A stretch of 64,000 bases of DNA from Periplaneta americana (lineage: Eukaryota; Arthropoda; Insecta; Blattodea; Blattidae), in NCBI RefSeq assembly GCF_040183065.1, contig NC_091132.1, forward strand, positions 157,206,102-157,270,101, given 5' to 3'. Position numbers and translations under genes: made by a program. This document shows positions 1 through 64,000 of the stretch, piece by piece (within the stretch, counting starts at the first letter, position 1; every line of letters begins with the position of its first letter). The notes beneath the pieces are model-generated. The model ran no database searches. It was given only the letters and a program-made list of their open reading frames with translations, and was not told the DNA's origin.

Positions 1-1425
1 CAAAGTCGACTTTCGTAGTAAAGTTTAACTTTGTTAAAAGTCCTATTCATTGACTTTGAGTTTGGTAAGTTGAGATTTGACGATCTTGTTCTAATGTTGG
101 CAATCACAATAACTGCCTTCTAAACTATTTAAATTAATAGATAGTTGAAATAGAGTAGATATTGCCACAATCAAAGCCATCTTTTGTGTCACAAATCAAC
201 GAAACAATTGAACATCGCTACATATTAAGCGATTGTTAACGGTTTTTGTAGCTTTACATAAGAATAATTCTGTGGCTTGGTTCTAAAAGAGCCAATGTCA
301 ATCTTTTGCTCTTTCGAGTTATATACACTTTCGAGCTTATTTCGGTCTGTTCTTCCACATACTAAAAGGGCCAATGTCTGCTGCAGTTAATATGGAGGGT
401 ACAAAACATTCACAAGCCAATGTCATAGGTTCACTGTACAAAATAAGCAAACTTCAAACCCATTTATCTCAAAACTAATATTTTTGACATTGGCCCTTTT
501 AGAACCAAGCCACAGAATTATTCGAGGGCTTACTGTGAAACTAACGTAAGTACAAAAATTGACATTTTTAGGACTTTACACCAATTGATAATAATTTGTT
601 GTTCTACTTGGCCACGAAAGATCTTAACTCAGTTCGAGCATAACACAATTCGTAACTAAAAAAGCATGATGGTATATTTCGTCTGAAATAGTATTGCCTG
701 TTAAAAACATCGATTGTAGTTACATTAGTTTCACATTAATCCCTCATATTATTTCACTGTAAAATGATTTTATTCTGAAGATATAGAAGATGCCACCAAT
801 GGATTACTATGAAAGGGACATATTACCCTGCTGTCAGTTGGCATAGTTATTTCCTGCATGTCTGCAGAAACTAGTTAAAAATTATTTGAAATCAATATGC
901 AGAAAACATTATTATGACGACAGCAGGATTATAAATTAACTACATATCCAACTGTATAATCTAACCTTTATAGAATTAAATAATCAAAATCAATATTAAG
1001 CTATCAATCCTTACCGGTACCGGTCGAGTAAAATCGCGATGAAATAAACTGTATTATTTATTGGTGGAACAGATAATCCTTTTTCACTATTCGTCATTGA
1101 AAGCTGATATATGACGAAGATATTTAATACTGTCTATTTAACAAATCTCTACCTTAATTTGAATTTACAATCTATAATAATAGGCTAAGGAACATGCATA
1201 GCTGGAAGTCCTCAATATTCCCGGCAAATTCAACAATTTTCCAAATATCTGCCATTTTCCATATGTCCACGAACGAAAGACAAAGTCAAAGTCCAGATTT
1301 TCGGCGACTTCGAAGTAAAGTCACCATTGAAGTTTACTTTCGTCAAAGTGTCGACTGTGAATAGGAAAATGGTGACTTTATACTTTCCAAAGACAACTTT
1401 GGTCCAAAGTCTCGTCTATGAATAC
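1..1425. repeat. Putative DNA-transposon remnant with AAAGT-rich ends, cut by the left edge
   Basis: The first 75 bases and the stretch 1270-1425 both carry many AAAGT and GACTTTG motifs. The phrase CCTATTCAnnGnC-ACTTTG occurs forward near 44-60 and reversed near 1350-1365, so the two ends look inverted. A diverged copy of the right part lies at 7205-7350. The family is not identified. Positions 535-1270 hold nothing coding. Confidence 0.35.
262..525. mobile_element. Short MITE-like palindromic element
   Basis: The segment starts with AATAATTCTGTGGCTTGG and ends with its near-perfect complement; the inverted arms are about 38 bases (264-300 and 485-523). The word GCCAATGTC, or its complement GACATTGGC, recurs in both arms and twice in the interior. 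There is no coding capacity. A clear target-site duplication was not found. Confidence 0.6.
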
Positions 1426-1620
1426 GACCGTCAATGTATGATCAGCACTGCAATTTCTATGATAAAATTGGGGACAAAACAAGTGCTGAGGTAGTTGCAG
1501 TGATTTCTGAAGTGAAAATCGTTGGATTTAAAAGGGATTTTTTTGAGGAGATGCAGTTGATCGCATACTTAAGACATAATAAAAGACTAAACCAACGAGT
1601 TAGAAAAAGAAGAATATAGA
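661..1620. repeat. Segmental duplication unit 1, proximal part
   Basis: This stretch is collinear with 6568-7530, with scattered substitutions and small indels. The shared block includes a run of TTTCACATTAATCCC and the (A)GATGCCACCAATG phrase. A further 2.1 kb (about 1590-3680) is present here and absent from unit 2; collinearity resumes at 3684 with the AACCTGTCACAG phrase and continues to about 4760. Confidence 0.75.
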
Positions 1621-1762
1621 GCGGCAATGTTGTCCTGTACAGCGCTCTTTGCGGTGCCACCGTGAAACATGGCAGATATGAAGTGCCCATCATTGTAAAA
1701 ATTCGTCTGCTTACAATGTTATGTATACGGAGGCAAGAACTACGAAAAAACAAAGAAAAAAC

Positions 1763-2134
1763 ATGCCTGTTGTATGTGCTGCATATAACTGCAATGTCAA
1801 AAGGAAAAAGACAACTGATACATCATATTTCATGTGAATTTTATTAAGTTAAGTCCATAGTTTTGTTAATTAGCAGCATTTTTTTTCATGCATAAATGTG
1901 TAACAACGTCCGGCATAACATGCGGTGTGTACAGTATTTTTCTTTTCTTGCAGATTCCCTTTGAAAAAAAAGGAACTGCTGAAACAGTGCATAATAAATA
2001 TGAAACGAGACAGATGTCTCTCTGAGCTGTTAATTTCTACAAGTTCTTTCGGTAGTCCATCAAAACACTTGTTTATAGTTTATGATGCAGTTTCGCACAA
2101 CCTATTGTCCAAGTCCCTAAATTATTTACTGTAG
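1763..2134 (+). pseudogene. THAP-domain fragment with an intron (P-element-type or domesticated relic)
   Basis: An ATG at 1763 opens a peptide beginning MPVVCAAYNC, the C-x4-C start of a THAP zinc-coordinating domain. Near 1831 there is a GTGAAT donor, and near 1952 an acceptor TTTTCTTGCAG. Splicing these joins SYF to IFPLKKKELLKQ and INMKRDR, in frame, which matches the THAP core where FP, the basic KW/KQ helix and the R(R/E)D loop are expected. The distal C-x2-H and AVPTF parts are not recognisable in 2010-2134, so the domain is incomplete. It lies inside the 2.1-kb block that is unique to unit 1. THAP is the DNA-binding domain of P-element transposases and of several host proteins; the context of mobile DNA favours a transposon origin. 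Confidence 0.6.
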
Positions 2135-2903
2135 TTTTGGTGAACTGCATTTTCTTGAAAAAAAAAAAAAAAAAATTAAATTAACACTGTCTTCATTATT
2201 ACATACGCTTTATGTTTCGTAGGTGAGGATCTGGAGTTCATGTTATTCTGTAAATGTGCAGGAAAACCAGCAAATTGTTTGTACTGCCTTGTCAACAACT
2301 GCCTCCTACTCCTTGTCATGTACATATATTTGTCTTCTGAATGTGGAGAGCATAGGAAGCTGTGTTTCGTGGGATGCCATTTAACACTTGTCGTGTTTTT
2401 TACCCACTGATTTAACAAATCTTTGTTTTCTAAAGGAAAAGTGTAGGTTTCTCGGTTGTATATACCTAATGCGTACGTAATTGCAGTGCATTATTTTTAT
2501 TATTATTTTTGTAATTATTGAAAAGTGTTTTTCTTTTAGATTTAATATGTAATTAATATATTTTCTGAAGAAAAATTCTTTAAGTGTTCAGTGCTTTCTT
2601 AATGAACAAAATTATGTAATATCCTTTATTTCTGTTCCTTGTGTCTGTCCTGCTTATAGAGAAGACGATGAGCCGTAGCTTATAAAAAGTAGGCCTATTT
2701 CGAAGACAAACGATAAACCAAATAAATGGTTCACTAGTAATAAAGTTAAACTAAATACGGATAAAACCGCTACAACTCCATATAAAATCCAGTAATTAGC
2801 AATAAAATATTAAAATTGTATTTCGACACTCTCATCCAAAATAACGCAAAACTCTTGGGTAGGCCATATTGTTGTTAGTATTTTGACTGGAAGGACATGA
2901 AAG

Positions 2904-2994
2904 AACATAATTGAGCACCTACATGCAATAATGGGGTAACTATGGATATATTTCGTAACAACTTACTCCATTATTGCACGTGGGTGCTCAATTA
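2904..2994. repeat. Long hairpin (about 33-base imperfect arms)
   Basis: ATAATTGAGCACC at 2907 is mirrored by GGTGCTCAATTAT ending at 2994, with the pairing continuing to the GCAATAATGG / CCATTATTGC words. The loop is about 24 bases. It may be a tiny MITE. No gene is seen between 2135 and 3000. Confidence 0.65.
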
Positions 2995-3006
2995 TACACT
3001 AGTAAT

Positions 3007-3075
3007 CTGTGGTGCCACAGCCCTTCAAAGGCTCAGACAGATCAGTCGGCTGTTGGCCTCACGTTCACATTTCGA
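3007..3075 (+). repeat. Fragment of SINE-like family E (GTGGCGCTACAGCCC type)
   Basis: The sequence GTGCCACAGCCCTTCAAAGG followed by a CAGTCGGCTG-TTGGCCTCACG stretch matches the longer copy on the minus strand at 50350-50615 and the short copy at 48166-48200. Only the first 65 to 70 bases of the family are present. Confidence 0.5.
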
Positions 3076-3917
3076 CAATTACACTCTACTGCAACAAAAA
3101 AAACTGAAAGCGTGTTTGGTCATGTTTTACCCAAGGTACAAGCTTGGAGGTAAAGGTTGTTTACTACATTTAGCGTTAGTGCCTACATTCATTCTATATC
3201 TTATGGTATAATAAATAGTTTTGCAACGTGTAGAGACTGGTAAAACAATCTAATAAAATCATCCGAATCATACTCGTTCATTTTATAGGCAATCTTGCAG
3301 GTCGCATTTAAAACAACCTAGGAATATTAACATTTTCTTCAGTATATTTCCTAGGAATTCTTACCATACGTACATGACAATTTTGCTTAGGTTATCCTTT
3401 TAAGTTTCCTTCTAGGAATAGCTCAAGTGTTTTGAATTTAGCGTACATAAGGTATTTATTTTAGATTAAGTTACTAGCACATATATGATGAAATACTAGG
3501 TTTCTCCACTTCAGTTTAACGGATTTATGCAAACGAAATTTTGACAGTTGGCGATTGAAATGTTACTTATCGCCATGCCCACTTTGTTTTGGGCACTTAA
3601 GTTAATGGCGGACGGTCGTTCAATTTTCTTCAAGCATGGCGGCGTAATGGCCACTCTATATCTCTCTCTTTCTAACTCGTTGGACTACACAAACCAAACC
3701 AAACCTGTCACAGAATCGTATATAAAAGGCGGAGTATGAAAGGGCCTACTATAGTGCTAGTTCAGCCAAATTAGGTTGGAAAAAATTTACTAAAGATATA
3801 GGATGAAGAAATGAACAACATGGAGCAAAAACGTCCACTGGTTACCTGAATTTAGTAGTCATATCAATCACTACATAAGAGACAGAGAACTACAGACACT
3901 TCATAAACAGCACTCAC
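3076..3917. other. No gene seen
   Basis: Short frames occur (for example 3548-3739) but show no family resemblance. At 3684-3740 the sequence rejoins the segmental duplication seen at 7535-7600. Confidence 0.5.
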
Positions 3918-4055
3918 CTCAGGTTCACTCTTCACGACGGGAAATTGAATTGGCAGAGGAGTTACATCACATGTCGTCTCTCTTTTCACATCACAGTCTG
4001 GGTCCCTACATTCAGTCTTTATTCCAGTCTGATGCAGATCAATTGCATTTCCTTC
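3918..4055 (-). CDS. Upstream exon of a C2H2 zinc-finger gene, type-1 acidic module
   Basis: The exon is 138 bp (46 codons, phase 0 at both ends). On the minus strand the acceptor is TGTTTTCAAG before 4055 and the donor GTGAGT follows 3918. The peptide starts EGNAIDLHQTGIKTE and ends FPVVKSEPE. It contains three psi-K-x-E sites (IKTE, VKRE, VKSE), the consensus for SUMO attachment, within an acidic background. The same exon form, with different sequence, occurs at 7750-7887 and in diverged type-2 form at 38957, 46701, 62020 and 63104. In copies A and B such an exon is spliced to a linker and a finger exon; here the finger exon would lie to the left of the window. Whether it is expressed cannot be told. 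Confidence 0.7.
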
Positions 4056-4385
4056 CTTGAAAACACAGCACAATAATTACAAATTACATAATGTTATGTA
4101 GTTATTCATGAGCAACCAGTGATTATTTTTAATGTCTCTCAAAAATATTACTTAACTCATATGCCAATGAACGTGTGTGTACACATTCGACAGTGAAATA
4201 ATTTGCAGGACCTGCACAGTGACACAGCATATAAAAGAATAACTGTGCCATATGATATATTTTGTCCAAGTACTTGATTACTTCTGCTTATATTTCCACA
4301 TACAAGTATATTTCACTTCAGAATGACTTAAGTTGTTATAAAAAATATATCCCAGGAAGTGTGAAATATGTTTTAAACTGACTTA

Positions 4386-4765
4386 GGCCTGGCATTATTA
4401 ATAGAATTAATCTGAAGATTGAGTTAAAAAAAAGTTAAACTTAACTGAAAGTTTAACTCAATGCGTAGTATTATTATAGAATCTCGGTTAAGTTAAACTG
4501 TAGTGGAATAGGATTAGTATTACTGCTAGGAAAGAAAAGAAAACGACTGCTACTGTTTTATTACGTTATTGCTATTAAAATGGCCGATGCTCATGAACAG
4601 TCTTCATTAAGAAACATCTTCGTTGTTCGATAACAGAGAAAATATTAAAAAAAAAATCTGCAAAGAACTAATACCGCCTACATTAGTATGCTTGTCAGAC
4701 TTAATCTCAAATACCAAGTTTTAATGCTGGCTACCAACAGTAGGCCTACACTCCCAGAAAAAATT
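4386..4765. mobile_element. PIF/Harbinger-like element, left part, unit 1 copy
   Basis: It follows TTA (4383-4385) and begins GGCCTGGCATTATTAATAG, then the GTTAAA-rich subterminal region. It is orthologous to 8199 onward in unit 2, so the insertion predates the duplication. A decayed coding stretch at 4578-4760 parallels 9127-9310 but has several stops. The right end is missing. Confidence 0.55.
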
Positions 4766-4850
4766 TATTTCTTTTAAATTTATTGAGTATGCCCCAACGA
4801 GTATAACTCATATGTATGGGCTATACAAGAACATATACATACGTTATACA

Positions 4851-5105
4851 GTCCACACCTGTGGAGTAACGGTCAGCGCATCTGGCCCGAAACGAGGTGG
4901 CCCGTGTTCGAATCCCGGTTGGGGCAAGTTACCTGGTTGACGGTTATTCCGGGGTTTTTCCTCAACCTAATACGAGCTAATGCTGGGTCACTTTCAGTGC
5001 TGGGCCCCGGACTCATTTCACCAGCATTATCATCTTCATCTCATTCAGACGCTAAATAACCTAGATGTTGATACAGCGTCGTAAAATAACCCAATAAACT
5101 AAAAA
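4851..5105 (+). mobile_element. tRNA-derived SINE, family A, with 12-bp target duplication
   Basis: The head is tRNA-like: a GGAGTAACGGTCAGCG A-box region and the B box GTTCGAATC, then a body with GGGGCAAGTTACCTGG and GGGTTTTTCCTCAACC. The same family appears reversed at 26740, 34863, 45208 and 63478. Flanking repeats ATACGTTATACA at 4839-4850 and 5106-5117 show a complete insertion by target-primed integration. Confidence 0.9.
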
Positions 5106-5281
5106 ATACGTTATACAATGTAACTGAAAACGTCATCAAAATACAGTCTGTGATAACAAACAATAACACAAGAATAGATTACAGAGAGAAAGAAAAATAA
5201 GAATAAATAATAAGATGATATAAAGTTTTGGGCAAAAAGGAGAAAAAGTTTGAAGCATGAAATTAATAAATCAACTGAGAA

Positions 5282-6567
5282 TTACTTACTTATTTATTGG
5301 CTTTAAAGCAACCCGGAGGTTCATTGCTGCCCTCACATAAACCCGCCATTGGTCCCTATCCTGAGCAAGATTAATCCATTGTCTATCATCATATCCCACC
5401 CTCAAATCCATTTTAATATTATCTTCCCATCTACGTCTCGGCCTCCCAAAAGGTCTTTTCCCCTCCGGCCTCCAAACTAACACTCTATATGCATTTCTGA
5501 ATTCGCCAATACGTGCAACATGCCCTCCACATCTCAAACGTCTAGATTTAATGTTCCTAATTATGTCAGGTGAATAACAAAATGCGTGCAGTTCTGTGTT
5601 GTGTAACTTTCTCCATTCTCCTGTAACTTCAACCGTCTTAGCCCCAAATATTTTCCTAAGCCCATTATTCTCTAACACCCTTAACCTATGTTCCTGTCTC
5701 AAAGTGAGAGTCCAAGTTTCACAACCATAAAGAACTGATAATATAATTGTTTTATAAATTCTAACTTTCAGAATTTTTGACAGCAGACACTATGATAATA
5801 GCTTCTCAATTGAATAATAACAGGCATTTTCCATATTTATTCTCTGTTTAATTTCCTCCCGAGTATCATTTATATTTGTAACTGTTGCTCCCAGGCATTT
5901 GAATTTTTACACCTCTTCAAAGGATAAATTTCCAATTTTTATATTTCCATTTCGTACTATATTCTCGTCACGAGACATAATAATATACTTTGTCTTTTCG
6001 GGATTTACCTCCAAACCTATCTCGTTACTTGCTTCCAGTAAAATTCCCGTGTTTTCCCTAATCGTTTGTGGATTTTCTCCTAATATATTCATGTCATCTG
6101 CATAGAAAAGCAGCTGATGTAACCCGTTCAATTCCAAATCCTCTCTAGTATCCTGGACTTTCCTAATGGCATACTCTAGACCAAAGTTAAAAAATAAAGG
6201 TGACATTGCATCTCCTTGCTTTAGCCCACAGTGAATTGGAAACGTATCTGACACAAACTGACCTATACGGACTCTGCTGTACATTTTAAAGAGACATATT
6301 TTAATTAATCAAACTAGTTTCTTGGGAATACCAAAATTCAATAAGAATATCATATAAAACTTCTCTGTTAAACGAGTCACATGCCTTTTTGAAATCAATG
6401 AATAGCTGATGCACTATACCCTTATACTCCCATTCTTCTCCATTATCTGTCGAATACAAAATATCTTATCAATAGTTGATCTATTATGCCTAAAACCACA
6501 AAGATGATCCCCAATAATTTCATCTACATATGGAGTTAATCTTCCTAAAAGAATATTGGACATGAAG
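5282..6567 (-). pseudogene. Non-LTR retrotransposon 3' half (RTE-like), RT plus C-terminal region
   Basis: Two open stretches in the same orientation cover it. 5907-6284 encodes an RT core with [11 protein letters not shown] and the catalytic YADDMNILG. 5286-5702 encodes the C-terminal region with KLHNTEL, SPDIIRNIKSRR and GRPRRRWEDN. Between them frames shift and stops occur. Upstream RT sequence continues to about 6567, where the copy is 5'-truncated at the junction with duplication unit 2. The 3' end runs into a short TTACTTACTTA tail, the complement of the (TAAG)n tail seen at 30450. The clade call is from motif style only. It cannot encode a working enzyme. Confidence 0.85.
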
Positions 6568-7749
6568 GTATAGTTCATCTGAAATAGTATCGCCTGTTAA
6601 GAATTTTGTTGTGAAAAAAACATAGATTGTAGTTACATTAGTTTCACATTAATCCCTGAAATTATTTCACTGTAAAATAATTTTATTCTAACGATATAAA
6701 AGATAAGAAGATGCCACCAATGACAGACTATGAAAGAGACATATTATCCTGCTGTCAGTTGGCATAGTTATTTCCTGAATGTCTGCAGAAACTTCTTAAG
6801 AATTATTTGAAATCAATATCTAGAAAACATTATTATGACGACAGCAGGATTATAAATTAACTACATATCCAACTGTATAACCTATCATTTATAGAATTAA
6901 ATAGTCAAAATCAATATTAAGCTATCAATCCTTACCGGTACCTGTAGCGTAATATCGCGATGAAATAAATTGTATTATTTATTGGTGGAACAGATAATCC
7001 TTTTTGAGTATTCATCATCGAAAGCTAAAACATGACAAAGATATTTAAACTGTTTGTTTATCAAAACTCTACCTTGATTTGTAATTATAATTTATAATAA
7101 TATGCTAAGGAACATTAGAAGCTTCAATAATCCCCTCGATGTCCTCAATATTCTCGGCAAATTTAACTATTTTCCAAATATCAGCCATTTTCCTTATGTG
7201 CACGAACGAAAGTCGAAGTCAAAGTCAAAGTCTAGATTTTCGGCGACTTCGAAGTAAAGTCACCATTGAAGTTTACTTTCGTCAAAGTGTCGACTGTGAA
7301 TAGGAAAATGATGACTTTGTACTTTCCAAAGTCTCGTCTATGAATATGAGGAACGACCTTTTGTGTCTGATCAGTACTGCAATTTATATTATAAAATTGG
7401 GGACAAAACAAGCGCTGAGGTAATTGCAGTGATTTCCGAGGTACAAATTGTTGAATTTAAAAGGGAATTTTTGTGGAGATGCAGTTTATCGCATACTTAA
7501 GACATAATCAAACTCTAAGCTAACCAAATTTAACCTGTCGCAGATTCGTATATGCAAGCTATATAGGCGGAGTATGTCGGAACCTACTCTAGTTCAGCCA
7601 TATTAGGTTGGAAAAGATTCACTAAAGATATAGGATTAAGAAATGGACAACATGGAGCAAAAATGTCTACCGGTTACCTGAATTTAGCAGTCCTATCAGT
7701 CACTATATAACAGAGAGAGAACTACAAACACTTCATAAACTGCACTCAC

Positions 7750-7887
7750 CTCAGCTTCACTCTTCATGACGGGAAAGTGAATTGGCAGTGGAGTTTCATC
7801 ACATGTCATCTCTCTTTTCACATCACAGCCGTGGTCCCTACATTCCATCTTTATCCCAGTCTGATGCAGATCTATTACATTTGCTTC
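7750..7887 (-). CDS. Upstream exon of a C2H2 zinc-finger gene, type-1 acidic module (duplicate)
   Basis: The exon is again 138 bp with phase-0 borders. The acceptor is TGTTTTTAAG before 7887 and the donor GTGAGTGC follows 7750. The peptide begins EANVIDLHQTGIKME and ends FPVMKSEAE. Psi-K-x-E sites are IKME and VKRE; the last one is MKSE and the usual EPE has become EAE. It is the paralogue of 3918-4055 made by the local duplication. Either both exons join one transcript or they belong to successive gene copies. Confidence 0.7.
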
Positions 7888-8250
7888 CTTAAAAACACAG
7901 CACAATTATTACAAAATACATCATGTTATGTAGTTATTCATGAGTAATTAGTGATTATTTTTAATGTCACTCGGCAATATTATTAAACTCTTATGTCAAC
8001 GAACGCATATGTACACATTCCAGAGTCTACAGTAACACATCATATAAAAGAATAACTCCGTAATTTGATATTTTTTGTCCAAGTACTTCATTACTTCTTT
8101 TTATATTTCCACACACAAGTATATTTCACTTCAGAATGACTTAAATGGTTATAAAAAATATATTCCAGGAAGTGTGAAATATGTTTTAAATTGACTTAGG
8201 CCCGGTATTATAAATACAGTTAATCTGGAGATTGAGTTAAACCAAAGTTT

Positions 8251-9024
8251 AAGGGTATATGTATGTGAACGACACATATATTATCATAAAATGCAGGCTC
8301 TAAATTTCTAAAATTTTACAAGAAATGAACTCACAATTGGACAAAAATTATAACGTACCACAACAAAACTTATTAGAATTTAAATATCTGATAAAAGTAT
8401 TAAAAAAGTTACTAATACTTTTCAAACCAGTTTTATCAAAGTATGAAAAAAAAAAAAAAAAAAAAAAAATCTGCAGTTATATCATTTGGTAACCATAACA
8501 TTGATATGGTCTCTCTGACATCTTTAATATTTTTCCTGCATGTAATAAACACTTATTTCTGAAAATTAGACTACTCTGAGACATGTAGAGCTGTTTATTT
8601 TAATACAATGTATTTTTTATTTGTCCTATATAAAGTATATTACAATTTATATAATGTTTTGTGATCTAATTTTTCTATTTTCAAAGAAATGAGCATTATT
8701 GTAGTCTGCCTTTTGGATACATGGATGTTAAATCGGTGTATAAAATTTCAGAATTCTATGTATAATGGTTGTGGAGTTATGAAATAATATTTGTGAAAAT
8801 TTTCACATTTTGGAAAATTTAATTTAGAGTAAAAAGTGAATTCTAAAAAAAATATTATTAGTAACCTTTTTTATACTTTTATCACATATTTTAGTTCTGA
8901 TAAGACTTGTTGTGGTACCGTATAAATTTTGTCCAATTGTGAGTTCATTTACTTATAAAATTTCAGAAATTTAGAGCCTGCATTTTATGATAATATTTGT
9001 GGTCATTCACGTACATATATCCTT
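8251..9024. mobile_element. Palindromic MITE with arms of about 175 bp
   Basis: The left arm starts AAGGGTATATGTATGTGAAC and the right end, read inward, AAGGATATATGTACGTGAAT. Pairing continues through ATTATCATAAAATGCAGGCTC and the ACTCACAATTGGAC words to about 8420 and 8870. The interior is AT-rich with a 23-base poly(A). Unit 1 at 4451-4460 is the empty site (GTTTAACTCA), so this copy arrived after the duplication. The target may be TTAA, but the right flank lacks the final AA. Confidence 0.85.
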
Positions 9025-9126
9025 CTCAATGAGTCGTATTACAGAGTCTCAGTTAAGTTAAACTGTAGTGGAATAGGATTGGTATTACTGCTGGGAAAGA
9101 AAAGAAAACGATTTCTATTGTTCTAT

Positions 9127-9346
9127 TAGGTTATTGCATCGGCGCTCGTGAACAATCTTCATCAAGAAACATCTTTGATCTTCGATAACAGAGAAAATAT
9201 CACAAAAACCTGTAGAGAACCAATATCACCTACTTCAATATGCTTGTCAGACTTAACCTCAAGTAGCTTCTTAATGCTGGCTACCAACAGAAGGCCTATA
9301 CTCCCAAACACATTGCAACCAGACCGAACCATGCATGACCATCCGT
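9127..9346 (+). pseudogene. Conserved coding remnant inside the Harbinger-like element
   Basis: A frame open from 9148 encodes NNLHQETSLIFDNRENI and LMLATNRRPILP and stops at 9346. The unit 1 copy (4578-4760) keeps LMLATNSRPTLP but has stops and shifts. This suggests the N-terminal part of an element-encoded protein. I do not recognise a domain. Confidence 0.4.
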
Positions 9347-9559
9347 GATAGAACTCCATACATAATCAGCTGACTAACGAACTATAATTTTAGTGTGCGT
9401 ATTTTATAAGTTGTGTAGAATGTTTATGAAATAGAAGCCTGTTAAATTATAAAATTATTTTCCTGAGGTTAGTATTGTTACGTGATATTATTAGTGTGTT
9501 TATAAAGCAGACCCCAATATTTCATGGTAAATCTTACCAGGAGATTGTATGCCGCACAT

Positions 9560-10830
9560 GTATGATGCACAATAGACTTACAGTAGTTTTAGGGACACAT
9601 CTGAAATATGTTGTTTTCTAATGCCAGGCGTTTGACAATAAAGTCATTTGACCTCTTGCACTCCAATATTTTTCAAAGATATTATCATGACCAGCCACTG
9701 AAGCACAGATTTTGAGGTGTTCCGAATCCATTTCTTGGTTTCATTTGCACAATGGGCAGTTAGGGGACTGATATATTCCAATTCTATGCAGGTGTTTGGC
9801 CAAACAATCATGGCCTGTTGCCAATCTAAATGCAGCTACAGACGATTTTCGTGGTAAATCGGGAATTAACTGTGGATTTTGATGCAGAGAGTTACATTTT
9901 TTCCCTTGGGATTGAGTTGTGGTAAATCGGGAATTAACTGTGGATTTTGATGCAGAGAGTTACATTTTTTGCCTTGGGATTGAGTTATCAAATTTTGTTT
10001 GTTGAAGTCTAAGTATGTAGATTTAATAAATCTTTTCACAGAGTAATATGTAGATTTAGTAACAGGTCTGTAAGTAGCAGTGCTGCCCTTCTTTGCTAAA
10101 GCATCCGCATTCTCGTTTCCCAGAATTCCACAATGGGATGGTATCCATTGGAATACAATTCTTTTATTGAGTGATATTAACTGAGAGAGCATTTTAGTTA
10201 CTTCTGCTGTTTGAGATGAAGGTGTGTGTTTAGAGACGATTGATAGAATAGCTGCTTTGGAGTCTGACAATATAACTGCATTCCTAAATTTATTGATGTG
10301 GCATAGAAGATTCCTGAGACATTCACTTATTGCAACGATTTCACCATCAAAACCTGTTGTTCCATATCCAAGAGATCTATAAAATGAGAAGAGACAGCAC
10401 GCAACACCTGCACCGGCACCTTGCTCTCTGGAGATCAAGGATCCCTCGGTGTATAAATGAAGCCAGCTTTGTGGAGGGTACCTAATATTAATTGTCTCTA
10501 AAGACAATTGTTTCAGTATTTCAGTGTTTACTTCTGATTTCAGTATTTCTTCTGTTAAATTTAGATTATATTCTATATTTAATAGAGTTAAAGGGTTTGG
10601 TTTAATTTGTAAGTCTTCTTTTAAATTCGGGATATTGATTTTCTGTTTTAATTCTTGAACAATGGATATGAAACTGTTTGGAGTTTTCAATCTACAGAGA
10701 GGACTGTACGAATGCCAATTGCGTCCTGGTAATCTGATAAGTTTTTCATAATGAATCAGTGCTTTTTCTTCTATCGTCAATTTGATACTGTTAATATTAG
10801 TGAAATATTCTGAAATATTCCATCGTTACT
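9560..10830 (-). pseudogene. LINE 3' part with RNase H domain (I/R1-like clades) and zinc-knuckle tail
   Basis: A 304-residue frame (9866-10780) carries an RNase H domain. Its four acidic positions are E112 in YTEGS (normally D), E147 in FDGEIVAI, D173 in LSDSKAAI and D226 in NENADALA. The WIPSHCGILGN signature is intact. A 68-bp tandem duplication (9851-9918, 9919-9986) shifts the frame near the C terminus. Beyond it another frame (9850 down to about 9620) reads FRLATGHDCLAKHL, CPLCK and EHLKICASV, the Cys/His tail typical of these LINEs. The D-to-E change at the first metal ligand, the duplication and missing RT sequence mark a dead fragment. It lies inside the Harbinger-like element, in opposite orientation to the 9127 remnant. 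Confidence 0.85.
9851..9986. repeat. 68-bp tandem duplication, two copies
   Basis: Both copies begin GTGGTAAATCGGGAATTAAC and differ at one base (CCC versus GCC in the TTTTTT-CCTTGGG stretch). At 68 bp it is not a multiple of three and disrupts the RNase H frame, so it is recent and non-adaptive for the element. Confidence 0.9.
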
Positions 10831-11974
10831 AGAGGAAAAACAGCACAGTACAACTGTTTAATAACTCATGCAGAGGTTCAACAGAATGTTTTCAAAAATA
10901 AAAAGAATCATTTACCTTTTCAAACGATCTTTAAATTCAAACCCTAAAACATATATTTTTTGCACTTTTTTCATTTCTTTTGTTGCATGTTGTAGGTATT
11001 CGAGTTTCAATTTTTCGAAACAAGGTTAGGGACTGTAAAGCCTAATTCTGAAGGTTAGGACTGTCTACTTCGAAAGCCTTAATCTGTTCTAAAAATTATG
11101 CTGATTTGTATTTGAAAGTAGTGCACTTATTTCGAAAAGTTGTTGGACACTGTGGTCGTTCACTAATATTGATCACTTCCTCACAGTCACTCATAAGATT
11201 TCAGAAAACATCTGTCATGTCCATCTGTAAAGCAGAAGCCGCCATTTTGCACTGTTGAGCCTTGAACTAACTACAGTTTAAATGGCAGAAGACTGCCGAT
11301 CAAGTTAAACTCAAGTTAACTCAAGATTAACTGGTAGTTACGGTTTATGATACGAAATAGAACGAAAAAAACTTGAGTTTAAACTGAACGTAAGGTTTAA
11401 ACGGCGTTTATAATACTGGCTCTTATTGTATTACATATTTCTTCTAAGAAAAAACAGTGGCAGTCACTCCTTTTGACTTGCCATTACTAGTTGTGATTAT
11501 ACTTCTTGTGTGACAGAACAAATTCAAACACCACAAGTACACTTCAAGGAAGGAGGCCTTGGAATAATAAGCATTGAAATATTACAGGATTCTGTGAATG
11601 ATTACTATATTTTAGATATTTTAGTGTGTTAGATGATCTGGATTTGTCTTCTGTATTTAATTCTTTGAATGGTACATTGGTACAAATAGTAGTGTTGTTT
11701 AGTGTCGTATAATTTATTAAGAATTTCAATTTATATTTTCTATTCCGACTTTTAGTCTATTATTTATTAGTTAATCTATTATTTCCATGCTATTTGTACA
11801 TCGCTTCACAGTTAGAATATGGAGCATATAAAAAAAAATAAAAATCTTAATACTATTATAATGTCTTAATTATAATCACAGTCTAGTTGAATTATACACA
11901 GAAGAGTTTTACAATGTAACAACACAAAGTTTTAGTATCAATACATAATACAAGAATTGTTCCATTTCAGAAAC

Positions 11975-12430
11975 AACTAAGTAAACTAAAAAAAAACTCC
12001 TAAGGAAATAACATTTCAATGGCTACTTAGTCATTGTGGCATACCTGGAAATAAGAAAGTCGATAATATTGCAAAACAGGCAAGGCTTCTTCAAGTGATC
12101 TCTCTATACAGAGCTTTTGCTTCAGTAAAGTCTCATTTTATAAACCTATGGATCAAGAATTGGCTCTCTTTTGACAAAGGAAAAATTTATACAGTCTGTA
12201 CAAAAGAAACCAAATGACCTGGAAATGTACAAAAACTTGCCCAGACATGTTCAAACATTTTTAACAAGAGCCAGAACAGGTCACATTGTCACTCAATTGC
12301 ACCTACACCGATTTCACCTTTCTGATAATCCTACTTGTCTGTAGTGTAATAATCATGATGAAGATCTGGAACACATTCTTCTATAATGTTCATCCATAAA
12401 CTACAAAAGAAGTAAACTAAATCTTCAACA
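11975..12430 (+). pseudogene. Second RNase H LINE relic, opposite strand
   Basis: Translation gives FQWLLSHCGIPGNKKVD then NIAKQA, the RNase H C-terminal signature with catalytic D retained but E replaced by K. After shifts it continues LTRARTGHIVTQLHLHRF and EDLEHILL, the counterpart of the C-terminal Cys/His region. Several frames and stops are needed. It is more decayed than the copy at 9560-10830. Confidence 0.7.
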
Positions 12431-12658
12431 CTGGGTACTAGCAACACACATTTAAATGAATACCGATTAAAATATCCCACGTTTCTCATGAAAAGAGGAA
12501 CAGAATAGACTACAGTGGACTTTGTTGTCAGCAAACAGCTGGATACATTAAGAAGGTTGATTGATTTTAGTCTATTAATTTTGTTTACAACTATGTTTAC
12601 TTAGAAATGCAAGAATTGTTATCATAATTGACAATTGAAGATACACATATCTACATAA

Positions 12659-12790
12659 TTGATGGAGAATTTCACTTCAAGTAATAATTGTGAAATACAT
12701 ATTTTTCCTTTCTGTAATCAGAAATTTAAGAAAGCACGTGGTCTACATATTCATGAGAGTAAAATCCATATGCATAAAAGTCAAACAGAT
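12659..12790 (+). pseudogene. Single degenerate C2H2-like finger
   Basis: The frame reads FPFCNQKFKKARGLHIHESK then IH. Spacing matches a lone C2H2 finger such as occurs in some LINE ORFs, but the first cysteine is replaced by phenylalanine. The rest of the frame, to 12892, and the stretch 12900-13270 show nothing recognisable. Confidence 0.3.
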
Positions 12791-13274
12791 ATGGATAATG
12801 CTATGCTAAATGAGGATTTGGAACAAACTATACCAGGTATGTCACAGAAAGACAAGTGGCAAGTTCTTTCAATCTGTCCAAATCCATATTAACAAAGCTG
12901 ATCAGGAAAATTATCGCAGTAAGATTGCTCAAAAATACGCTACTGGTGTTGAGAACCAAAACTCAAGTCCCATTCCTGTTCTTCATCCTAATCAAGCCTA
13001 TGACCAAGGTAAGAAATAAAGAGTGCCATGTTTTAACCAGCAGCATCTCCTGGCTGATGAAACTAATAGCAAGCCATCGAAAACAGCCTATTCTTCCAGT
13101 TTAAGAATTGAATTTGACAGGTGCAATAGGCGAGGAGTCTACATTGGTGAAGAAATTTAGTCATGAAACTTTAACCATTGTATGATACTGCAGACCAACC
13201 AGCATTCTGATGAATCTGGGCAACAAAATAGGTGGCGAAATCTAGTTCCGTGCACCAGCTGTAGATCACCATCA

Positions 13275-14428
13275 CCTGACGAGACTAGTGACGCAGTAAA
13301 CAAAATAAACGAAGACTTGAATTCGATTTCACTGTGAGCACACAAATTTGGATTAAGGTTAAATCCAGAGAAATCGCAAGCAATCGTAATGGGACATAAT
13401 CGTCTACAAAGCACTCTTGATAGTAGTACTATAGCACATATAATATTGAATGTGATTATTGTTAAATACAGTGAAACAGCTAAAAATCTTGGCATTTTTA
13501 TGGACAGCGATCTAAATTGGAACACTCAAGTAACACACATTTGCAAAAAAATATTTTCTCAACTTCACTCCTTGTTCCATATGAAAGAATTTCTACCACT
13601 TAGTCTAAAAAGGAATCTTATTCAGACGCTTGTAATGCCCCATTTTGATTATTTCCATTCCTTGCTAACTAATATAAGTTCACTCTTAGCTGAGAGACTA
13701 CAACGTGTTCATAATGTGTGCATACGATTCATCTGCAATACTCGTAAATTTGACCATATAACACCTTCCCTCCAGTTACTTTCATGGGTGCGTCTGAAGG
13801 AACGAAGAACAATACATTCACTGTCTCTTCTGTTTAGAATCATGCATACTTCTGCTCCGAATTATCTGTTGTCACACTTTAAATTTCTTACAACTCTTCG
13901 AAACAGACATCAAGCACTTCTTTCTATCCCTCATCATAGAACGTCTTTATACTCATCTTCCTATACCGTAGAAATACCTCGCCTCTGGAATTCGTTACCT
14001 AATGACGTCAGGGACTGCCGGACTGTATCACAATTCAAAGTTAAATTGGAAAATTTTGTCTTAGTTAATGTTTTTAGGCATTGCTAAGAAGTATTGATTT
14101 GTATTTTTTTTTCTTTTTCTTTTTTAATCTAGATTAAAATTGCAAGTTTCTTGTTTATGTTAGTTAATTAAGATACAATTAATTATGATAATTAATCACT
14201 CACTTAAAGTTTGTGTGACTGCAAACTGTGTATATTTTTGTGTGGCTTTACTTTGTTTTTAGTGTTTCTTTCTCTCTCTCTTTTTATTTCTTGTGTAGCT
14301 TTACTTTGTATATAGTGTATCTTTTTTCTGTTTATTTATATTATTGTATTTGTATTCCTGGTGTTGTGGAAGAGAAGGCCTGATGGCCTTAACTACACGA
14401 GAATAAATAAATAAATAAATAAATAAAT
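13275..14428 (+). pseudogene. CR1/L2-like LINE 3' end with AATA tail
   Basis: The copy begins within the RT fingers-palm region (ACGAGACTAGTGACGCAG) and loses the YADD part. The frame 13389-14087 holds LGIFMDSDLNWNTQVTHICK, LIQTLVMPHFDY, LQRVHNVCIRFIC, ITPSLQLLSWV and the terminal EIPRLWNSLPNDVR, the usual C-terminal series of this group. The 3' UTR contains CT-rich and T-rich runs and GGAAGAGAAGGCCTGATGGCC, and ends in (AATA)n at 14400-14428. A sister copy with more RT sequence is at 54004-55221. Confidence 0.85.
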
Positions 14429-14984
14429 ATAATAACCTTATACTAGTTGCACTACAACAGAATACTGTTGAGATATGGAGGTGTGAGACCACCAGTCAGC
14501 TGGTCCACTTTGTACAGGGTTAATGTAGGTTACTTTTTCCGCCACATGATTTATTACTTTAAATTACACGTTTAGAAAATAAACAGTAATTAATAATTAC
14601 TCTCAATATAGACTACCTCTGATACAGATTTTTCCTCTTCTATATCTGTTTTATTACTTCCTTCTTTTGTCAAAGAATCGATATCAGATCCCATCTTGAT
14701 CACGTCCATCACGACTGAAAAATTAAACTAATAAGGAACTTTAAAAAATAAAATTAGACACTATAATGCAGTAATCTAACGGAAATGACTTTATGCAACT
14801 GACAAGAAGAGGACACGCTCTGTATATCACCGATGGAATAAGATTGTGTGAGATGAAAGTACAAGACGTACTGTTTAAAGTCATATGTGGTATGGGTGGT
14901 CAATGACCCCTCGTTTTGGAAATATTGGCTGTTGTTTGTGACATATTTCCCTTAGGTGCTTAATAGGGAAGCATTAGACTGTGT

Positions 14985-15057
14985 AACTGCGTAGCTCGTA
15001 TGGTTGGATGCTGAGTTGTTATCCAGACAACCTGAGTTCGAATCGTAACTCGTCCCA
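14985..15057 (+). repeat. tRNA-like sequence (decayed tRNA or SINE head)
   Basis: GTAGCTCGTATGGTTGGATG resembles an A box with D arm and GAGTTCGAATC a B box; the arm around it pairs as GAGTTcgaatcGTAACTC only loosely. Acceptor pairing is not convincing, so it is probably a SINE head or tRNA pseudogene. 14429-14980 shows nothing coding. Confidence 0.45.
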
Positions 15058-15436
15058 TTATTTTTTTGTTTTAATAATGATTAATATTGTGATCACAGTT
15101 ATCTATTTGCATATATCACATTTTTCAATGTATTGAACTCTTCATCATGTTTTTTAAAACAAATTACTAATTAAGTAACATTGTATTACAAAGGCTAAAC
15201 AATGAAATATTGCTCACGTAGGCAGGTAAGATGTGTCACAGGTGTCTGTTCTATTTCTGTAGCAGCTATTCCACTTCACTTTGTACCCGATTCATTATGA
15301 TGTCATAAAAACAGACAAGACATACACATTTCCTGCACCATGCACAGCAAATGAAAAAGGTTGTCCACAGTCACACACATTTTTCTGCACTTCTGCTGCG
15401 AAACAGACATCCTTCACATTCACAAACACTTGTCGT

Positions 15437-15660
15437 TCGTTTATTAATTTTGATGCATACCACGCATATTTCAACAGGGCTTTGAATATAGGAACTGACA
15501 ACTGAAAGTGAAGAATTTCAAGGGAAAAACTGTTCCGGGGCCGGGTATCGATCCCAGGACCTCTGGTTGAACGTACCAGCGCTCTGCCAACTGAGCTACC
15601 CGGGAACTCCACCCGACACCATCTCAACCTTTCCCTTTATATTCACACAACTCGCGTGGA
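15437..15660 (-). mobile_element. tRNA-derived SINE, family B
   Basis: On the minus strand the head reads TCCCGGGTAGCTCAGTTGGC with a perfect A box, a CTGGT/ACCAG anticodon stem with loop ACGTTCA, and the B box GATCGATAC between CCGGG and CCCGG. The acceptor strands TCCCGGG and CCCCGGA pair at six of seven positions. A body follows, including TTCAAGGG-type and AAGTGAAGAATTTC words, so it is a SINE rather than a tRNA gene. Other copies are at 25447-25562 and 25756-25975. Confidence 0.85.
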
Positions 15661-16340
15661 CTGACGAAACGCCAGAGACCCACATCGAGTACACATAAAC
15701 TCTGTGTTGTGTGAAACGAAAATGGTTGCCTCAAGGTACGCAAAGAAAATGGGCTGAGGGCAACTTCTGATTTTGGAACTGAAAATCGTTGAATTTGTGA
15801 AGTAGTTCTTGTGGAGCTGGATTTGAAGGAAGAAAACTGTTACAAAATGTAGCAAATTACGTTTGCAATGAAAGGTGCGTCGTGATGGAGATAAGTATGT
15901 TGCGGTTTCTAATGAAAAAGGAAAAGTTAGAGGTAGAAATATATGCTGTACTGTAAAGTGAAGAACACATAACATGTATCTATAGAATAAGCACTCAAAA
16001 AGAGTTAAAGAGAACAAGTCGTATTTAAAGAAAATACACATATTTTGTAATGTACCACAACTTTGTTTCTGCATTCCCCATTACAGTAAGATCTGTCACT
16101 AGTATTGACGTCACTAAGAAAAAACACCCGCATACCGCTTGAAAATCCTGAACTCAAACGCTATCATCTTCATCTTGACGCCTTCTGAGCTAAGGCAAGT
16201 ATGGTCTTACCTTAAAGACTTCGATTACATAGGCTACAGACATTTTTTGCACATCTTCACAACAGCATTACCACAGGAAGCGAGACAGAAAAAAAAAGAG
16301 CACATAGCCTATTTAGACAATTTTGAGTATATACTATGCA
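15661..16340. other. No gene seen
   Basis: Frames such as 15643-16074 and 16139-16348 have no recognisable motif, and the first overlaps the SINE. Confidence 0.5.
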
Positions 16341-16510
16341 AGGCATAACAAAATAACACATTAACCTAACTTTACCTGTCACCGATCCGTATACAAAAGG
16401 CATAACAAAAGCCCCAGGCTAACCTAACCTATCACACATTCGTAGATGCAAGCCATACCAAAAACCTAAACTAATGTAATATATCTAACCTGTAACAGAT
16501 TCGTAAACTG
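16340..16510. repeat. Degenerate 53 to 56-bp tandem repeat, about three units
   Basis: Each unit has GCATAACAAAA-like, AACCTAACCT-like and GTCAC-GATTCGTA-like words. Single, shorter versions occur at 3684-3735 and 7535-7580 in the segmental duplication, so the unit belongs to a dispersed family. Confidence 0.5.
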
Positions 16511-16947
16511 AAATAGGTAGAAGCATATCGTGATATTAAAGCTTGTAATATAAAAAAAAACCTAGTAGGAAAGGAAATACCCATTTGCTAGTTTAGCCAA
16601 CATGTAAAATAAAATTTTTAACAATATATCCCTATTCCCGAACTTTCTCTTTATATGAACAAAGTACAGTACTGATAGTGCACTCATTTCCAAATAAAAC
16701 AAACAAATTACAGTTGACATCTAGTGGTACATCAAACAAATGTCAAATCTTCGATATCGCACAACACCATACACGGGACTGAGGTCTAATTAAGATATTT
16801 TATGGGTTAAATGAGGGGAAAGCTAAGTGACATTAATCCGAGGTATGTGACAAGATTAGTGGGTGAGTTCAGGGATTTATTAAAGTGAAATGAGGGCAAG
16901 GAATTTTGTAGTGTGGGGAGATACCTAAGTTTCACCACAACAAAATA

Positions 16948-16950
<3 letters not shown>

Positions 16951-16987
<37 letters not shown>

Positions 16988-16988
16988 G
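16951..16988. repeat. (TTA)n microsatellite
   Basis: About twelve TTA units, then interrupted ones. The flanks 16545-16950 and 16990-17350 show no gene. Confidence 0.9.
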
Positions 16989-17905
16989 TTATTATATTAT
17001 CATCAGCAAACTAAGAATATTATATATAAATCCCACAAGGATAGCTGCCCTTCGGTAAGGGTTGCCAAAAGACAAAGGATATTAAACAAACAGATATAAA
17101 ACACTTTTGTTATCACAATCACACTCTCTCGTGTAGAAAACAGCACCTCACCTCAGGCTCACACCTTACTATAGAAAAACTGATCAGAATTGGAGATTCT
17201 TCAGGTTTGTTTTGTGATATAATAGTTGTAGCAATTCATCTTTATGTAACAAATTCTTCTTTTTCACAAATCACGTGACCGCCAGTTCGCAGGAACTAAG
17301 GAAGCCGTGGTTTTCGCTGGTAAACGTAAGCTCGAGCCAAAGAATTTGTAATAGGTTCGTTCCAACAAGCGGTTCATGGATCAGTTCATGTACGGTTCCT
17401 GTACCATCTTATGCGCATGCGCTAGTTGAGCATCTGCTATGGGATTGAAACTGGACTGGACGTTGTTGGAACGCTTTCACGGATCGTTATGTACTAAATC
17501 CAGAGATACTGTAACTGTGATCATCTTTGCTAAGAACGGGCTGCTTAATTATTATAGTTTCGCAGCTAATTCTAATTGCAGAAAATAGAATTTCGATCAT
17601 TTTCTATACAAAGATGACAAAAAAATAAGGAATGCAAGAATTCCGATAGTTCAATGTCGTGTACTGGGAAATTCTCATTTAAAATAGTTATTTTTTTAAT
17701 TATTAATTTATGTACGTTATTTATTATACTTTTAATCGAAGCTGCATATTGAAATTTATATTAACTATTTCAATACCCAAATAATTTCAATTCCCTTTCT
17801 TTTTGTTGAGAATTTAAATTAAATCTGTAGTTTTATTATTCGTCTGCACTGTCACTTTTCATCTTAACCCCATTGATGCGAACAGTCGATCATGTCTTTC
17901 TTCAG

Positions 17906-18640
17906 TAGAGTTGGGCAACACGATTCTTTTTCAGAAGTCGATTCGAACGATTCAATCACACATTACGAATCGATTCTAACGATTCGTTCACGATTCTTCT
18001 CAGTCTGCGATTCCAACTATTCTTTTGAATCGTCAACGAGTTCACGATTCTTCCCAGTCTGCGATTCCAACTATTCTTTTGAATCGTCGCAAGACACTTT
18101 CCTTTGCAAACCACGCGTAGAACAAAAAGTTCTCCATCTCTCTCATAGATGGCATAAGAGGCGAGACATTGGATTGTCTCTTTCCCATTGGCTGGAACCA
18201 TTCAGTATGAACTCCATTAGTCTACAAAATTACCCAAGATAATTTCTCTAAATTATAATTTATCAACTGAACCTTATTATGAAGTACATTTTTTGCATTA
18301 CATCTCTATTTAACTATGCAAATTTCAGGTTTGTGTTCATTATTTTCCATACTTAACAAATGCAGTACATATTTTGATTTCACTCTCGCTCGGGAGCATT
18401 CGACACGGTTCGGAAATGTCCGTTGACAGGTTACATCAAACAACGAATAGAATCGTGGGTTACGATACCATGCCGATTCCTTCATATTCTTTTGAATGAC
18501 GATTCGTTACGATTCGTTTGAACGACGATTCGTTACGATTCTTTTGAACGACGATTCGTTGATACCACGAATCGATTCTTACGATTCTTTATTATTAGTC
18601 GTTCGAATGAACGATTCGTTCACGAATCGACCCAACTCTA
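17906..18640. mobile_element. Non-autonomous hAT element with perfect 8-bp target duplication
   Basis: Terminal repeats TAGAGTTGGG (17906) and CCCAACTCTA (ending 18640) are flanked by TTCTTCAG on both sides (17898-17905 and 18641-18648). The subterminal regions are dense in CGATTCGTTnACGATTC words in both orientations, which would be transposase-binding arrays. There is no transposase. It sits inside the outer element. Confidence 0.92.
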
Positions 18641-19431
18641 TTCTTCAGTATCCAGGAGACGTTGGTGAGTTTATGCGCATGCGCGTCTCGCGTACTCTTC
18701 CGTACATGCCTCAATCCGCGGACTATTTCTGACCGTTCCGAACCCGTGTCAAAAGCTTGTTGGAACGCCCGACTGCAGTACATGTTTCCGGTTCAGGACT
18801 GGTTCGGATTGTGTTGGAACGCTTTTTCTGTACTGCGCATGCTCACGATGGTTACGGACGGTTCCTGACTGTTGTTGGAACCAGGACCTCCTATATTACC
18901 GGACCTGACACTGGCATCCAAGATGGCGGCCGGGAGAGGGATTTCGTAGATTGCAATGAGTTAAAATAAATACGGCATCGATGAGATTATTTTAACAAAA
19001 TTCTCAATGAAACAATTAATAATAAAGTTCCTTACCTACATAAAAGAACATAGTGCAATCTGTAACATAAAAATATGCCTACATACACCAATAATAAAAG
19101 AAAACAACTGATTAAAAGCTTCAATACGTTATTATATTAGGCCTAGGCCTATATGTTTTTATATATGAATATTGGCAATTGTCCAATTAACTCCTGTAAA
19201 ATTCAGATTTGTGAGGAAATAGAAGACGGTAATACAATACTGAATAGCTGCTACTTCAGGATTTAGGAAATCTTACCTGGATTATACAAATAGATTTCAT
19301 CAGCAACTGGAAATTATATAATATGGAGTCCTGTCTTCCTAGTCACTAAACTCTGTCACTGTATTCACTGAGATTGATTAAAAATAAAACTAGCTATTCA
19401 CTACGTACAGTTTAACACTGTGCCCACTGAT

Positions 19432-19940
19432 GTTAATTTAGAATGAAATTACACTATCCACTGATGCTGATTCAGAATGAAATGACACTATTCACTGTAG
19501 TTTCTCACTATATCCACTGATGTTGATTCAGAATGAAATGACACTATTCACTATGGTTTCTCACTATATCCACTGATGCTGATTCAGAATGCAATGACAC
19601 TATTCACTGTGGTTTCTCGCTATATCCACTGATGTTGATTTAGAGTGAAATGGCAATATTCACTATAGCTTATCACTGTAATATCCACTTATGCATAGGC
19701 CTACACAAGGGATTAGATAGGCTGTAAACTAAAAACGATGAAGAATTCACAGCTTGGAGAGCACAGCACTGTAATTTCTCACTGTATCCACTAATGTTAA
19801 TTCAGAATGAAATGACACTATTCACTATAGCTTATCACTGTAATATCCACTTATGCATAGGCCTACACAAGGGATTAGATAGGCTGTAAACTAAAAACGA
19901 TGAAGAATTCACGGCTTGGAGAGCACAGCAGCCTATTTTT
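19432..19940. repeat. Minisatellite with 56-bp period plus a longer duplication
   Basis: Units contain CCACTGATG-TGATTCAGAATG, AAATGACACTATTCACT and GGTTTCTCACTATAT. Four to five units run from 19432 to 19690. A longer block starting CTTATGCATAGGCCTACACA then appears twice (about 19689 and 19850), with one more 56-bp unit between. It lies wholly inside the P-like element. Confidence 0.85.
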
Positions 19941-19979
19941 TGAACTTGGAACACTTTCGGTGGGGTTTATTTTTGTCTT

Positions 19980-20211
19980 TCAAAGGACCTTGCAGTAATT
20001 ATTAATAAATAAGTTGGCCAAAACCTTGCTGCACTTCACTGCTAGTTTTCTTACCACTGAGTTGTTTGTTGGGGTAAAATGTTCACGATGAATGCTTCTT
20101 GTCCACTTATCCCTTAAATCTGTATCTTTTGGAAACAAAAATACATGTACAAACGGACTTTCTTTTATCGTAATTCGATTTGCAACCTGGTACACTACAC
20201 GTGCGAGGCAT
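19980..20211 (-). pseudogene. THAP DNA-binding domain relic of the P-like element
   Basis: An ATG at 20211 opens MPRTCSVPGCKSNYDK, the C-x4-C start of a THAP domain. One frameshift later the second frame reads VFLFPKDTDLRDKW then TRSIHREHFTPTNNS, the core of the domain. Where the C-x2-H pair is expected the sequence reads CSKV, so the histidine is lost or the site lies across an intron beginning at the GTAAGA after NNSV. The domain would bind the element termini. Frameshift and missing ligand indicate a pseudogene. Confidence 0.75.
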
Positions 20212-20510
20212 TTTAACTTTAACAACATAACACTTTCAAGCTTTCTCTACGAAAACAATTTATATTAATTATAATGTCACAATTCTATTATTATATACTA
20301 ACTTATAAACCCTTCAACGATTACACTAGAGGCAAATGATACAAGAAATACAATAAACATTCACATGAAGTACGTATACTTTCACACTTGCGTTACCACT
20401 CTATTGTCCACCATGTTTGTTTACTTCCGCTCACAGTGTCAGGTCCGGTAATATAGGAGGTCCTGTTGGAACGAACCTAATATATAACTAGCACTACCGT
20501 CTGTATCTGT

Positions 20511-23500
20511 AGGGGGTTAAGTCAATATTACTCACTTTTCAGGAGAGCAAAAACAAAGTTTGAAGCTATCTCATAAATCAGGATATAAATATTTCTACAC
20601 GAAAACTGGCTGTAAATGTCCAAATATATGTTTACTTGGCTTATGAAACATTCATTCATGGTGTTCATCAAATGGTGGGAGATAATTAATTAATATTATT
20701 GTGTAATCACCGACATAACCCCTTTAGCACGAAAAAGCTGTAACTTAACCCATTTGGTTCAATCATTTTATTGAGAAAATTAGCAATATAGAATAATGAC
20801 AGATCAATGTTTGAATTATTTAAACTGACTGACTGCTACAACAATATAAATATTAAGTAAAAGTGCCAATAATAACTTTAATTTGACAATTACTGAAAAT
20901 ATTTCAATAGTTTATTTTGATTTTTTCACGAAAAATGTGTTCTTTTTCTTTGATGGAATGAATGATGATTAAGAATAATACAACAATTTAATTATAAAGT
21001 AGAACATATCAAGAATACTGACGTGACAACATTTAGGATTCTAGTGATTCATCTTCATCCGGAAGGACATCTGGTAAATCTTGTGTTTTGAGATTTTCAT
21101 AAAATACCCAAAATATCTTGAGGATGTAACGAAGAAGATCTTGGAAATCCTCTTTCTTCCCTTTACTTATGCTCGGAGGCCCATCATGTATGGGAAATCG
21201 TATGGGTTCAGTGATTTCACGGCCTCTAAGGCAGTAGCTCACTTCCTTAAAAAAGAGGAGTCTCTTCATTCAAATCTGTTTTATTCACCAGGTAGTTCCT
21301 GCCGTGTTAATAACGACGAACACACAAATTTTTCACCTTCAGAATTCTTCTTTCCTGCCTGTAGCACTGTATCATGGAGGGCTACAAAATCATAGAAATG
21401 CGATTGTTGCATCTCTGTCACTTTGAATGATGTGTTCTTTCCGCACATTCTATCTAGCTGATACCAGCCATGACGGTGGTATATTTGTCTTCTTTTTTCC
21501 CTCAATAACTGAGTGTTCTGAGTCACATCCCAAGTGGGTGTGACCCAGAACCAGAAATTTGTGGTCAATCGGTTTTATTTTGCTGGTTTCCATTGTTATG
21601 AGTGCAAAAAACTATAGCCACCATATCTGTTTTTATTTTGACTTCCTGCATTATCGGAATAGAGAACGGCCTGTTCTAATCTATTGCTTTCATTTGAAGA
21701 CAAATATTTGTATAAACATGAGGCAATTTGATTTGCACCCACTTCTGGCTTAAGCTTCGTGCCACATAAAACAGTGAGGCTAACCTATGTTACAATCATG
21801 AATTGTCAAATTAGGCCTATATGTTCATAATTGCCTTTTACTTAACTCTCAACAGGCATTGCTGCAGGTTGAAAACTACAGTTCCCTTGTTTTGACTCCC
21901 TTTTCTTGACTTCTCTTTGTCAGTTGCTTTGGATAGGTACGTTTTGATAGCATCTTCTTTATGTATTCTCAGAGGATCTTTGATTATGAGCTTTTGATCT
22001 TCTGGAGCTACCGCCCGCTGCATTTGAAACTTGCCACACTTGGCACGTATATCTTTATTTGGTATTTTTATTGCGATATTCTGTGGGTGAAATATTTCTT
22101 CATACTTGGGACGACCAACAGGATTGATTTTTGGTTGTCCTTGATATTCCTCGCACAGTTTCTTCACTGTATAGTAGGAAGGTAGAAATTTCTTCTCTTA
22201 ATCCCTCCTTGTGTAATGACTCTCATATTTTGTAACACAGTAAATATGCTGATAAACTCTCGCAATAGCACCCGCAGACCACTTATTTGAAGGAGGGTGT
22301 AGTACTCTGTAGTTAGGAGAAGTTATTCCAGATGTTGAGGCTCCCATTTTATGAAGATTCATTTCCAAGAACTTTTTAGACTCCCCTAAATTTTTAGGAA
22401 CACGTTTTGCAGATAGGCTCTAACTTATTATTTATTTGCAGGTGGTGGGCCTAATCTTAAGTCACATACCTAAACTTTTGTTTATTTGGAGATAGAGTCT
22501 TCTCTTTGCAGTGATTGGTTCTTTGAATCGTACAATTCCACACACATATTCGACCCTTTTATCATAGAACTGCAATCCCTGTACTCTCGGAACATTTTCT
22601 TCCTTGTATCGTCCTTAAAACGAGATGAACACTTCATTCTACATTCACTCAAAGATTTGCATTCCCTTGAAGGAACAATTTTCCATTTCTCAGTAACATA
22701 TTCTACACCCGTGTTCCCTTTTCTCTTACTATCTTCTCTTGTTTTTTTAGTATTTCTTTACGAGCTTTTCGTTTCATCCGGGCAAGCTGGACTACAGTTT
22801 CCTCACTCAAGTCGTCAGATTGTTTATTTCCATCTATGCGTTCATCATTACAAACTACTGGCACATGTGAAATATTACCACGTACTGATGGAGCTTCTTC
22901 TGAGTCACTAGAAGACATGTCCATATCAGTCTTGTGGTATAAAATCAGGATTAATATTCGAATCTAGAAATTCTTCGGGTACATCAGGTGGAGGGCTGCT
23001 ACCTGAATGTGGAAAGGTTAACAAATGGGAGTTGTTACTTAAAAGAGAACAATATTCATTACTTTTTAATTGGTTATTTAAGGACGCGGCATCAACTACG
23101 AGATTATTTAACTTCGATGTAATTTTTATTACGCCATGATGTTTGGCGTAGTAAATCCGATGAAACGCCATGGATTGTCCAACATTCGCTTTACAGGAGG
23201 AGAAAACCTTGGTAATACCTAACCACATTGCAAACATATTGTAGCATCTACTACAGTTTTAATTTTCTCCTGTCGCCAATCATATCTCTGTGCATTATGT
23301 GGACATGTCAATCAGTTAAAGGGGATAAGTCAACATAACCTCCCATACAAATAAAATTCCGCGGTACAAACAGAGTCAAGTGAACTTAACCCCCTTCACA
23401 CATTAACGTCTGACTTGCAAAAAGAGATATGTAAACTTGTCTCATTTGGCACAGAACATAATCCCTTTATCACAAAATATGGAGCACTACAACTCCGTCA

Positions 23501-23604
23501 TCGATGGAAGAATCACATAACCCCTTTAACACAAGGTAGAAGTAATCGTGGGAAGTTGAAATCTGTACTTATCTCATTTTAGCCAATTTCGGACTTAACC
23601 CCCT
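20511..23604. mobile_element. 3.1-kb DNA-transposon candidate with AGGGGGTTAAGTC termini
   Basis: AGGGGGTTAAGTC at 20511-20523 is matched by its complement at 23592-23604. Subterminal copies of an ACTTAACCCCTTTAACAC-like word lie near 20725, 20750, 23340, 23390, 23465 and 23520. The gene inside runs on the minus strand. No convincing target duplication flanks the ends. The layout (short TIR, subterminal word array, one gene) is that of a cut-and-paste element. Confidence 0.65.
21033..23260 (-). pseudogene. Decayed transposase-like gene (DUF7869-type, tentative)
   Basis: Collinear fragments in three frames rebuild one protein order. 23237-22926 is an N-terminal acidic stretch ending DSNINPDFIPQD. 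After a shift 22924-22703 gives DMSSSDSEEAP and a basic helix. An in-frame TAG follows, then 22690-22480 has ECRMKCSSRF and MFREYRDCS, a Cys-rich segment. 22167-21838 contains NPVGRPKYEEIFHP and VVFNLQQCL. Near 21627-21667 the frame reads LYSDNAGSQNKN, then FWFWV-TPTWDVTQNT where related proteins have a His/Asp-rich motif. 21269-21033 is the tail, ending LPDVLPDEDESLES. The SDN-GQN motif is why I suggest the DUF7869 family. Several stops and shifts make it non-functional. Confidence 0.65.
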
Positions 23605-23984
23605 TTACACGAGCACCCGCGAATTGTTTGTATGCATCTGAAGTGTGATTAGTGGAATATGTAGCTAATCGGCGAAGTATGCATTAGAGGGGGAAAGAAA
23701 CTGGCCATCCTACCCCATTGTCTCTTGGCCCAGTTGTCTCATGAGTGATGCCTTATCGGTGGTACTTATGAGGTTCAAACCTGTCTTCGGACATTTGACT
23801 AAACAACAACAACAAAAAAATGAGTGTTAGGTATAATACTGATAGTAAGTTTTGTTAAGAACATATTCAAAAACCTCTAGAAAAAATCATGCATGTAGTA
23901 CAGAATCTGTAGAAAGAGTAGCATTTTTAGCAATGCAAAATTTATAGAACATTAAAGTGGAGAAAATCGACTTCAAAGTTTGGG

Positions 23985-24030
<46 letters not shown>

Positions 24031-25261
24031 AGCAGGTCTCTGTCTTTTTTTATTTTCTAGGCATTTTGAAACATATAGAACTAGCATATTATATACAGAA
24101 CTTATCCTTATATACATTACCACGCTGTGCACATCTAACCTACACTAGTAAATAAAGATGACTAAAAAAATTATGTAATCTTATGAAAACATTATAATAG
24201 ATAAATATTATTTACAAATCACTGTGGACTGTAGACACTATTATAACACTAATAATAAAACTGTTAGAAACTTACATGATTCTCTATATACATTGGAACA
24301 AACATTACTATTGGACTTTTCAGTACAGCGAATGGGCAAATTACTAGGAATTTTTGTCTTAATTTTTTTATTTATAATAAAAAATTCTAGTAATTTACTG
24401 ATTAATTTTACAGGAAAACCTTATAGTAAGCTTTTAGTCTATATATGTAAGGAGCCATATAAGTGAAAATCTTTTCAAGAATAATGCAAGCGACTTTTTA
24501 TATAAAGCGGTTCAATATTTTGTTTAAGTAAATAATAAAATGCAAACCACGTATCATAGGCGGATGTAATTTTGTACACTTGTTACTATTAAGCAGATAT
24601 ACCAGTGATAATTTGGTGGAGCTTCGTAACTATGATGGTTATTGATTTCACTGTTGTGAACTCTTAAAACTAATGAACTTCGAGAGATTTCAGTATAGTG
24701 CCCCCTTATGTGCGGAAGCCGGAGAGTTTGCACGAGGAATGCAGTTGGAAATGTTTAGATTTATTGTTACTTTATTTGCAACATTGTTGTTTGCATTTGT
24801 TACTTGTAATTTATTAAGTTCATGCTGCTGTAATACCTATAACTGTGACGTTTATGAAGGAGTGTATTGAACACTTAAATGTATATTTGTGCTGTAATAA
24901 TTATTAAAATGTATATTTGTGCTGTAATAATTATTAAATAAGGTTTTTATACATTAGTATGTTGACTGACAATGTTCTAAAATGTAAGAAGGTCCTTTAG
25001 AAGTTTCTGTCCTTCAAATTAAAACTATCTGAGTTTTATTTTAAATATTCCTATCCCTGGCGTGTTCAAAAGGTATAACAATGGCGGCGGACTCGGTGAT
25101 TGCGCTACTCTGGTATATCCACGGACTCTGCCGGTACATGTGAAGGTCTGCCATCTGCTGTCAGTATCATAATGAGAATTATGTGTTGAGATCGTTGCTT
25201 ACGAGATTATACAAGCTGGCGCATAGAGCTTGAAAAACGAGTCTGAAGTGGTTCCCTCGTA
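23605..25261. other. No host gene seen; (AAT)n microsatellite and short direct repeat
   Basis: (AAT)n lies at 23986-24029. A 27-base word, GTATATTTGTGCTGTAATAA plus TTATTAA, is present twice at 24881-24935. A 65-residue frame at 24673-24870 shows no family. At 25083 AACAATGGCGGCGGAC begins a 20-codon frame in a CpG-containing patch. Confidence 0.6.
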
Positions 25262-25446
25262 ATGCCAATTCCGCCGCTCGGAGCGCTGTTCTGCCCTATA
25301 TATTCATAACAAAATGAATGTTACAAACAGGTGCGTGGAAGTGCATGAGATACTTTTGAACTTAGAAAACGAAAAATTAGAGCATTCTACATAGAGCCAT
25401 CAAAGCCCAACTTTGCATCTGACGAGAACTCTGCTAATGTAGAGGG

Positions 25447-25562
25447 TTTATTAATTCTGATGCATACCACGCATATTTCAACAGGGCTTTGAATATAGGA
25501 ACTGACAACTGAAAGTGAAGAATTTCAAGGGAAAAATTGTTCCGGGGCCGGGTATCGATCCC
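25447..25562 (-). mobile_element. SINE-B, truncated inside the tRNA-like B box
   Basis: Body sequence is as in 15437-15660, but it stops at GGGTATCGATCCC and is followed by TAATATT and the next tandem block. The A box is lost. Confidence 0.8.
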
Positions 25563-25755
25563 TAATATTATGCCAATTCCGCCGCTCGGAGCGCTGTTCT
25601 GCCCTATATATTCATAACAAAATGAATGTTACAAACAGGTGCGTGGAAGTGCATGAGATACTTTTGAACTTAGAAAACGAAAAATTAGAGCATTCTACAT
25701 AGAGCCATCAAAGCCCAACTTTGCATCTGACGAGAACTCTGCTAATGTAGAGGGT

Positions 25756-25975
25756 TTATTAATTTTGATGCATACCACGCATATTTCAACAGGGCTTTGA
25801 ATATAGGAACTGACAACTGAAAGTGAAGAATTTCAAGGGAAAAATTGTTCCGGGGCCGGGTATCGATCCCGGGACCTCTGGTTGAACGTACCAGCGCTCT
25901 GCCAACTGAGCTACCCGGGAACTCCACCCGACACCATCTCAACCTTTCCCTTTATATTCACACAATATTTACATA
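25756..25975 (-). mobile_element. SINE-B, complete head
   Basis: The tRNA-like head is at about 25850-25922 with A box TAGCTCAGTTGG and B box GATCGATAC. It is nearly identical to the copy at 15437-15660 and has the better-paired CCCGGGATCGATACCCGG arm. Confidence 0.85.
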
Positions 25976-26147
25976 TATATATATATATATATGTAGAATG
26001 CTCTAATTTTTCGTTTTCTAAGTTCAAAAGTATCTCATGCACTTCCACGCACCTGTTTGTAACATTCATTTTGTTACTTGTACTTTCTTGCAACTCCTTC
26101 ATCTTACTGTTAGTAGCAAGAGAGCACAATGAATGAGTGACAACATA

Positions 26148-26543
26148 TTAGCCTAGCGTTACCATATGGTAACATAAGAAACAATGTATTATATCCACAA
26201 CAATGTTACGGATTGTAAACTTGTGCTTGATGTACACGAATACTCAACCAACAATAAGTAAAATACCACAACAAACTTTACAATCAAGTTCATCAAAGTA
26301 ACAAATAAATTATCTTACTTCTTGTTGCTCTCCAAAATTGCTGCAGAGAAAGCAACATCTAAATCGCGCAGCTGCTCTTGCCCAACTGGTATAATAAATT
26401 TGTGATTTCATAATGTAATAAGAAAGAACCAATCATGTAGCTTGGATTCACAAAGAAAAATTCCAGTTATATTAATTAAGGACGGGCATGAAGCAAGTTA
26501 TATTGCTTTCTGCACTGCGTTACCATATGGTAACGCTAGGTTA
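26148..26543. mobile_element. MITE whose TIR contains its own palindrome
   Basis: The left end is CCTAGCGTTACCATATGGTA followed by AC (from about 26152) and the right end is its complement, ending about 26540. The inner word GTTACCATATGGTAAC is itself self-complementary. Flanks are TTA on the left and TTAA on the right. The interior is non-coding. Confidence 0.75.
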
Positions 26544-26739
26544 AAATGGGTTAAGTTATTTTTTATTTAATTGACCGCATCTGTACATATTCGCATTTAA
26601 ATACACAGTCTCTGGTGTTAGGATCTTTATTATTTTTTCTATTGTTGTTGGTTCCATCCCCTCTCCCATATAGACATAGAGCAAATCCCTTCCGGGGAAT
26701 AATGTCTGATTTCAACAGTGCCCACACTTATACAATAGT

Positions 26740-26979
26740 TTTTTTTTGTAGGTTATTTTACGACGCTTTATCAACATCTTTGGTTATATAGTGTCTGAAT
26801 GAGATGAAGGTGATAATGCCGGTGAAATGAGTCCGGGATTCAGCACCGAAAGTTACCCAGCATTTGCTTATATTGGGTTGAGGGAAAACCCCGGAAAAAA
26901 CCTCAACCAGGCAACTTGCCCCGACCGGGAATCGAACCCGGGCCACCTGGTTTCGCGGCCAGACGCGCTGACCCTTACA
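26740..26979 (-). mobile_element. SINE-A with 11-bp target duplication
   Basis: The body and head match 4851-5105 in reverse orientation. TATACAATAGT flanks both ends (26729-26739 and 26980-26990). The head lacks the outermost bases, so it is slightly 5'-truncated. Confidence 0.9.
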
Positions 26980-27084
26980 TATACAATAGTAATCTTAGTC
27001 TATTTCATACTATTACTGTGATCTACCGAAGTACATGTGATATTCCCGTGCATAAATTCTTAATTACTGGTAACAAACAGTGAA

Positions 27085-27186
27085 GAATGGGTAGAACGGA
27101 GAAAAATTCTTTCCGGTACCGGGACTCGAACTCGGGTTTTCAGCTCTACGTGCTGACGTTTTATCCACTAAGCCACACCGGATTCT
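27085..27186 (-). mobile_element. tRNA-derived SINE head, family C
   Basis: Minus strand: GGTGTGGCTTAGTGGATAAA gives an A box and GAGTTCGAGTCCC a B box; the flanking CCGGTGTGG and CCGGTACCGG-like ends may form an acceptor. A short TTCTTTCC/TTTTTC body follows. Confidence 0.6.
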
Positions 27187-27189
27187 AGT

Positions 27190-29797
27190 TTCGCTGCCGT
27201 ATTGAATATTTATCAGTTTAAGTTCTACTTCTCTGTTCCCCCTTTTGTGGCCTACCCTCTTGTACTGTATCACAGAATATGTGACAGTGGCACATTGTCC
27301 AACAGTACGTACAGAGATGCATTCATTACAAGTACAGTCTGAGAGACAAAAATGAACAATCTCTTATAGTGTAAATTTTGTCTATGTACATCTTTGGGTA
27401 GCACCTGGCTGAAACAACTAGGGAAAGGATATTTATTTTGCACTAATTTTCTTCCCGAATATATATCTGCTATAAATCGAATTATAACACTTGATGTATA
27501 AACAGGCAGAAAGAAAAAAAAAAAAACAGTGGAGTCTTATTAAGATACTCGTTTCAAGAAATGAACAGAAGTCTTTTAGGATATAGATGGTATTGAACAG
27601 CAACCTCTAATGTCAAAAATTAATGTGAACGAAATAAAACTTCACTTGATTGGTATCACAGATATTTTCTTGAATGTTCTGCAAACACATCTTATGCACG
27701 AATGTAAACTTCACAAAACGAGATTTAAATACCCTTTTATGTGGGATATTATTAGTTTTAAAGATATTCAGATGTTTATTTACTCTCCTGTAAAACGACT
27801 TTTTTTTTTTACATACGAGTTTGTTGTTCAACATCAACACGTGGCTACATTGTCTAACATGATACATCGTATGCAGTATGTTACAACGAATGGATTCATT
27901 ATTCTGTGTAAAGAATAGCTATTTGTTAAAAGCGCCAAAATCACATTTTTTTTTTTTCGAAAAACACTTTCATAGCTTAGAATGTTTTTTGGGCATAGAG
28001 ACATTGATTTATGTTATAAGGATCGACAAATGTCCACTGTAATTGGCAACTAGACGGCATTCAATACGGTATCGTAATTTTTGTTAAAAGAACAAAAGTG
28101 TATGACGTGCACTTTTAACAAACAAATTGCAGTTGGAAAATTATTTGTTGGCTAAACTTCAACAATTGAGGCTTGCGGTCATTGTTGCAGTACATGTGTT
28201 CCAGTGAATGCATAGCTTTATAAGACGTGTACCTGCTATTATGTTTAATATTTCATTGCAATGAATTCTGATAGTGAAGTAGACGCTGTAGTTGAAACTG
28301 ATATTAAAAAAGGCAAGGGGCTTACAAATCCGGACATTACACACCTGAATAGTACTTCCAGACGAGCAGCAGCTACACAACTAGCTATTCATGTCACGAA
28401 GTGACAGAATCAGATGAAAAATCTATCAGAGGCCACAGTTTGAGCCTTGTTACAGATTTTGTGATTATCAAACGAGTTCTACCACTTTATTTATGACAAG
28501 TAGCGTCCAGAAGTTTTTATTGTCTTATACTTCATCATTGGCTTTACCACTCACATCTTTGTTTTACGTCATATTTCGCATTCATCTGTTGAACTGTCTA
28601 GTATTATCGCATATCCAGAAGGAAAACTTTGACTGAGAAAGAAAAAAAACTTAATCACGCAAATAAGGTAAAATCATACATTGACGTTAATGTTAAAGTA
28701 TATTTTTATGACCAGATTGAACAGTGGACCCAACACTGATGTAAAAAAAAATCAAAAACATCAATATAATATCACAGTCTACTATATACAGTCACGAAGC
28801 TTGAGTTTTGAGGGTGCTAGAAACAATGGACTGTGACGGTACTATTTTCCATTGCCTGTAATGAGGCGATATTAGCAATCCTAGTGGTGAGCAACTATCT
28901 AATGTTTGCATATTTACTACGTATTGAGCTTCGCGACTGTATATACTAGACTATGATAATATTATATTATCACATTAAAAAAATTAATTTCAAATTCCTC
29001 TAAGTAATGATGAAATATTTTGTATATAATAATACGTATTAACAAATCTTGTCTTTCACACAAACTCATTTTTATTATATTTAAACAAAAAAAAAACCCT
29101 GTTAAGATACATTACTTGTTAAAAAGGCGTGTGTACAGCTAATTTAAGTGCCCCTAGTAAGGGCATGATTGATTATATTTCCAAATACACTTCTCACGAA
29201 TGTGAGTTAAGTATACTATCTTAATTTGGATTATTCAGACAATTAATAAACTTAAATGATTAAGCAGGAAATAGTTTTTTGTCTCTCTTGTAAAATTTGT
29301 CTTCTGAACTTCGGCCCTTTGAACATTTAATGTATACTGGTAATGCTTTTAATTATAAATTTAATTTAGTGAAGTAAGAATACCTACTGAAGTTACAATA
29401 TGTACATTCCTTTTATACACAATACAGAAAACAATCGTTTTCTTCTACATTGCTTAGTGACCATGAAGAAATTATGTCTCACAGAAGTACTTGATCGTCG
29501 TTTCATTCTGGATAAAGCGAGAATTAAAGACTTTAAGAGGGAAGAAACAATAACTACAAGAGTCTGTAGGACTGTATGTATTCTTACCTATAACACGCTA
29601 TATATGAACATTCATACTATTTATGGATTATACACACAGGACAGCGGAATTCAACGACTTGTATTACGAGTAAAGTTACTTCGCTGAGCTCTGATAGTGA
29701 CAACAATGTTACAGTAATTGCTGTGCAAAGAGGACGAGTCTTGTTACTTTTTACAGACGAAGTGTGGGTTTCAAAATACGAGAGATTAATTAAAAGT
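27190..29797. other. No gene seen
   Basis: Frames of up to 102 codons (27610-27918, overlapped by a minus frame) show no motif and are lysine- or phenylalanine-rich, as expected from AT-rich DNA. Poly(A) and poly(T) runs are frequent. Confidence 0.5.
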
Positions 29798-29811
29798 GTA
29801 TTAGTATGAAA

Positions 29812-30470
29812 CCATGTATTGTGGGTCCCTATCACCACGGCATGGCGCGTCCTCAGGTTGCGGATAGAGGAGACGGCCTCCAGATATGGAGGGTAGCTGC
29901 GAATATATTGAATAAGCAGTCGTGGACAGCCGATAAGGGGTGGTCCTCCAGCTTGGGGGTTGGGCGAAGGGCTAACAACCCATCACCGTAAAAAACAGCT
30001 TGTTACGTATCCCTATAATAAGAAACTTGGACTCTCACTCTGAGAGAGGAACATAGGTTCAGGGTGTTTGAGAATAAGGTGCTTAGGAAAATATTTGGGG
30101 CTAAGCGGGATGAAGTTACAGGAGAATGGAGAAAGTTACACAACACAGAACTGCACGCATTGTATTCTTCACCTGATATAATTAGGAACATTAAATCCAG
30201 ACGTTTGGGATGGGCAGGGCATGTAGCACGTATGGGCGAATCCAGAAATGCATATAGAGTGTTAGTTGGGAGACCGGAGGGAAAAAGACCTTTAGGGAGG
30301 CCGAGACGTAGATGGGAGGATAATATTAAAATGGATTTGAGGGAGGTGGGGTATGATGATAGAAACTGGATTAATCTTGCACAGGATAGGGACCGCTGGC
30401 GGGCTTATGTGAGGGCGGCAATGAACCTTCGGGTTCCTTAAAAGCCATTTGTAAGTAAGTAAGTAAGTAA
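29812..30470 (+). mobile_element. Internally deleted RTE-like LINE with 14-bp target duplication
   Basis: GTATTAGTATGAAA flanks the copy (29798-29811 and 30471-30484). It starts with a GGGTCCCTATCACCACGGC 5' region, then GATAAGGGGTGGTCCTCCAG to about 30005. It continues directly with the C-terminal coding end (30015-30441: VLRKIFGAKRDEVTGEW, SPDIIRNIKSRRLGWAGHVA, GRPRRRWEDN) and a (TAAG)n tail. The endonuclease and RT, which should lie between, are absent. The outer ends look complete, so the loss is internal. Confidence 0.9.
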
Positions 30471-30523
30471 GTATTAGTATGAAAAGAGTATAACGTAACC
30501 ATTGCCCACTGGAAGTCTTACCT

Positions 30524-30597
30524 CCATTGCGTCAGCGTTAGCACATGATTATAGGCTACAGCTATTGAGTCAAACTGGGTTCCATCTTATCACATCC
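30524..30597 (-). pseudogene. Decayed first exon of a zinc-finger gene copy
   Basis: Minus strand from 30597: ATGGATGTGATAAGATGGAA, one base short of ATGGATGTGATTAAGATGG, which would encode MDVIKME, the start I associate with blattodean zinc-finger proteins. After more small indels a VDSIAVA-like stretch follows, and the exon closes at CAATGGAG with donor GTAAGA. If correct it is the first exon of the copy whose type-1 exons are at 7750 and 3918. The match is short and recalled rather than aligned. Confidence 0.4.
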
Positions 30598-31320
30598 ATT
30601 ACAACTAGAAAAACTATGTAAGAAAGGTAGCATTTGCTGATTTCAGGTGTTCGAATTGGTCTTTACACCACTGAGTTTAAAGATGTATGTGAAAGCAATG
30701 AGTTTATTATGTATAATTGAGGAGTTAATTGCAATCTGTAGCCCTCTGCTCTTTTCCATATCTTAAATACATTATAAAAGGACAGGCTGATATGAAGACT
30801 TGTGATGGTATCTTATTGACTGACATCAAAGAGTTCTTATGGAAATAATGAGATCCACACATAGCAATGAATGTTAGTTAATTTGAAAGAATCGATGTAA
30901 GGAACGTGATGTCATTGATGATTTTGTAAGGTAATGCGAACATTTTGGATACAGTCGCCATTTTTGTAAGAAATTTCATGGGAGTGAAATGAAATAATGT
31001 ACCTATACAAATTCACATTATTTTAGAGGGCTAGGCCCACCAAGTCCAAAAGTATTATTTTATCAAGAAAACTTCCATACATCACATATCACAACATAAT
31101 ATAAAAAGCCATGACGACAGAAAAAAAGACTGTGATTTTCATAAAATTTCTAAATAAAATGGAGACTATATCACATTAATCAAACATAACCACCATGTAG
31201 GTTACAAAAACGTTCGCGACGTCTACAATAAAGTCCGACCATCTATTTTACACAACAAAAAATTATGCAAGATAAACAAGAAATAAAGTGTGTAATATTT
31301 CGCTCTTTCAATACTTCAAG

Positions 31321-32215
31321 TAATTGATAATACGGAAACAGTTAACAATAAAGATATAAAAATTATATGAACATTTATTAATAATTAACAATTTTATGAG
31401 TCAGTGGAAGTAAACGAAACAACCATTATTTAAATACGCAACGGGCCAAGTAACATGGGGCCTGGGAATATTTCCAATTTGTATCAAAAGACATGGCTAG
31501 GAACATCACTGTTATCAGATATAATAAAGTGCTATTAGGAAGCAATGCTTTCAGGTTTAACACCACTGAATGTCTGTACTATTTAGATCATCCTATTCAC
31601 TTTCAGGATATTTGTAAACATTACAACTTATTTTGTACTGGTATCGTGATTTTATTGCAAAATAAATGATAGTGCACATAACCAATAAAAAAAAGGCAAA
31701 GATAGGGAAAGGCTATATGAACTCTGCCAGGAAAGAGATGCGTGATTCAATGAGAAAATTATTAACTTCGTTCAATTTCAAATAAAACTTCCTAGTAAAT
31801 AATAGTTTCATTTAATACAGGAAATTGTTCACATAAGAAATTTACCAAATCGTGACATTTAAGGTAAGTAATCAAGATGTATAAAGAATAGGATGTTATT
31901 GTTCTTATAGTTCTACCTCACAGCCATGCAATTTACTGATGAAATTGACCAAAAATATCTGACTTCACAATTAAAGTAATGACTGATTAATAAAAAATTG
32001 ACCATCTAAACGTTGGAAGTATCCGATTCGAGTTCTATGATTTTAAAACTGATTCTCAAGACATTCTTGTAACAAATGAACTTCTGATCTCGAAAGGTCA
32101 GTGAATCAGAATAAAGAAGGATAAATCCGTAGAAATTATTTTCACAACCATCGACGATTTTGAATAGTGGACAAAGAGTGGTTTTCAGGAAGAAATTGAA
32201 CTTGAACAATATTTC
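31321..32215. repeat. 3' flank of zinc-finger copy A, duplicated at 51639-52925
   Basis: Shared blocks occur in the same order: AATTGATAATACG, GACAT(G/A)GCTAGGAACATCAC, ATAGGATGTTATTGTTCT, TTCTCAAGACA and GTGGAC(A/C)(A/G)AGAG(T)GG. In copy A this region lies 0.4 to 1.5 kb downstream of the finger exon. Its partner therefore marks the 3' end of another unit. 30600-31320 holds nothing coding. Confidence 0.7.
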
Positions 32216-32559
32216 CTCCAGCAGCCTTTAGTGGCATCAGCAGACTTTGAGCTGGAAAGAACAGGGCTTGCCACATATATGATGAATTACCCGAGTTATT
32301 ATATCAAATGTGGCAGAAAATTGCTGCATTCATTAAAGCTTCACTTCTAGTAATTTATACTGCAATCCAGTCACAGTTCAGCACTGGCTACAGTGATCTG
32401 CATTGATGTTCATCGCTCTGCATTGCTTTGGCTTCGATTCACAAAAATGGTCGTTCATTTGGAAAAAGAGACGAATGATAAAACAATATAGCTTCTAAAA
32501 TCGTGTATTCTGCAATTTCTCGCAAATAAATGATGAAACTGGAATTAATCGTGTTTGCA

Positions 32560-32895
32560 TCCATCCTACCCTGTACAAGAGTAATTAAGTTAGACAGCAA
32601 AATCATTTTGACAGGAATTACATTTAGAAGGCTTGTCGACTGCGTGGAGTTGTTCATGCTTTCTTATATAACTCACATCGAAAAACACTTCTCACGATCA
32701 TCGCTTTTGAAAGATATCGCGATTGTGTGCAGGTGTTGATGGCTCTTTACATTGCTCGTCGCCGAGATAGACGAGGATAATTACATTTGAAAGGTTCCTC
32801 GTCTGTGTGCCGGAGTTTGTTTTTCCAGCCACTGGATTGAAAAAAAAAATCAGGTTCGACGGTTATCTCGCCACTGTGCACACGTGCATCGCTTT
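32560..32895 (-). pseudogene. Fossil C2H2 fingers downstream of copy A
   Basis: After the stop at 32896, the minus strand still reads finger fragments: LRHTDEEPFKCN near 32795, LKSHQHLHT and EKCFSM near 32665-32730, and DKPSKCNSCQNDFAV near 32595-32630. Stops, lost cysteines and shifts separate them. They keep the 28-residue periodicity loosely and show that the array once had at least three more fingers. Confidence 0.7.
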
Positions 32896-33819
32896 TTAGC
32901 GTAAACTCCAAGAAACACCGGATTTCAATGGTTTCTCACCAAGGTGCACGAGTTCATGCCTTCTAAGATGAGTCGACATCGAGAAACACTTACCACAAAC
33001 ATCACATTTGAAAGTTTTCTCGCCTGTGTGAAGGCGTTCATGGCTTCTTAGGTGACTCGACTGCGAAAAACACTTACCGCAAACTTTACATTTGAAAGGT
33101 TTCTCGCCTGTGTGCACGAGTTCATGCCTTTTAAGATGGCTCGACACCGAAAAACATTTACCACAATCATCGCATTTGAAAGGTTTGTCACTAATGTGGA
33201 CGAATTCATGCCTTCTAAGACGATTCGACACCGAGAAACACTTACCACAAACATCGCATTTGAAAGGTGTCTCACCAATGTGCAAGAGTTCATGCCTTTT
33301 AAGACTACTTGATACCGAGAAACACTTACCACAAACATCACATTTGAAAGGTTTTTCGCCTGTGTGAAGGCGTTCATGGATTCTGAGATGACTTGACTGC
33401 GTAAAACACTTACTGCAAACATCACATTTGAAAGGTTTCTCACCAATGTGCAGGCGTTCATGCCTTCTAAGGTCACTGGAAGCTGAGAAACACCACAAAC
33501 ATCACACCTGAAGGGTTTTTCTCCTGAGTGCAGAAGTTCATGTCTTTTTACTCTACTCGACTTCGAAAAACTTCTACCACAAATATCGCATTCGTAAGCA
33601 TTCTTGACTACATGCTCACGTAAATGCGTCGTCGATTTTGCCGGACTGGAGACACATTCTTTCGACATTTCGAATTGCAATTGCTTCTTAACTTCATGAG
33701 TTTGTGCATGTTTTCGTGAGGAATCTGAATTCTTGGGAATCTCACACACGGTCTCGTTCTCTTCATGTGCAATACTGTGGAATTCTGATGATACAGACCT
33801 CTCTTTGGTAGCTGCAATC
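32896..33819 (-). pseudogene. Zinc-finger copy A, C2H2 finger exon with 4-bp deletion
   Basis: The exon starts after the acceptor TTTTCGTCAG (33820) with phase 1, continuing from the linker exon as ...W-I-A-A-T-K-E-R. An acidic, basic-mixed region precedes the fingers. Finger 1 (CDICGRSF) is intact. Finger 2 is broken at about 33493: GGTAAGTGTTTC of the other fingers is GGTGTTTC here, a loss of four bases. Fingers 3 to 8 follow in the shifted frame (32896-33498), all with C-x2-C, x12, H-x3-H and HTGEKPFKC-type linkers. Finger 9 starts KSGVSW, with both cysteines in doubt, and stops. C2H2 arrays bind DNA in the nucleus. As sequenced, translation would leave finger 1 and enter a wrong frame that stays open for about 150 codons. 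An assembly indel would restore the gene; otherwise it is a recent pseudogene. Confidence 0.9.
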
Positions 33820-34356
33820 CTGACGAAAACATACTATCAGTCAATAGAACAGTTGCAACAAATGTACATTATACGTCAAACCTAAAGGAACCTATTTCAC
33901 CAGAAGAAACGTTACCATTAGATATACAATGCTATAAATAAATTATGAGTTACGTTGGAAATATCAAAATTGTCTCAACATTCTAGTCTTAACCTATAGA
34001 ACAATTTTATGTGGAAGATACCATGATTGCCAACTCTTAGTTGGTTGTTCTTTCTACTGAGAAATCTCTCTGTCTAAAGTCGCCTGCCACGTAGGGTTAC
34101 TCTATTTTATTCTATATATAATTAAACGTAAGAAATTAATGTTTCCATGTCCTTAAAAGCAAGTGAAATTATGTTTACATGTTACATGATAAATAATTTA
34201 TAGAATTAAATAATATGGATATAATAGAGAAGAATAAAAATAGTATTAGCCCTTCAAAATAAATCAGTGAGTAGGTCATTTTTCATATTAAATACAAGAA
34301 AAGATGTTTTTGATAAACATGCGAGAATAATAACAATTTACATTCTCAATTGAAAG

Positions 34357-34401
<45 letters not shown>

Positions 34402-34862
34402 ATGAGTATTACCATTAATCGAAGAGTAACGTACAAAGAATAGTAATTTACCATTGCTTTATCGTTTTTGGACATGAATGTCCTAGTTTGTGCGATTGCT
34501 TCCCAATTCGGATTTCAATGGTGTATAACTTCTGTTGTGGTTTATTTTTATGCCTTATACAACGTTAATATATAGTTTATTTTCTCACCTTCAAATTAAG
34601 TTAATTTTTCCATTGTTGCCATGCAGTGCAATATCTGTAGCTAAAAACCATCAAACTCCGCAATTATTTGCAAAGAATGTATGAAGTTACCAATATTTGC
34701 TGAACCAAATTCTTCATCAGATGCACGCAGTGAAAGTGCTTGAGCTGCGTGAAATTGCACAATGGCAGCAATTCTTTGAAGAATATTCAGCCAATATTTT
34801 TACGCGACTGAAAATATTTAAGCAGTTTTCTCTACACCCTTTCTACAATTTTCGCTCTAGAT
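33820..34862. other. Intron of copy A; (AT)n microsatellite
   Basis: Only an (AT)n run at 34361-34399 stands out. Confidence 0.7.
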
Positions 34863-35114
34863 GTTCTTGTAAGTTATATTACAACGCTTTATCAACATCT
34901 TAGGCCATTTAGCGTCTGAATGGGATGAAAACGATGATGCTGGTGAAACGTATCCGAGGTCCAACACCGAAAATTATCCAGCATTTGCTAATATTGGGTT
35001 AAGGGAAAATCCCGGAAAAATTCTCAACCAGGTAACTTGCTCCGACCGGGAATCGAACCCGGGCCATCTGGTTTCGGGTCCAGACGCGCTAACCGTTACT
35101 CCACAGGTGTGGAG
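34863..35114 (-). mobile_element. SINE-A with 11-bp target duplication
   Basis: TCGCTCTAGAT occurs at 34852-34862 and 35115-35125. The B box is in GGGTTCGATTCCCGG and the full head ends CCACAGGTGTGGA. It is inserted in the intron of zinc-finger copy A. Confidence 0.92.
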
Positions 35115-35125
35115 TCGCTCTAGAT

Positions 35126-36434
35126 AGAAGTGGAATTATGGCAGTTCCGTGTTGAGATGAGTTTTGGTGCTCACTAACACGCACATTTGCAGTCTTCCAT
35201 TCAATGAACCCGGAATTTGAGAAGTGAGGCTTGTTTTCACCGACTAGCCTACAAGACTCTCAAATAACCGCACCCCTGCTTTCGGAATACACTAGCCATT
35301 CTCGCGGCACTCATCGTCTGTAAATGTGTCTTTTTATATCGTTGTCTTTTCGTTTTGACATTTCGACTTTATATTATACTACTCTTCGATAATTCCTTTA
35401 CTATACTGCTTTGGCGAAACATTAGTTTCGGATAGCTTTGGATGTTATGGACGACGGTTCTTCAAAGTATGTTGTGGTTTTTGAGACCCAAAATTAAAAT
35501 ATGTACTAATGTTCGGCACTTTTACAAATTTCTCTTTATTTCTTTCAACTCGCTGTTTTCCTATTTTAAGAACCTGGCCCCACTTAATTTTCTTTTTTCA
35601 CTCATAGTAAATATCAAAACGGCCCGAAACAAAGAAAATATAATTCACTGATACCACACAACCTGCTACAGAACTATGCCGTGAAGGAAAAGAAAAATTG
35701 TTTATTATGAAAACTGTACAACACACATGAACTGTGAATGTACATCGTTACACTGCACAAATTCACCATTACTTAAGAATTAAATTAATGACTGCTACCA
35801 ACCGATTGGAAGTTTGGAACGTCGGCAGTTTTCAGTCCACAATAACACACGAAATACGAGTATAAAGTAATTGGAATACTTATACACGTTTGATTCATAC
35901 ATTTCCATACTGCTCTAATTAATATGGTTTAAATATTTTGATTAATTTTTTTAAGTAGTGGAGAATAATAAACAAAAGAACATGTGACACGAATGTCCTA
36001 ATTACCAATCACTTTGTCAAATCACTACATCAAGGTCCGTCGAAAACAGCAACATCTAGAGATCTTGCACTACACAACAATGCACAGACACCTCACCAGG
36101 TTTGAGCTAGCTGTAAGCATCTTTCGGAAACTGATTGAAGTCCAAAAGCTTTCCCTAGTTATTAGGCCTACATAGTGGAATACAACAATAATTTGGCATA
36201 TATAAAGCTATTTTTAAGAGCTTTTAAAATACCATTACACTACGTAAATCATCAATATTTATACAATGGAAAAAAAAAAATTGCACATGCAAAGCGCATC
36301 CCTATACTTACACGCACGCAATCTGTTGGTGGTAGTTCATAGATACAGCCATTCTGAAGCTGCTTCTAGCCAGTTAACGAAGGGATGTTTCAAACCCAAT
36401 GAACTCTCTACATAAACTCGCACACCACACTCAC
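35126..36434. other. Intron of copy A; no feature recognised
   Basis: A frame at 35442-35651 has no motif. The rest is AT-rich. Confidence 0.5.
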
Positions 36435-36517
36435 CATTCCGTGAAAATCTCGTTGTCCTCTGCTGTTCCTTCCACCCTTGGCTCCTCATTCACTGTGTCC
36501 AAGTCACTCTGCTCTTC
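36435..36517 (-). CDS. Linker exon of zinc-finger copy A, acceptor damaged
   Basis: The exon is 83 bp, phase 0 to phase 2. The peptide is EEQSDLDTVNEEPRVEGTAE then DNEIFTEW (the last codon completed by the finger exon). The donor GTGAGT is intact. The paralogous exon at 59385 is preceded by TCTTCTCAG, but here the sequence is GTGTTTG, so the AG is gone. The next in-frame AG lies six bases inside the exon and would drop EE; another four bases inside would break the frame. Together with the deletion in the finger exon this suggests copy A is losing function. Confidence 0.75.
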
Positions 36518-36687
36518 CAAACACAGAGCAAATAAAACAGAAAGATAGCACAATTTACATGAACAAACCTGAAACGATTCTGTATGCCACAGAAGTGCAT
36601 ATAAGTCGTATTAGGCCACTAGAAGTTTAGTTAACAGATGACTATTCCTAGGGCAGATATTTCATGGGGTAATTGTTTTCCTTATAG

Positions 36688-37112
36688 AACACCGTTTTTC
36701 AACCTTTAACTGTAAAACTCGTTTCAACACGTTACTCCAAGAAAGCCATCTTCCGTGTGATAAAGAGTGCTTTCATATAACGAAAATTTTGCTGAAAATA
36801 CGAGTTTGCAGTGTCCTTCCTTTAATAGAATTTACAACTTTGTATTGAACCATTACCACAGCGCCATGGTGGTAATGGCGAGAAGTACTAGAAATGATGC
36901 TTACCAAACATTTCATGTAATTGTTGCTCCATATATCATTCAATTTGGTCAAATTTTGGGTGGTATCCACTGATATTGAGTAAAATTATAATTATTTTCG
37001 ATCTTACAAGGATTTATATATTTCGAATGTGATTTACTACCAGTACGGCCAGGGTCGCTAAAGAAAGTCTCGACCAAAGGTGGGTCGCACTTTCATAAAG
37101 TTTGAGAACCAC
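36688..37112. mobile_element. hAT-like non-autonomous element (tentative)
   Basis: The left end is CACCGTTTTTCAACCTTT and the right, read inward, CAGTGGTTCTCAAACTTTAT. Such CAGTG-NTTCTCAACCTTT ends are common in hAT elements. The paralogous position in copy B (from 59641) has CAGCGTTTTCCACC, so the insertion may predate the gene duplication. The target duplication is not clear. Confidence 0.4.
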
Positions 37113-37128
37113 TGCTCTAAACTGTATT

Positions 37129-37960
37129 GAAAGTAAATGCACTTCACAGACAGAATAAGAGTAAATAAAATGAACAACAGTTTCATGCATGATGTTCCTG
37201 TTCGAATGCATCAGACTAATTTCCAAAATTTAGAATCCACTCTAAGAAAGTCCCATAATTTAACGTAAAGTTACAAAATATCTTTCCTCTATGGGCAACA
37301 TAATGTCCTACAAAGGATATACTACAAATACATAAATACTTAAAGTGTGAAAAAGGAATGAAGAAAGGTGATAATGTTTGTACCCACATCTAAAGTAAAT
37401 TCAGTTATTTGGAAAATGTAAAAAAGATTGAGAATTTTAGACAGAAACACGGGGAAAACAAACAGGAAGAATGTTCTTAAGCACGACACATCACCGAAGA
37501 AAACTGGAACTCTTTATGTCTAGTCATTTAAAAACTGACATATTGTGGTTTTTACTTTATGTTTCTCTACCCGTATTAATATTAAATGCACTTCACTATT
37601 AAAATAACAGTAAATTAAACAAACAATTGATTTCATGTATGCTGTAGCTGTCAGTATGTATCAGGAGAGTAAGGAAAATTTAGAAGCTATTCTGTAATTC
37701 ACTCAAAATAAGCTCCATAATTTATCTTAAATTGTCAAAATATTTTTCCTCTAAGGGCAACATAACGTTCTGCAAAGGACATACTGGAAATCATAAATGC
37801 TTAAAAACAATGGGTGAAAAACAAATGAAGACAAGTGATAATGTTTGTACCTACATCTAAAGCAAAATCAATTATTTGAAAACTGTAAAAGGTATTGAGA
37901 TTTTTTGGCAAAGACACAGAGAAAACAAGAACATCGCTTGTTCTCAAGTATGACATACAG
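37129..37960. repeat. Diverged tandem duplication, period about 447 bp
   Basis: Paired words run through both units in order: AAATGCACTTCAC at 37136 and 37586, GGGCAACATAA at 37292 and 37755, and GTGATAATGTTTGTACC at 37366 and 37838. A related single unit is at 46290-46480. It lies in the first intron of copy A. Confidence 0.75.
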
Positions 37961-38091
37961 TGACAGAGTTTTGTTTAGCTGCGTGGTTTTCATTTAGCAG
38001 TCGCCCGCCGCTAGGAGCTTACCTGCGGCCAAGCGACCACCAGGTCACTCGGCACTGAAACATTTAATATAGGAATTTGTACCTACTCAGC

Positions 38092-38560
38092 TCAAAGTAG
38101 GTATTGAAAAAAGTCCCCCACCAACTGCTACACACTGTTGGCACCTTCTTATGATATTGTTAATTACTTTGGGAATTCTGCTTAACTGATTGATTCGATT
38201 TCAGCTCTTATATAGTTTTTAAGCAAATTTATTGTATGCGAGTTTTTCATATCAACCTTATTTTTGCGGGGTGTGATCTAATCTATGTTCTACCCCGTCT
38301 AATATTTCTTCTGTAAGAATATGTCTCCTCCGTATTTTATTATCATTTACTGAACCTGACTGTCTGAATTTTTTGGCTAACCTTCTTGTAGTGGCATTAG
38401 GCACGGGTCTATTTGGAAATTTGTTATGGAAGTTCTGTCGTGTTCTCGAACAAGATTTTCTATATTTTATGTACGTAGTAAACATATGCACACGTTCACG
38501 CAATGAAAATCGCATTGCAACAACGCCGAACACACACACATGCAACACAACACGACTCAT
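38092..38560 (-). pseudogene. DUF4817/Tc1-mariner-type transposase relic, internally deleted
   Basis: From 38560 the frame reads MRFSLRERVHMFTTYIKY, FPNRPVPNATTRRLAKKF and RQSGSVNDNK, the N-terminal helix-turn-helix of this transposase type. At about 38258 it jumps to the extreme C-terminal part (LLKNYIRAEIESIS, then after a shift VINNIIRRCQQCVAVGGG and a stop near 38092). The whole DDE catalytic core is missing. Terminal repeats were not located. It lies in an intron of zinc-finger copy A, in the same orientation. Confidence 0.75.
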
Positions 38561-38956
38561 TCAACCTTCACGCACGAGTGCAGATGATAAACTAATTCGC
38601 AACTGTTACTCTATGGCGCGGCGTTCGTTAGTGGAAGCAGGCGGGAAACACACTAACTGCGCGGGCAATAAAACCCCGCGGCGTAACAAAACAGTGTGAC
38701 AGTATTTTCAAACACACTGTGAGAATGTGTTTCTTGGCAACCATTAAGAGTGTGAGTGTAACAAGAAATTTCGATCTCATATTTAAACATAAAACGAGAT
38801 AACGGATCAACATTAGAGTGATGAGATTTTGTTGTCTCTGTCACAGAGTGAAAGGTATTGCATGTACTTTTGTAAAGAGGCAATATCAGTTTTTATCAAA
38901 ATACAAGATAAACACTGGAAGAAGTACAAAAAGTGCATTCCTTGTGTTCCACTCAC

Positions 38957-39094
38957 CTCTGGTTCTCGTTTGACCACAGGGAACGAAATTGGCACCGGAT
39001 CTTCTTCAACTTTTATGTCAGATATGAGATCAGAGCTCTGGTCCTCATATTCCTCCTTTATACCAGTCACACGCGGATCCAAGAAATTCCGTTC
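38957..39094 (-). CDS. Zinc-finger copy A, type-2 acidic module exon
   Basis: It is 138 bp, phase 0 both ends. The acceptor is TTGTACTGCAG before 39094 and the donor GTGAGTGG follows 38957. The peptide begins ERNFLDPRVTGIKEE and ends FPVVKREPE. It carries three psi-K-x-E sites (IKEE, IKVE, VKRE) in a strongly acidic context, as in regulatory regions of transcription factors. It joins in frame to the EEQSDL linker exon. Flanking introns are duplicated with the exon at 46540, 61800 and 62990. The start-codon exon was not found between here and 46.7 kb. Confidence 0.8.
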
Positions 39095-39100
39095 CTGCAG

Positions 39101-40119
39101 TACAATCAAACGTCTTAAATGACCAATTTATTACAGGGTGTTAGAAGACGACTTCTAACGTTACAAGCTGCTCTCTGTGTGTTTTATGCCATAGCTAGAC
39201 TACAACCCGCAACATTATGATGAATAAGGATAGGATTCATATGCAAAAGCAAATTTTGTCATGCAAAAACAATATTATACGTTATAAACTAGGATTTCCA
39301 GACATACTGGACAAAAATACGGGACAAGTATGCGCACCCATCAAATATGTCAATCTTTCAAAGTGTGTGTGTAGTAACTTTTACTACACAAACACTTTAC
39401 TAACTAAGAGTAAGTAAGCAAATAGTAAACAAAATTGTGACGGAGCATATTTGCATTAAGATTAAGCTTCTTTATGTAAGTTGCCTTCAAATTGCTTTTA
39501 CTAAGTTATTGTAGAAATAGCTACAAAATACTCTACTCACGTGATAATAATCTTAGAAATCAAACCGCCTTATCCTTCAACATTTCTCTGAAGAATTAAT
39601 TTCACTTAACAATTGTTTATTTTGAAGAATCACATCACGAAAAGCAAAACAATCCTCACTGTAGAATGATTTTACAATAAGCATTGATTTTACTGTTTTT
39701 AGGAACTATTTTTCTCATCAGTCCATAGAGCGTTCAAGCGAGAAAATAATCTTCCGACACACGAATTTGTTCCAGGGATACACATAATGAACTCCATTAC
39801 CCTCTTCAGATTTGAGAGTTCTCCTTCAGTACTTTGGTGTTGCCACCTTGAGAAATTAATAACTCGCAATAATTGTTTCATAATAGCCCATCTGCAATGC
39901 AATGATGAAGTGTGATATTTGTCATTTGTAATATACAATAGACACTTTTTCTTAGTTTAGAACTCTAAAATACGAGACGGAAAGCTGCCCCCATGACTTT
40001 TCTAGGGACAACGGGACGCAATAGTAAAAAACGGGACGATCCCGTATTTTGCGGGACGTTCATTCATTCATTTATTTTATTCCATAGATCTTACATGAGC
40101 AATGAAGCTTTAAGATGTG
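39101..40119. other. Upstream intron, duplicated flank
   Basis: 39130-39300 is similar to 62190-62330 and 63285-63440 (ACTTCTAAC, ATGATGAATA, CATATGCAAA words), so the duplication unit extends upstream of the exon. No gene. Confidence 0.6.
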
Positions 40120-40350
40120 GAACAAGTCAAAATTTTACAATATTACAATTACAATTTTTACAAATTTATACAGTTCTACAATTTAGTAATTTGCTACAAT
40201 TTTTACAATTTTGTGCAATTTTTTTACAATATTTTGCCGAGATGTAGTGAGATGAGGTGAGGTCCGAGGATTCGCCAAAATATTACCCGGCATTTGCCTT
40301 TTGGTTGGGGAAAACCCCGGAAAAACCCAACGAGGTAATCAAATCAAAGG
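40120..40350 (-). repeat. TACAATTT-rich stretch and truncated SINE, family D
   Basis: 40120-40230 is a degenerate array of TTACAATTT-like words. 40246-40345 has the family D body on the minus strand (CCGAGGATTCGCC, GGGGAAAACCCCGG, CGAGGTAATC) without the tRNA head; the fuller copy is at 57201-57370. Confidence 0.6.
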
Positions 40351-41777
40351 GGTCTGGGAACCCTATTATAAATGTGTGATGATGAACACGAAATATTAAC
40401 CCTATAAATTTTTTGCTTAATTCTATCATTCCTGCATATAAAATATTACTGTGCATATGTTGTAGCATGTTTTCAAGTTCGAGTTGTATTAACCCCAAAA
40501 TTTGCATAGGTTTGTAAAAGAAGTAACAAGATTCTGGATTGTTTTGTTGTCACCACGTCATAATTAATATCTTTTCGTTGACTCTACTGCATGGCTAGAA
40601 ATCCCTTGTGTATCAAGTGAAGCTGTTGGAAAACTAAAAGCTCCAATTCGTGCTTTACTTCCATTGAACTACTTAGCAAATTCTTTTCGCAATCCCTACC
40701 TTGATATTTACAGCGAAACTGACATGATCGCCTTAATCTGGGTTTACAGACCTCAAGTTCCATAATATCCCAAAATGTTCAGTAGAGCATACTCTATTTG
40801 TTGTTTAATTCTTGCAATCTGTTACTCAATCCCCCAGTACATGGAGACACCCTAATTTACAACTTGCTTTGGTTTTCCTACCAATTTAGATCTAGAATAT
40901 TTAATTTTTCCGATTTTGCATAAAGTTTAGATTTTCGTACATTAATATTGATTTCTATACAGTTTATCTTCGTAAACTATGCTGTATGCTCTTTTATTTT
41001 CCTAACTGTTGTTGTGTACGAGTTTAGGATAATCATTTCTTTCTTTCCTCATTGAATATCGCTGAATCAATCCATTTCTGTAGTTTATAAATCAAACTGT
41101 GGTGAACAAAGCTGGAGGCGAAATGTCCCGATTGTGGTGGCTTCTTTCATTACGAGAAGGGTATCAACATTCATATCAGTGATTCACACCCTGATATACA
41201 CTGGACGAAGACAGCAGGTAAGTACTGCAACTCTTCATAGAATTATTGCTCACTGAACTACGCCATGATTTCAGCGCGAGATTTGAGATTTTCGAAAGTT
41301 TCGAAACCCATTTCGAGTAGTCGAAATTCCCTAGTCAGTAACGGCAGCAGATGTAACTGGGTTGTCAATTTTTGGCCTTGAGATTAGAAATCTCAAAAAT
41401 GAACTTTTTGATCTCCAGCAGGTTCAGAACTAGAAGGTGTTTTTCAAGAGAAACAAAAAACAAATTCAGTATTAATAGTTTTGGAATACAGTTCTAGAAA
41501 AAATAGTTCCAAAACTTGGTATCGTGTGCATATAAAATGTTGTGTCTTTTTGGGTCAACGTATATTTGTGAATTGACTTTCAGCAAGATAAAGTTCATCA
41601 ATGATAAACATGGATCTTGTCTGACCAATGTGAACTTGGAAACCTGCTGATGATATCTGTCACCAAATCAACCAGGTCGTATTGACAAAATTGTACAGGA
41701 GAGTAGCAAAGTTTGACCTTCAACTTCACAGCAGTAATCTACATAACTGTACGTTATCTCAAAATTATGTAGTAGTA

Positions 41778-41778
<1 letters not shown>
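40351..41778. other. No gene seen
   Basis: 40430-40640 is similar to 62370-62460 and 63760-63980 (CATTCCTGCATATAA, AAATCCCTTGTGTAT), further evidence for the duplicated unit. No coding motif. Confidence 0.5.
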
Positions 41779-41826
<48 letters not shown>

Positions 41827-42125
41827 TGATGATGATAATAATAATAATAACAATAATAATAATATATGGTGTGTGGATAAGCTTCAGGGCTTCTACCGCG
41901 TTGTCTTGGTGTTGGTGGCTGACGTTTTGACCGCTGTGTTGTGATCATCTTCAGAGCAGTTGTTGGATAAGGAAATAGTCTGCGAGCTCGTATATATATA
42001 GTAGTCTCCATGGGGGGAGTACTTGCGGTGATAGGTCGTAGGTTGTCCTTCTGGCATCTCATTTGTCCTATGTTGTCCAATCCGGTTGAGGTCTGTATGA
42101 AGGGGAGTATTCATATTAAACACTA
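41779..42125 (-). mobile_element. Penelope-like fragment with hammerhead-like motif (copy a) next to (AAT)n
   Basis: (AAT)n with ATG and AAC variants spans 41779-41860. On the minus strand a fragment runs from about 42125 down to 41868. It contains CTGAAGA (41954-41948), a GATC/GGTC stem and a GTC triplet, but GAAA has become AAAA, which would inactivate a hammerhead core. Translated, the family gives SEDDHNTAVKTSATNTKTTR, a phrase repeated in the other copies. The assignment to Penelope-like elements is from that style. Confidence 0.5.
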
Positions 42126-42185
42126 GCCCTCATAAGGTCCGAGAGAGTGACCTTGATACCGTGCCCGATGTCCGAATGAAGGGGG

Positions 42186-42330
42186 GGGGGGCGCCGCGTA
42201 CATGTGGCGACCTGGTTTCTCGTTCCTAAGTATAAGTCGTAGGTTCTCCTTCTGGCATCTCATTGGTCCTACGTTGTCCAATCCGGTTGAGGTCTGATCA
42301 CATTCCGTCCCCTCCAATATGTGGTATAGT
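42186..42330 (-). mobile_element. Second Penelope-like fragment in tandem
   Basis: Minus strand holds CCAATGAGATGCCAGAAGGA and GAACCTACGACTTATAC followed by TTAGGAACGAGAAACCAGG. It is the intact form of the site interrupted by the MITE at 47043-47323. A run of ten G precedes it. Confidence 0.5.
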
Positions 42331-42618
42331 CGGAGGCACCGATTTTGGCAAGTGACCTCGATGACATTTCCAGTAGGCGAGCCAATATTGTTTGTGTAAG
42401 CTGCGAGAATGAGATGCGATAACATTCTGAGTCGTTCATATTTTCATAACAGCAGCTCATATCAATTATCCTTATTATGAAACACACCACGGTACAGTCC
42501 TAATCAAAGAATACCTTTAATAAATGTAAATGACTTCCGTTCGCAATGATTTTACAATACGTCTCCCACATTTTCTAAATTAAATTAATTCTTAATTAAA
42601 AGGAAAAAGCACTGCATT

Positions 42619-42673
<55 letters not shown>

Positions 42674-43940
42674 CCTACCCTTATCAGATCATTATACAAG
42701 ATTAGTCCAGTAATAATCTAGGGCTCGTCTACTGGTGGTGCGACAATTCAAGTTAATAAAATTACGATTCTTCTTAAGAATCAAAATATAATTTGGTTAA
42801 TTGGGTAAAATTGCATGCTGCGGAAGTTAGATTTAAATAAGAGTATAATAAATAGGATTGTAATGGATATTACAAGGGCAATAATTTCTTCACACGCACA
42901 TTGTGAATAAAACAGAGAAGAAAGCATTTTAAAATATTCGAAATCGTACAAAATATCGGCGAAACCAATTTTCCCTGCACAAATTGCACCAATTGAAAAA
43001 TATAATTACCATTCACAATAAATACTGTATTTTATAGATTCTAAAAAGTTGTTTATTAATCTAGAGGTATTGGCTGATGACTATACTAAATTCCAGCACA
43101 ACATTCATTCAGAATATGTAGAAATTACACTTTGGATTTTACTAAATGTATAGGCCTACTATCAAAAGGTGTTACATACCCCCTTAAATACTGTACATGT
43201 GTTACCTGTGCGATATCCGATGTTTAATTTGTTTTTAAATATAATTCATAGTACTAAAACTGCCATATTGACTTCGCACAAATTGTATTATTCGTAATTT
43301 TCGTCTCGAAAACTCCTAAGATATCTAATTTAATTTTTCACCCATTTTTGTCCCTCTCCACCACTTTAGGGACAAAGTCGGACTAAATAATACCTTATTC
43401 GTATTCTGTGATCGCAAAGATCCCCAGATATCGACTTTCACCGAGATCGAATGACATGAGATTTCTCCTCCCTTCTGCCTTTTCATCAGTACCTTACGAT
43501 ATGGTATTTAAAAAATCTAAGAATGTTTAACCAATATTGTAGAGAGTAACCTTCATTTTAAATTTTACGTCTCTAGTTAAAAATAGTTTAGTGAATTTTT
43601 AAAATCGTCGACTTCTTTCTCTCTCCTCTCTGCTCGGAAGTAAAAAAAAAAAAAAAGAAAAAAAAAAAACTGAAGTTATTTCAAGGGAGTAGCCTACATG
43701 AATTTGAATTTTTTTACTTTCCTTATACATTTTAGAAACAATTCTGAGAGATGAGATGAATAGTCTAACCCAATTTTATGAGTGAATCTCTGTTTTAAAT
43801 TTAAAGGCTGCATGTCTGCTGGTTAAAAAAAAATAAATCGGTATAATTATTTTGATCATTACTGCCTCCCATTTTCCATCCCTTAATGTTCGTATTTCGT
43901 AAAACTCAGTCTTATCTATTGACTAAGGATTAAAATATTT

Positions 43941-44003
<63 letters not shown>

Positions 44004-44009
44004 AAACAG
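42331..44009. other. No gene seen; two (AT)n microsatellites
   Basis: (AT)n runs at 42625-42671 and 43943-43994; A-rich run at 43640-43670. Confidence 0.6.
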
Positions 44010-44413
44010 ATTATATTTCCATTTAGTACAATATTCTGGTCACGAGACATAATAATATACTTTGTCTTTCGGGATTTACTACCAAACCTATCGCTTTATT
44101 TGCTTCAAGTAAAATTTCCGTGTTTTCCCTAATCGTTTGTGGAGTTTTTCCTAACATATTCACGTCATTCGCATAGACAAAAAGCTGATGTAACCCGTTC
44201 AATTCCAAACCCTCTCTGTTATCCTGAACTTTCCTAAAGGCATATTCTAGAGCGTCGTTAAAAAGTAAAGGTGATAGTGCATTTCCTTGCTTTAGCCCGC
44301 AGTGAATTGGAAAAGCATCAGATAGAAACTGGCCTATAAGTACTCTGCTGTAAGTTTCACTGAGACACATTTTAATTAATCGAACAAGTTTCTTGGGAAT
44401 ACCAAAGCCACAT
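44010..44413 (-). pseudogene. RTE-like LINE fragment, RT core only
   Basis: The frame 44023-44370 includes [31 protein letters not shown] and YANDVNMLG. The catalytic YADD is mutated to YAND, losing the first aspartate of the pair. It ends at a frameshift within the NPEKTK region and abuts an (AT)n tract. There is no 3' tail. Confidence 0.85.
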
Positions 44414-44824
44414 ATAGACTACTGTAATATTTGTTTAGTTTTTGGAGGTGACTGTCCAGAGTGCACAAATACTCGGGGGGGCGTGCATGTTTACTCTTAT
44501 GTCCTACCCATTCCACTGCGACAGAGATAACAGCCGATCTTGCAGCGGAGAGGAACTCGCTCTCCAGTTCACATTAAGAAAATCCATCTGCCAAAATCCC
44601 TGGCGCGACCTATACCTAAGAGGTTACGTCCATTTTCGGCTTTTCCCCTTCAAAATTTTCTAGAACTCCTTCAGTGGAGCAGCGTAAACCGGAGTGAGAC
44701 TAGTGGCCAACAGGCTTGGAGTTCACATATTTAGTTTCTTACAGCCCCCAACCCCTTGCAAGGACGCGTTTTGCGTACCTTTTAAATTTGTCCTGCCAAT
44801 TCTCCTCTCTTTTTCGATTTTTTC

Positions 44825-44972
44825 GATATTTCCTTACCCAACAACTGCTCTGAAGATGACCACAACACAGCGGTCGAAACGTCAGCCACCAACACAAAGA
44901 CAACGCGGTAGAAGCCCTGAAGCTTATCCACACACCATGTACACCAGCCGCGGAAGCCAACGCGAACAATAA
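44825..44972 (+). ncRNA. Hammerhead-ribozyme-like motif (copy b) in a Penelope-like or retrozyme-like fragment
   Basis: Elements occur in hammerhead order: CTGAAGA (44850-44856), a stem GACC/GGTC (44858-44861 with 44872-44875), GAAA (44876-44879), then C and the cleavage-type triplet GTC (44881-44883). Stem I can form from GCT (44847-44849) with AGC (44884-44886). One U (44857) lies between CTGAAGA and the stem, which departs from the canonical core, and helix III would be two base pairs, as in types that act as dimers. Sister copies are at 41921-41954 and 62620-62653. The motif is seen; activity is inferred. Confidence 0.4.
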
Positions 44973-45207
44973 CAATATATGCCTAAAACAGATAACTATT
45001 AATATAAAATCAATGACAGTAATCAGTAATGAATGTGTTTATCCATAAATGTAATAAGGCTGCGTGTTATCCAGTTTGGATACTGTGAAATTTGGCGTGG
45101 CTCTCCGACAGAGGTTGTTTCTCTTGTAATTTCTAGAGAGTACCAATTCTCTAGATGGACAATGGCTATAAGTAATCAGGATAACTCCTGAGTGTTTTAT
45201 AGTTCGT

Positions 45208-45385
45208 TATTTTACCACGCTTTATCAACATCTAAAGTTATTTAGCGTATAAATGAGATGAAGTTGATAATGTCGGTGAAAGGAGTCCGAGATCCAGCAC
45301 CGAAAGTTACACAGCATTTGCTCATATTGGGGGGGGTTGAAGGAAACCTAAAAAAAAAAAATTATCCTGGTAACTAGTCCCATGC
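45208..45385 (-). mobile_element. SINE-A, truncated
   Basis: The 3' body (TTATCAACATCTAAAG, GAGATCCAGCACCGAAAG) is present. The copy breaks in a G and A run near 45340 and lacks the tRNA head. Confidence 0.75.
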
Positions 45386-46700
45386 AGCCATAAAGATGGT
45401 GCTTTTAGTGAATATTTAATAATAACAAAAATAAAAAAAAATGCTGATAAATTAATATTGCATTATTATCGATATACATATCTGATGTCAGTAGAAAATT
45501 GCGTGAGTCATCTATTTGTTATATTTTGTACTTATTGATACCTGATAATGTTACGAAATTAAAGTACCCTGTACGAGACATAGCCTACTTAGGACTACTG
45601 TCGGTGACTCAGGAGAAGACAGAGCGGACTGAGGAGGAAGGGATGTGAACAGATAAAGTACGCCAAAACGAGCAATATTTGTACTGCAGTAAGCGGAAAC
45701 ATTAGGTCTCTTTCTGTTCAACTTAGCTTTAATTTCCAAACGCATTGTTAATCATGTTTCCTGTACCAGTAATAACATGGCTACTGGGATGCTTATCTGA
45801 GCGATGTTTATAATAATCAACAGCGATAGTCAAAAAGGTCACATTCTTTCCGCTCGTCTTCTTCTGAGTAACGGACAGTACCTGGTTAACTGAAGTATCA
45901 ACAATAATTGGTCTAGCTAATTATTCACTAAGCAATAACAAAACTTTATTTTAAAATACATGGGTACTACTTAATTATTTGTAATAAGTGCAGCAAAGTG
46001 CACGGGTATGGCTACGCATTAATAAAATTAAAATGACGTCCAAATGAATGTAATTATACGTAAATAGAAATGTAATCACAACAGTTCACGAACTACTGAT
46101 ATACCCAAATATCATACACATCCGATATTACATAGATTTTAAAGCGTGTATAAATAAACTTAACATTTTAACAACTCGGAACACATCTTCATCGATAGTT
46201 TCTATCAGTATGATTCAGAACTGAGAAATGCAGTAAGAGTTGTTATATTTCGGTTTGATACCCTAAATCTTTATGAAGCAATTGCGCTAAGATGTGCAAG
46301 TAGACCTAAAACAAAATTAATCATTTGAAACCGTAAAAGACCGCACAGATTGAGAATTTTAGACAAAAATACAGAGATAACAAAAGAAAATCGAGTCCAT
46401 AAGTATAACAACACATTATCAACTACACTGTGAAAACGTGTAGCTTGGCAACATAACAAGTAAGTGTAACTAGAAAATTTCGTTTTCAAACTTGAAACAT
46501 GAAACCAAGTAACAATTCAACAATAGATTTCTCTGCAACATGATAGAACTTGCAATAGTAAATATTGATGATATATATTCTATCTGTATCATAGAGTGCA
46601 AGGCACTTCAAATACTGTTGTAAAGAGGTAATGTCCTTAGAATCAAAATATAAGGTAAATACTTGAAGAACAAGCAGTGCATTCCTTATGCTTTACTCAC
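45386..46700. other. No gene seen; relic of the zinc-finger intron at 46290-46700
   Basis: 46290-46480 resembles the 37-kb tandem units, and 46540-46700 resembles the intron next to the 38957 exon. The rest is unremarkable AT-rich sequence. Confidence 0.6.
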
Positions 46701-46803
46701 CTCAGGTTCACGTTTCAATACAACGGACGATATTGGCACGGGATCTTCCTCAAATTTCACCTCAGATGTGAAGGCATGTCCCTGGCCCACATATTCCTCG
46801 GAG
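46701..46803 (-). pseudogene. Orphan, partly decayed type-2 zinc-finger exon
   Basis: From the donor GTGAGT (46695-46700) the exon reads back as ...SEVKFEEDPVPISSVVLKREPE, with EEYVGQGHAFT before it. Psi-K-x-E sites VKFE and LKRE remain. The 5' part (ERNFLD...TGIK) and its acceptor are unrecognisable. No linker or finger exon is found below it before copy A, so this unit is a remnant. Confidence 0.7.
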
Positions 46804-46902
46804 TAATAAGACATCATTTCGTAGGTCTATGTCTGACGGTCGTTAAATTGTTTCCTGCACTACCTCCATTATATTATACGGTCAGGTCACGGCTGACTAA
46901 AT

Positions 46903-47991
46903 CCCTTTCCAAATCATTTTCATTTATTGCATCTAATGAAATTAAAACGGTACAAAAATCTTCATAAAACGTGTCAACATCAATATTGAGATGAAGATCA
47001 TTAGGACCAATCAGATGCCAGAAGGAGAACCTACGACCTATACAGATGCCTCAAACTAGGAAGCTGCCTGGAGAGGGGAAGTAGTAGAGCTAATGGAGGG
47101 GGCCCACCTAGACTCCGATACCCAGGTATAGTCATATATCTGAAAAGTTGACCTCTTGACAATGTATTCAAGATGTACCCTCCCTATGCAGCCTTCTCAA
47201 CTGTTATTAGAACTGAGCTGTACCGTTCTAGTCCACAGTGCACAGCAGTAGGCGGACAGTGGTAGGGGAGAAGTGCTGTATGCGCCTGCGCGAACGAGAC
47301 AGCTTGCTAGTTTGAGGCATCTGTACTTAGGAACGAGAAACCAGGTCGTCCCCCGAAATGAGTGAAGTTTTCAAACACAAAACAGGCCTTTTTCTAAAAT
47401 TGGGAATTCAAAATCATACATTTACAAGTTGTAGGCTAGGTGTGTAATATTATGTGACAGGTCAGGTTAAGTGTGTAGGGAAGGAGGCATGTTTGTACAG
47501 TCTTTCCATTTACATTATTTATTCAATCCATTATCGGTTTTTTTAAATATTTAAATGGCAAATATATATAAACATCTCAGAAATTTATATTTGCAGAAAT
47601 CACATACAGGACTTCAATTTCAAAACTTGACAGTCTCAATAACTAATTATTTAAATTGAAAAAAAAAAAAACACGCCAATATAGATATTGAGGGGGAAGT
47701 CACAAACCAGGCTTAATTGCATTTCAAATTTCACCCTACGTTCCAGCTGCCGACACTTTGAAATTTCAAATATCACAACTATAATTTTATGCTTATATCT
47801 GAAAGAGCGTTCAATTGTTTACACCTCATTCCTGGTATACGTTTTCCTTGCTCCTTCCTGAATAACTTCATTTTATAATCCATTTGTTTTTTCTACTTGG
47901 TCAATTTATGACGCTTTATCAAGTGTTACAGTTATCTAGCATCTGAGTAATATCAAACCAGGGTCCATGACCGAAAATTCTTGCTTGTCCT

Positions 47992-48060
<69 letters not shown>

Positions 48061-48196
48061 TGAAAGGAATATAATGTCATTAATAAATTCGTTATACTAA
48101 ACTTTAAATAGGTTTTCATAGTAATGTTAAGCTACTGTTGTGGAGCTGTTCTTAATAATAATCCGTGGCGCTACACCCCGTGAAGGGCCTAGATGA
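46903..48196. repeat. Left arm of a large inverted repeat
   Basis: It pairs with 50571-51580 on the opposite strand through GACACTTTGAAATTTC-like, AATGGATTGAATAAATAATG-like and TGTGTAATATTATGTGACAG-like blocks. Differences are an inserted fragment at about 46988-47357 and length changes in (AT)n and (CT)n at 47995-48057. A truncated SINE-A tail (47905-47985) is present in both arms, so it predates the inversion. Confidence 0.88.
47043..47323. mobile_element. 281-bp MITE with TA target duplication
   Basis: TIRs CAGATGCCTCAAACTAG and complement, extended to about 24 bases with one or two mismatches. TA flanks each side. The uninterrupted host sequence is present at 42240-42260 (CGACTTATACTTAGG), which proves the insertion point. 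TA plus CAG ends suggests Tc1/mariner-type mobilisation. Confidence 0.88.
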
Positions 48197-48571
48197 TAGA
48201 TTCAATGTGTTCTAATGTGTCACATTCGCCCCTATTATTATGTGAGAGGTGTTGGCGACACTGAAATTATCTTTATTCTCTCTCTCAAAGTACAGAACAT
48301 TTAGGAACTAAGGCGGTGTTCTTCATTCACGCAGGACAAATTTGGTATTCAAGTAAGAATATGTAATTGGGGCGAGTCGGGTAGTCATACATACAACTCT
48401 GAAAGTGAGCACATCCGATTTCCACTATTCCACACTAAAAATTCTACGCAATTTCTCCAAGGTAATTGACATTGGCAGTGATACAAGTGTGCAATATTCG
48501 TTTACAGTGGAGGGTGGATGCTCTATCTTGAATCTTTTAATCAGCAATATTCGCAGAAAACTAATAATACT
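48197..48571. other. Spacer of the inverted repeat, no gene
   Basis: The frame 48405-48629 runs into the LINE and is not a gene. Confidence 0.5.
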
Positions 48572-48871
48572 TACTTGCTGGCTTTTAAGGAATCCGGAGG
48601 TTCATTGCCGCCCTCATAATATATTATAAGCTCGCTATTGGTCCCTATCCTGAGCAAGATTAATCCAGTCTCTATTATATCCCACCTCCATCAAATCCAT
48701 TTTAATATTACATTCCCATCTACGTCTCAGCCTCCCTAAAGGTCTTTTTCCCCTCCAGCCTCCCCACTCTATATGTATTTCTGGATTCGCCCATACGTGC
48801 TACATGCCGTGCCCATTTCAAACGTCTGGATTTAATGTTCCTAATTATGTCAGGTGAAGAATACAATGCGT
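48572..48871 (-). pseudogene. RTE-like LINE, 300-bp 5'-truncated copy with 16-bp target duplication
   Basis: GAAAACTAATAATACT flanks it at 48556-48571 and 48872-48887. Only the C-terminal coding end and 3' UTR are present (SPDIIRNIKSRR and a broken GRPRRRW). Confidence 0.92.
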
Positions 48872-48887
48872 GAAAACTAATAATACT

Positions 48888-50349
48888 AAAAATCAACGAG
48901 CTAGATACTATAGAGAGGCTAAAGACTTCTGAAAGTTGAAGACAATTGAACATTGGTCCACCATATTTTGGTTAGTCAAAACAAAGGGGCGTGGCTCGGA
49001 TGTTGTAGGAAAAGACTGTGATGAAGTTAGTATTATTGTGAATTGAGTTACATATTAAGACTATGTTAATAAGAGAAAAGTAAAATACACACAAAACTTT
49101 ACGTTTTATAACAGCTGTAGGCCTATGTTTTTATTACTGTCACTAAATATAGCCCAGATATTAAATGACAAGCTATACTCAATGCAACCAAAGCAAAGCA
49201 CCTAAACACGGATGAATGTATTCGGCAGAAGAAAAATAAATAATTTTTTGACTTCGTCACAAATTTAATGACCTTACAGTTAATCTAACCTAATATGAAA
49301 TCATGTAATTCAGTGCTCACCAGGTGATTTCAAGAGAGACGACATATGTAACTAATAGGAGTAAAATATCGGAAAGGTAGTGGCGAAAATTAAAAAAAAA
49401 AAATCCAATAATTAAGTTATTGAGAAAAATTCATTTAAAATTGGAATTAACACAGACAACTTTTGAAAACTGCAATTATTAAAACTACAAATAACCTCTT
49501 AGCATGCAACATAATAATTAAAGAATGACACTAATAGAAAGTTACTCGTGATCATAACTCACCACATTTATTAAAACGATAAGATACATACGATTAACAT
49601 GTTATCAGAAACAACAGGAGCCACAGCTAGCTACACTTCTTTTCGCGTGATGGAGACATCGTGTAGTCTAATATAATTTGAAACAAATATTGATCTCACA
49701 CGTGTCTCGCAACTAAGCAGAGGCTTTTTTAGAATAAAACTGTTCTTACATTATTTTGAACAATAATGACAAATTGTGTGTGATGCAAGTGCTAACTATC
49801 CCCTGTGTTAACAAAAAGTGCCCTACGCATTAATAAAAATAAAATTGGAGTAGGCCCTATAAACACAATAAATACTAAACTCTTGATGGTACAAACTTAT
49901 TAATACAGATATTTCGCTTATGCTCAGTCCGTCTTGTCTTATAATTCTCTGGGGCAATGGTACTTGTATTGAGAGGGGTTAATTATCCAGCAACGAATAT
50001 TATGATTTACGGTACATTTCATTTAAATCGGAGGGAATGAGACATTTTTGGAAATTTTAAAGTCTTAATTATTACTCTTTCATTTATAAATCAGCTTTTT
50101 ATAAAACCTATAGCGAAATGTTTAAATTAAATATATAATTTATTTTATTTACCTGGCAGAGTTAAGGCCTGCTCTTCCACTGACCCAAGTCTACAATTAA
50201 TACAAATGAATAATAATAACAATAATAATAATAATAATAATAATAAAAATATGTTGTGAAATATTATTATTGAAAGTGTATCATACAAGCATATGAAATA
50301 AAGTATTCATTGGAAACTACGGGACACATTATTCAAAGAGGCAGTGTAC
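48888..50349. other. Spacer of the inverted repeat, no gene; (AAT)n at 50215-50247
   Basis: AT-rich sequence without coding motif. Confidence 0.5.
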
Positions 50350-50615
50350 CTTCGATAAGGACTCCTTGCGGAGGCTGGTGGTACTATAGACTGCCATGTT
50401 TTGTAGGGAACGATCCATAGTACTGTTGGCCTCCGCAGGGAGCGCTTATCAGAGATCTTTAGCCTCTCTAGGGGGGGATCATCGTGCTAACCACACAATA
50501 CCTCAATTCTGGTTGGATGATCGTCCACCTCTGCTTCGGCGTGTGGGGGTGAGGCCAGCAGCCGGCTGGTCGGTCTAGGCCCTTCACGGGCTGTAGCGCC
50601 ACGGATTATTATTAA
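50350..50615 (-). mobile_element. SINE-like family E with a 78-bp hairpin
   Basis: Minus strand begins GTGGCGCTACAGCCCGTGAA, then GACCAGCCGGCTGCTGGCC and GGTGGACGATCATCCAACC. At 50365-50443 a palindrome pairs GCGGAGGCTGGTGGTACTAT with ATAGTACTGTTGGCCTCCGC. Only the first 35 bases are shared with the left arm at 48166-48196. Confidence 0.6.
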
Positions 50616-50726
50616 GAACAACTGCACAACAGTAGCTTAACATTACTGTGAAAACCTATTTAAAGTTTAGTATAACGAATTTATTAATGACATTATATTC
50701 CTTTCAGGATATATATATAAATATAA

Positions 50727-50757
<31 letters not shown>

Positions 50758-51580
50758 TATACAGACAGAGAGAGAGAGAAAAGGCAAGCAAGAATTTTCG
50801 GTCATGGACCCTGGTTTCATCTCGCTATCATTATCACTTTGATATTACTCAGATGCTAGATAACTGTAACACTTGATAAAGCATCATAAATTGACCAAGT
50901 AGAAAAAAACAAATGGATTATAAAAAAATGAAGTTATTCAGGAAGGAGCAAGGAAAACGTATACCAGGAATGAGGTGTAAACAATTGAATGCTCTTTCAT
51001 ATATAAGTATAAAATTATAGGTGTGATATTTGAAATTTGAAAGTGTCGGCAGCTGGAGTGTAGGGTGAAATTTGAAATGGAATTAAGCCTGGTTTGTGAC
51101 TTCCCCGTCAATATCTAAATTGACGTGTTTTTTTAATTCAATTTAAATAATTAGTTATTGAGACTGTCAAGTTTTGAAATTGAAGTCCTGTATGTGATTT
51201 CTGCAAATATAAATTTCTGAGATGTTTATATATCTTTGCCATTTAAAGATTAAAAAAAAAAACCGATAATGGATTGAATAAATAATGTAAATGGAAAAAC
51301 TGTACAAACGTGCCTCCTTCCCTACACACTTAACCTCACCTGTCACATAATATTACACACCTAGCCTACAACTTGTAAATGTAAGATTTTGAATTCCCAA
51401 TTTTAGAAAAAGGCCTGTTTTGTGTTTGAAAAATTCACTCATTTCGAGGGACCTTGAAAGATCTAATGATCTTCATCTCAATATTGATGTTGACACGTTT
51501 TATGAAGATTTTTGTACGGTTAAAATTTCATTAGATGCTATAAATGAAAGTGATTTGGAAAGGAAATTGTCGTCTTTATT
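50571..51580. repeat. Right arm of the large inverted repeat
   Basis: Complement of 46903-48196. The two arms enclose about 2.4 kb. Confidence 0.88.
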
Positions 51581-51638
51581 TCATAAAAACTTCAGAATAA
51601 AAGTAGGCAATATTTTATTCTTTGAAAATCTAATTTAA
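51420..51638 (+). pseudogene. Unidentified reading frame conserved in both arms of the inverted repeat
   Basis: The frame reads DLHLNIDVDTFYEDFCTV then KISLDAINESDLERKLSS. In the left arm the complementary strand keeps the same frame with mostly conservative changes (SLDAINENDLERDL) before it diverges at about 46903. Conservation of frame in both copies suggests a true coding segment of a repeated element or of a host gene. I do not recognise the family. Confidence 0.35.
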
Positions 51639-52925
51639 TTGATAATACGAGAACTGTTAAAATAAGGTTATATAAAAATTAAGAACATTTATTAATCGTT
51701 AACTTCAGGAATCTGTGCAAGTAAACGAAGAGTAATATGGAATAATTCGGCTCTATGAACATTCTCCACGTCCCAACAATTTCAAACTAATTATTACAGG
51801 GTTGAAATATATGCGAGAAATAAATCGATCTAAATAAAGCTTTACAAAATAAAAAGAGAACTATCACCACATCGATAGGGAGATCATAGGTTTCTTTAAA
51901 AAAATATTGTGCGAAACGTTTACTGACGTCTTACTAGGAAACTAATAATTGCTGTCTAATGTCGAAGATAATGCAGTTAAGAATGATTTGTCACATTGGC
52001 ACATTTGAGTACAATGGACGGTTTTCGTGTACATGAAAGAAAAAAAATCGTAAGTTTGATGTTTGCCTGGCATGACAAGACTTGTCAAACAGGATCACTT
52101 CAAGAGTTTAAATAGTATATAATGTACCAAGTGACAAAAACGTTGATTTCTTATTTTGTCTTAAAATGTGCTGAGATAACCGTTATGTAAATACAGAACG
52201 GCGAAATAAAACGCGACCTGAAAGTAATTCCAAATCGTAGGCTATCCAAAGACATAGCTAGGAACATCACTGTTTCCAGATATAATGGACTAAGGCTTGT
52301 TAGCTAGCAATGCTTTCATTGAATGTATCTTAGTTTTTGTAAACATTACACCTTTTTTGTATCATTATATTGCTACAACATAAATTTCGTTCAAATTTGA
52401 AATAACAATCGAAAGTGAATAAGGTACTATACCGTAATAGTTCCGTTTAATACAGAAAATTGTACATTTAACAGATTTGTCAAATAGTTAATAAAGTTGA
52501 AGGTATGTAATCAAAATGTATAAAAAATAGGATGTTATTGTTCTCATGATTAAGGGTTTTATTAATGAATGTGACCAGGAAGACCTACAGATCTCTTTCA
52601 TGAGCCGTAACCGAATTTTGCACAAAACGAAAATCATAATATTAAGTGAAACTGTCAGGTACAATTAGATCTAATATAAGTAATTATTGTTTCATGAAAA
52701 CTTGACCATATGTATGTTGCAAGTATCTAACTCATCTGAGATCTGTGACTTTAAAAGTGCTTCTCAAGACACTCTTGCAACAACTAAACTTCAGATCTCG
52801 AGAACTGAGTGCATAAGAATTACGACTGACAAGCCTGGAGTAGTGATGACTCGAACAACTTTACAGTGATCTTGAACAGTGGACCGAGAGTGGGTTTTTA
52901 AGCATGAAGCTGAATTTGAACAAAT
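51639..52925. repeat. Duplicate of the zinc-finger copy A 3' flank
   Basis: Partner of 31321-32215, in the same orientation and order. It marks the 3' end of a zinc-finger unit, presumably copy B, separated from its finger exon by the LINEs at 53305-55221. Confidence 0.7.
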
Positions 52926-53304
52926 TGCCTCACCTCTACAGCTTTTAATTGTATCAGTATTTCCATATTCATATTCATTAATTTTATTCCTCATTATACC
53001 TAGTACAGTATAGTTCACATAGCCCGTTATATTTCTTAGTCTTCTAGCACAAAGCCTCATATCACCCTGTTTAATATTTTATCACTTTTTCCACAATCAT
53101 AAAGAAGCTCTACAAATAAGATATAATACCATAAATACGTAACATAATGGTTACTTTATTACTTCAATAACATTTTGACAAGTACACTGCATGATTAAAA
53201 GAGTGTTTTATGATGCACAATAAACCATCAATGGAAACAATGTGCATAATTGAGCATTGGCGTTTTTCACGAGTACAAACCAATTAACATATACAAAGAT
53301 TGAT

Positions 53305-53930
53305 TCATTCATTCATTTAATGTTCTGCACAAGGACATGTCTTTCACTGCAAACCCAGCTTTCTCCAATCTTTTCGATTTACTGCCTTCCTCTTTGTCTC
53401 CTAATATAATCCCTATATCTTAATGTCTATTATTTGATACCTTCTTATGTCCCGAACTCTTCTCCTAATCACTTCCTTCCAGTTCATGTTTCAGTAGGCA
53501 GTTTGTTCTCAGCTAGTGACCCAACAAATTCCTTTTCCTCTTTCTGATCAATTTCAGCATCATTATTTCTGCACCCACTCTTTCCAACACAGATTCGTTT
53601 CTTATTCTGTTTGTCCACTTCACACGCTCCATCCTTCTCTACATCCACATTTCAAACTCTTCTATTCGCTCCTCTTCACCTCTTCGTAATGTCCATGTTT
53701 CCGCCTTATACAATGACACACCCCATACAAAACACTTCCCTAGTCCCTTCCTTAGTTGTTTTTTATGAGGTCTGCAGAAGATGCTCCCTTTTCTATCAAA
53801 ACCTTCCTTTGACATCGCTATTCTTCTTTCCACTTCCTGGCGGCAGCTCATGTTACTACTTATAGTACAGGTACACCGAAAGTATTTGAAGCTGTCCACT
53901 TGTCCTACTGACTAACTTAGAATTCGCATG
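53305..53930 (-). pseudogene. Third non-LTR family, 3' end with (AATG)n tail
   Basis: The frame 53639-53899 has FKYFRCTCTISSNMSCRQEV, KRGFDRKGSIFC-like text and KCFVWGVSLYKAETWTLRR, the region after the RT palm. The rest down to 53330 encodes RKRNW-type and EDWRKLG-type sequence in broken frames. The copy ends in AATGAATGAATGAATC at 53303-53320. Confidence 0.7.
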
Positions 53931-54003
53931 TTTACTTTCCTTACTTTTTTTCCTATGACCATGGTCCTAGTCTTATTTCTATTTATCCTCATCCCATACT
54001 AAT

Positions 54004-54894
54004 ATGATAAAACACTGCAGGTACCATATGTATGCTGACGACTTGCAAATTTATTTGCATTTCCACCCTGACGAGACTAGTGACGCAGTAAACAAAATAA
54101 ACGAAGACTTGAATTCGATTTCACTGTGGGGACACAAATTTGGATTAAGGTTAAATCCAGAGAAATCGCAAGCAATCGCAATGGGACATAATTGTCTACG
54201 AAGCACTCTTGATAGTAGTACTATACCACATACAATATTGAACGGGGTTATTGTTAAATACAATGAAACAGTTAAAAATCTTGGCATTTTTATGGATAGC
54301 GATCTAAATTGGAACACTCCAATAACACACATTTGCAAAAAAAATATTTTCTCAACTTCACTGCTTGTTCCATATGAAAGAATTTCTACCACTTAGTCTA
54401 AAAAAGAATCTTATTCAGATGCTTGTAATGCCCCATTTTGATTATTTCCATTCCTTGGTAACTAATTAGTTGAGAGACTACAACGTGTTCATAATGTGTG
54501 CATACGATTCATCTGCAATAGTCGTAAATTTGACCATATAACACTTTCCCTCCAGTTACTTCCATGGGTGTGTCTGAAGGAACGAAGAACAATACATTCA
54601 CTGTCTCTTCTGTTTAAAATCATGCATACTTCTACTCCGAATTATCTGTTATCGCGCTTTCAATTTCTTACAACTCTTCGAAACCGACATCAAACACTTC
54701 TTTCTATCCCTCATCATAGAACGTCTTTATACTCATCTTCCTATACTGTAGAAATACCTCACCTCTGGAATTAGTTACCTAATGACGTCAGGGACTGCCG
54801 GACTTTATCACAATTCAAAATTATATAGGAAAATTTTGTCTTAGTTAATGTTTTTAAGTATTGCTAGAAGTATTGATTTGTTTGTTTTTTTGTT

Positions 54895-54926
<32 letters not shown>

Positions 54927-55221
54927 TTTTAATCTAGATTAAAATTGCAAGTTTCTTGTTTATGTTAGTTAATTAGGATACAATTAATTATGATACTTAA
55001 TCACTCATTTAAGGTGTGTGTGACTGCAACCTGTGAATATTTTTGTGTGTCTTTACTTTGTTTATAGTGTTTTCTCTCTCTCTCTCTCTATTTCTTGTGT
55101 AGCTTTATTTAATATATAGTGCATTTTTTTCCTCTGTTTTTCTGTATTATTGTATTTGTATTCCTGGTGTTGTCCAAGAGAAGGCCCGATGGCCTTAACT
55201 ACACCAGAATAAATAAATACT
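54004..55221 (+). pseudogene. CR1/L2-like LINE, longer 3' copy
   Basis: The frame 54004-54396 begins MYADDLQIYLHFHPDETSDA, so the catalytic YADD is present. It continues SLWGHKFGLRLNPEKSQAIA and LGIFMDSDLNWNT and shifts at an A run near 54345. 54496-54774 carries the C-terminal part to EIPHLWN, where a TAG replaces the next codon. A T-rich run at 54890-54915 and GAAGGCCCGATGGCC precede an AATA tail. It is over 90 percent alike by eye to the copy at 13275-14428. Confidence 0.88.
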
Positions 55222-55634
55222 ACTGCTAACAGCTGTCATTTAGCTCCATTAGTATCGCTTCCTCCTCTGCTAACAATGCCATATCAGAAAATCGTATGCA
55301 CTTTATTCTCCTTCCTCCTGTTATCACTCTCATCATGTTCTGAAATCGGTTCCTCAAACACAGGTTAAACTTCTTCAAAATTTACGACACAGAATCTTTT
55401 AAGGATTCTATTTATTGGTTATCTGGTCAGATACATTCTGAGTTAATTAGACACGATGGATGAATATCATACAGTCTCCTAGATACAAAATATACGACGC
55501 GGAAATAGCTTTATGAGAGCAATAGACTGATTGTTTCTAGTTAACTGCGAATGCTCAATTTTCAATATACTGTATGTATTTCAACAGCATTTTCGTTCTC
55601 GTTGTAGTTTTCGTTCCCGGTTTATTGTGGACGA
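55222..55634. other. 3' region of zinc-finger copy B, no other feature
   Basis: No motif seen. Confidence 0.5.
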
Positions 55635-55955
55635 TGCCTAAAGCTTTTAGTTTACAGGACTGGGAAAAATATGTTCCACAGACATCGCATTACTAAATCT
55701 ATTCGTCTGACAAAATAAACACGTTTCAGAGATATCAGACTTCAAAGGCTTCTCGCCTATAAGTGTTAAACGCTATTTAGGCTACCCGACCGTGAAAAAC
55801 CTTTACCAGAATTGCATTACAAAGATTCTTTAAAAATAAACTTCTGTACATCAATAGTTACGCTATACTTACTAGCTAAACAAATTTGACTGTCATATGT
55901 AGAAGGTTTCTCGTCTGTGTGAAAAAATTCCTAACTCTTATAACTTTCGACTAAG
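55635..55955 (-). pseudogene. Fossil C2H2 fingers downstream of copy B
   Basis: Beyond the stop at 55960: HTDEKPS near 55895-55920, CNSGKGFSRSGSLNSV with two stops near 55770-55815, and CDVCGTYFSQSCKLKAL near 55640-55695. The last keeps both cysteines but lost its histidines. The ancestral array thus had at least three more fingers. Confidence 0.75.
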
Positions 55956-55959
55956 AGAA

Positions 55960-56797
55960 TCACTCAAAACCAACATCCCATTTTAAAGTCTCCTTGTCCT
56001 TGTGCTGGCGTTGATGGCCTCTTAAAGTAATCTTATGAGTGAACCTTTTACCACAAACGCCACACATGAAAGGTTTCTCGCCTGTATGCAGGCGTTCGTG
56101 AACTCTTAGAGCACTTGAATCTGAGAAACACATAAAACAAACATGACATATAAAAGGCTTCTCACCTGTGTGCCGGCGCAGATGTCTTTTTAGACCACCC
56201 AATAGCGTGAAATCCTTACAACAAACGTCACATTTGAAATGTTTCTGGCCAGAGTGTAGCAGTTCATGGTTTCTTAGGATACCCAAATCCGCGAAACACT
56301 TACCACAAACATTGCATTTAAAAGGTCTCTCGCCTGTGTGCCGGCGCAGATGGCTATTTAGATTACTGGAGGTCGAGTAACTCTTACCACAAACATCACA
56401 TTTGAAAGGTTTCAAGCCAGTATGCAGAAATATGTGTGCTCTCAGGTTGCCCAACTGCGCGAAACACTTACCACAAACATCACACTTGTAAGGTTTCTCG
56501 CCGGTATGGAGGCGTTGATGAATTTTTAGGCTTGTTGAGGTTGAAAAAAACTTACCACACACACCGCATTTGAAAGTTTTCTTGCTTACGTCCTTGGGTA
56601 AATGACTGTTCAGTTTCTCTCCATTTGAGAAATATATTTTAGGAAGTTCTAATTCCAACTGCACTTCACATTCTCGAGTCCGCACAGGTCTTTCCAAGGA
56701 ACTTGAATTCTTAACAATTTCACACACAGTCTCATTCTCGTCAAGTGCAAGACTGTCCAGATCTATTGATACATTTCTGTCATTCGTACCTGCAATC
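55960..56797 (-). CDS. Zinc-finger copy B, seven-finger C2H2 exon
   Basis: The exon begins at 56797 after TTTACTTCAG, phase 1, and completes an arginine codon with the linker exon (...FIER-IAGTNDRN...). About 80 residues of acidic and mixed sequence precede the fingers. There are seven C2H2 fingers with TGEKP-type linkers: CGVCGKFF, CDVCGKCF, CDVCGKSY, CNVCGKCF, CDVCCKDF, CHVCFMCF and CGVCGKRF, each with H-x3-H. Linkers vary at two places (HTGLKPFKC, HSGQKHFKC). An eighth finger begins TLKWDVGFE and stops, its first cysteine changed to tryptophan. The product is a predicted nuclear DNA-binding protein. The recognition-helix positions differ from finger to finger, so a specific long site is expected. 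This is the best-preserved gene in the window. Confidence 0.88.
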
Positions 56798-57200
56798 CTG
56801 AAGTAAATATACTATCAGTCTATAAAATATTTGCAAGAAATACACATTCAATTTATTCAATATTGAAATAAAACAAACCTATTTTCATGACAAACTACAT
56901 TACCATTAGAGATACAAGCTTGTAATTAATTAGGGTAATGTTGTATCAAAATGTTTCAACAATTTGGACTTCACCTGTACTATGAATTTTATAATGGATA
57001 ATGAGGGTTACAGTTAACATTCTGTGAAATACAGCGCAAAGTAGCTATTAATATTCAATTTATTTAAACTATTAGTAGTCAGTGGATAGCAAGAAGGACA
57101 TATTAATTGCTACTTTGCGCTGTATTTTACAAAAATTTTACTTTAAACATCGTTACCCAATTTTGACTCACACTACTTTTGCTTTGAAAGTCTCATTTGG
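56798..57200. other. Intron of copy B, no feature
   Basis: 56990-57135 contains an inverted pair (ACAGCGCAAAGTAGC / GCTACTTTGCGCTGT), a loose hairpin of about 80-base separation. Confidence 0.5.
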
Positions 57201-57370
57201 TGAAATGAGGCCGAGGATTCGCCATAGATTACCTTGCATTCACATTACGGTTGGGGGGAAAACCTCGGAAAAAACCCATCCGGGTAATCAGCCCAAGTGG
57301 GGATCAAACCTGCCCCCGAACGCAAATTCAGACTGGTAGGCCAGTGCCTTAACCGAATGAGCCACGCCGA
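57201..57370 (-). mobile_element. tRNA-derived SINE, family D
   Basis: Minus strand: GGCGTGGCTCATTCGGTTAA (A box), GGTTTGATCCCC (B box), then GGGCTGATTACCCGG, a GGTTTTCCCCCCAACC stretch and GGCGAATCCTCGGCC. A partial copy is at 40246-40345. Confidence 0.8.
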
Positions 57371-58061
57371 TAGCTAATCATTATTACAATATTTCAATAA
57401 GTAAATCATGTTTCTGTCTTAGTTGCCTGTCTTTTATAGAATTTTTCTATATTTATTACACCTTTTTTTAAAGCTGATAATTATTCTGCATGACGTATCT
57501 CAGGTACGTACTAATAACATAAACTACCTAATTTATATGATTGTGATTTCATCTACAAATACAAGTCCTTATTTACTGTAACACTTTTTATAACAGTTGT
57601 TTCGTGACAGCACTGCGCTAAATTCACTATGTGTGAGATATACTGGAGAGTAACAGAGTTAATGGCTTTATTGCTAAGAACTTTGCACAAGTTAGTAACA
57701 ACCCCAACATGTTTGTGAAAGTGAGACAGTAGGGCTAGGTCTACTCAGTGGAAGGGAAAAGAAATCAGAACCTGGTGAAACAACATTGCTCAAGAACCAT
57801 TGTATGTCTTATTGTAGTTCTAATTCTGGTGATGTGAAAGTGAAAGACTGGTGCCCTTAAGTAACCAGAATGCATAAATGAACTGACGAACGAAGAAACA
57901 AAGAAGGAAATAAATGAAAAAAAAAAAAACATAAAAATAAAATTAATGTTACACAGTGACTGTAAAGATGATGAGCGATTCAGAGAAAAATACATGCAAT
58001 GGACTCAAAATGGTAGTTCAATATTACCCTGACCTGCAATATGAGTGTGGAGGTCCATTCA
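57371..58061. other. Intron of copy B, no feature
   Basis: AT-rich; a poly(A) run at 57919. Confidence 0.5.
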
Positions 58062-58070
58062 TGCATGTAC

Positions 58071-59141
58071 TTAGTTACTTACTGGCTTTTAAGCAACCAA
58101 GAGGTTCAATGCCGCCCTTACATAACCCCATCATCAGTCCCTATCTGGAGCAAGATTAATCCAGTCTCTATCATCATATCCCACCTGCCTCAAATCCATT
58201 TTAATATTATCCTTCTATCTATGTCTCGGCTTCATCAAAGGTCTTTTTCCCTGCGGCCCCCCAACTAACACTCTATATGCATTTATGGATTCGCCCATAC
58301 GTGCTACATGCCCTGCCCATCCTAATTATATCAGGTTAAGATAACAAAGCGTGCAGTTCTGCGTTGCGTAACTTTCTCCACTGTCCTGTAACTTCATCCC
58401 TCTTAGCCCAAATATTTTCCTAAGCACCTTATTCTCCAACACCCTGAACCTATGTTTCTCTCTCAAAGTGAGAGTCCAAGTTTCACAACCATAAAGAACA
58501 ACCGGTAATATAACTGTTTTATAAACTCTAACTCTCAGATTTTTTGGCAGCAGACTGGATGATAAAAGCTTCTCAGCCGAATAATAACAGGCACTTCTCA
58601 TATTTATTCTGTGTTTAATTTCCTACCGAGTATCATTTATATCTGTTACTGTTGCTCCCAGGTATTTGAATTTTTCCACCTCTTCAAAGGATACATTTCC
58701 AATTTTTATATTTCTATTTCGTACAATATTCTCGTCACGAGATATAATCATATAGTTTGTCTTTTCTAGATTTACTTCCTAACCTATCTCTTTACTTGCT
58801 TCAAGTAAAATTCCCGTATTTTCCCTAATCGTTTGTGGATTTTTTCCTAACATATTCACGTCATCTGCATAGACAAGGAGTTGACAATTCCAAATCCTCT
58901 CTGTTATCCTGGACTTTCCTAATGGCATACTCTAGAGCAAAGTTAAAACATAAAGGTGATAGTGCATCACCTTGCTTTAGTCCACAGTGAATTGGGAACG
59001 CATCTGACAGAAAATGACCTATACGGACACTGCTGTACGTTTTACTGAGACACAATTTAATTAATCGAACTAGTTTCTCGGAAATACCAGAATCACTAAG
59101 AATATCATATAAAACTTCTCTCTTTACCGAGTCATATGCCT
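58071..59141 (-). pseudogene. RTE-like LINE copy with 9-bp target duplication
   Basis: TGCATGTAC flanks it (58062-58070 and 59142-59150). 58861-59055 encodes [20 protein letters not shown] and loses YADD through a deletion near 58880. 58326-58601 encodes the ACYYSAEKLLSSSLL and YGCETWTLTLREKH part. The C terminus (58071-58320) is in broken frames. It sits in the intron between the finger exon and linker exon of copy B. Confidence 0.9.
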
Positions 59142-59384
59142 TGCATGTACATCTGCATTATTTTTTTCTTAAAATATAGCCACTTTCAGTGACGAACATG
59201 AAGAAAAGTTTGAACAGTACTTATGGAAACCAGATACCAAGGAAAGTGGATGCAAATGTGATGACTGATTATTGCTGGATGACTCAGACAGACAGTTCTT
59301 TTGAAACTGCTTCTGGACAGTCAAGTACACGAAAACTTAAAACACAATGAAATCCCTACGTGAAGGCTCGGACATGACACTCAC

Positions 59385-59464
59385 CTTTCGATGAAAATCT
59401 CGTCCTCTGCTGTTACTTCCACCCTTGCCTCCTCATTCAAATTGCGCAAGTCACTCTGCTCTTC
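59385..59464 (-). CDS. Linker exon of zinc-finger copy B
   Basis: 80 bp, phase 0 to phase 2. The acceptor is TCTGTCTTCTCAG before 59464 and the donor GTGAGTG follows 59385. The peptide is EEQSDLRNLNEEARVEVTAE then DEIFIE, acidic. Both borders fit the neighbouring exons without frame change. Compared with copy A it lacks one codon (DNE versus DE). Confidence 0.82.
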
Positions 59465-60186
59465 CTGAGAAGACAGAGCAAATAAAAGAAAAAGATAGCA
59501 CAATTTACATTAACAAAAGCGCATCAATTTTAGATGCCACAGAATTCCGTTTAAGTGGTATTAGCCCTACCAGAGTTTAACTAAAAGAAGAGAAATCTTG
59601 GGGCAGAATTTCCTGGGATAATTCTTTTCTTATAGAACAGCGTTTTCCACCAGTTTTGAACCTGTGGCACAATGAAGGTGTAATTAAAAATCCTGCGGCA
59701 TATAACATAAAACTGTTGTTTCCAAGTAGGACGGGAATTTTGAAGGTTTTAGAAGGGAATGATTGCTACAAAATACAGATAAATCAGATAAGTTTACATA
59801 TGCATTGTTATATTAAACAAAATATTTTCAATTTTAGATTAACTATTACTTAGTCAACATAGCAGGCAATAAATGGTGAAAAGGCAAGATGCACAAAAAA
59901 AAAAAAAATGTAGAGAAGAGTAACAAAATACATATCATTCACAAATTGAAGTGACACAATTTATGTATATTTATTTAAAGATTATGATATAAATGCAAAA
60001 TTTAATGACACAGAATTATTCGAGTGGAATATTACGTCATAATTATGCGTGTTTATTTTTTAATTTGTTATTTAGGAAATTCGAAAACATACAATATCAT
60101 CACAAGTGTTGGTAAGTATTTAATGAGAGAAACATTTTCTTTCATAAACACATATATTACTTTAATTGTAATTACAATAAATTAAT
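59465..60186. other. Intron of copy B, no feature
   Basis: 59465-59660 parallels 36518-36700 (AGCACAATTTACAT, TTCTTATAGAACA), as expected for duplicated introns. Confidence 0.6.
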
Positions 60187-61398
60187 TACTTACTTACAAA
60201 TTAAGGATACACGGGAAAAACGAACACTGTCACAATGCTCTTAAGGGTGATGTCATTATCTAAATCACTATATTACTACAACTTTAGTGTTATTTTTACA
60301 AAATGTGGTAAAGGGGAATTAAAACTATGGATACATTCATCATTTCCTTCATTTGAAGTAAAATAGCAATAAATTTAGCAGTAATATACCGAAATAGATC
60401 TATTTCTCAATCTTAATAGAAATGTGACATTCTTCGTTTTTCCTGTGTACCCTTTAAATGGCTTTTGAAGAATCCGGAGGTTCATTGCTCTGCTCACGTA
60501 AGCCCACCGTCGGTCCCTATCATCATTTCCCACGTCCCACAAATCGATTTTAATATTTTCCTCCCATCTACGTCTCAGCCTCCTCGAAGGTCTTTTTCCT
60601 TCCGGCCTCCCAACTAACATTCTACAGTATATGCATTTCTGGATTCGCCCGTACGTGCTGTATGTCTTGCCCATCTCAAACGTCTGGATTTAATGTTCCT
60701 AATTATGTCAGGTGAAGAATACAAAGCATACAGTTCTGCATTGTGTAACTTTCTCCATTCTCCCGTAACTTCATCCCTTTTAGGCCCAAATATTTTCCTA
60801 AGTACCTTATTCTCAAACACCTTTAATCTCAGTTCTTCTCTCAAAGTAAGAGTCCAAGTTTCACAACCATACAGAACTGGTACTATAACTGTTTTATAAT
60901 TTCTAACTTTCAGAATTTTTGACAGCAGACTAGATGACAAAAGCTTCTCAACCGAATAATAACACGCATTTCCCATATTTATTCTGTGTTTAATTTCCTC
61001 CCGAGTGTCATTTATATTTGTTACTGTTCCTCCAAGATATTTGAATTTTTCCACCTCTTCGAAAGATAAATCTCAAATTTTTATTTTTCCACTTCGTAGA
61101 ATATTCTGATCACGAGACATATTCATATACTTTGTCTTTTCGCGATTTACTTCCAAACCTATCCCTTTACTTGGGTCAAGAGAAATTTCCGTGTTTTCCC
61201 AAATCGTTTCTTTGGATTTTCTCCTAACATATTCACGTCATCTGCATACACAAGAAGCTGATGTAACCCGGTCAATTCTAGACCCTCTGTGTTATCCTGA
61301 ACTTTCCTAATGCCATATTCTAGAGTGAAGTTAAACAGTAAAGGCGATAGTGCATCTCCTTGCTTAAGCCTGCAGTGAATTGGAAAAGTATCAGGCAC
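60187..61398 (-). pseudogene. RTE-like LINE copy, interrupted by a MITE
   Basis: The 3' tail TTACTTACTTAC is at 60187. Coding frames: 60614-61054 (KFKYLGGTVTNINDTREEIK, YGCETWTLTLREELR, KLHNAELYALYSSPD) and 61159-61401 ([19 protein letters not shown] and the intact YADDVNMLG). Frame breaks at 61075 and 60620 and truncation at 61398 make it inactive. It lies in an intron of copy B. Confidence 0.88.
60204..60455. mobile_element. MITE inserted in the LINE 3' UTR
   Basis: Ends AAGGATACACGGGAAAAACG and, inward from the right, AAGGGTACACAGGAAAAACG, with pairing extended to TGTCACA. The LINE reads AAAT-GGCTTTT across the site in other copies; AAAT is present at both borders, so the target is about 4 bp. 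The AAGGRTAYA terminus is like that of the 8251-9024 MITE. Confidence 0.75.
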
Positions 61399-62019
61399 CA
61401 ATCCTTAACCTAAAGGTTTGCTCAAATTCTCTGTCATTATACATAAAAACAATTCATGTCTATCATGGAAATACCTTCGTCCTAATAATATTTCTTCATT
61501 CTAAAATTTCGTCATCAGAAGAATCCGTTATATCCAAAACAATATTGTTACGGTTTAACTATTTACTATATAAATTACAGTAACTGCGCTATAAAGAGAA
61601 TAACATAAATACTTGATCCATGATCAGTCACTTGACCAGCAAAAATTTGTTGATCAAATCTGATGGAAGACGTATCTCCAATAAAATAATGATTGTTCTC
61701 TCTGCAACAGAAATAGAACTGATGGCCAATCAAACCCTCCATGATTGCCAATCATATTTGATCAGTGTTTCTGCAACCGGGTCTAAGTGTAACAACCTTT
61801 TTCGTTTTCATAATTAAAACATAAGACGAGATAACAGTTCAACATTAGTTCTCCAGAACATGACATGACTTCTAATAGTAATCAGTGATAAGTGTTTTTG
61901 TTTCTATTATACAGTGAAAGGCACTGTAAGTACTCTTGAAAAGAGGCAGTGTCTGTTATAATCTAAATACAATATATAACTGGAAGAAGAACACAGTTCA
62001 TTCCTTGTGCTCCACTCAC
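61399..62019. other. Intron of copy B, no gene
   Basis: 61810-62019 parallels 38780-38956 and 46500-46700. Confidence 0.6.
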
Positions 62020-62145
62020 CTCTGGTTCTCGTTTGACCACAGGGAACGGATCTTCCTCAAATTTTACCTCTGATATGAGATGAGAGCTCTGGTTCACATA
62101 TTCTTCTTTTATGCCAGTCATATGGTGATCCAAGAAATTGCGTTC
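62020..62145 (-). CDS. Zinc-finger copy B, type-2 acidic module exon (second)
   Basis: 126 bp, phase 0. The acceptor is GTGCTGCAG before 62145 and the donor GTGAGTGG follows 62020. It begins ERNFLDHHMTGIKEE and ends FPVVKREPE; four codons of the usual DPVPISFP stretch are missing in frame. Psi-K-x-E sites: IKEE, VKFE, VKRE. It would splice to the EEQSDL linker exon. Confidence 0.8.
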
Positions 62146-62465
62146 CTGCAGCACAAAGACACGTCTTAAAAGAGCAATTTATTACAGGGTATTAAAAGAC
62201 GACTTCTAACGTTACAAGCTGCTCTCTATATATCCGCATGTAACGACTTGACATGATGAATAGGGCCAGAATTCAGAATTCATATGCAAATGCAAATTTT
62301 TCATGAAAAAACAATTTTTAGACATATTATGAACGTCTGTAATAATACGAAAACCTGATTGTGCATATTTCAGCCATTCCTGTATATAATATACTATTGT
62401 GCATATACTGTAGCATATTTTCAAGATTGTGTTGGATTAAACCCAAAATTTGAGTCGTTTTCCAA

Positions 62466-62471
62466 AAAAAC

Positions 62472-62514
<43 letters not shown>

Positions 62515-62686
62515 GTAATAATAATAATAATAAGTGTTGGCATAGGCTTCCGCGGCTGGTGGACGTGGTGTGTGGAGAAATTCCCGGGCTTATACCGCGT
62601 TGTCTTGGTGCTAGTGGCTGACATTTCGATCGCTGTGTTGTGGTCATCTTCAGAGCTGTGGAATAAGGAAATGGTGTGCGAGGTTG

Positions 62687-62741
<55 letters not shown>

Positions 62742-62830
62742 GAGTCTCAATGGGAGAGGACTTCCAATGATAGGTCGTAGGTTCTCCTTTTGGCATATCA
62801 TTGGTTCTTCGTTGTCGAAGACCTTTAATA
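62466..62830 (-). mobile_element. Penelope-like fragment with hammerhead-like motif (copy c), (AAT)n and (AT)n tracts
   Basis: (AAT)n at 62471-62532 and (AT)n at 62690-62734 border and split the fragment. On the minus strand CTGAAGA (62653-62647), a GACC/GATC stem with one mismatch, GAAA and GTC (62622-62620) recur. Translated text SSEDDHNTAIEMSATSTKTTR-like and KPGNFSTHHVHQPRKPMPT is shared with copies a and b. It lies between the two type-2 exons of copy B. Confidence 0.5.
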
Positions 62831-63103
62831 TGAATACTCCCCTATGCAGACTTCAACCATGCAACTCTGAGCACTACATCTGCCCCGTCACTAACAAAGC
62901 ATATTAAGACATTTGAAGAAATCCTTCATCTACACAATAAGAAGCTAAGCAATTCAATGAAACTTCCTTCATTGTTGTAGATTTATGTTCACATCACATC
63001 ACATGATAAATCTAGAAGAGGAGAAGACAGTGTCCGTTACAATCAAAACATAAGTTAAACACTGGAAGAAGATCACACAGTGCATTCTTTGTGCTGCACT
63101 CAC

Positions 63104-63241
63104 CTCAGGTTCATGTTTCACTACAGACAACGAAATTGGCACTGGATCTTCCTCGAATCTTATGTCAGTTGTGAGATCGTGGCTTTGGTCCTCATATTCC
63201 TCTTTTATGCCAGTCACATGATGATCTAAGGAATTCCGTTC
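63104..63241 (-). CDS. Zinc-finger copy B, type-2 acidic module exon (first)
   Basis: 138 bp, phase 0. The acceptor is TGTACTGCAG before 63241 and the donor GTGAGTGC follows 63104. It begins ERNSLDHHVTGIKEE and ends LSVVKHEPE. Psi-K-x-E sites IKEE and VKHE remain; the middle one is IRFE, its lysine lost. With 62020-62145 it gives two successive modules, both of which can be included without frame change or used as alternatives. The start-codon exon would lie beyond 64000. Confidence 0.78.
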
Positions 63242-63477
63242 CTGCAGTACAAAGAGACATCTTAAATGGGCAATTTATTACAGGGTGTTACAAGAAGACT
63301 TCTAACTTCACAAGTTTCTCTCTGTGTCTGTATGTCACAGCCTGATCACAACGGACAGTATGTGCCTCACATTACGATGAATAAGGCCATGAATCATATG
63401 CAAATCCATATTTTCATCCAAAAACACTTGTTATACATGTTATTGACCTCTCTGATGATAAATTTTATTTTTTTATT

Positions 63478-63725
63478 TTATTGGGTTATTTTACGACGCT
63501 GTATCAACATCTAGGTTATTTAACGTCTGAATGAAATGTAGGTGATAATGCCGGTGAAATGAGTCCGGGGTCCAGCACCGAAAGTTACCCCGCATTTACT
63601 CGTATTGGGTTGAGGGAAAACCCCGGAAAAAACCTCAACCAGGTAACTTGCCCCTACCGAGATTGGAACCCGGGCCACCTGGTTTCGCGGCCGGACGCGC
63701 TGACCATTACTCCAAAGGTGTGGGC
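63478..63725 (-). mobile_element. SINE-A, full length
   Basis: Body and head match the family; the B box is GGGTTCCAATCTC, slightly decayed. CTGATGAT is present on both sides (near 63452 and 63726), a probable target duplication. 63726-64000 is part of the duplicated upstream flank seen at 40430-40640. Confidence 0.85.
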
Positions 63726-64000
63726 TGATGATGAATATGCAAAGTTAACTGTGCATAGTTGTTTAATATTTCGGACATTACTGCATATAATATACTACTT
63801 TTCACTATATATTTCGCATATCTTCAACACTTTGTTAGATTAGCAACAATATTTGCGTAGTTTAGTAAAAGAAATAATAAGACTCTGGATTATTTCTTAG
63901 GCAGCACATAATATTTTTGGTTCACTGTACTCGATGGCTAAAAATCCCTTGTGTATGAAGGGAAACTGTGGAAAAACCACGACTGCCCGCTTTTGTTCCA

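Follow-up and report, generated by a model that had tools for sequence, protein, structure and literature searches.

A tandem cluster of C2H2 zinc-finger units in Periplaneta americana with SUMO-type N-terminal modules and a predicted splice switch

The window analysed here, a 64,000-nucleotide stretch of the Periplaneta americana genome (contig NC_091132.1), carries three units, A, B, and C, all on the minus strand. Tandem C-x2-C-x12-H-x3-5-H motifs place them among C2H2 zinc-finger genes, with seven in exon 4 of unit A and six complete ones in one frame of exon 4 of unit B, and Pfam zf-C2H2 matches have E values of 5.5e-35 and 7.7e-36. A 46-aa module exon of phase 0/0 lies ahead of the finger exon, and this arrangement defines what we call the P. 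americana module-ZNF family, a name coined in this analysis. A first-pass annotation of this DNA was right to see a blattodean cluster of tandem C2H2 genes, and every exon that it named exists on the minus strand. Its exon phases also hold: 0/0 for the exon 2 copies (63241-63104, 62145-62020, and 39094-38957), 0/2 for the exon 3 copies (from 59464 and 36517), and one base needed to complete a codon at the start of the exon 4 copies (from 56797 and 33819). The GTGAGT donor is present in all five named copies of exons 2 and 3, and when these are scored with general splice-site frequencies against the 7,278 GT dinucleotides of the window, four rank in the top 0.12% and that of unit B exon 3 in the top 0.49%.

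Unit A belongs to an annotated gene. Within the window it consists of two exon 2 copies of phase 0/0, A2a (63104..63241), a 46-aa module with an AG acceptor and a GTGAGT donor, and A2b (62020..62145), a 42-aa module; of exon 3 (A3, 59385..59464; phase 0/2, with AG and GTGAGT); and of exon 4 (A4, 55960..56797), which encodes a linker and seven C2H2 fingers and is open to its stop. Joined in this order, with A4 entered at a second acceptor at 56789, these exons equal residues 40-156 (117 of 117) of P0182, a 156-residue annotated P. americana protein that is uncharacterized at NCBI, is called isoform X5 in its UniRef name, and has its first exon beyond the window. A2a supplies 46 of 46 identical residues, A2b follows it with 42 of 42, and A3 is likewise equal. 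Because the exons match this protein, unit A is identified with its gene and the exon 2 copies are serial; the exon order rebuilt for unit A thus has external confirmation, but the exons at 63241 and 62145, which had been read as alternatives, are used in series and are not alternative starts. The A3-A4 junction previously placed at 56797 is also not the one found in P0182, which enters at 56789, reaches a stop after Arg-Tyr-Glu, and so, unlike a product in the finger frame of A, ends without fingers. A separate last exon for the "YE" of this tail was sought in a pattern scan limited to the TAT codon, which found none; use of the second AG of exon 4 accounts for these residues.

Unit B is decaying: its start exon and exon order are kept, but one acceptor and the finger frame are gone. 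Its ATG start exon (46701..46817) ends in a module half, has an upstream in-frame stop and a GTGAGT donor, and agrees with the start of P0182 at 35 of 39 residues; reading it as a decayed exon 2 was ruled out, since it is of the start-exon type found in many annotated proteins. Exon 2 (38957..39094) is a 46-aa module with AG and GTGAGT, and its best protein match is 85% (P0219). Exon 3 (B3, 36435..36517) had been given an acceptor at 36517, but no AG precedes that position; an in-frame AG nine bases further on gives a start at 36508 with three codons dropped. The residues of B3 recur at 27 of 27 positions in P0231, whose modules are different. In exon 4 (B4, 32896..33819), which holds the linker and finger array, the reading frame changes within finger 2, where four bases have been lost near 33491, and six complete fingers then lie in another frame. 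As this second model illustrates by failing at both acceptor and frame, a gene may have open finger exons and good donors and yet not be intact. Out-of-frame finger tails resembling that of B also close three other proteins (P0002, P0010, and P0011); judged from the proteins alone, a B-like 4-base loss fits these tails better than splicing does.

Three features were absent from the earlier exon list: the B start exon (46817-46701), a decayed copy of exon 2 near 17277-17152, and the whole of unit C (14709, 7887, and 4055). Unit C, which runs off the window edge, has an ATG start exon (14617..14709) detected by tblastn (E 1.7e-7), whose weak donor ranks only in the top 6.4%. Its exon 2 occurs as copy a (7750..7887), located by tblastn and splice-site scoring, and copy b (3918..4055), a local duplicate of copy a with flanks 87% identical. 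The decayed exon 2 (17152..17277) contains stops and was matched by tblastn at E values of 0.002 to 1e-4.

In blastn, units A and B match each other in exons 2, 3, and 4 (E from 3.7e-101 to 9.3e-71), and the flank downstream of B4 (31279..32240) matches 51594-52957 downstream of A4 in four co-linear blastn matches of 71-80%. Duplicated units of 20 to 24 kb with their introns and flanks would nevertheless overstate the case, as 2,755 of 9,356 co-linear bases align, and the near-constant A-B offset of 23 kb is partly coincidence because the introns hold different insertions. In the tree, A groups with P0009 (support 100/99) and B with P0017 (97/77) within a six-row clade at 100/99, and a topology test rejects an A+B grouping (p-AU 1.6e-104); the two are not sister copies. 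The picture of two parallel gene models is therefore not tenable, with B lacking the B3 acceptor and a finger frame and each unit nearer to other P. americana relatives. Divergence between A and B in exons is close to that in introns, exon 3 excepted, so these copies are under weak selection.

The wider family comprises 154 fetched module-bearing proteins, all from P. americana, which was the source of 40 of 40, the best 120 of 185, and 29 of 29 newly met module-bearing matches in three protein searches. A partial termite protein (P0059) noticed among the listed matches has no module. These single-species matches do not establish the blattodean-specific cluster inferred earlier. We found no paper on a cockroach module-ZNF family in the open-access literature, and a scan of three members against NCBIfam, a library built for prokaryotes, gave no match. 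The module is a frame-neutral 46-aa exon repeated 1 to 5 times at the N-terminus, and a difference of one module separates P0001 from P0157. Finger contact positions are variable (3.2-3.6 bits), as are, to an equal degree, the non-contact positions 17 and 19.

Acidic residues abound in the modules, which are predicted to be disordered; in the P0005 model the modules have pLDDT under 50, and the adjoining fingers are well modelled. Across 229 distinct module copies there are 605 psi-K-x-E/D motifs (2.6 per copy), 12 times more than in composition-preserving shuffles (mean 51, maximum 66; 0.22 per copy). In two motifs, the lysine and acid columns vary less than all others of the module apart from its two end columns. 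At least three psi-K-x-E motifs occur in 147 of the 154 module-bearing N-termini and in 16 of 76 other ZNF N-termini, at densities of 2.76 and 0.67 per 100 aa, so motifs of this type are not unique to the family. In Drosophila, repression by Bonus is described as requiring a SUMO site that matches this consensus (PMC10672805). The family proteins are likely, as a prediction, to be sequence-specific SUMO-dependent repressors resembling KRAB-ZNF proteins in action.

The two acceptor AGs of exon 4 lie 8 bases apart, and a second AG would be expected by chance at a rate of 6.6%. Among the 154 annotated proteins, whose isoforms are annotation predictions, 11 end as second-AG products with all fingers lost; one protein of this type, P0180, has 36 of 42 residues as predicted for the second AG of B. 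If these predicted isoforms are taken at face value, splice choice can yield proteins with or without the DNA-binding half.

We put at roughly 55% the probability that the window lies within a tandem C2H2 cluster evolving by birth and death, with a repressor and splice-switch model included. The products combine module exons that are frame-neutral with a short exon 3 and a single exon for linker and finger array. Under the model, the fingers would recognize a DNA sequence, the disordered modules would offer several SUMO-acceptor lysines, and SUMO would recruit repressive chromatin complexes. Choice between the two acceptors would give either a finger protein or a finger-less, module-only protein that may act as a brake, and duplication or skipping of exons would alter module number with the frame kept.

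A somewhat unlikely alternative is that unit A gives only finger-less protein or noise, that B and C are pseudogenes, and that the second acceptor is a functionless splicing error. The two lesions in B, the weak donor of the C start exon, and the B-like tails of P0002, P0010, and P0011 would all be expected if this were so, as would the 89 of 154 module-bearing proteins that have no finger and the failure of two protein searches to find any protein with the finger array of A itself (best identity 60% in the search with the finger query). This reading has more difficulty with A4, which is still open with seven intact fingers, and with the recurrence of the second-AG tail in 11 annotated proteins.

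In lola-type genes, alternative cassettes lie within one transcription unit. If the present units were likewise cassettes of a single long complex locus, spliced across gene borders, then P0017, in which a right-frame exon 4 is cut inside a finger and followed by the wrong-frame exon 4 of another copy, would be readily explained, and GGTAAG, a match to the 5' splice site, is indeed frequent in finger codons (4 in A4, 4 in B4, and 28 in the window on both strands). We regard this arrangement as highly improbable, however, given that B has its own ATG exon and P0182 begins with a different one, and that the right-plus-wrong-frame join occurs in 1 of 154 proteins. Least probable of all is that the modules are acidic repeats for activation or protein docking in which the lysine motifs are incidental, a reading that would suit their acidity and predicted disorder but not the twelvefold loss of motifs on shuffling or the low variability of the motif lysine and acid columns.

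Returning to the birth-and-death cluster of repressors, the nearest parallels are other large ZNF families. The KRAB-ZNF genes of tetrapods (reviewed in PMC4592553) resemble the cockroach family in several respects: tandem clusters particular to a lineage, separate exons for the N-terminal part, a one-exon finger array, variable contact residues, and broken copies. The cockroach N-terminus is by contrast a repeated module with SUMO-type motifs, and Pfam finds no KRAB domain in rebuilt A or in P0006. The FiNZ genes of cyprinid fish are likewise a large family confined to one lineage, and a separate exon encodes their short acidic N-terminal part; compared by description only, that part differs in being 28 aa on a single exon, against a 46-aa module present 1 to 5 times (PMC10547256). 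The ZAD-ZNF genes of insects share gains and losses and lineage-specific expansion, as described in PMC7655104, but Pfam detects no ZAD domain in the cockroach members scanned, P0006 and rebuilt A, the latter with its start exon outside the window.

We tentatively propose, as an idea that is itself rather unlikely as a whole, that a KRAB-like genome-surveillance family arose independently in P. americana, whose effector would be a frame-neutral string of SUMO-acceptor modules multiplied by exon duplication, with the 8-base acceptor pair toggling between a DNA-binding repressor and a module-only competitor for SUMO-reading partners. Large ZNF families are thought to track transposon load across animals, a link described as not seen in flies (PMC10547256). 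The 3.2-Gb cockroach genome, which has a large family of its own whose N-terminal module can be defined and whose splice switch can be counted, may offer an insect test of the transposon-load idea.

Of the two parallel minus-strand zinc-finger gene models proposed in the first-pass annotation, that of unit A, the main gene, is borne out, since its rebuilt exons reproduce the residues of P0182, a database entry annotated as "uncharacterized protein" that is the decisive match for this unit. Every residue of the two exon 2 copies, A2a and A2b, and of exon 3 (A3) is equal, and joining 63241-63104, 62145-62020, 59464-59385, and exon 4 from 56789 yields 117 residues to a stop that form the C-terminal end of P0182. 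The donors are GAG/GTGAGT, GAG/GTGAGT, and AAG/GTGAGT. No start exon for the first 39 residues of P0182 was found in the window, where the nearest stretch is the start exon of unit B (35/39 residues). Because exon 2 copies are phase 0/0, they can be duplicated or skipped without a change of frame; A2a and A2b are present in series in P0182, and the database proteins P0001 and P0157 differ only in the presence or absence of one module, the 46-residue repeat that exon 2 encodes.

Exon 4 of unit A also holds an open frame with 7 fingers, but counting against the use of these fingers is that the database protein searches returned no protein with the linker and fingers of A, the best identity in the search that used the fingers being 60% (P0055). 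The exon begins ttcag/GATTGCAG/, with a second AG 8 bases downstream, and entry at this second AG gives Arg-Tyr-Glu-stop, the end of P0182. In unit B, the same entry gives the tail type of another fetched protein, P0180 (36/42 residues), and such tails occur in 11 of 154 module-bearing proteins. Among proteins entering exon 4 in the finger frame, the third-residue codon starts with G in 31/39, as the second AG requires, a protein-level count that could have other causes. An AG pair by itself means little, since of the 7,066 AGs in the window 465 have a second AG at the same spacing; the evidence is the annotated tails. Provided that no further exon follows exon 4, the early stop would be expected to evade junction-dependent decay.

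The second gene model, unit B, did not hold up as proposed. Its start exon (46817-46701) has an in-frame upstream stop and a GTGAGT donor, and the 27 residues of its exon 3 equal those of P0231, a protein with other modules, but the acceptor AG of exon 3 is lost (an in-frame AG 9 bases downstream might substitute for it) and a 4-base loss in exon 4 breaks the frame inside finger 2. Beyond the break, six complete fingers lie in another frame, the sole ATG of which is in the last finger, and no whole-length equal of unit B was found among the fetched proteins. Three annotated proteins (P0002, P0010, and P0011) end, in different fingers, in the same out-of-frame finger tail that results from the 4-base loss of B (33492-33491), Cys-Gly-Val-Ser-x followed by 4 residues; this may point to a recurrent deletion hot spot. 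Another, P0017, stops inside a finger at Cys-Gly and continues in exon 4 of a different copy, read in the wrong frame, as would happen if finger codons supplied a splice donor. Unit C comprises, on the minus strand, a start exon (C1, 14709-14617) and two exon 2 copies (C2a, 7887-7750; C2b, 4055-3918) with flanks 87% identical, a local duplication. The 3.9 kb of the window that remain yielded neither its exon 3 nor its fingers, which may lie outside the window. A decayed module exon is at 17277-17152.

The proposed duplicated unit of 20 to 24 kb, introns and flanks included, was not borne out. A tree built from exon 3 and the linker (51 rows) groups A with P0009 and B with P0017, and a tree constrained to unite A and B is worse by 101.7 log-likelihood units (p-AU 1.6e-104). 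A-B flank identity drops from 82% beside exon 2 (247/301) to 70% before exon 4 (129/184, p 0.0025), so the units contain parts that differ in age or were converted. Exons have diverged about as much as introns, except exon 3 (71/81 vs 201/264, p 0.03). NG86 dN/dS is 0.22 for A2a-B2, 0.32 for A2b-B2, 0.60 for the linker, and 0.70 for C2a-C2b, with dN > dS in exon 3 on 10 changes; YN00, which covered A2a-B2 (0.78), A2b-B2 (0.62), and C2a-C2b (0.97) without exon 3, the linker, or the A-C, B-C, and B1 pairs, gives higher values. Between the copies, selection is weak or relaxed.

Several repeats share the window. Related reverse-transcriptase pieces lie at 58068-59142, 60513-61401, 5283-6387, 30022-30465, and 44011-44406, the first two in unit A introns and absent from the matching places in B. 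A short repeat in five copies (4849-5106, 26739-26978, 34864-35099, 45206-45381, and 63469-63727) is probably a SINE, given a tRNA-like promoter region recognized by eye. Pieces of an inverted pair (46904-48193/50574-51563) are 91-95% identical, and one copy ends ~90 bases upstream of the B start exon. A 308-bp unit occurs twice in tandem at 25262-25870, with 99% identity between the copies, and a piece at 15439-15650 is 99% identical to this unit; tRNA-Asn genes (15532-15605 and 25847-25920) lie within its copies, and a tRNA-Tyr gene is at 27111-27182.

Matches to the rebuilt N-terminus were all from P. americana, 40/40 in one search and 120/120 among the matches listed (of 185) in another, as were all 29 module-bearing matches first seen in a further search. 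Usable modules occur in 154 of 239 fetched proteins (243 copies, 229 distinct), and no finger is seen in 89 of the 154; a looser criterion gives 160 proteins with 1 to 5 modules each. Scans of P0006, five modules long, against Pfam, and of P0006, P0001, and P0012 against NCBIfam, returned no family. SUMO-type psi-K-x-E/D motifs number 2.64 per module vs 0.22 in shuffles, and at least three psi-K-x-E precede the fingers in 147/154 module-bearing proteins vs 16/76 non-Periplaneta control rows. The two end columns aside, the least variable columns are lysines 13 and 42 and acids 15 and 44, with varying x positions between them. The middle motif has two alternative positions (of 229 distinct copies, 58 have it at the first alone, 111 at the second alone, 17 at both, and 43 at neither), a pattern that may reflect differing subfamilies rather than repeated compensation. 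In the AlphaFold model of module protein P0005 (20 aligned sequences), pLDDT is <50 at residues 39-96 and 116-208, with block means of 77-97 in most of the fingers. Across 322 distinct fingers, the four contact positions carry 3.2 to 3.6 bits, and two positions toward the end of the helix that are not contacts carry 3.3 and 3.1 bits.

In some annotated module proteins (P0031, P0034, P0037, P0224, and P0205), the modules are joined to domains of other kinds. Those scoring above the Pfam cut-offs are HTH_psq, DUF659, mariner-type Transposase_1, and Mos1 HTH_48, and a lipocalin-like stretch scores below cut-off; the fusions may represent captured transposases or incorrect gene models. The module protein P0117 has a PF05485 domain, which we take to be THAP; 1763-2026 (+), with stop codons, and 2209-2445 (-) match its first 101 residues.

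The P. americana genome paper reports 16,750 protein-coding genes and places 1,901 of these in 269 families unique to the species, and "zinc finger" does not occur in its main text (PMC12774602). ZNF and retroelement numbers are linked across animals, with no such link in flies, in a paper that describes FiNZ and mentions neither "cockroach" nor "Periplaneta" (PMC10547256); ZAD-ZNF genes show gains and losses (PMC7655104), and Bonus represses SUMO-dependently (PMC10672805). The cluster is of a known kind, a lineage-specific C2H2 expansion. What is new is the repeated N-terminal module, for which we found no description in the literature, together with a predicted, recurrent splice choice that would remove the fingers.
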